In this document: one piece after another, positions 1 through 39,834 of the stretch
How positions within the stretch are numbered: position 1 is the first letter of the stretch
Layout of the letters: each line of letters opens with the position of its first letter
NCBI GenBank assembly: GCA_017476545.1
Contig: JAFUZP010000041.1
Span: 1 to 39,834 of the forward strand
Direction: 5' to 3'
Origin: Alloprevotella sp.
GTDB lineage: Bacteria > Bacteroidota > Bacteroidia > Bacteroidales > Bacteroidaceae
DNA length: 39,834 nucleotides
Position numbers and translations under genes: made by a program
Notes under the pieces: generated by a model
What the model saw: the letters and a program-made list of their open reading frames with translations, nothing else
Told to the model about the DNA's origin: nothing
Database searches by the model: none

Positions 1-6
1 GGAACG

Positions 7-134
7 GCTGTCCGCTAAAAAAGGAGGATATGAGGTATGAAGGGGGGCTTACTTTTCAAAAAACAAGTCCGCAATGCCTGTTTATCGGCACTGCGGACAC
101 ATAATTTGTCGCTTTTCAACTTTTAGCGGACAGC
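7..134. repeat. 128-bp element bounded by a perfect 14-bp inverted repeat
   Basis: GCTGTCCGCTAAAA at 7-20 is the exact reverse complement of TTTTAGCGGACAGC at 121-134. Between the arms lies a second stem-loop (67-98) but no usable reading frame. The arrangement looks like a small non-autonomous mobile element (MITE-like) or the trimmed ends of an insertion sequence. The flanks (positions 1-6 and from 135) show no obvious target-site duplication, so mobility is an inference only. The element sits just downstream of a leftward promoter at 228-258. Confidence 0.5.
58..98 (-). terminator. Leftward intrinsic terminator
   Basis: On the minus strand GTCCGCA (98-92) pairs with TGCGGAC (73-67), and inside it TGCC pairs with GGCA after a single mismatch, leaving an 8-base loop. 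The stem is followed by TTG and then six T residues (63-58). This is a textbook Rho-independent layout for transcription running to the left. It could end the transcript that starts near 221 or the one from the 289-582 gene. Confidence 0.6.
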
Positions 135-221
135 AATAATACCATTTACTCCGTTTGTAACGGCCGAACGGCCAAATCGCGCGTAACAACTCCATAAATT
201 AACCGTGCATATAAATATATG
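58..221 (-). ncRNA. Candidate ~160-nt untranslated transcript
   Basis: A well-formed promoter at 228-258 should start a leftward RNA near 221, and a terminator hairpin with a T run ends at 58. The roughly 160 bases between contain only very short reading frames. I do not recognise a known RNA family in it. The alternative is that this is simply the 3' region of the 289-582 gene plus an inserted repeat element. Confidence 0.25.
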
Positions 222-227
222 TAACGA

Positions 228-258
228 CAAAGATAAATATTATCGCAAACAAAGGCAA
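228..258 (-). promoter_or_regulatory. Leftward Bacteroidota promoter
   Basis: On the minus strand a TTG at 258-256 is followed after exactly 20 bases by TATCTTTG at 235-228. Both boxes and the spacing match the Bacteroidota sigma-ABfr consensus. It points left, away from the 289-582 gene, and no protein-coding frame follows within the window. Confidence 0.55.
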
Positions 259-288
259 GCACTACCGCACCGAATGCGGCGCACGCAC

Positions 289-582
289 TCATCTACCACG
301 AAACCGTCTGAAAACGAGGAAGAGAAGCACTGCCGCCGCAGCGACATCCACCACATTCCACATCGTACGCCCAAGCGCGACCTTCACGAAAGGCTGGAAC
401 AGTAATGCCAGCGCGCCGAAGAATACGCCTAACGCTTCCCGCCTCTCCTGCACATACTGATACGCCATCACGCCGAAAGCTACCATCGCCACGAAGCGCA
501 CCAAGTTGTAATAGCCATAAGGCATCGGCGCCAGGCAGAGCAGGAGCAGAGCCGCAAGGATGAGTTTGAGATAAGCCATCAT
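289..582 (-). CDS. Small polytopic membrane protein (DUF6804-like)
   Basis: The 97-residue product is almost entirely hydrophobic, with about three or four membrane segments (roughly residues 3-22, 26-42, 50-68 and 76-92) separated by short charged turns, and ends in a basic tail RRFRGR. The phrases PMPYGYYNLVRF and LFQPFVKVALGRTMWNVVDV match my memory of the Bacteroidota family DUF6804, whose role is unknown. The start is ATGATG at 582-577, and either Met could be used. It is transcribed alone from a promoter near 700-728, giving a leader of about 110 bases. No partner gene is adjacent. Confidence 0.75.
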   Translation of the reverse strand: MMAYLKLILAALLLLCLAPMPYGYYNLVRFVAMVAFGVMAYQYVQERREALGVFFGALALLFQPFVKVALGRTMWNVVDVAAAAVLLFLVFRRFRGR

Positions 583-699
583 AGTTAAAACGTTTATCGT
601 AGGTTTGTTGGCCGAACGCTACGCCTTAGGTATACACATGCCATACCATAAGGCGGAGACAGCTCGTTACCATATTGTTCTTTGCACATGATTGGTTCG

Positions 700-728
700 C
701 AAAGTTAGGAATAAAAACTCATCGGCAA
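700..728 (-). promoter_or_regulatory. Promoter of the small membrane protein gene
   Basis: Minus-strand TTG at 728-726 and TAACTTTG at 707-700, 18 bases apart, fit the Bacteroidota promoter form. It lies about 118 bases upstream of the 582 start codon. The remaining intergenic DNA between 583 and 955 shows no other feature I can support. Confidence 0.5.
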
Positions 729-955
729 GGCTGAAACGCTTCACAAGGCTTGCGGAAACATGTTTTTCACGCCTTCCCGCGCGCGAACGGAGATGAAATG
801 GAGTCCGCCGCAGGCTTACGGAAACGAAATCCCAGAGGTTAGAAAGAATACCAAGCCCCGCTCCTACGAAACGCCTTATCTCCCAAGACCAACAGCACGT
901 GAACCAAAACCGAAAAATCCCCGCCACCCCAACCCTGCGACTGCGGAAAAAAGCG

Positions 956-963
956 TAACTTCG
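956..963 (+). promoter_or_regulatory. -7 box of the sulfatase gene, almost on the start codon
   Basis: TAACTTCG matches the TAnnTTYG -7 element. The start codon begins only four bases after it, so the transcript would be leaderless or have a leader of a few bases. No clear TTG is visible at the expected -33 distance. Confidence 0.45.
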
Positions 964-967
964 CGGC

Positions 968-2518
968 ATGATGCAAAAAGGAGTCCTTTTCGCCGTTCCC
1001 CTGCTGGCCGCAGGTACGGCATCTGCCGCCGCACAGCGCACCGTTTCCCACCGCGCGGCGCGGCCCAACGTCATACTCATCGTGGCCGACGACCTCGGGT
1101 ACGGCGACCTTTCCTGCTACGGCGCGCGCCGCGTGCATACCCCTCATGTGGATGCGCTGGCACGCTCCGGACTGCGTTTTACGGCGGCCCATGCCTGCGC
1201 CTCTACGAGTACGCCCGCCCGCTACGGGCTGCTGACGGGCGAATACCCCTTCCGCCGCGAGGGGACGGATGTGGCGGCGGGAAATGCAGGAATGATTATC
1301 CGCCCCGAACAATACACTATGGCCGATATGTTCCGCGCGGCAGGCTACCGCACGGCGGCTATCGGGAAGTGGCACCTCGGCCTCGGTTCGCAGACGGGCG
1401 CGCAGGACTGGAACGGCGAACTGGACGTACACCTGCGCGACATCGGCTTTGACTACTCCTACATCATGGCCGCGACAGCCGACCGCGTACCCTGTGTGTT
1501 CATTGAGAACGGGCGTGTCGCCAACTACGACCCGACCGCACCTATCGAAGTGAGCTACCAGCGTAACTTCCCCGGTGAACCGACGGGACGCGACAATCCG
1601 GAGCTGCTCACCAAGATGCGTTCCAGCCACGGCCACGACCAGAGTATCGTGAACGGCATCGGGCGCATCGGCTACATGCGCGGGGGAGGCAAGGCACTAT
1701 GGCGCGATGAGGATATCGCCGACAGCATCACGACGCGTGCCTGCCAGTTCATCACGGAAGCCGCAGGCCGGAGGCAGCCCTTCTTCCTCTACCTCTGCAC
1801 GAACGACATCCACGTACCGCGCTATCCCGCCAACCGTTTCCGAGGAAACAGCCCCTTGGGCGTGCGCGGTGATGTGGTGGCACAGTTCGACTGGACGGTC
1901 TGCGAGGTGCTCGCCACCCTGCGCGGGGCGGACATTGAGGGGGAAACCCTCGTCATCCTCACCAGTGACAACGGCCCCGTACTCGATGACGGTTATGCCG
2001 ACCGCGCCGAGGAACTGGCAGGCGACCACCTGCCCGGCGGCCCGTTCCGGGGAGGGAAGTACAGCGCATACGAAGCCGGCACAGCCGTACCCCTCATCGT
2101 CTGCTGGCCGGGCCACGTCAAGGCGGGCCGCGAGAGCCATGCCCTTTTCACCCAGACCGACCTGTTCCGAAGCCTTGCCCGCCTGACGGGGGTCCGCCTG
2201 CCTGGCAATGCCGCGCCGGACAGCCGAGAATTGCTCCCCACCCTACTCGGCCGCAGCCGCAAGCCTGCGCCTTACGTCCTCACGATGCCCAATAACCGTA
2301 GCGTGAACCTGCGGACGCAGCAATGGAAGTACATCGCGCCTTCCGACGGCCCGGCCATCGTGCCGTGGGGGACGCGCATTGAGACAGGCTACCGCACGCA
2401 CCCGCAGCTTTTCAACCTACAGACCTCGCGCTACGAGACCGACAACCAGGCCGACCGGCATCCGCGCCTCGTCCGCAAGTTCCAGCGGATAATTGACCGG
2501 GAACGGGGAAAGAGGTGA
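968..2518 (+). CDS. Secreted serine-type sulfatase (arylsulfatase A-like)
   Basis: This is a 516-residue sulfatase of the alkaline-phosphatase superfamily, which removes sulfate esters from host or dietary glycans or small aryl sulfates. Residues 1-22 form a signal peptide. VADDLGYGDLSCYG (39-52) gives the metal-binding Asp41/Asp42. The maturation motif is STPAR at 81-85 followed by GLLTG, so the residue converted to formylglycine is Ser81 and not Cys; such enzymes need an anaerobic radical-SAM maturase, not encoded here. TSDNGP further on supplies the C-side Asp-Asn metal ligands, and GGKYSAYEAG the conserved Lys. Length is normal for the family. Substrate cannot be read from the sequence. 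The gene stands alone, with no SusC/D pair or other carbohydrate enzyme beside it. The start is either ATG of the tandem pair 968/971. Confidence 0.93.
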   Translation: MMQKGVLFAVPLLAAGTASAAAQRTVSHRAARPNVILIVADDLGYGDLSCYGARRVHTPHVDALARSGLRFTAAHACASTSTPARYGLLTGEYPFRREGTDVAAGNAGMIIRPEQYTMADMFRAAGYRTAAIGKWHLGLGSQTGAQDWNGELDVHLRDIGFDYSYIMAATADRVPCVFIENGRVANYDPTAPIEVSYQRNFPGEPTGRDNPELLTKMRSSHGHDQSIVNGIGRIGYMRGGGKALWRDEDIADSITTRACQFITEAAGRRQPFFLYLCTNDIHVPRYPANRFRGNSPLGVRGDVVAQFDWTVCEVLATLRGADIEGETLVILTSDNGPVLDDGYADRAEELAGDHLPGGPFRGGKYSAYEAGTAVPLIVCWPGHVKAGRESHALFTQTDLFRSLARLTGVRLPGNAAPDSRELLPTLLGRSRKPAPYVLTMPNNRSVNLRTQQWKYIAPSDGPAIVPWGTRIETGYRTHPQLFNLQTSRYETDNQADRHPRLVRKFQRIIDRERGKR

Positions 2519-2561
2519 GCGCAGGCGGAAGCCGGACGCGCCGCAACCGCCCCCATCCCCC

Positions 2562-2592
2562 TTGCACGGTCGTGGGGAAAAGCCTATCTTTG
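2562..2592 (+). promoter_or_regulatory. Promoter of manA
   Basis: TTG at 2562-2564, 20 bases, then TATCTTTG at 2585-2592. It settles the start of the next gene at ATG 2626: an upstream in-frame start at 2515 would lie before the promoter. Confidence 0.6.
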
Positions 2593-2625
2593 CACAGAGT
2601 ATTTCCATTTAGCACTATATCTACT

Positions 2626-3597
2626 ATGCAACCACTATTCTTTCAGCCGCTACTGAAGCAGACCATTTGGGGCGGTTCCGAAGTGACAGACCTGAAACGG
2701 ACGCACCCCGCGCCGGAACGCATCGGCGAGAGCTGGGAAATCAGCGGTGTGCCGGGCGATGAGACCCCCGTTTCGGACGGTCCGGATGCCGGGCTAACCC
2801 TACCGCAGCTCATCGGGAAGTACGGCGCAGACCTCGTGGGCGCGGAGAACTTCCGCCGCTACGGGACGACATTCCCCTTACTCATCAAATTCATCTCCGC
2901 CGCACAGGATCTGAGTATCCAGGTGCACCCGGACGACGCGATGGCACAGCGCATGGGGCACCCCTACGGTAAGACGGAGATGTGGTACATCGTGCGGACC
3001 ACACCCGGAGCATCGCTTATCTCGGGCTTCAGCCATCCCTCCAGTGCGGAGGAGTACGTAAGCTCGCTGGAGAGTGGCACGCTGATGGGGCACCTGCAAC
3101 GTCACGCGACACAACCCGGCCAATGCTTCTTTATTCCGGCGGGACGCATCCACAGCATCGGTGCGGGTAACTTCCTTGTAGAGATACAGCAGTCGAGCAA
3201 CGACACGTTCCGCGTTTACGACTTTGACCGCCGCGATGCGCAGGGCAACCCGCGTGAGCTGCACGTGGAGCAGGCCAAGGAGGCACTGAACTACGCCGAC
3301 ACGGAGGCCGCACCCGTCTGTTATGAGCCGCGCAGAAACGAGGCGGTGGAGCTCGTACGCTGCCCGCAGTTCACCACCCGCCTCATCGAGGCCGACCGGC
3401 CCCTCGCGGCGGACTATTCCGCCACCGACTCCTTCGTCATCCTCATCTGCTTCGGGGGAGCCGCACACCTGACGGACGATGGCGGCAACGCCTTCCGCCT
3501 CGAAGCAGGGCAGAGCGTGCTGCTTCCCGCCGTGACGCGGAGCGTGGATATCCGCCCGGAGGGCGACTTCCGCACGCTGGAGACGTTCGTCGGCTGA
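2626..3597 (+). CDS. manA: Mannose-6-phosphate isomerase, type I
   Basis: The 323-residue cupin enzyme interconverts mannose 6-phosphate and fructose 6-phosphate in the cytoplasm, linking mannose use to glycolysis and feeding GDP-mannose synthesis. The zinc ligands expected of class I enzymes are visible: Gln99 and His101 in SIQVHPDD, Glu118 in GKTEMWYI, and His176 in GRIHSIGAGN. The QQSSNDTFRVYDFDR segment is typical of the short Bacillus/Bacteroides form. Translation starts at 2626, not at the in-frame upstream codon, because a promoter lies between them. The RsmF-like gene follows after 27 bases and may be co-transcribed. A GH92 mannosidase elsewhere in the window (33260-35554) could supply mannose, but the genes are not linked. 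Confidence 0.93.
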   Translation: MQPLFFQPLLKQTIWGGSEVTDLKRTHPAPERIGESWEISGVPGDETPVSDGPDAGLTLPQLIGKYGADLVGAENFRRYGTTFPLLIKFISAAQDLSIQVHPDDAMAQRMGHPYGKTEMWYIVRTTPGASLISGFSHPSSAEEYVSSLESGTLMGHLQRHATQPGQCFFIPAGRIHSIGAGNFLVEIQQSSNDTFRVYDFDRRDAQGNPRELHVEQAKEALNYADTEAAPVCYEPRRNEAVELVRCPQFTTRLIEADRPLAADYSATDSFVILICFGGAAHLTDDGGNAFRLEAGQSVLLPAVTRSVDIRPEGDFRTLETFVG

Positions 3598-3624
3598 GGG
3601 CACGAAGCCATACCCAGATACCGA

Positions 3625-5037
3625 ATGACAGGAGACAGACCGTTACCACCGGAGTTCCGCACCATGATGCGCAGGCAACTGGGCGACGCGGAGGCGGAAG
3701 GCCTCTTCGCCGCACTGGAAGCGCAGCCCCCTACAAGCATCCGCCTGAACAGGGCGAAGGCCGGGGAGGCGGCACTTCCTGCCGGCTGCGCCGGGCGCGT
3801 GCCGTGGTGTGCGGACGGCTATTACCTCAGCGAACGGCCGCAGTTCACGCTCGACCCGCTGCTCCATGCTGGCTGTTACTACGTGCAGGAAGCGGCCTCC
3901 ATGGCTGTCGCGCTGACGGCGCAGGCCGTCTGTTCCGCAGGAGGGGAGGAGCCGTTGCGCGTCCTTGACCTCTGCGCCGCGCCGGGCGGGAAGAGTACGT
4001 TGTGGGCCTCGCTGCTGGCCGAACGGCAAGGAGGGGGCCTCCTCGTGTGCAACGAACCGGTCCGAACGCGGGCGCAGATACTGGCCGAGAACGTGGCGAA
4101 GTGGGGACTCCCCGACGTGCTGGTGGCCAATGCTTACCCTGCCGACTTCGCGCCGCTCGGCGCGTTCTTCGACGTCATAGCCGCCGATGTGCCCTGCTCC
4201 GGCGAGGGCATGTTCCGCAAGGACAGGGCGGCACGGGCGGAGTGGTCGCCCGCGAACGTGGCCATGTGTGCGGCGCGGCAGTTCGACATTGTCCGCGACG
4301 TATGGCCCGCCCTGCGCCAGGGCGGTTTCCTCGTGTACAGTACCTGCACGTTCAACGATATGGAAAACGAAGGTAACGTGCGGCGCATCTGCGAGGAGCT
4401 GGGGGCGGAAGCCGTCAGTCTGGGCGCGACGGGGAGCGGCTCCGTGGGGACGGAATGGGGGACGCACTTCTATCCCCACCGCACTGCGGGGGAGGGTTTC
4501 TTCATCGCGCTGCTACGGAAGACAAGCGGAACTTCCGCACACGCCGCCCCTGGGAGGGAGAAGGCGCGGCGCGGGAAGTCCGGCGCACTGCCGCGCGAGG
4601 CGGACGCGCTGCGGACGTGGCTGCGGAGGCCCGAAGCATACACGCTGTTCAGCCCCGACGGCGGGAACATCTACGCCATGCGGACCGCGCTCGACGGCGA
4701 CCGCCGCGCCGTGGCCGCCTGCCTCGGAGGACGGGGCAGCGGCAGGCTCCTCGCGCCCGGACTGCACCTCGCCCTGCTCAAGGGCGGCAAGTGCGTCCCG
4801 CAACAGCCCCTGGCCCTCTCCACGGAGCTGGCTCCGGGAGCGTTCCCGCGCGCGGCCCTCACACACGGGCAGGCCACGTCCTACCTCCGCCGCGAGGCCG
4901 CCGCGCTGCCTGCCGACACGCCGCGAGGGCACGTCCTCATGTGCTACGACGGACACCCGCTCGGGTTCGCCAACAACCTCGGCGCGCGGGCCAACAACCT
5001 TTACCCGGCCGAATGGCGCATACGCAAGCAACTATGA
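3625..5037 (+). CDS. RsmF-like 16S rRNA cytosine-C5 methyltransferase
   Basis: This 470-residue protein belongs to the NOL1/NOP2/Sun family, which transfers methyl from S-adenosylmethionine to C5 of cytosine in rRNA. The SAM site is LDLCAAPGGKS (115-124). The two essential cysteines are Cys191 in ADVPCSGEGMFRKD (motif IV) and Cys241 in YSTCTFN (motif VI, the nucleophile). The region after about residue 330 has the pattern of the PUA-like RNA-binding tail of RsmF/YebU proteins, including GHPLGFANN. A hydrophilic Gly/Arg/Ala linker near 305-330 separates the two parts. Its last codons overlap the prmA start (ATGA at 5034-5037), so the two ribosome-modification genes are translationally coupled. 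Confidence 0.88.
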   Translation: MTGDRPLPPEFRTMMRRQLGDAEAEGLFAALEAQPPTSIRLNRAKAGEAALPAGCAGRVPWCADGYYLSERPQFTLDPLLHAGCYYVQEAASMAVALTAQAVCSAGGEEPLRVLDLCAAPGGKSTLWASLLAERQGGGLLVCNEPVRTRAQILAENVAKWGLPDVLVANAYPADFAPLGAFFDVIAADVPCSGEGMFRKDRAARAEWSPANVAMCAARQFDIVRDVWPALRQGGFLVYSTCTFNDMENEGNVRRICEELGAEAVSLGATGSGSVGTEWGTHFYPHRTAGEGFFIALLRKTSGTSAHAAPGREKARRGKSGALPREADALRTWLRRPEAYTLFSPDGGNIYAMRTALDGDRRAVAACLGGRGSGRLLAPGLHLALLKGGKCVPQQPLALSTELAPGAFPRAALTHGQATSYLRREAAALPADTPRGHVLMCYDGHPLGFANNLGARANNLYPAEWRIRKQL

Positions 5038-5999
5038 AATACCTGGAATACACCTTCACCCTGACACCTCCCTCCGGCGACTTCCTTGACGTGCTGGAGG
5101 CCGTGCTGGCCGACATCGGCTTTGAATCCTTCGTCAAGGACACGGATGCCACCGTATCGCCCGCCGACGCCGCCGGTTCCACGGGCGACGTCGTCTTCAC
5201 CGGGCGCAGTGCGGTCGCCGACACCGCCTCGGGGGAAGAGGCGGAGGGCGGTGGCGGAGGCGGCAGCACGCTGCGGGCCTACATCCGGGCGGAGGAGCGC
5301 GACGAGGCTGCCCTGCGCGGCGCGCTGGAGGCGTTCCCCGTGCCGGGCGTAGGCATCAGCTACACGTGTGCCGAGGCCGAAGACCGCGACTGGAACGCCG
5401 AATGGGAGCGCAACTACTTCGCGCCGCTCACCGTGGACGGCCGCTGCACGGTGAGCGCCACCTTCCACCGCGACGTGCCGCGTACGGAGTACAACATCAG
5501 CATCAACCCCAGGATGTCCTTCGGGACGGGCCACCACGAGACGACGCGCCAGATGCTCCACGAGCTGCTCGGGGCCGACCTCGCGGGGCGCAGCGTACTG
5601 GACATGGGATGCGGGACGGGCATTCTCGGCATCCTCGCCGCCATGCGCGGCGCGGCCAGCGTGACGGCCATCGACGTGGACGAGTGGTGCGTGGAGAACG
5701 CGCGGGAGAACTTCGCCCTGAACGGCGTGGACGGCGCGGAAGTCCGCCTCGGCGATGCCGCACTGCTGCCCCGGACGGAGACGTACGACGCGGTACTGGC
5801 CAACATCCACCTGAACATCATCACGCGGGACTTGCCCGCCTATGCCGCCTGCCTGCGCCGGGGCGGACTGTTCCTGACGAGCGGCTTCTACGAGGCCGAC
5901 CTGCCGCGCATCGAGGCCGCCGCAGCAGCGGCAGGCCTCAGCTTCCTCCACAGCTCGGCGCGCAACGGCTGGTGCTGCGCGGCCTTCCGGAAAGCCTGA
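5034..5999 (+). CDS. prmA: Ribosomal protein L11 methyltransferase PrmA
   Basis: PrmA trimethylates amino groups of ribosomal protein L11 using SAM. The 321-residue product has the expected N-terminal substrate domain, a linker, and a class I methyltransferase domain. Visible motifs are MSFGTGHHETT (161-171), VLDMGCGTGILGI (188-200) and LANIHLNII (255-263), all diagnostic of PrmA. Residues 66-78 form an acidic then glycine-only insert (six Gly in a row) that looks like a flexible loop in the L11-binding domain. The start is the ATG at 5034 that overlaps the stop of the preceding methyltransferase; a far upstream in-frame start is a shadow. A terminator follows at 6063-6102. Confidence 0.94.
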   Translation: MKYLEYTFTLTPPSGDFLDVLEAVLADIGFESFVKDTDATVSPADAAGSTGDVVFTGRSAVADTASGEEAEGGGGGGSTLRAYIRAEERDEAALRGALEAFPVPGVGISYTCAEAEDRDWNAEWERNYFAPLTVDGRCTVSATFHRDVPRTEYNISINPRMSFGTGHHETTRQMLHELLGADLAGRSVLDMGCGTGILGILAAMRGAASVTAIDVDEWCVENARENFALNGVDGAEVRLGDAALLPRTETYDAVLANIHLNIITRDLPAYAACLRRGGLFLTSGFYEADLPRIEAAAAAAGLSFLHSSARNGWCCAAFRKA

Positions 6000-6062
6000 C
6001 GGCCGGGGGGCGCGGCGCGCGCCATGGCCCGCACGGCTCCCGCAACTTTCCCGACCTTACTG

Positions 6063-6102
6063 GCGGAGCTCCGCAGACAACTCCTGCGGGGCTCCGCTCT
6101 TT
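6063..6102 (+). terminator. Terminator of the rsmF-like/prmA operon
   Basis: Positions 63-76 of the 6000 block pair with 84-97 in a 14-bp stem containing one G-U pair and a 7-base loop (ACAACTC), followed by TCTTTG. The T tract is short, but the location directly after prmA supports the call. Confidence 0.6.
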
Positions 6103-6107
6103 GCATC

Positions 6108-6360
6108 TGCGCAACGTACTGCACGGATGCTGCGCAACATCATGCCATCATCTTGCGCAACATCGTACCCCAATGTTGCGCAACATCACACCGCCATCTT
6201 GCGCAACATCATGAACCAATGTTGCGCAACTTCGCACCACCATCCTGCGCAACATCATGAACCAATGTTGCGCAACATCACACCACCATCCTGCGCAACA
6301 TCACACCATCACCCTGCGCAACATCATGCACCAATGTTGCGCAACATCGCGCTACTATCC
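6108..6360. repeat. Tandem array of eleven 23-bp units
   Basis: TGCGCAAC recurs at 6108, 6131, 6154, 6177, 6200, 6223, 6246, 6269, 6292, 6315 and 6338, always exactly 23 bases apart, with a decayed twelfth start at 6361. The first 11 bases (TGCGCAACATC) are nearly fixed. The last 12 fall into two types, ending CCAATGT or CCACCATCC, which largely alternate to give a 46-bp super-repeat. Where a unit ending ATGT meets the next, a perfect 14-bp palindrome ATGTTGCGCAACAT forms (6173-6186, 6265-6278, 6334-6347). Because 23 is not divisible by three, apparent reading frames through it are artefacts. The array exactly fills the space between two convergent terminators. Confidence 0.93.
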
Positions 6361-6380
6361 TGCGCGGGTGGGCATAATGC

Positions 6381-6419
6381 AGGCCGGGCGGCGGAGAGCG
6401 TATCTCCACCGCCCGGCCT
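6381..6419 (-). terminator. Terminator hairpin between convergent operons
   Basis: AGGCCGGGCGG (6381-6391) pairs with CCGCCCGGCCT (6409-6419), and inside it GGAGA pairs with TCTCC after one mismatch, leaving a 5-base loop. The 16-bp stem lies 53 bases beyond the stop of the leftward C1 peptidase gene. There is no T run on either strand, so it may work as a strong structural terminator in both directions. Confidence 0.55.
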
Positions 6420-6471
6420 GGGGAAGTTCCCCAGCTCCCGCAGCGCTGCCTGGGCTTCGGGGGGCGCGGCG

Positions 6472-7644
6472 TCAGATGCCGAGCTTCTTGCGGATGGGCT
6501 TGGGTATGGCGTTCTTGTTGATGAGGATGTTCATCGTCTTGTAGGCGACGTAGGCCTTGGAGGCGTAGAACATGCCGTGGTACTTGCCGTAGTCGCCCCA
6601 GGAGTTCTTGACCATGAAGTACTCGTCGCCGTCGGGGTTCGTGGCGAGTCCGTAGATGACCATGCCGTGGTCATCGGTGGTTTCCCAGTTGTCGTAGGCG
6701 CGCTGGCGCATCTCCTGCGTGATGGCGGCCTCGTTCTTGGACTCGTAGGCGGCGCCCTTGCGCTCCACCGTGCCGCCCCAGCGCGCGGCGTCGGAACCTG
6801 TCAGGTCGTTGTCCTTCAGCGTGGCGGGCACGTAGGCGTAGCCCTTGCCGTTGCGGCGGCCGAAGTACTCCTCCGTCACGTCGGCCCCCCACGCGAAGGT
6901 GTAGCCGTTGCGCACGGCGCTTTCCATGACTTCCATGAACTCGCCGAGCGGCAGGTTATAGCTGCTCGCCCAGCGCCAGTTGTCCTGGATTTCGAGGATG
7001 AAGGGCTCGTAGAAGGGCTCGTGCGTGTAGCTCGTAAGGCTCACGTAGTCGTCGAGGTTCAGGCCGAGCATGTCGCGGAACGTCTCGGGGGTGTAGGTCT
7101 TGCCCTTGTAGTCGAAGGTCGTGGGATACTCGCCGAAGTAGTCCGCGAGGATGCCCGCGAACTCCTTCTTCCAGACGAGGGGGATCTTCTTCCCCTTGTT
7201 GTTGGCGATGGCCCCTACGTAGGCGTTCATGATGGGGTCGAGCTCCTGGAAGTTGAAGAGGCTGTCGCCGTAGAGGCTGCCGGGGAAGGGCATGGTTCCC
7301 TCGGGTACGATGCCGTACTTCTTCAGGCAGTAGAGCACATCGTAGAAGGAGCCGCCGTTGGCGAAGGAGACGTCACCGTGCGTACGTACGGCGCGGTCGG
7401 CGCGGTCCATGTAGGTGTGCTCGACGACGAAGCTCTCGCAGAGGTCGAACTCGCCCTTGCCGAGCCGTAGCAGCTCCGCCTCGAAGAAGCTGAGCCCGCT
7501 GTAGCTCCAGCAAGTGCCCGAGCGGTGCTGGTCCTTGATGCTTGTGATGGGGTTTTCCTTGACTACGGTGAACTTTACGGTGTCGTTCTGCGCGGATGCG
7601 GCGAGCGACAGGGCTGCGAACGCAGCGAACAAGATTTTTCTCAT
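6472..7644 (-). CDS. Exported C1B-family cysteine peptidase (bleomycin hydrolase-like)
   Basis: The 390-residue protein carries a signal peptide (MRKILFAAFAALSLAASA) and a papain-fold domain of the bleomycin hydrolase/aminopeptidase C branch. Catalytic residues are visible: Gln39 (oxyanion hole) and Cys45 in DQHRSGTCWSY, His326 in TDDHGMVIYG, and Asn347 in VKNSWGDYG. It should trim peptides in the periplasm, as the signal sequence sets it apart from cytoplasmic PepC. Length is shorter than classical bleomycin hydrolase (about 450). The start is placed at 7644 because the signal peptide begins there. It follows the Xaa-Pro aminopeptidase gene by 40 bases with no promoter between, so the two peptidases probably form one operon for using proline-containing peptides. 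Confidence 0.88.
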   Translation of the reverse strand: MRKILFAAFAALSLAASAQNDTVKFTVVKENPITSIKDQHRSGTCWSYSGLSFFEAELLRLGKGEFDLCESFVVEHTYMDRADRAVRTHGDVSFANGGSFYDVLYCLKKYGIVPEGTMPFPGSLYGDSLFNFQELDPIMNAYVGAIANNKGKKIPLVWKKEFAGILADYFGEYPTTFDYKGKTYTPETFRDMLGLNLDDYVSLTSYTHEPFYEPFILEIQDNWRWASSYNLPLGEFMEVMESAVRNGYTFAWGADVTEEYFGRRNGKGYAYVPATLKDNDLTGSDAARWGGTVERKGAAYESKNEAAITQEMRQRAYDNWETTDDHGMVIYGLATNPDGDEYFMVKNSWGDYGKYHGMFYASKAYVAYKTMNILINKNAIPKPIRKKLGI

Positions 7645-7684
7645 TGCTATGTGATGTTTTAGTGAATAGTCCTTGGGAAATCCG

Positions 7685-9088
7685 TCAGCGGGCGGCGAGG
7701 AATTCCTCCACGTCGTCCGCCTTGTAGGGGATGCGCTCCTCGCCGAGGAAGCGGCAGCCGTCAGCCGTGACGAGCACATCGTCCTCGATGCGTATGCCGC
7801 CGAAGTCCTTGTATTCCTCTATCCGGTCAAAGCAGAGGAAGTCGGCGTTAGTGCCCTCCTTGCGCCAGAGGTCGATGAGCTGCGGGATGAAGTAGATGCC
7901 CGGCTCGTCCGTCACGACGAAGCCTTCCTCGAGCCTGCGGCCCATGCGGAGGGCGTTCGTGCCGAACTGCTCCAGGTTTGGGCGCGTCTCCTCGTCGAAG
8001 CCCACGTAAATCTGGCCTAAGCCCTCCATGTCGTGAACGTCCATCCCCATCATGTGTCCCAGCCCGTGGGGCAGGAAGAGGGCGTGTGCGCCGGCACGGA
8101 CCGCCGCCTCGGTGTCGCCCTTCATAAGCCCGAGGTCCTTCAGCCGCTCCGTCATGAGGCGGCACACGTCGAAGTGCACGTCCCACCAGCGCGTGCCGGG
8201 ACGGGTCACGCCGAGGGCGAGGTCGTGGCAGTCCACCACGATGTCATAGATGTCGCGCTGTTTCTGCGTGAAACGGCCCGAGACGGGCGTTGTCCGCGTA
8301 TGGTCGGAACAGTAGTTTCCGTTGGTCTCCGCGCCGCAGTCGCACAGCAGCAGGCGACCTGCCTCCAGGGGTGCGGCACTGGGATAGCCGTGCATGATTT
8401 CACCGTGCTGCGAGACGATGCTCTGGAACGATGTGATACAACCGTAAGACTGCGCTATTCCGCCGATGACACCGCTGATGTACTGCTCCGTCACGCCGGG
8501 CTGGCAAAGGCGCATGGCCGTGGTGTGCATCTTGTAGCCGATGGCGGCGGCGCGGTCCAGCTCGGCAATTTCCTCAGCACTCTTCACGCTGCGCAGTTCC
8601 ACGACCGCTTTGATGAGCTCCAGGCTGGCCTCAGCGCGCTGCCGGGCGGGATGGATATGGAGCAGGTCCATGAGCTGGATCTGCGTATCATGGCGGTAAG
8701 GGGGCAGGAAGTGCACGCGGCGTCCCTGCTTCACGGCCAGGTCCACCACGTCGGCCAGTGCCGCCATCGGTTTGGCACCGCCTCCGCAGCCGCTCTCCTC
8801 TGCCATAGCGGCAACGCTCTGCACCTCACCGTACCACACGATGTCCTCTATGTCAATCTCGTTGCCGTAGAGCGTCTCCGTACCCGTGTCGGCATCAATC
8901 GCCCCCACAAGTCCCTCGCGGTGCTGTCCGAAGAAGTAGAGGAACGCACTGTCCTGGCGGAATTTGTAGGCATTGGCGGGATAGTTCATCGGCGCATCGT
9001 TATTGCCGAAGAACAGGATGAGACCGTCGCCTACCAGCCCGCGCAGGCGGCGGCGGCGCTCCGTATAGGTCGTCTTAGGGAAAAGCAT
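7685..9088 (-). CDS. pepP: Xaa-Pro aminopeptidase (M24B)
   Basis: This 467-residue enzyme removes the N-terminal residue from peptides with proline in second position. Residues 1-150 form the aminopeptidase P N-terminal domain, and about 175-440 the pita-bread catalytic domain. All five metal ligands are present: Asp250 and Asp262 (DCGAETNGNYCSDHTRT), His345 (PHGLGHMMGMD), Glu395 (TDEPGIYF) and Glu435 (GGIRIEDDV). No signal peptide is visible, so it is probably cytoplasmic. The start MLFPKTTYTERR at 9088 is preferred to the upstream in-frame codon at 9160 because a promoter (9130-9160) lies between them. It leads the two-gene peptidase operon. Confidence 0.92.
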   Translation of the reverse strand: MLFPKTTYTERRRRLRGLVGDGLILFFGNNDAPMNYPANAYKFRQDSAFLYFFGQHREGLVGAIDADTGTETLYGNEIDIEDIVWYGEVQSVAAMAEESGCGGGAKPMAALADVVDLAVKQGRRVHFLPPYRHDTQIQLMDLLHIHPARQRAEASLELIKAVVELRSVKSAEEIAELDRAAAIGYKMHTTAMRLCQPGVTEQYISGVIGGIAQSYGCITSFQSIVSQHGEIMHGYPSAAPLEAGRLLLCDCGAETNGNYCSDHTRTTPVSGRFTQKQRDIYDIVVDCHDLALGVTRPGTRWWDVHFDVCRLMTERLKDLGLMKGDTEAAVRAGAHALFLPHGLGHMMGMDVHDMEGLGQIYVGFDEETRPNLEQFGTNALRMGRRLEEGFVVTDEPGIYFIPQLIDLWRKEGTNADFLCFDRIEEYKDFGGIRIEDDVLVTADGCRFLGEERIPYKADDVEEFLAAR

Positions 9089-9129
9089 GGGTTTCTTTCT
9101 TTTATCGGTTCGTCCACTGTTTGCGCAGG

Positions 9130-9160
9130 CAAAAATAACACTTTCCCCGAACGCGGGCAA
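9130..9160 (-). promoter_or_regulatory. Promoter of the peptidase operon
   Basis: On the minus strand TTG at 9160-9158 and TATTTTTG at 9137-9130, separated by 20 bases, match the Bacteroidota promoter. It is 42 bases upstream of the pepP start. Confidence 0.6.
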
Positions 9161-9245
9161 GGAAAAGTGCGAAGAAGCCGTCGCCGGGCGAGCAGAAAAG
9201 CCCCCGGAGGGAGGCCCGACCGAACGGAACCGCCCCCCCAGTGAA

Positions 9246-9333
9246 CCAACCCTATGGTTACGGAAAACTAACCGTAGGGTTACGATGCACTACCCATAGG
9301 GTTACGCGCCACTAACCGTAGGGATAAGAAAAC
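9246..9333. repeat. 22-bp unit array, copy A (four units)
   Basis: Units begin at 9246, 9268, 9290 and 9312. Each has the form CTAACCNTANGGTTACG plus five variable bases; the 12-bp core AACCNTANGGTT is a palindrome. The array lies between divergent genes, upstream of both the pepP promoter (9130-9160) and the 9395 promoter, so neither transcript should include it. Related arrays occur at 14476, 22204 and 33062. Confidence 0.9.
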
Positions 9334-9394
9334 TGCTCCCGGCGTGCGAACCAAAAACCGGGGCGCGGAGCGCACGGATGTGACGAAATAGTCT

Positions 9395-9402
9395 TACCTT
9401 CG
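9395..9402 (+). promoter_or_regulatory. -7 box of the ATP-grasp-like gene
   Basis: TACCTTCG matches TAnnTTYG and lies 21 bases before the ATG at 9424. No convincing -33 box was found. Confidence 0.45.
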
Positions 9403-9423
9403 CATCCTGAAAACACCCTCCGC

Positions 9424-10356
9424 ATGGTACTCCACGTATTCAACCCCTCGCACGACGAGGCACTTGCTGCCGGCACGCACCGCTACACCCCATCCCGTGC
9501 GGCGCAGCGGATGGAGCGCGAACTGGCGGAACTCCCCCTGCGTTGGGCTTCGCCGGGCGATGCCGTCCTGCTGCCCGGCAAGGCGGTCCGCTGGGAGGCG
9601 GTGGAGCGGATTGAGCCGTGGGGATGGGACACACTCGTGAAGCACCGCCTGCGACAACTCGGCGCGCCGGAACGGCTGCTGCCCACCGACGAAGCCTTGC
9701 AAACCTTGCGCGCCCTCAGCTCCCGCGCAACGGCGGTGCGGCTACTCCCCCTGCTGCGGGGCGACGTGGAAGGCACGTTCGGCGAATCGCGGATGTGCCG
9801 TTCGGAGGACGAGGTGCGGCGGGCCCTTGCGGACTATGGCCCGAGCGTGCTGAAGTCACCGTGGAGCTGTAGCGGGCGGGGTGTGTTCCGGATAGTCGCC
9901 GACACGGACTCTAAAGGAATGAACCGCGTGCGCCGCATCCTGCGCACGCAAGGGGCGGTCGAGGCCGAGCCATACTATGCCGATTGCCGGGACTTCGCCA
10001 TGGAGTTCTACTACAGCGGTGGTGAACTCCGCTACGAGGCCCTCTCCCTCTTCAGCACCGATCCAGCGGGCGGCTACCGAGGGAATACGCTCGCCCCGCA
10101 GGAGCGGTTGCAGGAAATGCTCCTTGCCTCTGTCCCCGCGCAAGCTATGGCCGCCCGGGACACGATCGGCAGGGTGCGCGAAGCAATCCGCCGCCACCTG
10201 CCCCGCCTGCTGGGCGACGGCTACGAGGGACCGCTGGGCGTGGACATGCTGATGCGCCCCGACGGGACGCTCCACCCCTGTCTGGAAATAAACTTGAGGC
10301 AGACAATGGGGCGCGCAGCTTGGCTTTGTCACAAAAAAGGCGTACCTTTGCAGTAA
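9424..10356 (+). CDS. ATP-grasp-like protein of unknown substrate
   Basis: I do not know this 310-residue family by name, but its layout suggests an ATP-grasp ligase. LKSPWSCSGRGVFRI (about 143-157) resembles the ATP-binding lysine and glycine-rich loop, and GPLGVDMLMRPDGTLHPCLEINLRQTMGR near the C-terminus has the E-x-N-x-R pattern that binds magnesium in ATP-grasp enzymes. The N-terminal FNPSHDEALA and YTPSRAAQRM are conserved-looking and not part of that fold. No signal peptide is present, so it is cytoplasmic. It is transcribed from its own promoter; the promoter of the next gene lies inside its last codons. An amide- or peptide-bond-forming role is inference. Confidence 0.6.
   Translation: MVLHVFNPSHDEALAAGTHRYTPSRAAQRMERELAELPLRWASPGDAVLLPGKAVRWEAVERIEPWGWDTLVKHRLRQLGAPERLLPTDEALQTLRALSSRATAVRLLPLLRGDVEGTFGESRMCRSEDEVRRALADYGPSVLKSPWSCSGRGVFRIVADTDSKGMNRVRRILRTQGAVEAEPYYADCRDFAMEFYYSGGELRYEALSLFSTDPAGGYRGNTLAPQERLQEMLLASVPAQAMAARDTIGRVREAIRRHLPRLLGDGYEGPLGVDMLMRPDGTLHPCLEINLRQTMGRAAWLCHKKGVPLQ
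10320..10350 (+). promoter_or_regulatory. Promoter inside the 3' end of the ATP-grasp-like gene
   Basis: TTG at 10320-10322, exactly 20 bases, then TACCTTTG at 10343-10350. It overlaps the last codons of the preceding gene and drives the barrel-protein gene at 10384, probably with thiL. Confidence 0.6.
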
Positions 10357-10383
10357 CGTAACCAACAAAACAAAATCTTTCGT

Positions 10384-10863
10384 ATGAAGAAACTCCTTGC
10401 AGTGCTGCTCGTATCCCTTGCAGCCACAGGCGCAAAAGCGCAATTCGCACAGGGCACTAAGTACATCGGTGCCTCGGTCTCCAACTTCGGTGTGTCCTAC
10501 AACAAGAAAAGCAAGTTCAGCCTTGGCGTGAACGCGGAAGCGGGCTACTTCTTCGCCGACTGCTGGATGGCACGCGCCACAGTGGGCTACAATTACCAGA
10601 AGGACGGGGCGAACGACTTCAACATCGGGGCGGGCGCACGCTACTACATCCTGCAGAACGGACTTTTCTTCGGCGCAGGAGTGGAGTTCAAGCACCAGAA
10701 GCCGAGCCACAACGACCTGCTTATCCCTGTCGAGGTGGGCTACACGTTTTACCTTAACCACTACATCGCCATCGAACCGGCGGTGTACTACAAGATGAGC
10801 ACCAACGACTTCGGCGATGGCAGCACGGTGGGCCTGCGCATCGGACTGGGCTATTACTTCTGA
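10384..10863 (+). CDS. Small outer-membrane beta-barrel protein
   Basis: The 159-residue product has a signal peptide (residues 1-19, cut after AKA before QFAQG). The rest alternates aromatic and polar residues in the manner of an eight-stranded barrel of the OMP_b-brl type, with repeated GY/GA/YY strands and a C-terminal phenylalanine (GLGYYF), the usual outer-membrane assembly signal. No ligand-binding motif is visible. It has its own promoter and is followed after 11 bases by thiL, so the two may share a transcript without a functional link. Confidence 0.75.
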   Translation: MKKLLAVLLVSLAATGAKAQFAQGTKYIGASVSNFGVSYNKKSKFSLGVNAEAGYFFADCWMARATVGYNYQKDGANDFNIGAGARYYILQNGLFFGAGVEFKHQKPSHNDLLIPVEVGYTFYLNHYIAIEPAVYYKMSTNDFGDGSTVGLRIGLGYYF

Positions 10864-10874
10864 ACCCTCCGGCT

Positions 10875-11903
10875 ATGCAAATCTCCGAACTCGGCGAATT
10901 CGGCCTCATCAGCCACCTGACAAAAGGCCTACAGCCGCAGAACGCTTCCACGGTGCTAGGCGTGGGCGATGACTGCGCCGTGCTCTCCTACCCCGACAAG
11001 CACGTACTCGTGACGAGCGACATGCTGATGGAGGGCATCCACTTCGACCTCGTTTACACCCCACTCCAGCACTTAGGCTACAAAGCGGCGCAGGTAAACT
11101 TCTCCGACATCTACGCCATGAACGGCACACCCCGGCAACTCGTCGTGAGCATCGCCGTAGGGAGCCGCCTGCAAGTGGAGCATCTGGACGACTTCTACGC
11201 CGGGTTGCGCCTTGCCTGCGAACGCCACGGGGTGGACATTGTGGGTGGTGACACGTGCAGCTCCCTGACGGGACTGGCCATCAGCCTGACGTGCATCGGC
11301 GAGGCTGCCCCGGAGGACATCGTGCGGCGTAGCGGGGCACAAGTGAACGACCTCGTCTGCGTGAGCGGTAACCTCGGCGCAGCCTATATGGGACTACAGC
11401 TCATGGAACGCGAGAAGCAGGTGTTCGAGAGCCGCCCCGCGACAGATATCGAAGCGGCACAGCCCGACTTCAGCGGCCACGAGTACCTGCTCGAACGCCT
11501 CCTCAAGCCCGAGGCGCGGCGCGACATCGTACAACGGCTGCGCGAAGCAGGCATACGGCCGACTGCCATGATGGACGTCAGCGACGGACTGTCGTCCGAA
11601 CTGCTCCATATCTGCCAGTCCTCAAAGTGCGGATGCCGCATCTACGAAGAGCGCATACCGCTCGACTACCAAACGGCCGTATGCGCGGAAGAGTTCAACA
11701 TGAACGTCACGACCTGCGCCCTGAACGGTGGCGAGGACTACGAACTACTCTTCACCGTTCCTCTGACGGCACACGAGAAGGTCTCCGCCATTGAGGACGT
11801 GCGCGTCATCGGAGCCATTACGAAGCCCGAAACGGGGGCCATCCTCGTCACCCGCGATGGTAACGAGTTCCCCCTCCGCGCCCAAGGCTTCAAGGCATTC
11901 TAG
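10875..11903 (+). CDS. thiL: Thiamine-monophosphate kinase
   Basis: ThiL phosphorylates thiamine monophosphate to the active cofactor thiamine pyrophosphate. The 342-residue product has the ThiL/PurM fold signature: VGDDCAVL (Asp32-Asp33), LVTSDMLMEGIHFDL (Asp49, substrate and magnesium binding), and GGDTCSS. MMDVSDGLSSELLH and NGGEDYELLFTV in the C-terminal half are conserved ThiL segments. Length is typical. The gene follows the barrel-protein gene by 11 bases and has no promoter of its own that I can see. No other thiamine gene is in the window. Hairpins at 11929-11949 and further on end the transcript. Confidence 0.92.
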   Translation: MQISELGEFGLISHLTKGLQPQNASTVLGVGDDCAVLSYPDKHVLVTSDMLMEGIHFDLVYTPLQHLGYKAAQVNFSDIYAMNGTPRQLVVSIAVGSRLQVEHLDDFYAGLRLACERHGVDIVGGDTCSSLTGLAISLTCIGEAAPEDIVRRSGAQVNDLVCVSGNLGAAYMGLQLMEREKQVFESRPATDIEAAQPDFSGHEYLLERLLKPEARRDIVQRLREAGIRPTAMMDVSDGLSSELLHICQSSKCGCRIYEERIPLDYQTAVCAEEFNMNVTTCALNGGEDYELLFTVPLTAHEKVSAIEDVRVIGAITKPETGAILVTRDGNEFPLRAQGFKAF

Positions 11904-11928
11904 GGAAGTGAAATTTGATGCGGCAGCA

Positions 11929-11949
11929 GCAACGGAGGAGGTCCGTTGC
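11929..11949 (+). terminator. Stem-loop after thiL
   Basis: GCAACGGA (11929-11936) pairs perfectly with TCCGTTGC (11942-11949) around a GGAGG loop. The stem can extend by CAGC/GCTG after a small bulge, and is followed by AGTTATATAT. It probably ends the thiL transcript. Confidence 0.45.
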
Positions 11950-12073
11950 CGCTGAGTTATATATACCCCGTCACAACGAACTATCCCACGCCATCTCAAG
12001 ACGTGAATAAGGCTTCGTATGGTATTTGCGGAAGGGACTCCATTCACTTGGATGCACGTGGGAAACAAGGGAA

Positions 12074-12106
12074 AGTGCAGGCGGCAGCCTGAGCCTCGCC
12101 TGCACT
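12074..12106. terminator. Stem-loop in the thiL/dehydrogenase gap
   Basis: AGTGCAGGCG (12074-12083) pairs perfectly with CGCCTGCACT (12097-12106) over a 13-base loop. No T run follows. It lies between convergent genes and could back up termination from either side. Confidence 0.4.
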
Positions 12107-12134
12107 CAAAGATTTGTTATCACGAAGTAAGCAG

Positions 12135-12168
12135 CTTCCCCGCGCAGGTTGTGTCCTGCGCGGGGAAG
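12135..12168. terminator. Strong bidirectional hairpin before the dehydrogenase stop
   Basis: CTTCCCCGCGCAGG (12135-12148) and CCTGCGCGGGGAAG (12155-12168) form a perfect 14-bp stem with a 6-base loop. It lies 35 bases beyond the stop of the leftward dehydrogenase gene. No clear T run exists on either side. The rest of 11904-12202 has no gene I can support. Confidence 0.55.
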
Positions 12169-12202
12169 TATTGGGTAATAGCCGGGAGATAGCCTGCGGG
12201 AA

Positions 12203-13354
12203 TTACAGCATCAGCTGGTAGATGGCGCGGGTACGGGCTTCGTCAAGCGGGAGGTAGTTGCCAAAGACGGTGCCTTTGGTTACGTGTACGTGGGCGTTCA
12301 CGGCTTCGAGGTCGAAGCCCGTAATGCCAAGTTCCGCGATGGTAACGGGCATACCGATACTGCGTAGCCATGCCTTGAAGCGTGCGATACCCTCCAGGGG
12401 AGTATCGGCCTGCCAGACGTTACGCGCCCAAGGGACAAGCTTCGCGGGGTGGTGCTCCGCCATATAGGTGAGCCATGCGGGGAAGACGACGGCAAGTCCG
12501 GCACCATGCGTCACGCCGTAAAACGCGCTCAGTTCGTGTTCCATGCCATGCGAGGCCCAGTCTTCCTCGTTTCCTGTCCCACAGATGCCGTTGTGCGCCA
12601 GCGTTCCGCACCACATCAGGGCGGCGCGCGCGTCATAGTCGGTAGGGTTCGCGATGGCCTGTGGCGTTACGTCGCGGATGGTGCGCATGACAGCCTCGCC
12701 CACCGCGTCGGGTACTTCCGTGTGCGGGGTGTTCGTGAAGTAACGCTCCATGATGTGCGCCATCATATCCGTCGCCCCGGCAGCCGTCTGATAGGCGGGA
12801 AGGGAATAGGTCAGTTCGGGATTCATCACAGCGAAGCGGGGCCGGAGCAAATAGGGCGTGCGGATGCTCACTTTTCGGTGCGTGGCAGTCTGCGTGATGA
12901 CGGAGTTACCCGAGCCTTCACTCCCCGCAGCGGGAATAGTAAGCACGACGCCGACAGGCAGCGCGCGGCCTATCGTTTCCTTTCCCTCGTAGAAGTCCCA
13001 AAAATCCCCCTCGTAGGGGATACCGGCAGCCATCGCCTTGGCGGCATCTATCACGGAGCCGCCACCGACGGCCAGCACGAAGTCCGCTCCGGCCTGCCGC
13101 CCCTTCCCGATGCCGGCATAGACCTGTTCGTCCGTCGGATTGGGTAACACGCCACCAAAGGCCACGTAGTCAAGCCCGGCCTGCCGCAACACGTCCTCCA
13201 CGCTGGGGAGCAAACCGCTTCGGACAGCGTGTCCGCCGCCATAGACGAGCAACACGCGGTTGCCGCCGAAGCGGCGCACCAGCTCGCCCGTGCGGGCTTC
13301 AACGCCCCGACCGAACACGAAGTCCGTCGGACTGTAGTATTCAAAGTTCTGCAT
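12203..13354 (-). CDS. Iron-type alcohol dehydrogenase, YqhD/BdhA-like (NADPH aldehyde reductase)
   Basis: The 383-residue group III alcohol dehydrogenase should reduce aldehydes to alcohols with NADPH in the cytoplasm. The dinucleotide site is seen as YGGGHAVRSG (38-47) and VGGGSVIDAAKA (96-107). The four metal ligands are in place: Asp196 and His200 (GATDMMAHIMERYF), His269 (SHGMEHELSAFYG) and His283 (VTHGAGLAVVFPAW). These line up almost residue for residue with those of Escherichia coli YqhD. Length is normal. It lies 51 bases downstream of a hemerythrin/LuxR-type regulator gene on the same strand, with no promoter between, so it is probably co-transcribed and possibly controlled by that protein. 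Aldehyde detoxification or fermentative alcohol production are both possible. Confidence 0.9.
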   Translation of the reverse strand: MQNFEYYSPTDFVFGRGVEARTGELVRRFGGNRVLLVYGGGHAVRSGLLPSVEDVLRQAGLDYVAFGGVLPNPTDEQVYAGIGKGRQAGADFVLAVGGGSVIDAAKAMAAGIPYEGDFWDFYEGKETIGRALPVGVVLTIPAAGSEGSGNSVITQTATHRKVSIRTPYLLRPRFAVMNPELTYSLPAYQTAAGATDMMAHIMERYFTNTPHTEVPDAVGEAVMRTIRDVTPQAIANPTDYDARAALMWCGTLAHNGICGTGNEEDWASHGMEHELSAFYGVTHGAGLAVVFPAWLTYMAEHHPAKLVPWARNVWQADTPLEGIARFKAWLRSIGMPVTIAELGITGFDLEAVNAHVHVTKGTVFGNYLPLDEARTRAIYQLML

Positions 13355-13405
13355 AATCTGTTATTCGTTCCTTTCCTACCCCTGAACCGCCCGTTGCAGA
13401 GGGTC

Positions 13406-14347
13406 TCAGAGCTTCACCTCGTCAAGTTTCACGATGCCGCTGGCAATGGCGTAAATCGTGAGGCCGCTGACGGAGTGGATATCCAGTTTGCGAAAAATGT
13501 TTTTCCGGTGCGTCTGCACGGTGTTGGGGGAGATGAAGAGCTTTTCCGCCGTCTCCTTGGCCGACAGGCCGCGCACGATGCAGGAAACTATCTCCTTCTC
13601 CCGTTCGCTGAGCGCTTCCTCGGGAGCGGTGTCTGCGACCTGTTCCTCCACCTCAGGCTGCCCCTCGGCGGTTCGTGCCTCCAGCAACTGGACGGCCGGG
13701 ACGAAGAGGTCGTCCTCCACATGGCAGTGTTGGCGCATGTCGGCCTCGCAGTTGAAAATGTCGAAGAGGACGTTGTTGAGCTGTTCCCCTGCGGCCGGGT
13801 CGGCATAGTACTTGATGATGAGGTTTTTGAGCTCCTGCAGTTTCTTGTCCGTGCCGACGTGGCTGCGCGCGAACTGCGCTATCTGGAAGCCCGGCGTGCG
13901 CTCGCCTTGCAACAGACGCTCCACATAGGTAAACACTTTCTTATCCTCGAAGTTCATATGTCGGCGGACATCGCCCATGTACTCGTCGTAGAATTTGAGG
14001 ATAAGGTAGGCCACCTCGTTCGCCTGCGAGCAGTCAATGGCCCCTACGAGCTTGCGACGGATAGCCGGAAGCAGGAAGTTCAGGAAGTAAGTGTGCGCCT
14101 GCCTCAGGTAGTCCGTCAGGGCACGGACGGATATGTGTTCCACATAGTGCAAGGCGGACTCGCCCCCGTTTTTCATATAGTTGGCGACAGCGAGGAATGT
14201 CGGCGCATCAACGCCGTGCGCCTCGCACACTTCGCGCACGCTCTTCTCGCTAAAACCGAGCGAGATGCCGAAACGGCTCATCATCTGCAGCAGGTGGTAT
14301 TCGTCGCAGATGACATCAAACATTTTATCAGTCTCTTTGTAGTCCAT
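13406..14347 (-). CDS. ScdA_N-like/hemerythrin/LuxR-HTH regulator
   Basis: This 313-residue protein joins three parts. Residues 20-56 resemble the ScdA/RIC N-terminal (DUF542) segment, but its usual Cys-Cys pair is replaced (RFGISLGFSEKS). Residues about 75-225 form a hemerythrin-like helical bundle with His85, His130, Glu134 (HMNFE), His163, His207 and Glu211 (HCHVE), the same ligand set and spacing as the di-iron site of E. coli YtfE/RIC. Residues 246-305 are a LuxR/GerE helix-turn-helix (LSEREKEIVSCIVRGLSAKETAEKLF, then SPNTVQTHRKNI). It therefore looks like a one-component transcription factor that senses oxygen, nitric oxide or redox state through a di-iron centre. It leads a probable operon with the YqhD-like dehydrogenase. 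Confidence 0.85.
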   Translation of the reverse strand: MDYKETDKMFDVICDEYHLLQMMSRFGISLGFSEKSVREVCEAHGVDAPTFLAVANYMKNGGESALHYVEHISVRALTDYLRQAHTYFLNFLLPAIRRKLVGAIDCSQANEVAYLILKFYDEYMGDVRRHMNFEDKKVFTYVERLLQGERTPGFQIAQFARSHVGTDKKLQELKNLIIKYYADPAAGEQLNNVLFDIFNCEADMRQHCHVEDDLFVPAVQLLEARTAEGQPEVEEQVADTAPEEALSEREKEIVSCIVRGLSAKETAEKLFISPNTVQTHRKNIFRKLDIHSVSGLTIYAIASGIVKLDEVKL

Positions 14348-14381
14348 AAGATACGGTTGCGCCTGAATGGCCGCAGCGCTG

Positions 14382-14389
14382 CGAAATTA
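14382..14389 (-). promoter_or_regulatory. -7 box of the regulator gene
   Basis: On the minus strand TAATTTCG (14389-14382) matches TAnnTTYG and lies 35 bases upstream of the start at 14347. A -33 TTG at the right distance is not evident, as expected for a promoter that may need an activator. Confidence 0.4.
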
Positions 14390-14475
14390 GCGTTTCCGCT
14401 TGGAAAACGGAAACGCCGCGCCCAAATTCGCGCACTTATAGGGATCATCCTGACATACATATCCGCACGGGAAAC

Positions 14476-14563
14476 CTAACCATAGGGTTACGGCGGACTG
14501 ACCCTACGGTTACGAAAAACTAACCCTACGGTTACGGTGGTCTAACCCTATAGTTAGGAAAGC
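14476..14563. repeat. 22-bp unit array, copy B (four units)
   Basis: Units begin at 14476, 14498, 14520 and 14542, each close to CTAACCNTANGGTTACG plus five variable bases. The last unit is decayed at its end. As in copy A, the array lies between divergent genes and upstream of both promoters (14382-14389 leftward, 14680-14710 rightward). Confidence 0.9.
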
Positions 14564-14679
14564 GCCGCCCCTGCACGCACAGAACGAGGCCGGCACAGAC
14601 ATTGCCGAAGCCGGTGCAAATTGTCCCTATACGGAGGCATAATTACAGGGCTGTGCTGGAAAATGCCCTGTTTAGGGTA

Positions 14680-14710
14680 TTGCGCAAGAAGGCGGCCCGC
14701 CGTACTTTTG
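14680..14710 (+). promoter_or_regulatory. Promoter of the porin/imelysin/cytochrome operon
   Basis: TTG at 14680-14682, exactly 20 bases, then TACTTTTG at 14703-14710. Transcription should begin near 14716, about 27 bases before the first ATG at 14743. Confidence 0.6.
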
Positions 14711-14742
14711 CAGCCGAAAATCGGAAAAACTACACACAAAGC

Positions 14743-16074
14743 ATGACAAAGAAAATATTCTCCATAGCCTTCGCGCTGTCCGCCGTCCTCGGTGCCAGCG
14801 CATCCGAACCGCCCGCCCCCGTGGACACCGCCTTCACGAAGTTCCGCATCGGCAGTTACGGCGAAATGCTTACGCAGTTCAAGGACTACGGACTGAACCG
14901 TTACAGCGGCGTACCGACGGGAAACATGAAAAAACACCACGCGGAGATTTCCATTCCCCGCTTCATCCTGGGCGGCGACTACAAGATTACGCCCAAATGG
15001 ATACTGGGCGCGGAAATCGAATTCGAGAGCGGAGGAACGGGACAGGCTCTGGAAATTGAAAGCGGCTCGGCCTCGGAAAACGGCGAATACGAGCTGGAAC
15101 ACGAAAAAGGCGGCGAGGTGGTGCTGGAACAGTTCCACCTGACGCGCCTCATCGTACCCGAATTTAACATCCGCGCGGGGCACATGGTTCTCCCCATCGG
15201 CCTGACGAATACGCACCACGAGCCCATCAACTTTTTTACCGCCGCGAGGCCGGAAGGCGCAACGACGCTGCTGCCCTCTACATGGCACGAGACGGGAGTG
15301 GAATTCTTCGGCGCGTTCGGAAAAGGCTATGCCTCCTTCGACTATGAGGCGATGGTGACGGCCGGCCTCAACCCGAACGGATTCAACATATATAACTGGG
15401 TAAAAGGCGGCAAGCAGGGGCTGTTCGAGACAGACAACTTCTCCGCGCCGGCCTACACCGCACGGCTGAACTGGACGGGCGTACCGGGACTGCGCCTCGG
15501 GGCGAGCGTCTTCTACAATCCCAACGCGGGCAAGAACGCCGACAAGCTGATTACTTACGCCGGACTGGGCAAGATAAACATCCTGCTCTACTCCTTTGAC
15601 GCGCAATATATAAATAAGTACGTAACGGCACGTGCCAACTTCCTCTCGGGCAACATCCCCGAAACGCGCGCACTGACCCAGGCTAACCGCAGCCTGGGTA
15701 TGGGACAGCCCTACAGCACGCCAAAGCCCGGCTACTTCATCGCGAAGCGCGCCATCGACTGGAGCGTGGAGGCCGGCCTCAACCTCAAGGCGTTATTCCC
15801 GCGCGTGGAGAAGTTCCCGGCCCTCTACCCCTTCTTCCATTACAACTACTACAACCCGCAGGAAAAAGGCGAGGGCGGTGCCGTCATGGAGCAACGCTGC
15901 CAAGTGAGCCTCTGGTCGGCCGGTCTGAACTGGCGCATCCTGCCCGGGCTTGTCGTCAAGGCGGACTACACGACGCGTCAGATAGGGACCAGCAAAATCT
16001 TCGGCAAAGGAAAATACAACAGCGAGAACGAGTTCCGCCTCGGACTTGCCTACAACTTCTGGTTCACCCGATAG
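14743..16074 (+). CDS. Porin-like outer-membrane barrel protein 1
   Basis: The 443-residue product has a signal peptide (residues 1-20, MTKKIFSIAFALSAVLGASA) and then strand-rich sequence with alternating aromatic residues up to a C-terminal NFWFTR. Segments such as FRIGSYGEMLTQF, FNIRAGHMVLPIGLTN and WSVEAGLNLKAL are reminiscent of the phosphate-selective porin O/P (OprP-like) fold. The start at 14743 is chosen for the signal peptide and because the promoter ends at 14710. It heads the operon with imelysin and two heme-c proteins, so it may pass iron, a chelate or an anion, but the substrate cannot be read from sequence. The imelysin gene follows after 37 bases. Confidence 0.75.
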   Translation: MTKKIFSIAFALSAVLGASASEPPAPVDTAFTKFRIGSYGEMLTQFKDYGLNRYSGVPTGNMKKHHAEISIPRFILGGDYKITPKWILGAEIEFESGGTGQALEIESGSASENGEYELEHEKGGEVVLEQFHLTRLIVPEFNIRAGHMVLPIGLTNTHHEPINFFTAARPEGATTLLPSTWHETGVEFFGAFGKGYASFDYEAMVTAGLNPNGFNIYNWVKGGKQGLFETDNFSAPAYTARLNWTGVPGLRLGASVFYNPNAGKNADKLITYAGLGKINILLYSFDAQYINKYVTARANFLSGNIPETRALTQANRSLGMGQPYSTPKPGYFIAKRAIDWSVEAGLNLKALFPRVEKFPALYPFFHYNYYNPQEKGEGGAVMEQRCQVSLWSAGLNWRILPGLVVKADYTTRQIGTSKIFGKGKYNSENEFRLGLAYNFWFTR

Positions 16075-16111
16075 TCTTGAACATACTATTCACTACTCAA
16101 TAACTAAAACA

Positions 16112-17284
16112 ATGAAGAAATTCCTTACTTACGCGCTGGTCTTCGCGACCGCGCTCGGCTTCGCCGCTTGCAGCGACGACGAGAACGACGATTTCGACTA
16201 TGCCGCTAACTTGGACTACACGGCGGAGTATTCCCAACAGTGGGGCAACTACATGGTCACCGTCTCCAACTTACTGAAAGAGGACGCTACGAACCTCTAC
16301 AATTACTGGCTGAACGTGGATAACGACGAGTACCCAACGAGCTACGCCAACATCTTCAAGAGCCACAACAACGAGTACTACGGCTCCGCACTTGAGTGCG
16401 TAGAAGAAATCCTCGACGGCTGCACCGACATCGCCTCCGAGGTCGGCGCAAGCAAGATCGGCGAACCGTACAACCTCTACGTTGCAGGCAAGAGGACGGA
16501 AGCCCTCTACGCCGTAGAGTCCTGGTACAGCTGGCACTCGCGCGACGACTACACAAACAACATCGTGTCCATCCGTAATTCCTACCTCGGCACGACGGAG
16601 GGCACGGCAGACAAGTACAACCTTTTCGCCACCCCGGCACACGCCAATTCCCTCTCCGCCCTTGTCGCAGCCAAGAACCCCGAACTCGACGCACGGGCTA
16701 AGGAACTCATCCAGGCAGCTGCAACGGCAATCCAGAATATCGTACAGCCGTTCCGCAATAACATCAACTCCGAAGAAGCAAAAGTGGCCATGGACGCTTG
16801 CGCAGCCCTTGAGGACTTTATCCAGGACGACCTGAAGGCTTTCTTCTCCGGGAGCGGTTACACGGACGCGGAGCTTGACCCCGCCATCACCCAGTACGTA
16901 GATGGTGTCGTACTCCCCACCTACAAGGCACTCATGGAGAAGAACATAGCACTGGACAACGCCGTCCGCGCATTCAAGGCCGCACCCTCCAACGCAGCCT
17001 TCGCCGCCTGTGCCAACGCATGGCTCGAAGCGCGCGAACCGTGGGAGAGTAGTGAGGCATTCCTCTTCGGCCCGGTTGATGCCAAGGGACTCGACCCCAA
17101 CATGGACAGCTGGCCGCTCGACCAGGTCGGCATCGTGAACATCCTGAAGTCGCAGGCCTTCGATAACCTGAACTGGGACGAGAGCGAGAGCGAAGAAGCC
17201 ATTGAGGACGCACAAGCCCTCCGGGGTTTCCACACGCTGGAGTACTTCATCTTCAAGGACGGCAAGGCGCGCACCATCAACTAA
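16112..17284 (+). CDS. Imelysin-family lipoprotein (IrpA-like, M75)
   Basis: This 390-residue protein has a lipoprotein signal ending LGFAAC (lipidated Cys at about 20) followed by a highly acidic stretch SDDENDDFD. The rest is helical and matches the imelysin/iron-regulated protein A family: NYWLNVDNDEYPTSYANIF, REPWESSEAFLFGPV, SWPLD, and the GxHxxE motif as GFHTLEYF (His374, Glu377) close to the C-terminus. Family members are envelope proteins linked with iron uptake; peptidase activity is doubtful. The gene sits in the classic neighbourhood with a DUF1111 di-heme protein directly downstream, plus porin-like genes on both sides. A stem-loop at 17336-17370 separates it from the DUF1111 gene. 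Confidence 0.88.
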   Translation: MKKFLTYALVFATALGFAACSDDENDDFDYAANLDYTAEYSQQWGNYMVTVSNLLKEDATNLYNYWLNVDNDEYPTSYANIFKSHNNEYYGSALECVEEILDGCTDIASEVGASKIGEPYNLYVAGKRTEALYAVESWYSWHSRDDYTNNIVSIRNSYLGTTEGTADKYNLFATPAHANSLSALVAAKNPELDARAKELIQAAATAIQNIVQPFRNNINSEEAKVAMDACAALEDFIQDDLKAFFSGSGYTDAELDPAITQYVDGVVLPTYKALMEKNIALDNAVRAFKAAPSNAAFAACANAWLEAREPWESSEAFLFGPVDAKGLDPNMDSWPLDQVGIVNILKSQAFDNLNWDESESEEAIEDAQALRGFHTLEYFIFKDGKARTIN

Positions 17285-17335
17285 GCGGACATACAACGAC
17301 GCACTTCCTGCGGGAGTGCGCGGCTACCACCTCAA

Positions 17336-17370
17336 AGCGAGGGCAGGGCCTGCACGGTCCAGCCCTCGCT
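17336..17370 (+). terminator. Stem-loop between imelysin and DUF1111 genes
   Basis: AGCGAGGGC (17336-17344) pairs with GCCCTCGCT (17362-17370) over a 17-base loop. No T run follows and no new promoter is visible before 17421, so it may set the ratio of imelysin to downstream proteins (partial termination or 3'-end protection) instead of ending the operon. Confidence 0.4.
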
Positions 17371-17420
17371 GTAGCGCGAAAAAGAGTTAGTGAGTTTCTT
17401 CTAAACATAACGCACTGTAT

Positions 17421-18872
17421 ATGCGACGAATACTAAAGGCCGCATGCCTCATCTGCACAATGGCACTCTCTGCCTGCGAGGACGGCGAGCAACTGACCGT
17501 AGAGGACATAAACGTCCCCGACGGCTACGCGCTTTCCGCCGGTACGGCTACCGTCTTCTTCAACTCCAGCGTGGCCTACGACCAACCCGCCGACTGGGTG
17601 AGCGGCGTATATGACCAGCGTTTTAACACTGGCGACCGCCTTTACGACAACATCAAGAGCACCAACAACAACGGGGCGGGTGGTGGCCTCGGCCCCGTCT
17701 ATGCCGGCTATAGCTGCGGAAGCTGCCACCGCAACGCGGGACGTACCGAGCCCAGCTACTGGACCGCCGTGCGCAACGGCTCCGACGATGCGTCGGGACG
17801 CTACGGCTTCACCTCCATGCTTATCTACATCACCCGCAAGAACGGCTCCTTCTTCCCTGACTACGGCCGCGTCGTACACGACCAGAGCATCTACGGCGTG
17901 CAAGCCGAAGGCAAGCTGAAGGTAAATATCCGCGAGGAGCACTTCCGCTTCCCCGATGGCGAGCCGTACAGCCTCTGCGTCCCCGAATGGACCATCACGC
18001 AGTGGTACGCGGATAGCATCGCACCCGAGGACCTCTTTTGCACCGTGCGCATCCCACTGCGCCACGTCGGTATGGGGCAGATGATGGCACTTGACCCGAA
18101 CGAAATCGAGGCACTCGCCCGCAAGAGCAACTACCCAGAGTGGGGTATCAGCGGCCGCGCCAACTATATCACGGAACGGGGCGTACGGCAGCTCGGCCTC
18201 TCCGGCAACAAAGCGCAACACGCCGACCTCACCGTCGAACTGGGCTTCTCCTCCGACATGGGGCTGACGAACAGCCGCTTCCCTGAGGAGATATGCGAAG
18301 GGCAGTCGCAGATATATCAAGGTTCCATGATGGGTCTTTCCTACGCACGCCTCGACTGTACGACAGAGGACATGGAAAATGTGGACCTTTACCTGCAATG
18401 CCTCGGTGTACCGGCACGGCGTAACGTGAACGACCCCGACGTGAAAGCCGGCGAACAGCTCTTCTATCAGGCCGGCTGTCACCTCTGCCACGTCACGACG
18501 CTGCACACACGGCCGCGCGGCACAGCCCTACTCGCCGGAACCACCCTGCCGTGGCTCGGCAGTCAGACGGTGCATCCCTACTCCGACTACCTTATCCACG
18601 ACATGGGGTCGGAAATCATGGGCGTAGGGCTCAACGACAATTACGTCAGTGGCCTCTGCCGGGGCAACGAGTGGCGCACCACGCCGCTCTGGGGCATCGG
18701 GCTGCAACAGAAAGTGAACGGTCACACCTACTTCCTGCACGACGGACGTGCGCGCAACTTTACGGAAGCCATCATGTGGCACGGCGGCGAGGGGTACGCC
18801 TCGCGGCAAAAGTTCGCCAACTACACCCGCACGCAGCGCGCACAGCTCATCAAATTCCTTGAATCCCTATAA
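17421..18872 (+). CDS. Di-heme DUF1111 lipoprotein (thiol oxidoreductase-like, COG3488)
   Basis: The 483-residue product has a lipoprotein signal (lipobox LSAC, Cys19) and two heme-c attachment motifs, CGSCH at 99-103 and CHLCH at 353-357, placing both hemes in the periplasm. The sequence follows the DUF1111 family, related to di-heme peroxidases: GPVYAGYSCGSCHRNAGR, PRGTALLAGTTLPWLGSQ, PLWGIG and HDGRARNFTEAIMWHGGE. Family members are regularly encoded beside imelysin proteins and are presumed to do envelope redox chemistry, for example changing the oxidation state of captured iron. Heme-c proteins are not numerous in Bacteroidales, so the cytochrome c maturation machinery must be encoded elsewhere. 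The next gene begins 54 bases downstream. Confidence 0.88.
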   Translation: MRRILKAACLICTMALSACEDGEQLTVEDINVPDGYALSAGTATVFFNSSVAYDQPADWVSGVYDQRFNTGDRLYDNIKSTNNNGAGGGLGPVYAGYSCGSCHRNAGRTEPSYWTAVRNGSDDASGRYGFTSMLIYITRKNGSFFPDYGRVVHDQSIYGVQAEGKLKVNIREEHFRFPDGEPYSLCVPEWTITQWYADSIAPEDLFCTVRIPLRHVGMGQMMALDPNEIEALARKSNYPEWGISGRANYITERGVRQLGLSGNKAQHADLTVELGFSSDMGLTNSRFPEEICEGQSQIYQGSMMGLSYARLDCTTEDMENVDLYLQCLGVPARRNVNDPDVKAGEQLFYQAGCHLCHVTTLHTRPRGTALLAGTTLPWLGSQTVHPYSDYLIHDMGSEIMGVGLNDNYVSGLCRGNEWRTTPLWGIGLQQKVNGHTYFLHDGRARNFTEAIMWHGGEGYASRQKFANYTRTQRAQLIKFLESL

Positions 18873-18926
18873 GCGGAGCCTCACGTGTCCCGCATTAGCA
18901 TGACGCAAACAAACACGAAAAGAAAT

Positions 18927-20222
18927 ATGAACCTCCATTCCATCACCACCAGAAGCCTCGCATTGCTCTTTGCCGCAGGCTTCACGGCAGCCGCTTCCGC
19001 CGACAACACGGACCAGCTGCCCGATACCAACGAACCGACAGATGCTGAAGCTCCCGTACGCACCGACGACGTGGGCCTTGACATGGAGAACGGCGTACTC
19101 CCCATCGCCGACGACCGGGGCTTCACCCTGCAGTCCAAAGACGGTAAGTTCGTCTTCAAGCCCTATCTCTACCTACAGACGACAGCCAGCCTGCACTACT
19201 ACGACGACGAGGGACTGGACAAAGCCTACAATCAGGACAACATCGCAAACTCCGGATTCGCCATTCCCTACGGCATAATCGGCTTCACCGGCCGCGCATT
19301 CGGTAAGATAGACTACAATGTGAGCATAAACGCGGCCGCGTCGGGCGGCGCTATCCTCCAGCAAGCCTGGATTGACTACTCCGCCAGCCCAGCCATCCGT
19401 TTCCGTGTCGGTAAGCAGAAGACGCCCTACACCCATGCCTACCTCACCACCCTCGGCGAGACGCTCTTCCCTATGCTCCCCACGTCACTCACGGCAGCTA
19501 CCATCATGCCGCACTCCCTGAACGCCGTCACGCCCGCCATCGGCACGGGCTTCGACCTCGGCGTGCAGATGCACGGACTTATCAACAATAAGTGGGGCTA
19601 CGAAGTCGGCATATACAACGGCACGGGCGGTGCTGTCAATACGGCCACGAAGGGCTTCAGCGACGACAACCACTTCCCCTCCCTGCTCTACGCCGGGCGC
19701 TTCACCTTCCAACCCAACGGCCCCATGCCCGCCACGCAGGGCAATGCGAAGATGCTCAACCAGAACAAGTTCCTCGTCGGCCTAAGCCTGAACTATAACA
19801 ACGAGGCCGAGAGCGAGAGCACGAACGACTTCCGCGCCGGACTGGAGTTCGCCATGCTCAGCGGCAAGTGGTACTTCGCCGCAGAGGCATACTACATGAA
19901 CGTCGGCTTCACCAAGCGGCAGAAGATAAAAGACCACTACAACTACTTCGGCGCATACGCACAAGTGGGCTACTTCCTCACGCCACACTGGCAACTCGGC
20001 CTGCGCTACGACTGGTTCGACCGCAACGGTAGCGGCAAGGACGGCTCGCTCAATTCCCCCGCAGTGGTCTGCAACTACTACATCCCCAAGACCAACATCA
20101 AGCTGAGCGGCATGTACCAGTTCAACGGACGCTGGGGACACGCCACGCAGCTCGACCGCGACCTCGACGACCTAGGCATCTCCACGCACAGTGCCTGCCT
20201 GATGCTGCAATACGCATTCTAA
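18927..20222 (+). CDS. Porin-like outer-membrane barrel protein 2
   Basis: With the start at 18927 the protein has 431 residues and a clean signal peptide ending AAASA; in-frame ATG 18900 would add nine polar residues and cannot be excluded. After an acidic linker, the sequence becomes strand-rich with a phosphate-selective-porin-like pattern: FKPYLYLQTTASLHYY, FRVGKQKTPYTHAYL, GYEVGIYNGTGG and a C-terminal LMLQYAF with terminal Phe. It is the second barrel of the same operon and is not an obvious duplicate of the first, so the two may carry different cargo or pair with different lipoproteins. It is followed after 20 bases by the mono-heme lipoprotein gene. Confidence 0.75.
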   Translation: MNLHSITTRSLALLFAAGFTAAASADNTDQLPDTNEPTDAEAPVRTDDVGLDMENGVLPIADDRGFTLQSKDGKFVFKPYLYLQTTASLHYYDDEGLDKAYNQDNIANSGFAIPYGIIGFTGRAFGKIDYNVSINAAASGGAILQQAWIDYSASPAIRFRVGKQKTPYTHAYLTTLGETLFPMLPTSLTAATIMPHSLNAVTPAIGTGFDLGVQMHGLINNKWGYEVGIYNGTGGAVNTATKGFSDDNHFPSLLYAGRFTFQPNGPMPATQGNAKMLNQNKFLVGLSLNYNNEAESESTNDFRAGLEFAMLSGKWYFAAEAYYMNVGFTKRQKIKDHYNYFGAYAQVGYFLTPHWQLGLRYDWFDRNGSGKDGSLNSPAVVCNYYIPKTNIKLSGMYQFNGRWGHATQLDRDLDDLGISTHSACLMLQYAF

Positions 20223-20242
20223 CAATGCAGAACAGGTGCCCT

Positions 20243-20968
20243 ATGAGAAGAATTATTCGTACCTTTGCCGCGCTTTCCGCCGCCGCGTTCCTCCTGACGG
20301 GATGTGACGACGGGCGTATCTACGACGAAGTCCGCTACGACACGCAGGGTGCGGTAGCCCAGTTGGATGCCCGTCTGACGGGCGTGCAGGGTTGGCCCGA
20401 GGGCTACTACGTCGCCATCGCCGGCTTCGAGGCCACGGACAACTATGCCGTCATCTCCAAGGTTATCTCCACCCCGGCCGGGGCGGACGGGACGCTCACC
20501 GTGCAGATGGCCGGCATACCCGGCAGTGTGGAGACTGTGGAGCTCTGTGTGCTCAACCGGCTGCGGCAGCGCGTGGCCACTTTCGTTGCAGAGCCTATGG
20601 CCGGTGTACGCGACACGCTCCGCATAAACGCCGGCACGGTGGACGTAAGCCCCGTCAGTGCCATCCAGACCGCCCTGCTCAACCCCAGCTGCGTGGCCTG
20701 CCACGGCGCTACAGGCAGCAAGGCGGCCGGGCTCGACCTCACAGCGGGCAACTTCTACGCGGCCGTCATCGGGCAGCCCTCGCGCAAGGTGGCAGGCAGC
20801 GACCTCATCGCACCGGGCGACGCGGCGGGGAGCGTATTCAGCCAAGTACTCAACACGGACATCTCCGCCACATGGCGGCAGAACCACGCAGACATGCTCA
20901 ACAAGGAACGCACCGCCAATCTCCTCGCACTCGTTGATGCGTGGATCGATGCGGGAGCGAAACCCTGA
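20243..20968 (+). CDS. Mono-heme cytochrome-c-like lipoprotein
   Basis: The 241-residue protein has a lipoprotein signal ending FLLTGC (Cys21). A middle region of about 100 residues resembles an Ig-like or carboxypeptidase-regulatory strand domain. A C-terminal heme-binding segment carries CVACH at 150-154 in the context PSCVACHGATGSKAAGLDL, close to the wording of planctomycete-type cytochrome c domains. A distal Met ligand may be Met near the end (ADMLNKERTANLLALVDAWI). It is the third heme of this operon and probably hands electrons to or from the DUF1111 protein; that is inference. The start at 20243 is taken because the lipoprotein signal begins there. Confidence 0.8.
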   Translation: MRRIIRTFAALSAAAFLLTGCDDGRIYDEVRYDTQGAVAQLDARLTGVQGWPEGYYVAIAGFEATDNYAVISKVISTPAGADGTLTVQMAGIPGSVETVELCVLNRLRQRVATFVAEPMAGVRDTLRINAGTVDVSPVSAIQTALLNPSCVACHGATGSKAAGLDLTAGNFYAAVIGQPSRKVAGSDLIAPGDAAGSVFSQVLNTDISATWRQNHADMLNKERTANLLALVDAWIDAGAKP

Positions 20969-20980
20969 CACTACTACACG

Positions 20981-22120
20981 ATGCAAACACTACAAACCAT
21001 CACATACGCGGGAGCCGAGGCCGAGGTATTCACCTTCGACAACGGCACGGAAGTCACCGAGCACCACGTCATGCTCCATCTCACCGACCCCGCGCCGACT
21101 TTCGGCAAACAACTTGACACCCTGCTCAACGCCTACGATGCCCTGCGCGAACAGCTCGGCGGACCGGCGGCGGTATTCAAACGATACTTCGTAAGCGACG
21201 CCGCTAACCAGGCCGACGACATCCTGGCCGCTGATGCCCCCGGATGCGCCCTCTCCATCGTACAGCAGCCGCCCCTCGACGGCACGAAGCTCGCCCTATG
21301 GGCATATATGCAGACCGGCGTGCTCCCACAGGCCACGCCCGACGGCCTCTACGAAGTGCGCCACGCGGGCTTCCGGCACCTCTGGGGCGGCAACGCCACC
21401 GCCGTAGCCGAGGGAAGCGAGGCGCAGACCTCACTGCTCATCAACCAGTACGTCATGCAACTCTTCCAGGAGGGCTGCAGCATGGAGGCCAACTGCCTGC
21501 GCACGTGGTTCTTCGTCCGCGACATAGACAACAATTACGCCGGTGTCGTCAAGGCGCGCAACGACATTTTCTACACACAGGGGCTTACGGACAAGACCCA
21601 CTTCATCGCCTCCACAGGCATCGGCGGGAGCGGAGCCGACCACCGCACGCTCGCGCAGATGGACACCTACGCCGTGGCCGGCATACGCCCCGGGCAGGTC
21701 AGCTACCTCTACGCCGCCGACCACCTCAACCGCACCAGCGACTACGGCGTCAGCTTCGAGCGCGGAACCCGCGTGGACTACGCCGACCGCCGCCACCTGC
21801 TCATCTCCGGCACGGCCAGCATCGACGAGCGCGGACAGGTGCTCCACCACGGCGACATCCGCCAACAGACCCTGCGCATGTGGGAGAACGTCGGCGCGCT
21901 GCTTGCCGAGGGCGGCTGCTCCTTCGACGATGTGGCGCACATGATCGTCTATCTGCGCGATGCCGCCGACTACGCCACCGTCCGCCAACTCTACGCCGAG
22001 CGCTTCCCGGGCAAGCCCGCCGTCTTCGTCCATGCACCCGTGTGCCGCCCCGGCTGGCTCATCGAAATGGAGTGCATGGCCGTCAAGGCACAGCACGACC
22101 CCGCGCTGCCCGCTTACTGA
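20981..22120 (+). CDS. RidA/YjgF-superfamily protein, chorismatase (FkbO/Hyg5)-like
   Basis: The 379-residue product has no signal peptide. The C-terminal part, with SDYGVSFERGTRVDYADRRHLLISGTASIDERGQVLHHGD and VYLRDAADYATV, has the YjgF/RidA fold, and total length and internal two-domain layout fit FkbO/Hyg5-type chorismate-cleaving enzymes better than the 130-residue RidA deaminases. I recall FkbO/Hyg5-like chorismatases making hydroxybenzoates from chorismate, which are siderophore or pigment precursors, so a link with iron in this operon is possible but unproven. It starts 12 bases after the mono-heme gene and is the last gene before a strong terminator. Confidence 0.6.
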   Translation: MQTLQTITYAGAEAEVFTFDNGTEVTEHHVMLHLTDPAPTFGKQLDTLLNAYDALREQLGGPAAVFKRYFVSDAANQADDILAADAPGCALSIVQQPPLDGTKLALWAYMQTGVLPQATPDGLYEVRHAGFRHLWGGNATAVAEGSEAQTSLLINQYVMQLFQEGCSMEANCLRTWFFVRDIDNNYAGVVKARNDIFYTQGLTDKTHFIASTGIGGSGADHRTLAQMDTYAVAGIRPGQVSYLYAADHLNRTSDYGVSFERGTRVDYADRRHLLISGTASIDERGQVLHHGDIRQQTLRMWENVGALLAEGGCSFDDVAHMIVYLRDAADYATVRQLYAERFPGKPAVFVHAPVCRPGWLIEMECMAVKAQHDPALPAY

Positions 22121-22146
22121 ACCGCGCGGGGAAAGGGTACGACATG

Positions 22147-22202
22147 CCGCAGGGCTACGGCGGGCGGGTTATCCGTCCGCCGTAGCCCTGCGGTCAGTTT
22201 TT
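22147..22202 (+). terminator. Strong terminator of the porin/imelysin operon
   Basis: CCGCAGGGCTACGGCGG (22147-22163) pairs perfectly with 22177-22193; four more pairs (one G-U) extend it inward to about 21 bp with a 5-base loop GTTAT. It is followed by TCAG and five T residues (22198-22202). Confidence 0.85.
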
Positions 22203-22203
22203 C

Positions 22204-22291
22204 GTAACCCTAGGGATAGGAAGAAGTAACTATAGGGTTACGAAGAACTACCCCTGGGGCCACGGAATCGTGACCCCAGAGGTAAGGATGA
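22204..22291. repeat. 22-bp unit array, copy C (four units)
   Basis: Units begin at 22204, 22226, 22248 and 22270. The first two match GTAACCNTANGGTTACG well; the last two are decayed (cores ACCCCTGGGGCC and GACCCCAGAGGT) but keep the 22-base register and much of the dyad symmetry. It begins immediately after the T run of the operon terminator and ends 36 bases before the stop of the convergent gene, again in DNA that should be little transcribed. Confidence 0.85.
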
Positions 22292-22327
22292 GTGAGCCGG
22301 GGGCAGAAGCCCGCCCTGCAGCCGCAC

Positions 22328-25300
22328 TTACTTCACGAGCACTTTGCGCACCTCGCCGTTGCCCATGCGGACGATGTTCACGCCCCGCTGCGGCGCACCG
22401 ATGCGCTGCCCGCTCACGCTGTAGCGCGCCACGACCTCCGTGTCCGCACCGCTGTCCGTGGCGGGCCGGGCGATGCCCGTAGGCACACTGACGTGCAGCT
22501 CGTCCGCATTGACGATGGTGCTGTTGCGTGTGTTCAGCAGCAGCACGACAACGCGGAGCAGGTCCTCGCGCTGGGCAAGCGGCACGGCGGACAGTTCGAA
22601 GCGGTAGTCGTGACGCTGCACCGCGCCCGCCGTAATCGGTGCGGCGATGGAGCCCGCAATGCCGTCCACCACATCGGATGCGGCCACGGCAACATGGTTA
22701 TAACTCATCGCCGCGATGCGGTAGGGCGCGTCCACCCAAGGCTTGAGCCAGGGGTCGGAGGCGTACTGCGTCGCGCCGCTCAGGTAGTTTGTCTGCATCC
22801 AGTCTATAATGTCCTGGTTACTGGACGCCGCTGCGGGCCGCTGCACGCTGTCGCACAGCAGGACGTAGGCCAGCGCATAGGGCGCGTCGTCGCGGTTGTA
22901 CTGGAAGGTCGTCTCGGACTTGATGCGTACCGCACCACTCTCCAGCGTGGCCTCGGTCAGCTTCACCGCAGCCTCCACGAGCTGTTCCTGCTGCGCGCTC
23001 CACACCTTGTCGAGCGAGAAGACAGGCTCGCCGGACTCGTAGTCCCGCATACCGTAGTAGGGGTCGCACCCCACCATGCGGTTCACCTGTGCATGGGGAT
23101 AGCCCGGCACGAGGTCGTCGCGGTTCTTGATGGGCGTGTAGGGCGCAATCTCCATCGGGTCATCGCAGTGTACGGCGATGCCTATAAAGGCGGGCTCGGA
23201 GGCTTCCATGCGGGCCAGTCCGGCAATGCCGCGCGGACAGTTGCCGCACCACGCGCCGGTGAACTCCTCGACCACGCTGCGGCGCGGACTGGCAGCTGCC
23301 AGCGTTACGATGCGCCCACGGGCCGTACGGCTGTCCGTCCGCACGTCATTGTCCACGCCGTTCACCTTCGTGATGCTTATCGCACGCTCGGTGTAACCCG
23401 GCTCCGCACTGGCGGGCACGGGGACGGTGACGGTGACGGAGTTGCCGTAGGTGGGGCCGTCCGTCAGCGTCACTTCGCGCTCTTCGGAAGTGCCCTCGGC
23501 ACTCGTCACGGTGTAGGCAATGCGCTGCACGCGCTCCGTACCGGCGTTGGTCAGCGTGATGCGGGCATCTGCCGAGCCGCCCACCACGGCCATGAGGTCG
23601 GAGAAGTCGGTCGCGCTCACGGCATTCACCATCTCGGTAACGTCGGCGCCCTCCGTGACGGAGATATTGTCAATCTGCAAGTACATGGCGTTGGCGCCGC
23701 TGATGTCGTGTATGCCGAAGTAATAGTAGCCGTCCTCCTCTACCTTCACGATGGTCTGGAACGTGAAGTAACGCTCGAAGGTAACGTCAGTCGCGGGGAG
23801 CAGGGTAGCATACCCCTCGGCGCGGTTGTTCGTGCCGAAGGCTATCTCCATCCGCTCGGGATAGGTGGAGGAATAGCAGCGGTAGTCCACAGAGAAGGTA
23901 TAGTCCTTACCGGGCACAAGGTGGACGGGGGGCGTGATGAGCCAGTCGTCGGACTGCGTAGTGCCGGTGGGGCAGATGACAACGCCGTCGTCCTTGGCGT
24001 TCCAAACCCAGCGGTAGAGGTCCGCATTGCCGTTCAGTACGGTGAAGAGGGCCAGGTCGTCCTGCGTGTCGAACGTCGCGTTGTAAGGAACTTCAAAAGC
24101 CGCGCCGTAAGTCACGGCGTTGGTAGCGGCAGCTTCACTTGCCAGGCCGTTGGACACGGCCGTTATCGTATAGCTGTAGCTGGCAAAGGTGGTGGCGGGC
24201 AGTGTCTCGCTGAAGGATGTGCCCGTCAGCCCCTCGGCAACAACGACATTACCCGGCATACGCGTCACGGTGTAGGTCACTGCACCGATATAGCCGGCGT
24301 TAATTCCTTCCGACACGGCCTCCCACGTGACGGTGGCCTTGCCCGCTTCGTCTATGGCAAGCGTGGCGGCAGCGGGAGCCTTGGGCGTGTCGGGGCCGGC
24401 CCAGAAAGCGAGCGTGGCGCGCGGGCTGTCGCCTGCGGCATTGCTGACGGTAACGGCCACTGTCGTATAGCCTGCCGCAAGTTCTGCGGGAATGGTGACG
24501 GCCTCACCCGGAGTTCCGCTGAAGGTATATTCCGTCGTGCTGTTCACGAGCACTGTGCCTTGGAGCGTACCCGTGAGGGGCGCGCCACTGGTGGAGAGCG
24601 TTGGCAGCGTGAAGGCTATACGCCCGGAAAGCGCGCCGCCGGGATAGTCTGCGCGCAGGTCCGTGACGGCAGCGGGAGCGTCGGCTGCTGCTGCGGGCGC
24701 CGGGACATAGAGCCCCGTGAATTCCTCGCCCAGGGCAAACTCCTTGATGCGTTCGGCCGTCGCGCCGACAGGCAGTGTGCCGACGTAGTTGATATTGATG
24801 CAGTAGAGCGCGCTGGTATAACCGGTTTCTTGCGCGGCGAGATAAAGTTTGCCGGTGGCGTAATCAAAGGTCATGCTTTGGGGCAATGCGACGAGGGAGA
24901 TGCCGAGGTCGGCCACATCCGTCTGCTCGCCGCCGGCCTTGTCTATGGTATAGAGGTGGCCGTTGCCCTTCACGCCGAAGAGCGTCCCGTTAGCGTCAAA
25001 AGCCAGTGCCAGGACCGGCGTCACGCCGTAGTTAGCAATGGTGCTGCGCGTCAGCGTGCGGAAGTCGGCGATGCCCAGCTCATAGGCCGTGTTGGCCGCG
25101 TTGCTGAAGCAACCGTACACGTTGCCCGTCTTGGGGTCCACTGTAAGGTCGGTAGCAACCATGCGGTAGTCGTCCAAGTCCGTGCCATAGCGGCCGACGG
25201 AGGCCACTGGCTCCCACGTTTCGTAGTCATAAGCGTAGTAAGTGATGTAGGTCGTTCCGTACTGCGTATCCGTGTTCACCATGTGGACCGTGCCGTCGGC

Positions 25301-25627
25301 CACGACTGCACCGCCGTTGGCATTGTAGAAATAGTCGTCGGTCGGGGATACTGCGACGGCGTTCTGGTCGGCGGAGGCGGCGAAGGAGTAGAATCCGTAC
25401 TTGGAATCGTTCGCGCCCCACGCGTCGGAATAGATGAGGAAGCCGTAGAGGGTAGTACCGTCTGCGGCTTTGGCCGTCACGGTCCGGCGCTGCGCGGTGA
25501 CGGGGCGGTCCTTCATGGCATCCGCCTTACGCTGGAAAGGGAGTAAGGGCTGGGCGGACAACGCCGTCCCAGCGGTGGCGAACAGGGCAAGGAGCGCTGT
25601 ACGCAACCAAGAGCAGGTGTGTTTCAT
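22328..25627 (-). CDS. Secreted multidomain protein with Omp28/thioredoxin-like domain and C-terminal sorting tail
   Basis: This 1099-residue protein has a signal peptide (residues 1-25) and several regions: a propeller-like stretch of short repeats with DPKTGNVYG and DYATGKLYLA phrases (about 50-310), two Ig/fibronectin-like domains (about 312-510), a cleaved-adhesin/jelly-roll domain (about 515-660, ending YLQIDNISVTEG), an Ig-like spacer, and an Omp28-like thioredoxin domain with EEFTGAWCGNCPRG (Cys794 and Cys797). The tail ARYSVSGQRIGAPQRGVNIV, ending VRKVLVK, resembles a type A sorting signal of the type IX secretion system. It is probably exported to the cell surface for adhesion or extracellular thiol chemistry. 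A small lipoprotein gene lies 15 bases upstream in the same operon. The large frame on the opposite strand is a shadow. Confidence 0.85.
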   Translation of the reverse strand: MKHTCSWLRTALLALFATAGTALSAQPLLPFQRKADAMKDRPVTAQRRTVTAKAADGTTLYGFLIYSDAWGANDSKYGFYSFAASADQNAVAVSPTDDYFYNANGGAVVADGTVHMVNTDTQYGTTYITYYAYDYETWEPVASVGRYGTDLDDYRMVATDLTVDPKTGNVYGCFSNAANTAYELGIADFRTLTRSTIANYGVTPVLALAFDANGTLFGVKGNGHLYTIDKAGGEQTDVADLGISLVALPQSMTFDYATGKLYLAAQETGYTSALYCININYVGTLPVGATAERIKEFALGEEFTGLYVPAPAAAADAPAAVTDLRADYPGGALSGRIAFTLPTLSTSGAPLTGTLQGTVLVNSTTEYTFSGTPGEAVTIPAELAAGYTTVAVTVSNAAGDSPRATLAFWAGPDTPKAPAAATLAIDEAGKATVTWEAVSEGINAGYIGAVTYTVTRMPGNVVVAEGLTGTSFSETLPATTFASYSYTITAVSNGLASEAAATNAVTYGAAFEVPYNATFDTQDDLALFTVLNGNADLYRWVWNAKDDGVVICPTGTTQSDDWLITPPVHLVPGKDYTFSVDYRCYSSTYPERMEIAFGTNNRAEGYATLLPATDVTFERYFTFQTIVKVEEDGYYYFGIHDISGANAMYLQIDNISVTEGADVTEMVNAVSATDFSDLMAVVGGSADARITLTNAGTERVQRIAYTVTSAEGTSEEREVTLTDGPTYGNSVTVTVPVPASAEPGYTERAISITKVNGVDNDVRTDSRTARGRIVTLAAASPRRSVVEEFTGAWCGNCPRGIAGLARMEASEPAFIGIAVHCDDPMEIAPYTPIKNRDDLVPGYPHAQVNRMVGCDPYYGMRDYESGEPVFSLDKVWSAQQEQLVEAAVKLTEATLESGAVRIKSETTFQYNRDDAPYALAYVLLCDSVQRPAAASSNQDIIDWMQTNYLSGATQYASDPWLKPWVDAPYRIAAMSYNHVAVAASDVVDGIAGSIAAPITAGAVQRHDYRFELSAVPLAQREDLLRVVVLLLNTRNSTIVNADELHVSVPTGIARPATDSGADTEVVARYSVSGQRIGAPQRGVNIVRMGNGEVRKVLVK

Positions 25628-25642
25628 ATCAATCCTTTTGTA

Positions 25643-26026
25643 TTATGGCTTCTTCGGTTTTGCGGTAACGTTCGGTTGGGCGGGAGCTATCTTCAACAGC
25701 TTCTCCAGCCGTTCCGACGCGGCGAGCTGGGCACGCACCTTGGCTGCGGCAAACTCCTGCCTCGCCTTGACATTCTTCGCCAGGCGCAGGGAGTCTTCCT
25801 GCGTAAGGCCGTCCTGGAAGTCGGCCTCGGCCTGTTCGTAGGCGCGGACAGCCGCCTCCAGCTCCTGCGTGCTCCTGCTGGCGGCGACTTGCGCGCACAG
25901 GGAGTCCAGTTCGGCCTTGTGTTTCTCAATGAAATCCGCCGGGGCGGAACCGCCTTCCTGACCACCGGTGCCACCGCACGCAATAAGGAAAAGGGCGGCA
26001 AGCGGGATGATGAGAGTTCTTCTCAT
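25643..26026 (-). CDS. Small helical lipoprotein
   Basis: The 127-residue product begins MRRTLIIPLAALFLIACGG with a lipobox (FLIAC, Cys18), followed by a Gly/Ser-rich linker. The rest is highly charged and predicted helical from its heptad-like Glu/Ala/Leu spacing (FIEKHKAELDSLCAQVAAS, then RSTQELEAAVRAYEQAEADF), suggesting a coiled coil, and ends in a proline/lysine tail (NVTAKPKKP). I do not recognise the family. It is the first gene of a two-gene operon with the 1099-residue secreted protein, whose start lies 15 bases away. A role as membrane-anchored partner of that protein is inference. Confidence 0.75.
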   Translation of the reverse strand: MRRTLIIPLAALFLIACGGTGGQEGGSAPADFIEKHKAELDSLCAQVAASRSTQELEAAVRAYEQAEADFQDGLTQEDSLRLAKNVKARQEFAAAKVRAQLAASERLEKLLKIAPAQPNVTAKPKKP

Positions 26027-26069
26027 AAGTACAAGTTTTCTGTTATTACGTTTCCGAGGGAATCGGAGG

Positions 26070-26077
26070 CGAAGGTA
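26070..26077 (-). promoter_or_regulatory. -7 box of the lipoprotein operon
   Basis: Minus-strand TACCTTCG (26077-26070) matches the consensus and lies 43 bases upstream of the lipoprotein start. No clear -33 TTG at standard spacing. Confidence 0.4.
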
Positions 26078-26199
26078 CGAAAAACTTGCCACAACTCCGA
26101 ACGTTTTTCCCGCCCGCATCCGTTTTCCCCGCCGCCCCCATACACATTAATTATATATACGCGCGCGAGAGTACGTCACTCCGTTACGGGATTTTTTCG

Positions 26200-26207
26200 T
26201 ACCTTCG
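26200..26207 (+). promoter_or_regulatory. -7 box of the AlkD-like gene, very close to its start
   Basis: TACCTTCG ends seven bases before the ATG at 26215, so the transcript would have almost no leader. An A+T-rich block (about 26143-26160, then alternating CG) lies some 40 bases upstream; a near copy occurs at 27331-27358. Confidence 0.45.
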
Positions 26208-26214
26208 CGGCAGA

Positions 26215-26913
26215 ATGCGACACGACACACACATCCCTCCCACCCCGGACGCGGACGGCACGGAAGGCCTGCTGCGCCAGATCAAGCAGGACTTGCGCGG
26301 CATGATGAACGGCCCCGTAAGCCAGTCCATGCGGCAGAAAGGGCTCCGCTACAAGGTGAACTTCGGCGTGGAGCTCCCCCGGCTGCAGGACTACGCCGCG
26401 GCACTGCCACACACCTACGCCCTTGCGGCTGCGCTCTGGAAGGAGGACATCCGCGAATGCCGCCTGCTGGCCGGGATGCTCATGCCGCGCGGGGAGTTCC
26501 CTGACGACCTCGCCGACCTCTGGGCGGAGCAGATGCGCTTCCCCGAGGAGGCGGACACCACGGTCTTCCACTTGCTGCAGCACCTCCCCTACGCCTCGGG
26601 AAGGGCGTTCATGTGGATGGCGGCGGAGCGCCCCCTGCTGCGCTACTTGGGCTATGCCCTTCTGACGCGGCTGTTCATGCGCGGCCTGCGCCTGACGACG
26701 CGCGACGCGCAGGAGTTCCTCGACCATGCCGCCGCCGACCTCAAGGCGGCGGGGGACGCCAACGTGCGCGCCGCAGCCTACAAGGCCCTGCTCCGGTTCA
26801 TGGACTTCGGCATCGGCGAAGAGCGCATGGGGCAGCGCGTCCTCAGCAGCGTCCGCGCGGCCTGCCGCGCGAAGTGCGGCAAAGGCTGGGAAGCGAACAG
26901 CAAGACAAGCTAA
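26215..26913 (+). CDS. DNA alkylation repair (AlkD-like HEAT-repeat) protein
   Basis: The 232-residue product is all-helical and matches the AlkD-like family in the pattern LLRQIKQDLRGMMNG then SQSMRQKGLRYKVNFGVELPRL and ALWKEDIRECRLLAGML, with the WxxDIRE helix typical of these HEAT-repeat DNA glycosylases. The family excises alkylated purines without base flipping. I cannot confirm the catalytic Asp or aromatic residues from memory of this shorter Bacteroidota branch, so activity may differ. The start is set at 26215 by the promoter and by the first Met after it. A short hypothetical frame follows after 11 bases. Confidence 0.78.
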   Translation: MRHDTHIPPTPDADGTEGLLRQIKQDLRGMMNGPVSQSMRQKGLRYKVNFGVELPRLQDYAAALPHTYALAAALWKEDIRECRLLAGMLMPRGEFPDDLADLWAEQMRFPEEADTTVFHLLQHLPYASGRAFMWMAAERPLLRYLGYALLTRLFMRGLRLTTRDAQEFLDHAAADLKAAGDANVRAAAYKALLRFMDFGIGEERMGQRVLSSVRAACRAKCGKGWEANSKTS

Positions 26914-26924
26914 CGACACGGTAG

Positions 26925-27182
26925 ATGATTACATCTGACGTGGCCCAGCGCTTCTTCTATAAGGACGGTGTCAAGGACGACGCCACAGAGGTGAAGAAGA
27001 GCGGCACCTTCACCATCGACGAGAAGCACAAGACCATCGAATGCACCGACAGCGACGGCAACAAGTTCTTCCGCCTGACGAACATTGAATTTGGAACAGG
27101 CTACATGACAGCCACCCTCACCTTCTACGACCTGGACAAGACCTACGATGTCATGCTTTCCCGCAGCATAAGCAGCAAATAA
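26925..27182 (+). CDS. Short orphan protein, possibly a 5'-truncated remnant
   Basis: The 85-residue frame begins 11 bases after the AlkD-like gene and ends before a good terminator. It lacks a signal peptide. The sequence alternates strands and turns (KSGTFTIDEKHKTIECTDSD, then LTNIEFGTGYMTATLTFYDL) as in the second half of small exported lipocalin-like or beta-sandwich proteins of Bacteroidales. The missing N-terminal half and export signal suggest a remnant joined to the AlkD-like gene by deletion, though a genuine small cytoplasmic protein is possible. I do not recognise the family. Confidence 0.5.
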   Translation: MITSDVAQRFFYKDGVKDDATEVKKSGTFTIDEKHKTIECTDSDGNKFFRLTNIEFGTGYMTATLTFYDLDKTYDVMLSRSISSK

Positions 27183-27238
27183 GTCATGGTCTGTTTACAC
27201 GTCAGACGCTTACGTCTGCCGTGTTCCGGCAAACAAAA

Positions 27239-27284
27239 TCTCCCGCAGAGCCTTTGCGCTTTGCGGGAGATATTATATTTTTGC
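27239..27284 (+). terminator. Terminator after the short orphan gene
   Basis: ATCTCCCGCA (27239-27248) pairs with TGCGGGAGAT (27263-27272). Four further pairs, one of them G-U, extend the stem to 14 bp with a 6-base loop. ATTATATTTTT follows, giving a good T-rich end. Confidence 0.75.
27254..27284 (+). promoter_or_regulatory. Promoter overlapping the terminator
   Basis: TTTG at 27254-27257 (in the terminator loop region), 19 bases, then TATTTTTG at 27277-27284. If used, it gives a leader of almost 290 bases before the BspA-like gene at 27578. The sharing of bases with the terminator makes either call less certain. Confidence 0.4.
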
Positions 27285-27483
27285 GCATTGAAACGGGTAA
27301 AAATCTTTACTTCCACCATAATGTCCGCCGCATACATATATAATATATACACGCGCGCAGAGGCCCCGCAGAAAGCCTCTCGCGGCGTTTCCGCGTGCGG
27401 AATGCCAATTTTACCCCCCCCTATAAATCCGGTTGTAATACAAGCGTTTACGGCGCTTTAGCGCACGCTTTCCCATACTTCTT

Positions 27484-27526
27484 GCGGCCTGCTTCTCCAC
27501 CCTTCCGCGGTGGCGAGGCAGGCCGC
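27484..27526 (+). other. Long hairpin in the leader of the BspA-like gene
   Basis: GCGGCCTGC (27484-27492) pairs with GCAGGCCGC (27518-27526), and CCACC pairs with GGTGG further inside. TTTGCG follows, so it may be a terminator/attenuator 50 bases ahead of the start codon. The rest of 27285-27577 has a short A+T-rich block followed by alternating CG (about 27331-27358) and nothing else I can assign. Confidence 0.45.
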
Positions 27527-27577
27527 TTTGCGCATGCAATCCACTAAATTTATTCACCAATAAAACAACAAAACATT

Positions 27578-28201
27578 ATGAAAACAAAACTTTTTGCATT
27601 TATAGCACTGATGCTGCTCCCGCTGGGTGCGTGGGCAGAAGACGTTGAAATCAATGGTATCATCTATTCATTGGATAAAGATGAGAAAACCGCCAGCGTG
27701 ATAGCTGATGAATATAGTGGTGATATAGTCATACCTGAGTTAATAAAATATAACGGAAATACATATTCTGTGACAAGCATAGAAGACTATGCGTTTGAAG
27801 AGTGCTCCGAACTGACGAGTATCACCATTCCTAATTCTGTGACGAGCATCGGATATTTTGCATTCTACTATTGCGAGGGCTTGGAAGACATCTACGCCCT
27901 GCGCATGGATCCGAGAGAATATAACGCTGATGATTGTTTCTACGATGTGCCCATTTCCACCTGCATTCTCCACGTCCCTGCAGGCTGCAAGGAGATTTAT
28001 GCTAGTACATATCCTTGGAGCGAGTTTGTGAACATCGTGGAAGATGCCCCCACGGTCATCGCAGCCCCCTCAATGGACGGTGAAAAAGGTTCAATGTCCA
28101 ATGGACAACGGTCTATGATTTACGACCTGCTGGGACGCCGCGCTAAGCAGCCGGCACGTGGTCTCTACATCCAGGAGGACGGCAGGAAGTTCATACGATA
28201 A
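27578..28201 (+). CDS. BspA-like leucine-rich surface protein with C-terminal tail
   Basis: The 207-residue product has a signal peptide (residues 1-20, cut near AWA before EDVEI) and BspA/LRR_5 repeats: YSVTSIEDYAFEECSELTSI, then TIPNSVTSIGYFAFYYCEGL. After a cysteine-containing capping region comes a linker and the tail MIYDLLGRRAKQPARGLYIQ, ending RKFIR, which matches the Prevotella/Bacteroidales exported-protein C-terminus. With only about two and a half repeats it is short for the family, which often has dozens. The gene is visibly more A+T-rich than its surroundings, suggesting recent acquisition. A 23-bp repeat array starts right at its stop codon. Confidence 0.85.
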   Translation: MKTKLFAFIALMLLPLGAWAEDVEINGIIYSLDKDEKTASVIADEYSGDIVIPELIKYNGNTYSVTSIEDYAFEECSELTSITIPNSVTSIGYFAFYYCEGLEDIYALRMDPREYNADDCFYDVPISTCILHVPAGCKEIYASTYPWSEFVNIVEDAPTVIAAPSMDGEKGSMSNGQRSMIYDLLGRRAKQPARGLYIQEDGRKFIR

Positions 28202-28338
28202 ACGTGTGCTCATAGCCCCGTTTAAGATAAGCGCACACCTCGCTTTGAGGTGTGCGCTTATCTTGATGCGAGGTGTCCGCACATCTCGACATGAGCTTTG
28301 CGCTTACCTCAACACGAGGTGTGCGCACATCTTTTTAC
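28201..28338. repeat. Second 23-bp tandem array (six units)
   Basis: Units begin at 28201, 28224, 28247, 28270, 28293 and 28316. The consensus begins GAGGTGTGCGCACATCTC; the first two units are decayed. The core TGTGCGCACA is a 10-bp palindrome, perfect in the last unit. The period equals that of the 6108-6360 array, and both have a GCGC centre followed by ACATC, so the two may be distant relatives. The array starts at the last base of the BspA-like stop codon. Confidence 0.8.
28226..28262 (+). terminator. 16-bp hairpin formed by two opposed array units
   Basis: GATAAGCGCACACCTC (28226-28241) is the exact reverse complement of 28247-28262, with loop GCTTT. It lies 25 bases after the BspA-like stop codon and would act as a structural terminator, though no T run follows. 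Confidence 0.55.
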
Positions 28339-28470
28339 GAAAGATTATACTACACAAAATCAGGAGGTTATAACCGCGAAACACGCGGAGGGCACGAAGG
28401 CGCTGGTTTGTTGCGTGCCCTCGAGTTTGTCGCAGCCCTACAGGCTGCCGTCCCTCTCGGCACTAAACAA

Positions 28471-28672
28471 CCCAGGGCGCCGCCCTGGGCTAAAAGCCCC
28501 CTCCCACCTCCCCCCTCCGGGGGAGGTGTTCAAAGCGGCGAAGGAGAGTGACATATAATTACAAGCCAATCCCCGACCAACTTCTTTTTGTTGGCTGGGG
28601 ATTATTATATAAGTATATTTCAAGGGGTATCGGAAAGCCTCCCCCGGAGGGGGGGGGAGGTGGGAGGGGGCT
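28471..28672. repeat. Inverted-repeat element with 32-bp G/C-rich arms
   Basis: The arm at 28495-28526 (starting AGCCCCCTCCCACCTCCCCC) is repeated in inverse orientation at 28638-28672 (ending GGTGGGAGGGGGCT), with three extra G residues. Between them is a stem-loop (28568-28603, AATCCCC/GGGGATT outer pairs) followed by an A+T tract. Just outside the left arm CCCAGGGCG/CGCCCTGGG (28471-28489) forms another perfect 9-bp stem with one loop base. It looks like a REP- or MITE-type intergenic element; no coding frame is credible. The stretch 28339-28470 contains nothing else I can assign. Confidence 0.65.
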
Positions 28673-28695
28673 GTGGCTGGAGGAGGCTGGGCCTT

Positions 28696-29196
28696 TTATT
28701 GTTTGCTCTCGATGAGTTGCGGGTGGTAGTCAGCCTTCTTCACTACCTTAGCGTCGATCATCTCCACGCGGACGACCTCGCGCTTGTTGGCGGGATTGGC
28801 CACGAGCGTGCCGCGCCAGTGCACCCACTCCTTGTCCACGGGGTGGAAGCCGACGGTCACTATCTCCGTCTTCGTATAGCCCTCCACCGTGCGCGAGATG
28901 AGGCCGCCGCTGGTGTAGGAGGGCATTTCGCGCGTCACCATGAAGCGTGCGGACTCCACGCAGCCGCTATAGACGCTGCTGTAGGTGTATTCGATGTTTG
29001 AGACGAGGACGCCCTTCGTGATGTATTCGCCGCGGATGCCGAAGACTTCGTGCTCGCCGTCAGCGTCCCAGGCCACGCCGCCGAGCAGGGAGGGAAAGAT
29101 GAGTGTGCCGTCGATGTCGTCGTTGATGGTGACGAACTGCGCGCGGAGCTGCGTCGTGAGCAGTAGCGCAATGCTGATAAGCAGGATTCTTTTCAT
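28696..29196 (-). CDS. Exported protein of unknown function
   Basis: The 166-residue product has a signal peptide (residues 1-19, cut after LRA before QFVTI). The mature part looks like a small beta-rich domain with a VAWDADGEHEVFGIRGEYIT segment and a single Cys (YSGCVES), and ends in a charged tail. There is no lipobox, so it is probably periplasmic or surface-exposed. I do not recognise the family. It is monocistronic, diverging from the DPP III gene, with its promoter at 29233-29240. Confidence 0.7.
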   Translation of the reverse strand: MKRILLISIALLLTTQLRAQFVTINDDIDGTLIFPSLLGGVAWDADGEHEVFGIRGEYITKGVLVSNIEYTYSSVYSGCVESARFMVTREMPSYTSGGLISRTVEGYTKTEIVTVGFHPVDKEWVHWRGTLVANPANKREVVRVEMIDAKVVKKADYHPQLIESKQ

Positions 29197-29232
29197 GGTG
29201 TTCAGGAGCTTTAAATCTGTTTGTTACGGGGA

Positions 29233-29240
29233 CAAAGATA
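29233..29240 (-). promoter_or_regulatory. -7 box of the exported-protein gene
   Basis: Minus-strand TATCTTTG (29240-29233) lies 36 bases upstream of the start at 29196. Confidence 0.5.
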
Positions 29241-29283
29241 GGAATTTTCCTGATATATGGGGCTGCGATACGTATCTTTTCCT

Positions 29284-29291
29284 TACTTTTG
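29284..29291 (+). promoter_or_regulatory. -7 box of the DPP III gene
   Basis: TACTTTTG lies 57 bases upstream of the ATG at 29349. No -33 TTG at standard distance. It is 43 bases from the divergent -7 box at 29233-29240. Confidence 0.5.
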
Positions 29292-29348
29292 CACGGCAAA
29301 CGGACGGTACCCGTCACTTGTCACTTGTCACTATAATTCCACACTATA

Positions 29349-31346
29349 ATGAAAAAAGCTCTTTTAATCATGATGATTGCTACAGCCACGACGGCGGCGG
29401 CGCAGCAGGAGGACTCGTTCCCCTACAACAACGAGCGCTTCGCCGACATCCAGATGCTACGCTACAAGGTGGAGGGTTTCGAGAACCTCTCGCTCCGCCA
29501 GAAAACGCTCATCTACTACCTCTCAGAGGCCGCCCTGCAGGGCCGCGACATCCTCTGGGACCAGAATGGACGCTACAACCTGCGCATCCGCCGCATGCTT
29601 GAGACGGTATATACCGACTTCACGGGCGACCGCACGACGGAGGACTGGAAGGCCTTCGAGGTGTACCTGAAGCGCGTGTGGTTCAGCAGCGGCATCCACC
29701 ACCACTACGGCTCGGAGAAGTTCCAGCCGGGATTCAGCGAGGCGTGGCTCCGCGACGTGCTCCGCAGCATCCACTATACGCTTGAGGAGGAGATATTCCC
29801 CGTCATCTTCGACCCCACGGTGATGCCCATGCGCACCAACCAGCGCGACGGCGAGGACCTCGTGCGGACCTCCGCAGGCAACTACTACGGCCCGGACGTG
29901 ACGCAGGCCGAGGCCGAGGAGTTCTACGCGCAGCGCAAGCCCGCCGACGACCCCTGCCCCATCATGATGGGCTACAACTCGCGCCTCGTGAAGGACGCCG
30001 GCGGAAGGCTGCGCGAAGAGGTGTGGCGCGAAGGCGGCCTCTACGGACAGGCCATCACGAAGATCATCGCCAACCTGCAGCAGGCGCGTCCCTTCTGCGA
30101 GACGCAGCAGCAACAGCGCGTCATCGACAAGCTCATCGAATACTACCGCACGGGCGACCTGCGCACCTTTGACGAGTACAGCATCCTGTGGTTGCAAGCC
30201 ACGGAGGACCTCGTGGACTTCGTGAACGGCTTCACGGAGACCTACGGCGACCCGCTCGGCATGAAGGCGTCGTGGGAAAGCATCGTGAACTTCAAGGACC
30301 TGGAGGCCACGCAGCGCACGGAGAAGCTGAGCGCCAACGCGCAATGGTTCGAGGACCACAGCCCCGTGGACCCGCGCTTCCGCAAGGAGAAGGTGAAGGG
30401 CGTGTCCGCGAAGGTCATCACGGCTGCCATCCTGGGCGGTGACCTCTACCCCAGCACCGCCATCGGCATCAACCTGCCCAATTCCGACTGGGTGCGCAAG
30501 GACTACGGCTCGAAGAGCGTCACCATAGGCAACCTCACGGACGCCTACAACAAGTCAGCACGCGGCAGCGGCATGGGCAAGGAGTTCGTCATCGACAAGG
30601 AGACGCTGGCCCTCATCGAACAGTACGGCGACCTCTGCGACGACCTGCACACCGACCTCCACGAATGTCTCGGACACGGCAGCGGCAAGCTCCTGCCCGG
30701 CACGGACCCCGACTCCCTGAAAGCCTACGGCGCCGCCATCGAGGAGGGACGCGCCGACCTCTTCGGCCTCTACTACGTGGCCGACCCGAAGCTTGTGGAG
30801 CTGGGCCTCACGCCAAACGCCGAGGCATACAAGTCGCAGTACTACACCTACATGCAGAACGGCCTGCTGACGCAGCTCGTGCGCATCAAGCCCGGGCAGA
30901 ACATCGAGGAAGCCCACATGCGCAACCGCGCCTTCATCGCCCACTGGGCATTGGAACACGGCAAGGCGGACAAGGTCGTAGAGCTCGTCAAGATTAAAGG
31001 CAAGACCTACGTGAAGATTAACGACTACGAAGCCCTGCGCGGCCTCTTCGGCAAACTGCTGGCCGAGGTGCAGCGCATCAAGAGCGAAGGCGACTACGAA
31101 GCCGCACGCGACCTCGTGGAGACATACGGCGTGAAGGTGGACCCCGCCATCCACCGCGAAGTGCTCGGCCGCTACGAACGCCTGCACCTCTCGCCCTACA
31201 AAGGCTTCATCAACCCCCGCTACAGCGCCCTGCGCGACGCACAAGGCAACATCACCGACGTGCGCATATCCTACACGGAGGGCTACGCCGAACAGATGCT
31301 CCGCTACAGCCGAGAGTACAACAATCTGCCCGACGTGAACGAGTGA
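29349..31346 (+). CDS. Dipeptidyl-peptidase III (M49), exported
   Basis: The 665-residue zinc peptidase releases dipeptides from peptide N-termini. The zinc motif is HECLGH (His438, Glu439, His443), the bacterial variant with six residues as described for Bacteroides thetaiotaomicron DPP III, and the third ligand is Glu466 in EEGRADLFGLYYV. The spacing from His443 to Glu466 also fits that enzyme. Residues 1-19 form a signal peptide (MKKALLIMMIATATTAAAQ), so the enzyme acts outside the cytoplasm. Other conserved M49 segments include WYDHSP-like WFEDHSPVDPRFRK and TAAILGGDLYPSTAIGINLPNSDW. Length is normal. Ends at a terminator shared with the convergent gene. Confidence 0.94.
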   Translation: MKKALLIMMIATATTAAAQQEDSFPYNNERFADIQMLRYKVEGFENLSLRQKTLIYYLSEAALQGRDILWDQNGRYNLRIRRMLETVYTDFTGDRTTEDWKAFEVYLKRVWFSSGIHHHYGSEKFQPGFSEAWLRDVLRSIHYTLEEEIFPVIFDPTVMPMRTNQRDGEDLVRTSAGNYYGPDVTQAEAEEFYAQRKPADDPCPIMMGYNSRLVKDAGGRLREEVWREGGLYGQAITKIIANLQQARPFCETQQQQRVIDKLIEYYRTGDLRTFDEYSILWLQATEDLVDFVNGFTETYGDPLGMKASWESIVNFKDLEATQRTEKLSANAQWFEDHSPVDPRFRKEKVKGVSAKVITAAILGGDLYPSTAIGINLPNSDWVRKDYGSKSVTIGNLTDAYNKSARGSGMGKEFVIDKETLALIEQYGDLCDDLHTDLHECLGHGSGKLLPGTDPDSLKAYGAAIEEGRADLFGLYYVADPKLVELGLTPNAEAYKSQYYTYMQNGLLTQLVRIKPGQNIEEAHMRNRAFIAHWALEHGKADKVVELVKIKGKTYVKINDYEALRGLFGKLLAEVQRIKSEGDYEAARDLVETYGVKVDPAIHREVLGRYERLHLSPYKGFINPRYSALRDAQGNITDVRISYTEGYAEQMLRYSREYNNLPDVNE

Positions 31347-31373
31347 GCCGGCTGCCGATGGCCGCACAGATAC

Positions 31374-31408
31374 AGAAGAGCCTCCCCACCGACGGGGGAG
31401 GCTCTTCT
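31374..31408. terminator. Bidirectional terminator between DPP III and secreted-protein genes
   Basis: AGAAGAGCCTCCCC (31374-31387) pairs perfectly with GGGGAGGCTCTTCT (31395-31408) over a 7-base loop; TGTTAT follows on the plus strand. It lies between two convergent stop codons (31346 and 31435). Confidence 0.75.
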
Positions 31409-31434
31409 TGTTATGCGGTTGCGCGGGTCGCGCC

Positions 31435-32841
31435 TTACTTCATGACCTTCTTACCGTTCACGATGTAGATGCCCTTCGTAGCGGCATTCACGCGGCGACC
31501 CTGCAGGTCGAACGTACCGCTCTGCTGTGCAGGCTTCTCCGTCAGCGGAGTGCTGATACCCGTGTACTGGTCAATCTCTTCCGCATCGTAGGACAGGTTG
31601 ATACCGGCCACGATGGTGGGATTGAATAAAGCGGGGTCGCCCCAGTTGAACACGTCCACACTCTGCAGCAGTTCCTGGGAATTAGTCGCCCCTGTCTCAG
31701 AGTTGGTGACATTAATACGTACATAGGCGTAGCCGAAGCTCTCCTGTGCGGGGCTGTCCACCACCATAGTTACAGGTGCCCAGCTGTACTCGCTGCCTTC
31801 CATGGGCACAATCTGGGCGACGAAGCTGCCATTAACGAGGAGCGGAGTACCCGTAGAAGGAGCGAAATGTACGCCGTAGCCCATCAAGTCGCCGTCCTCG
31901 TATCTGTGTGCATCGCTCACAGACTCTATCAGGAAGTAAGCAACCGGTTCACCCATCTGCCCGTCTTCGGAAATAGGCTGGATGGCCACGCCGATGTCCC
32001 CGGGCTGGGGCGCGCGCTCATCGCTGTAGATGAACATGTCTATCCCCTTGAGCAGGGCTGTGGCCTCAGTATTCATGGGGAAAAACTCCAAGAAGGCGAG
32101 GGTCTCAGCTCCCGTGATGCCAGCCGCCGCGCCGCCAAAACCATTAGCAAGGTTGGCGTTTGCCGTGGGCATGTTCATACCGAAAAGATTACCAATATTG
32201 GCATTACCCAAATAATAGGTCGGGTCAAAATTACCCACGGGGATATCCACGTATTCGCCACCCTCCGTCTGGAATACGCCGCCGGAACTGTATCCGCAGA
32301 GCATGCCCTGGGCTGCGAAGCTGGTAGTGTCGCTCTCCGTCTTGGCCGTCAGCGCGCTACCGCCCACACGGCTGGTAGCGATGGCCATCGGGGCGGGCCA
32401 ATAGCCGTAGCTGGGAGTAACCGTCAGCGAAGAGTCGGCAGCCGAGACGGCCTGCTCGCCCCAGATAAGCTCCTCCAGCTCGTCCTCGGAAACGGAATAC
32501 AACCACTTGCTGTTCTCGCCCACGAAGTCACCGTAGAAAGTGACGTTCACGTCGCTCGGGCCGATGGCAAGGCCATCCTGTCCCCAATTGGTCTGGTACG
32601 TCTCCGTGAACCAGAAGAAGCCGTCCGGGCGGTAGGCCACGGTGGAGGGGTGGGTCGTGGTGACACGGGCGGGCAGGCGCATCACCTGCGTGCCGGCCGG
32701 CTTCGCGCCTTCCAGGCTGAGGGCCTTGGGCTTCGCCGTCATGGCCACGCGGTTCTGTACACGCTCCTTAGCCACGAACTGCTGGGCGCTAACGCCCGTC
32801 GCGATGGCCGCAAGAGCCAAAAAGAGTAAAGATTTTCTCAT
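31435..32841 (-). CDS. Secreted protein with Prevotella-type C-terminal sorting tail
   Basis: The 468-residue product begins with a signal peptide (MRKSLLFLALAAIATGVSA, before QQFVAK). The bulk is beta-rich and aromatic, with repeats of Gly/Asn/Ala in the middle (NANIGNLFGMNMPTANANLA) and no catalytic motif I know. The end, TFDLQGRRVNAATKGIYIVN followed by GKKVMK, is the classic Bacteroidales C-terminal tail associated with type IX secretion or surface attachment. It is monocistronic. The start is ATG 32841; a TTG two codons upstream is not needed. Confidence 0.8.
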   Translation of the reverse strand: MRKSLLFLALAAIATGVSAQQFVAKERVQNRVAMTAKPKALSLEGAKPAGTQVMRLPARVTTTHPSTVAYRPDGFFWFTETYQTNWGQDGLAIGPSDVNVTFYGDFVGENSKWLYSVSEDELEELIWGEQAVSAADSSLTVTPSYGYWPAPMAIATSRVGGSALTAKTESDTTSFAAQGMLCGYSSGGVFQTEGGEYVDIPVGNFDPTYYLGNANIGNLFGMNMPTANANLANGFGGAAAGITGAETLAFLEFFPMNTEATALLKGIDMFIYSDERAPQPGDIGVAIQPISEDGQMGEPVAYFLIESVSDAHRYEDGDLMGYGVHFAPSTGTPLLVNGSFVAQIVPMEGSEYSWAPVTMVVDSPAQESFGYAYVRINVTNSETGATNSQELLQSVDVFNWGDPALFNPTIVAGINLSYDAEEIDQYTGISTPLTEKPAQQSGTFDLQGRRVNAATKGIYIVNGKKVMK

Positions 32842-32942
32842 AATCAATACGTTTATTAGTGAAACATAAAATAACTGTCTGAGCGTAGTTCTGCGGTGGC
32901 TGCCAAAGCCCCGTCCGCACAGGGCAATAGTGGCACACGTTG

Positions 32943-32950
32943 CAAAATTA
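32943..32950 (-). promoter_or_regulatory. -7 box of the secreted-protein gene
   Basis: Minus-strand TAATTTTG (32950-32943) lies about 100 bases upstream of the 32841 start. A short dyad GGGAAA-ATA-TTTCCC (32968-32982) lies between it and the divergent promoter at 32989 and could be an operator. Confidence 0.4.
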
Positions 32951-32988
32951 CCGCAAAATCCCCGGACGGGAAAATATTTCCCCGTTTT

Positions 32989-33020
32989 TTTGTGCCATAC
33001 CCCACGTTTTGTTACCTTTG
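32989..33020 (+). promoter_or_regulatory. Promoter of the GH92 operon
   Basis: TTTG at 32989-32992, exactly 20 bases, then TACCTTTG at 33013-33020. Start codon of the GH92 gene is at 33260, so the leader is about 235 bases and contains the copy D repeat array. Confidence 0.6.
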
Positions 33021-33061
33021 CGCAAGGAAGCGCGCCCCCATCCCGGATGGGGCACGGGCCG

Positions 33062-33171
33062 CCGCCCGCAGGGCCACGGTTACCCGACCCTATGGGTACG
33101 GAGTCCTAACCGCAGGGTTACGGGAAACTAACCATAGGGTTACGACAAACTAACCACAGGGTTAAAGAAAC
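33062..33171. repeat. 22-bp unit array, copy D (five units), inside a leader
   Basis: Units begin at 33062, 33084, 33106, 33128 and 33150; a sixth decayed unit may start at 33040 (it keeps GGG and ACG in register). The three central units match CTAACCNNAGGGTTACG closely. Unlike copies A-C, this array lies downstream of a well-formed promoter (32989-33020) and so should be transcribed as part of the GH92 leader. Between it and the start codon (33172-33259) I see nothing assignable. Confidence 0.88.
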
Positions 33172-33259
33172 CCGGGCCGCCCCCTCCCGCCGCACAGCGC
33201 GTGCGAGGTTGCCCGCCGGCCCCATTGACAACAGAAACCAAATCATACGACAAACACAC

Positions 33260-35554
33260 ATGAAAAAGACTCTGCTTTCGCTTATCGCCCTCACGCTGCC
33301 GCTCCTTGGCACAGCGCAGAAGGATTACGCCGCCTATGTCAATGCCTTCATCGGCACCGGCGGCCACGGCCACACGCACCCCGCAGCTGTCGTGCCGCAC
33401 GGCATGGTGCAGCCCGGCCCCGACACGCGCCACCACGGCTGGGACGCCTGCTCCGGCTACTACTATGAGGACAAGACCATTAACGGTTTCGCGCAGCTGC
33501 GCCTTAGCGGTACGGGATGCGGCGACCTGAGCGACTTCCTCCTCATGCCCCTGAACGAACGCCCCGACCTGCGCCACGTCGGCGAGAAGAGCGGGCAGTA
33601 CCGCTGCCCCTGGGCCTCGCCCTTCTGGCACGAGCAGGAGACGGCCACGCCGGGCTACTACTCCGTCTTCCTCCGCCGCTACGGCGTGCAGGCCGAGGTG
33701 ACGGCTACGGAACGCACGGCGCTCTACCGCTTCAAATACACGCAGCGCGCCGGCAACCGCACCGATGCCGCGATGCTGCTGGACCTGGACTACAACAACC
33801 AGCACCAGTACATGCTCGAAATGGACTGGGAACAGACGGGCGAACGCACCCTGCGCGCCTTCCACCGCTCGCAGGGATGGGCCTACAACCAGCCCGTGTA
33901 TTTCTTCGCGGAGTTCTCCCACCCGTTCACCGTGGAGGAGGTGCGCGACACCGTCACGGAGAAGGGCCGCACCTACCCCTGCTGCAAGCTCATCCTCACC
34001 TTCAAGGCTGACGCGCAAGGCCGCCAGCCGGACGAGGTGATGGTGAAGAGTTCCGTCTCTTTCTGCGACTACGACGGTGCAAGGCGCAACCTCTACGCCG
34101 AACAGCCGGCATGGGACTTCGAGGGCACAAAGGCACGCGCGCGCCGCCTATGGAACGAGGAGCTCGCGAAGATAGACATACGCGAGCTGGGCGAGGCTGC
34201 CGCCGACTCCACGCGAGAGATATTCTACACCGCACTCTACCATGCGAACATCGCACCGAACCTCTTCTGCGACGTGGACGGCCGCTACCTCGGCATGGAC
34301 CAGCGGATACACCAGTGCGACCCTGTAAACGACCCGATGTACACAGTGTTCTCCCTTTGGGACACCTTCCGCGCACTGCATCCGCTCGTAAGCATCATTG
34401 CGCCGGAGAAGAACGAGGCCTACATCCGCTCCCTCGTGCAGAAAGGCGAGGAGGGCGGCATAGTGCCGAAATGGGAGCTGGAAGGCAACTATACGGGCTG
34501 CATGATAGGCTACCACTACGTCTCCCTCCTTGCCGACATGTACACGAAAGGCTACCGCAACTACGACGTCACGAAAGCCTTCCGCCACGCCGTGCGCTGC
34601 GCCGAGTACGACACGACGGGCATCACCGCAGCCTTACCGCGCTGGAAGATGGGCGAAGTGATGCCCGAGGCGCGCTACTGGAAGAACAAGCTGGGCTACA
34701 TTCCCTGCGACAAGACGGGGGAGAGCGTGGCCAAGGCTCTGGAATATGCTTATAACGACTGGTGCATCGCACAGGTGGCCAAGGGCGTGGGCGACAAGGC
34801 TGTGCAGAAGCGTTACGAAGCGTTCGCCAAGGCATACCGGCACTACTTTGACGCGCGCACAGGCTTCATGCGCGGAAAAAAACTTGACGGCTCATGGCGC
34901 GACCACTTTGACCCCACGAGCAGTGACCACCGCATGGATGACTACACGGAGGGAAACGCTTGGCAGTGGACCTTCTTCGCGCCCCACGACCCGCAGGGGC
35001 TGATGAAGTTGTTCGGCTCGCGGGAGAAATTCCTCACGAAGCTCGACAGCCTCTTCACCGCTCCCAGCATCCTGACGGGCGACAACGTTTCGCCGGACAT
35101 CAGCGGCCTCATCGGCCAGTACGCCCACGGCAACGAGCCGAGCCACGCCACCATTTTCCTCTACAGCTACGCAGGGCAGCCCTGGAAGGCGCAGGAACTC
35201 GTGGACAGCGTGCTCTACGGCCTCTACTTCGACGGGCCGATGGGCCTCAGCGGCAACGAGGATTGCGGCCAGATGTCGGCATGGTACATCCTGAATGCCC
35301 TGGGCTTCTACCAGATGTGCCCCGGTAAGCCCGAGTACACCATCAGCCGCCCGCTCTTCAAGGAGGTGTGCATCAACCTGCCCGCAGGCAAAAAGTTTGT
35401 CATCAGGACCGTGAACAACAAGCGTAGCAACAAGTACGTGAAAGCGGCACGCCTCAACGGGAAACTTCTCAAGGCACCCTTCTTCACCCACGCCCAGCTG
35501 GCCGCAGGCGGCACGCTGGAACTTGAAATGACAGACAAACGACCACGACCATGA
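33260..35554 (+). CDS. Exported GH92 alpha-mannosidase
   Basis: The 764-residue protein is a glycoside hydrolase family 92 enzyme, a calcium-dependent exo-alpha-mannosidase acting on N-glycan or yeast mannan chains. The family is recognised by VNAFIGTGGHGHTHPAAVVPHGMVQPGPDT near the N-terminus, TVFSLWDTFRALHPL, GNEPSHATIFLYSYAGQPWK, and GLSGNEDCGQMSAWYILNALGFYQMCPG. Residues 1-19 form a signal peptide, with Gln as the first mature residue instead of a lipobox Cys, so it is probably periplasmic. Length is typical. The linkage (1,2, 1,3 or 1,6) cannot be told. Its stop overlaps the start of a methyltransferase gene (ATGA, 35551-35554), an unusual partner for a mannosidase. Confidence 0.93.
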   Translation: MKKTLLSLIALTLPLLGTAQKDYAAYVNAFIGTGGHGHTHPAAVVPHGMVQPGPDTRHHGWDACSGYYYEDKTINGFAQLRLSGTGCGDLSDFLLMPLNERPDLRHVGEKSGQYRCPWASPFWHEQETATPGYYSVFLRRYGVQAEVTATERTALYRFKYTQRAGNRTDAAMLLDLDYNNQHQYMLEMDWEQTGERTLRAFHRSQGWAYNQPVYFFAEFSHPFTVEEVRDTVTEKGRTYPCCKLILTFKADAQGRQPDEVMVKSSVSFCDYDGARRNLYAEQPAWDFEGTKARARRLWNEELAKIDIRELGEAAADSTREIFYTALYHANIAPNLFCDVDGRYLGMDQRIHQCDPVNDPMYTVFSLWDTFRALHPLVSIIAPEKNEAYIRSLVQKGEEGGIVPKWELEGNYTGCMIGYHYVSLLADMYTKGYRNYDVTKAFRHAVRCAEYDTTGITAALPRWKMGEVMPEARYWKNKLGYIPCDKTGESVAKALEYAYNDWCIAQVAKGVGDKAVQKRYEAFAKAYRHYFDARTGFMRGKKLDGSWRDHFDPTSSDHRMDDYTEGNAWQWTFFAPHDPQGLMKLFGSREKFLTKLDSLFTAPSILTGDNVSPDISGLIGQYAHGNEPSHATIFLYSYAGQPWKAQELVDSVLYGLYFDGPMGLSGNEDCGQMSAWYILNALGFYQMCPGKPEYTISRPLFKEVCINLPAGKKFVIRTVNNKRSNKYVKAARLNGKLLKAPFFTHAQLAAGGTLELEMTDKRPRP

Positions 35555-36366
35555 GTCGCAGCATCCAAGGGGTAGCGAATACCCTCTACATCCCCCTCGT
35601 CGCACGTATCAGCGTTTCAAAGAAGTTCCCCGAGTACTTCTTCGACGCCAAGTCCCTTGAACTGGAACGCCATATCCCGGCCGAGTGGCAGGGCATCATG
35701 GCGGCATCAAAGGAGTACGAAGATATGGCGGCCGTGGCGCGTTACTTCAACCTAGACGCGCTGACGCGCGACTTCATCGCCCGTCACGGCGAGTGCAACA
35801 TCGTGCACCTCGGCGCGGGACTGGACACGGCGTACTACCGCATCGCCCCCACCGAAGCGCGTTTCTACGAGGTGGATCTGCCCCACGTGGCGGAGACGCG
35901 CCGCCAACTGCTCGGCGACGCGGACGGCGACACCTGCCTCGGCGGCGACTTGTTCGGGCTGGAGTGGACGGCGGCCATGGACTGCGGACTGCCCACCCTA
36001 CTGATAGCCTCCGGCGTATTCCAGTATTTTGAGAAGCCGAAGGTGACGGACTTCATCCGCACGCTGCGGGAAAAATTCCCGCAAGGCGAGCTGGTATTCG
36101 ACGCGACAGACTGGATAGGCATCCACGTAGCCAACTGGTACGTCCGCCGCCTCGGCAACCGCGACGCGCACATGCCTTTCTACATCAACAGTTCCAAGCA
36201 ATTCGCCCGGCAGACGGAGACACACCTGCTCGGCGTACGCCCCTTCTTCACGGACGCGCGCCGCATACTGGGCGGCAAACTCAAGCCCATGACACGCATA
36301 TCCATGCTCGTAGGCGACACGCTCCGCATGTCCAAACTGCTGCACCTGAAGCTCAATCCGGCCTGA
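35551..36366 (+). CDS. SAM-dependent O-methyltransferase of the leucine carboxyl methyltransferase (LCM/PPM) family
   Basis: The 271-residue product has the LCM-family SAM site VHLGAGLDTAYYR (about 89-101) and the downstream acidic strand FYEVDLPHV, with IASGVFQYFEKPKVTDFI further on. Bacterial members methylate carboxyl or hydroxyl groups of small molecules, often in secondary metabolism; the substrate here is unknown. The start overlaps the GH92 stop by ATGA, so translation is coupled. An FAD dehydrogenase gene follows after 17 bases. No other biosynthetic gene is seen. Confidence 0.82.
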   Translation: MSRSIQGVANTLYIPLVARISVSKKFPEYFFDAKSLELERHIPAEWQGIMAASKEYEDMAAVARYFNLDALTRDFIARHGECNIVHLGAGLDTAYYRIAPTEARFYEVDLPHVAETRRQLLGDADGDTCLGGDLFGLEWTAAMDCGLPTLLIASGVFQYFEKPKVTDFIRTLREKFPQGELVFDATDWIGIHVANWYVRRLGNRDAHMPFYINSSKQFARQTETHLLGVRPFFTDARRILGGKLKPMTRISMLVGDTLRMSKLLHLKLNPA

Positions 36367-36383
36367 AGCAAGGACCAATACGC

Positions 36384-37997
36384 ATGCAACGACAGCTGCA
36401 ACTCCGCCTCACGCCCGAAGAGGCATACCAACGTGCCGTGCTGCGCGACCGCATCGCGCAGGAACTTGGCTGCCAGCCCAAGGACATCGACGGGTTCCGC
36501 GTGCGCCGACGTAGCATCGATGCACGGCAACGGCGCGTCATGGTGAACCTCAGCGTGGACGCCTACGTTGGAGAGCCGCTCCCGCAGGCGGATTTTGAGG
36601 CAATACACTACCCCGACGTGTCGCAACGTCCGCAGGTAATCGTCGTCGGTGCCGGACCAGGCGGCCTCTTCGCCGCCCTGCGCCTGATAGAACTCGGCCT
36701 GCGTCCTATCGTACTGGAGCGCGGCAAGGACGTACACGAACGAAAGCGCGACCTGGCCCGCATCAGCCGTGAGCACACCATCGACCCCGAGAGCAACTAC
36801 GCCTTCGGTGAAGGCGGCGCAGGGGCATACAGCGACGGCAAGCTCTTCACGCGCTCGAAGAAGCGGGGCTCCGTGGAGAAAATCCTGCGTGTATTCTGCC
36901 AGCACGGCGCGCCGGCGGATATTCTCATTGATGCCCATCCGCACATCGGCACGGACCGCCTGCCAGGCGTCATTGAACGGATGCGCGGACAAATCATCCG
37001 CAGCGGCGGGGAGGTGCACTTCCAGACAAAGGTAACGGGCATCGTGCGCGAAGGCGGCAAGATAGCCGGCGTGGAGACCGACGGTGGCGCGGGGCACTGG
37101 GAAGCGGAGGCAGTCGTACTGGCCACGGGGCACTCGGCGCGCGACGTTTACCGCTACTTATATAATAATGGTGTGCCGCTCGAGGCGAAGGGTATCGCCG
37201 TGGGCGTGCGCCTGGAGCACCCCGCTACGCTGATTGACCAGATACAGTACCACAGCCGCGAGGGGCGCGGCCGTTTCCTGCCAGCGGCGGAATACAGTTT
37301 CGTGCAGCAGGTGGAGGGGCGCGGTGTATATTCCTTCTGCATGTGTCCGGGCGGTTTCATCGTCCCCGCCGCCAGTGGGCCGGAACAACTCGTCGTGAAC
37401 GGTATGAGTCCCTCCCACCGTAACGGGGCGTGGAGCAACAGCGGCATGGTCGTGGAGGTGACGCCCGAGGATCTTACTGCACAGGCGTATGCTCTCGGCG
37501 AGGCTGACACGCCCGCCCCTGAGGGAGACGGCGCGGACGGAACGCTCGCCATGCTCCGTTTCCAGGAAGGGCTTGAGCGACTGACATGGCAGCAGGGCAA
37601 CCGCCGACAGACAGCCCCGGCGCAGCGCATGGCCGACTTCGTGAACAACCGCCTGAGCTACGACCTGCCCAAGTCCAGCTACGCGCCCGGCCTCCTATCC
37701 TCGCCGCTCCACTTCTGGCTCCCGAAACCCATCACCACGCGCCTGCAAACCGCTTTCCGCGCCTTCGGGCGCAGGAGCCACGGCTTCCTGACGAACGAGG
37801 CCACGGTCATTGCCGTGGAAACGCGAACCTCGTCGCCCGTCCGTATCCTGCGCGACAACGAAACGCTTGCCTCCCCCGGAGTTTCCGGCCTCTTCCCCTG
37901 CGGCGAGGGTGCGGGCTACGCCGGCGGCATCGTATCTGCCGCCATCGATGGCGAACGCTGCGCCGAAGCAGCCGCCCGCTACCTGGGTGCGCTGTGA
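36384..37997 (+). CDS. FAD-dependent dehydrogenase (COG2509-like)
   Basis: The 537-residue protein has an N-terminal domain of about 80 residues (with DIDGFRVRRRSIDARQR), then a dinucleotide-binding VIVVGAGPGGLFAAL (Gly89, Gly91, Gly94), then NYAFGEGGAGAYSDGKLFTRSKKRG and a C-terminal FPCGEGAGYAGGI flavin contact. This is the layout of the conserved uncharacterised FAD-dependent dehydrogenases of COG2509, found widely in anaerobes; their substrate is not established. It is the third gene of the GH92/methyltransferase run and is cytoplasmic. Confidence 0.85.
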   Translation: MQRQLQLRLTPEEAYQRAVLRDRIAQELGCQPKDIDGFRVRRRSIDARQRRVMVNLSVDAYVGEPLPQADFEAIHYPDVSQRPQVIVVGAGPGGLFAALRLIELGLRPIVLERGKDVHERKRDLARISREHTIDPESNYAFGEGGAGAYSDGKLFTRSKKRGSVEKILRVFCQHGAPADILIDAHPHIGTDRLPGVIERMRGQIIRSGGEVHFQTKVTGIVREGGKIAGVETDGGAGHWEAEAVVLATGHSARDVYRYLYNNGVPLEAKGIAVGVRLEHPATLIDQIQYHSREGRGRFLPAAEYSFVQQVEGRGVYSFCMCPGGFIVPAASGPEQLVVNGMSPSHRNGAWSNSGMVVEVTPEDLTAQAYALGEADTPAPEGDGADGTLAMLRFQEGLERLTWQQGNRRQTAPAQRMADFVNNRLSYDLPKSSYAPGLLSSPLHFWLPKPITTRLQTAFRAFGRRSHGFLTNEATVIAVETRTSSPVRILRDNETLASPGVSGLFPCGEGAGYAGGIVSAAIDGERCAEAAARYLGAL

Positions 37998-38258
37998 GCA
38001 CAGCCTTACCTCGGCCATGTCTGTGAGCAGGTATTTACCCGCAAGAGAGAAAAAGCCGACAGCCCGTTGCTTTTCTACATTTTATTCGGATATTTGCAGC
38101 GGAACGGGCGCGATACGCTGCCCGCAACGGACATATTGTCACAAAAGCGTAACGCCCAAAGCCACGCCCGGGAAGCCCTGGCTGGCGGAGGGCAGACACG
38201 TTCCACGCTTTCCCACGCCTAAAAGCCTTCCCGGGAACGGGGAGGGCGATCGGTTCCT
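37998..38258 (+). other. Intergenic region ahead of the GT2 gene
   Basis: This 261-base gap shows no gene. GATATTTG near 38091 is only a weak match to a -7 box. CCCGGGAAG (38167-38175) and CTTCCCGGG (38227-38235) form a 9-bp long-range dyad with a 51-base loop, placed just ahead of the GT2 start codon, where it could affect translation. Neither signal is strong. Confidence 0.35.
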
Positions 38259-39236
38259 ATGACGGAAGAGGTACAACCCCGGCACATCGCCGACGGCAAG
38301 CGGCCGCTGGTATCAGTCATCGTGCCGTGCTACAACGAAGAAGAATCCCTGCCACTGCTCTACGAGAAACTGGCCGAACTGATGGATGCCGAGCGGGAGT
38401 ACCGCTGGGAGGTACTGTTCATTGACGACGGCAGCCGCGACGCAACGCTACCACAGCTACGGAAGATGTGCGCGGAGGACAGGCGGCTGGGGTTCGTCAG
38501 CCTCTCCAGGAACTTCGGGAAGGAGCGTGCCATGCTCGCAGGCTTCGACCACGTGCGGGGCGACTGCGCCGTAATCATCGACGCAGACCTGCAACACCCG
38601 CCTCATCTCATCCCCGAAATGCTCCGCCACTGGCAGGAAGGATACGACGATGTCTATGCGCGGCGCACCTCGCGGGGCAAGGAGAGCTGGCTGCGCCGCA
38701 GGCTCTCGCTCCTTTACTACCGCCTGCTACAGCGCACCACACGCATTGAGGTTCTCCAGAATGTAGGCGACTTCCGCCTGTTGGACCGCAAGTGCATCGA
38801 CGCGCTGCGGGAGTTGCGCGAGACGGAACGCTACACGAAGGGCATGTACTGCTGGATAGGCTTCCGCAAGTACGAGATACGCTTCGAACAGGGCGACCGC
38901 GCCGCAGGAACCTCCTCTTGGAACTTCTGGAGCCTGCTGGGACTTGCTATTGAGGGCATCACGTCCTTCACCACCGCGCCGCTCCGCCTTTCCACACTGT
39001 TCGGCGCGTGCACCTCGGTCGCCGCCTTCCTATATATGTGCTACGTACTCGTCAAGACCCTCATCATGGGCGACCCGGTACGGGGCTTCCCCACGCTGCT
39101 CATCACCGTATTGTTCCTCGGCGGCATCCAGCTGCTCTCCATCGGCATAATCGGCGAGTATCTGGGACGTATCTTCTACGAAACGAAAAAAAGACCCGTA
39201 TATGTTGTTAAGGAACACGCCCAGAGCGAAGCGTAA
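38259..39236 (+). CDS. Polyprenyl-phosphate glycosyltransferase (GT2, DPM1/GtrB-like)
   Basis: The 325-residue protein transfers a sugar from a nucleotide donor to a lipid phosphate at the inner membrane. The GT-A domain shows VSVIVPCYNEEESLP (18-32), FIDDGSRD (54-61), VSLSRNFGKERAMLAGFDH and the DxD metal site Asp108-Ala-Asp110 in IIDADLQHPP. Two C-terminal membrane segments follow (about 235-265 and 270-300), with the IGIIGEYLGRIFYETKKRP ending typical of GtrB/ArnC-type enzymes. The next gene, a GT-C-like membrane protein, overlaps its end by 35 bases, making a plausible pair: one loads undecaprenyl phosphate, the other uses the lipid-linked sugar on the outer face. Confidence 0.92.
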   Translation: MTEEVQPRHIADGKRPLVSVIVPCYNEEESLPLLYEKLAELMDAEREYRWEVLFIDDGSRDATLPQLRKMCAEDRRLGFVSLSRNFGKERAMLAGFDHVRGDCAVIIDADLQHPPHLIPEMLRHWQEGYDDVYARRTSRGKESWLRRRLSLLYYRLLQRTTRIEVLQNVGDFRLLDRKCIDALRELRETERYTKGMYCWIGFRKYEIRFEQGDRAAGTSSWNFWSLLGLAIEGITSFTTAPLRLSTLFGACTSVAAFLYMCYVLVKTLIMGDPVRGFPTLLITVLFLGGIQLLSIGIIGEYLGRIFYETKKRPVYVVKEHAQSEA

Positions 39237-39819
39237 CGCCCTGCTCCTGCTGGCACTCATAGCCGCCGTATTCTACGTTCTCAACGGGTTCACGCCCCTC
39301 TATCTGGACGACTACGCATACCACTTTATATTCTCACGAGAGGGCCCCGAACGCGACAGATTTATCCGGTCGTGGCTTGACATCATCGTATCCCAATACA
39401 ACCATTATTTCGTCTGGAACGGCCGCTCGCTGGTACACGCCATCGTTCAGGCGTTCTGCGGCATAATCGGCAAAGCGACCTTCAACGCAGTCAATGCGCT
39501 CGCTACGGCCCTTTTCACCCTACTCCTATGCCGGTTCGGCCACACTGGCAAGCTAAATGGCACTAAGGTACTGATAGTCTTTGCGCTCGCCATGCTCCTT
39601 CCGAATATCAGCGCGACATTCCTATGGATGACCGGTGCCGTCAATTACTTATGGTCGGCCACCGCCGCCGTGGCATTCCTGCTCATGTTTGAAGCGCGGC
39701 GGGAAAAGCCGCTCAGCCACGCATCCGCGCTCTACTTCGTCGCCGCACTGCTGTGCGGATGGACGCACGAAGGCATCGTCTTCCCGCTTTGCGTGGGAAT
39801 GGGGCTATACGTTCTATAA
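39202..39819 (+). CDS. GT-C-like membrane protein (DUF6056-like), prematurely ended
   Basis: The 205-residue product has about five membrane segments and an early PLYLDDYAYHF motif; an Asp-Asp pair after the first membrane segment is typical of GT-C glycosyltransferases. WNGRSLVHAIVQAF, GAVNYLW and GWTHEGIVFPL fit my memory of the DUF6056 family, normally around 450-500 residues. Here the frame stops at 39817-39819 (TAA) just after a GGGG run at 39801-39804. Dropping one G opens a frame that reads on (YTFYKLHYN) to the end of the window, so a frameshift, or a sequencing error, is likely. It starts 35 bases inside the GT2 gene, suggesting coupling. Confidence 0.65.
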   Translation: MLLRNTPRAKRNALLLLALIAAVFYVLNGFTPLYLDDYAYHFIFSREGPERDRFIRSWLDIIVSQYNHYFVWNGRSLVHAIVQAFCGIIGKATFNAVNALATALFTLLLCRFGHTGKLNGTKVLIVFALAMLLPNISATFLWMTGAVNYLWSATAAVAFLLMFEARREKPLSHASALYFVAALLCGWTHEGIVFPLCVGMGLYVL

Positions 39820-39834
39820 ACTACACTACAATAC

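Follow-up and report, generated by a model that had tools for sequence, protein, structure and literature searches.

Dispersed four-unit arrays of near-palindromes between genes of an Alloprevotella genome as putative protein-docking sites

Described intergenic repeats and the arrays of the window

Chromosome-organising sites such as those of Noc, SlmA and MatP are operator-type palindromes scattered over a genome and recognised by a chromosome protein, and each is a single site of stable sequence. The arrays described here differ from them in holding four sites apiece, with a sequence that changes among related species. Three families of intergenic repeats also invite comparison. BrickBuilt of Porphyromonas gingivalis is a MITE/minisatellite with 19 intergenic copies of tandem 23-nt repeats, whose units number from 1 to 22.8, vary among strains and are proposed to form long stem-loops (PMC4596501). 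The arrays share with it their form as intergenic tandem repeats, their occurrence in Bacteroidales, their species restriction and, in some cases, a location inside a MITE bounded by short terminal repeats; they differ in that four units are kept, copies number at least 139, half-sites are largely independent, spacing is even, and the arrays of the source genome have no terminal repeats (PMC4596501). REP/BIME/REPIN elements and their RAYTs include a reported Bacteroidetes class with atypical structures (PMC6006769, PMC3733652, PMC3116915). Like the arrays, they are short, intergenic, palindromic, abundant and species-variable, but the array consensus has no GT[AG]G foot and no overall covariation, its four units recur at 22 bp, and it is not consistently associated with a RAYT gene (PMC6006769, PMC3733652). 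PINSR of Prevotella intermedia is a 188-bp sequence with ~180 intergenic copies; it resembles the arrays in being lineage-specific, free of terminal inverted repeats and of unknown function, and differs in that the accessible text describes neither palindromic tandem units nor their spacing (PMC4755523). Elsewhere in the open-licence literature, PMC5771137 included, the accessible text yielded no description of such arrays.

The window, the whole 39,834-nt stretch of DNA that we analysed, contains all four of the arrays that had been predicted from its letters alone, at the positions given (Table 1). Array 3, the most degenerate of the four, has an additional outer unit just left of its predicted start. 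Array 4 has a weak fifth unit at ~33063, and a profile model also matches 33054-33120. The window has no Rfam match at the gathering threshold. A CRISPR array was rejected, as the spacers are 8 nt with a common consensus, not long and unique.

Table 1. Near-palindrome arrays in the window
Array	Position	Strand	Units (start positions)	Period (bp)	Flanking genes
1	9247..9326	+	four 14-bp near-palindromes of TAACCNTANGGTTA type (9247, 9269, 9291, 9313)	22	divergent
2	14477..14556	+	four (14477, 14499, 14521, 14543)	22	divergent
3	22183..22284	-	five (22183, 22205, 22227, 22249, 22271)	22	convergent
4	33085..33164	+	four clear (33085, 33107, 33129, 33151)		divergent

Copy number, placement and spacing in the source genome

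The arrays belong to a dispersed family, as the original prediction held, and not to a chance set of four spots. In the 1.98-Mb genome, each strand holds 85 copies of the palindrome TAACCNTANGGTTA (reversed control, 0), and the directional TAACCNTANGGTTACG occurs 31 and 28 times on the two strands against 0 for its control. A profile model gave 190 genome-wide matches at E<=0.01, a count that includes both strands and partial matches; merging the listed matches with four otherwise known arrays leaves at least 139 distinct loci. Of 64 arrays, 51 consist of exactly four 14-bp near-palindromes set 22 bp apart, in keeping with the predicted two-turn phasing. Given these four-unit counts, and a common leader and tail found only in seven paralogous loci (all with four units, flanks 71-91% identical pairwise), we rejected an assignment to BrickBuilt, with its variable 23-nt repeats, leader and tail. 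A GTDB scan for the exact doublet, from which the source genome's own record may be absent, returned nothing, and phages, plasmids and viral contigs gave no real match; one of these scans yielded only a single 23-base match (E 0.8), to one phage with two records.

The arrays lie between genes, again as predicted. Of 64 arrays, 62 overlap called genes by no more than 20 bp and the remaining two partly overlap a called ORF, and an exhaustive 435-kb scan placed 43 of 43 in intergenic DNA. Median distances were 80 bp to stop codons and 188 bp to start codons. Convergent and divergent gaps held 14 arrays each among the 64 and nine each among 40 in the 435-kb scan, which is the background usage. Operators of a global transcription regulator, one of the roles first suggested, would account for near-palindromes that resemble operators and whose half-sites are largely independent, but because convergent gaps, where no promoter is expected, are as rich in arrays as divergent ones, and because even spacing is unexpected for the sites of a regulon, we consider this role very unlikely. 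Insulators or roadblocks that act locally between neighbouring transcription units or supercoils would fit intergenic arrays that occur in all gene orientations and closer to stops than to starts. Still, called intergenic stretches of >=150 bp number 111 in the same 435 kb and arrays 43, which leaves more than half of the gaps without one, and local action does not predict the minimum inter-array distance of ~5 kb described below; we regard local insulation as an unlikely reading, if less so than global regulation.

Array placement along the chromosome is non-random. Arrays typically follow one another at 8-10 kb, with a median gap of 8.6 kb in the 435-kb scan, where 1 of 36 gaps fell below 5 kb against 14.9 expected under uniform placement and ~11 under random intergenic placement (P <= 0.0003). 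Across 28 contigs whose length is known, 3 of 91 gaps were shorter than 4 kb (25.6 expected). In a relative, genome G041, whose arrays carry a different palindrome, none of 9 gaps was below 4 kb (2.8 expected, P 0.02), nor was any of 16 among the listed exact units, a set that overlaps with the first; the coefficient of variation of its gaps was 0.80 against 0.85 at random (P 0.42) and so not below random. The even spacing strengthens the nucleoid-protein or boundary role, which is the best fit among the roles originally put forward. Phase variation and restriction, also on that list, drew no support from the analyses, which were directed at other questions.

Relatives, mobile elements and Y1 genes

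Relatives reuse the array architecture with unrelated palindromes, the period being 21-23 in 14 of 18 matches. Three genomes of the same genus, G004, G015 and G016, gave no match of period 21-23 in 200, 60 and 60 kb sampled, nor in further samples of 20, 40 and 80 kb, and three 12-kb stretches of G004 held no arrays; whatever the arrays do is thus dispensable or replaced in these sampled genomes. Conservation of array position across species, a check put forward with the original prediction, was not borne out: a comparison of 123 flanking proteins with 34 array regions gave 10 pairs, roughly the number estimated for chance, and two of the 10 are trivial since their loci had been fetched by that very gene. 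The fast turnover of palindrome and position would be unusual in a core organiser of the chromosome.

Even spacing could also come from selfish dispersal with target immunity, in which a transposition protein would bind the arrays and block insertion within ~4-5 kb, so that copies would spread evenly without any host function. A simulated 5-kb exclusion zone reproduces the gaps of the source genome, and a 4-kb zone does so less well. In G041, the left end of a 161-bp MITE with 15-bp terminal inverted repeats (TGATAATCCGCAAAA) is present in 13 of 20 sampled arrays, and visual inspection of 17 listed pairs showed direct repeats of roughly 7-11 bp next to the ends in seven (L329, L330, L334, L337, L339, L340 and L349). 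The L160 array fills a gap that measures about 1 bp in L144. Against this reading, 44 arrays of the source genome showed no terminal repeats, target duplications or common flanks above chance when their longest direct and inverted repeats were compared with shuffled pairings, which gave equal values; this set excluded the seven paralogous loci and any array not of exactly four units. The similarity to a known transposon end that had been named as grounds for refutation is absent from the source genome, which has no shared ends, while similar arrays of G041 do lie within a MITE. Within that MITE, moreover, the palindromes are under tighter constraint than the remainder of the insertions that carry them, a pattern not expected of neutral relics: 12 copies depart from consensus at 17 of 672 palindrome cells (2.5%) against 95 of 900 (10.6%) in the rest of the interior, and 10 copies found by their ends do so at 16 of 560 against 63 of 650. 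The G041 spacing, finally, pooled bare and MITE-borne arrays, and the rule thus seems to go with the array itself. We regard target immunity as the main rival explanation, though an unlikely one.

Hairpins of the REP type, acted on by a Y1/HUH (RAYT) transposase, would likewise be palindromic, intergenic and species-specific, and several HUH genes do lie near repeats. The source genome itself encodes one HUH protein, with DHLH and YLADNP motifs read from the translation. Among its homologs, one in G022 has a four-unit array of 22-bp period ~70 bp away, three in G041 lie 0.5-2.5 kb from arrays, and one in G009 has a four-unit repeat, also of 22 bp, at 2.2 kb; Y1 loci L206 and L260 (3.3 kb each) hold four-unit repeats of other palindromes, with periods of 21 and 22 bp, and L262 has a weaker four-unit repeat. 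On the other side, the HUH gene of the source genome lies ~7 kb from the nearest TAACC array. The stretches fetched around the homologs of G003, G004, G012, G017, G021, G024 and G051 held no arrays, and no homolog was found in 7 of 11 genomes searched, among them G045, G046, G048 and G050, which carry arrays. The genome's main array palindrome was not found beside the Y1 genes of G041, G047, G049, G050 and G051, those of G041, G047 and G049 being surrounded by other inverted repeats. Tandem palindromes were missing from 27 of 29 Y1 loci scanned, and L211 had weak AT-rich ones only. Given the two or three Y1 loci with other four-unit repeats, we call a RAYT/REP link unlikely and nothing stronger; taken with the folding evidence below, we hold the hairpin-transposase account of the arrays to be distinctly improbable.

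Constraint on the palindromes and a docking reading

The near-palindromes, putative binding sites, are under constraint, as had been proposed. CC and GG columns are >=90% conserved in all units, unrelated arrays share 0.76 of core positions against 0.50 of spacer positions, and flanks more than ~15 bp from an array carry almost no information. The accompanying claim that core mutations preserve dyad symmetry did not survive. ATAG and CTAT centres mirror each other, yet each unpairs its own unit, and double changes at this centre pair occur in 2 of 258 cases against ~36 expected from the margins. Pairing of the arms reached 80.7% of cells against 82.1% in shuffles (495 of 500 as high or higher), and over the whole structure covariation did not exceed that of shuffles. 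A partial exception, which speaks for REP-like hairpins, comes from pair 3 of the outer units, with both sides changed yet paired in 8/51 and 15/51 cells. DNA folds of five arrays gave z of -0.7 to -4.1, values that self-repetition alone can produce. Arms that lack overall covariation favour a protein dimer over a hairpin, and we rejected a hairpin or RNA reading on this ground and for want of an Rfam match. Gene conversion could be an alternative source of the palindrome likeness.

Our preferred account, held tentatively and at somewhat less than even confidence, is that the arrays are putative docking sites for a dimeric, sequence-specific protein and, lying between transcription units, most likely serve to mark the chromosome or to organise it. 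It builds on features observed directly: architecture, copy number, intergenic placement, palindrome constraint, even spacing in the source genome and reuse of the design in relatives. From these we infer the protein, its cooperative binding and its organising role. A dimer of a sequence-specific DNA-binding protein would dock on each near-palindrome; four operators two helical turns apart would align four dimers along the same helical face in a compact complex; and arrays every ~8-10 kb between transcription units could then serve as domain or loop anchors. More speculatively, the arrays may belong to a candidate Prevotellaceae-like chromosome-marking system, in which a protein family of species-variable specificity would recognise arrays of exactly four phased near-palindromes every ~8-10 kb between transcription units and mark off near-even units of the chromosome.

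Should the spacing stem from target immunity, the arrays would document such immunity clearly, as a record left by nature along a whole chromosome. A palindrome that changes among relatives within a fixed four-by-22-bp design would show fast specificity evolution of a DNA-binding system. If the arrays are indeed evenly spaced, constrained docking sites for a protein, they would open a direct way to study the partition of a bacterial chromosome into ~10-kb domains.

Array form, number and placement

All four arrays of the window lie where the original prediction placed them, with a slightly shifted register. Each unit combines a 14-bp near-palindrome, TAACCNTANGGTTA, with an 8-bp spacer that commonly reads CGGMRAAC and is inverted in some cases. 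The genome carrying them (G000; 1.98 Mb, 46 contigs, 80% complete) comes from an organism near Alloprevotella, the top named match of a window protein being Alloprevotella rava at 78% identity. Its exact core occurs 85 times per strand and its directional form 59 times, each against 0 in the control (reversed-order for the core). Sixty stretches around exact matches, together with the window, gave 64 arrays, with four units in 51, five in 9, six in 3 and three in 1; arrays were extended by units matching 9 or more of the 14 consensus positions (the two N positions always counting), and the four-versus-five split depends on this cut. A faint signal about 12–14 bp beyond the array edges suggests further, decayed units. 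A sequence-only profile model built from 51 arrays yielded at least 190 matches in G000 at E ≤ 0.01, a lower bound, as the first pass scored 150 of 700 candidates. Together with four arrays known otherwise, the matches listed merge into at least 139 loci, and a later full scan adds a few more.

The 64 arrays lie between tandem (30), convergent (14) or divergent (14) genes, with 4 of undetermined context and 2 partly overlapping a called ORF. An exhaustive scan read through 435 kb, the window and another 14 kb included, and all 43 of its arrays were intergenic under gene calling by codon usage, which called too few genes (269) and left 18% of bases intergenic. Three of the 43 were weak (scores 18–34), the remainder scored at least 53, and shuffles never exceeded 5. 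Flanking gene orientations equal the background of other gaps, and median distances are 80 bp to stop codons and 188 bp to start codons (neighbours within 600 bp). Seven loci (L032, L033, L037, L040, L044, L068 and L082) have up to ~590 bp of flank in common, apparently a duplicated gene start region, with a four-unit array identically placed in each.

Spacing along the chromosome

The principal new result is that the arrays are evenly spaced. The exhaustive scan yields 36 gaps (median 8.6 kb, CV 0.45), of which a single one is shorter than 5 kb, where uniform placement predicts 14.9 and random choice among intergenic stretches of at least 150 bp gives about 11 and never fewer than 3. Compared with random intergenic choice, the CV has P ≤ 0.0003. 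For the 28 contigs whose length is known, 25.6 of the 91 gaps would be expected to be shorter than 4 kb, yet 3 are; equal regularity arose in 0 of 2000 simulations. In simulations, the gaps are reproduced by an exclusion zone of 5 kb and less closely by one of 4 kb; zones of 3 kb or less fail.

The minimum distance recurs in the relative G041, the genome that contains locus L156, whereas overall regularity does not. Within 160 kb of that genome, 12 arrays leave 9 gaps, 0 of them below 4 kb against 2.8 expected (P 0.02); two long empty stretches keep the CV of these 9 gaps from falling below random (P 0.42).

Related arrays and mobile elements

The exact 16-base form was not found in 24 same-genus genomes and 16 other genomes of the order. 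Among 80 relatives' loci, fetched for an unrelated gene and scanned with periods of 15–40 allowed, tandem near-palindromes of like design and different sequence appear, including AAGTACACGTACTT, AATGGTTAACCATT, CGCACCACGTTGCG, GTCAATGCATTGAC and AAGATTGTAATCTT. Periods are 21–23 in 14 of the 18 matches (shuffles, 0). Among the 18 are AT-rich simple repeats, two or three in number (L096, L098), a pair of arrays each in L110 and L156, and one array common to close relatives L114 and L118. Loci L156 and L160, of two relatives, share ~81% DNA identity over 8.8 kb, yet hold unrelated palindromes. Copy number varies: with at most one mismatch, G047 and G049 have 5 and 3 matches, respectively, to the unit of each. 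The genus is uneven: 3 matches came from 37 stretches (two in G011, one in G019), and a single period-21 match from twenty 20-kb stretches of G004, G014, G015 and G016. The L160 array occupies a ~180-bp gap between two orthologous genes that is ~1 bp in L144 and holds unrelated sequence in L113 and L156. Between L114 and L118 (94% identical), homology ends within ~20 bp of the array edge, which suggests that arrays may mark rearrangement points.

Other tandem palindromes occur in the own genome and in G041 (table). The GGTGTGCGCACATC family is also found at L300:903 and L427:7732, and therefore forms a second dispersed family in the own genome. The GTAAATCAATTTAC array, perhaps young, lies ~8 kb from the last TAACC array, downstream of a gene we take to be gcvT. 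Besides its main family, G041 holds two of like kind, GAAAATATATTTTC (21 bp) and TAATTGGGCAATTA (22 bp).

Coordinates of other palindrome arrays and of Y1/HUH genes
Feature	Locus	Position	Remark
~nine 23-bp units, near-palindrome ATGTTGCGCAACAT	window	6127-6348	tandem-palindrome array, sequence unlike the main one
four to five 23-bp units, GGTGTGCGCACATC	window	28232-28332	
near-perfect 22-bp tandem array, GTAAATCAATTTAC+agcaaggt	L425, end of contig C21	13510-13733	runs off contig end
further 22-bp near-palindrome array of the own genome, CCACGGCGGTATGG type	L068	~329-420	
further-family site, G041	L428	19945	
further-family site, G041	L431	293	
further-family site, G041	L430	~17265	
further-family site, G041	L435	~5197	
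own HUH protein gene	L163	1252-2247	332 aa, Y1/HUH with long C-terminal part
Y1 transposase gene	L261	1380-2036	Y--Q--HH type

In G041, unit plus spacer matches 199 times at one mismatch or fewer (control 0), and the exact matches listed give at least 70 loci. Twenty copies were read, with four units in 13, five in 6 and six in 1. The left end of a MITE is present in 13 of the 20, L231 and L246 retain the right end or its remnant only, and five have neither end. The MITE is ~161 bp long, or 183 bp in copies apparently one unit longer.

Y1/HUH transposases were weighed as a partner. Those read in relatives are of Y--Q--HH type at all 16 loci listed, and the genes of G041, G047 and G049 are flanked by other inverted repeats. 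Around the Y--Q--HH genes of L261, L263 and L267 stand inverted repeats with a GCCCTGAAAGGGC-like core, and L206 and L260 contain a four-unit repeat of another palindrome. Homologs of the own HUH protein are sporadic, with one match in the own genome and several in G004, G009, G021 and G041. One in G022 adjoins an array, and in G041 three are 0.5–2.5 kb away from arrays; most have no array in the stretches fetched around them. The possible link between HUH protein and arrays is weak.

Constraint and the nature of the site

The arrays are nearly invariant in their CC and GG columns and loosely conserved in their spacers, with random sequence in the far flanks. Even divergence, as predicted for neutral relics, is thus not what they show. 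Among 12 gapless G041 MITE copies, some of them fetched by palindrome, differences from consensus affect 17 of 672 palindrome cells and 95 of 900 in the rest of the interior; in 10 copies from loci fetched by element ends, the counts are 16/560 and 63/650 (P 1e-6). Gene conversion between copies could be the source of this palindrome likeness.

The arms do not co-vary over the whole structure, where pairing is slightly below shuffles, although pair 3 of the outer units shows two-sided changes in 8 and 15 of 51 cells. Two largely independent half-sites are thereby favoured over a selected hairpin. Pair 3 is less strictly conserved in the outer units. Core mutations had been said to keep dyad symmetry, an argument that fails at the central pair: C and G are both kept in 67 of 258 units, one is lost in 189 and both in 2, so an asymmetric centre is tolerated or favoured.

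Judged from these sequence patterns, the arrays behave as docking sites of a putative DNA-binding protein, kept a minimum distance apart and between transcription units. We tentatively favour chromosome marking or organisation as their role. The main rival, target immunity of a mobile element, seems to us rather unlikely. Both may apply in succession, an element dispersing the arrays and the host then using them.
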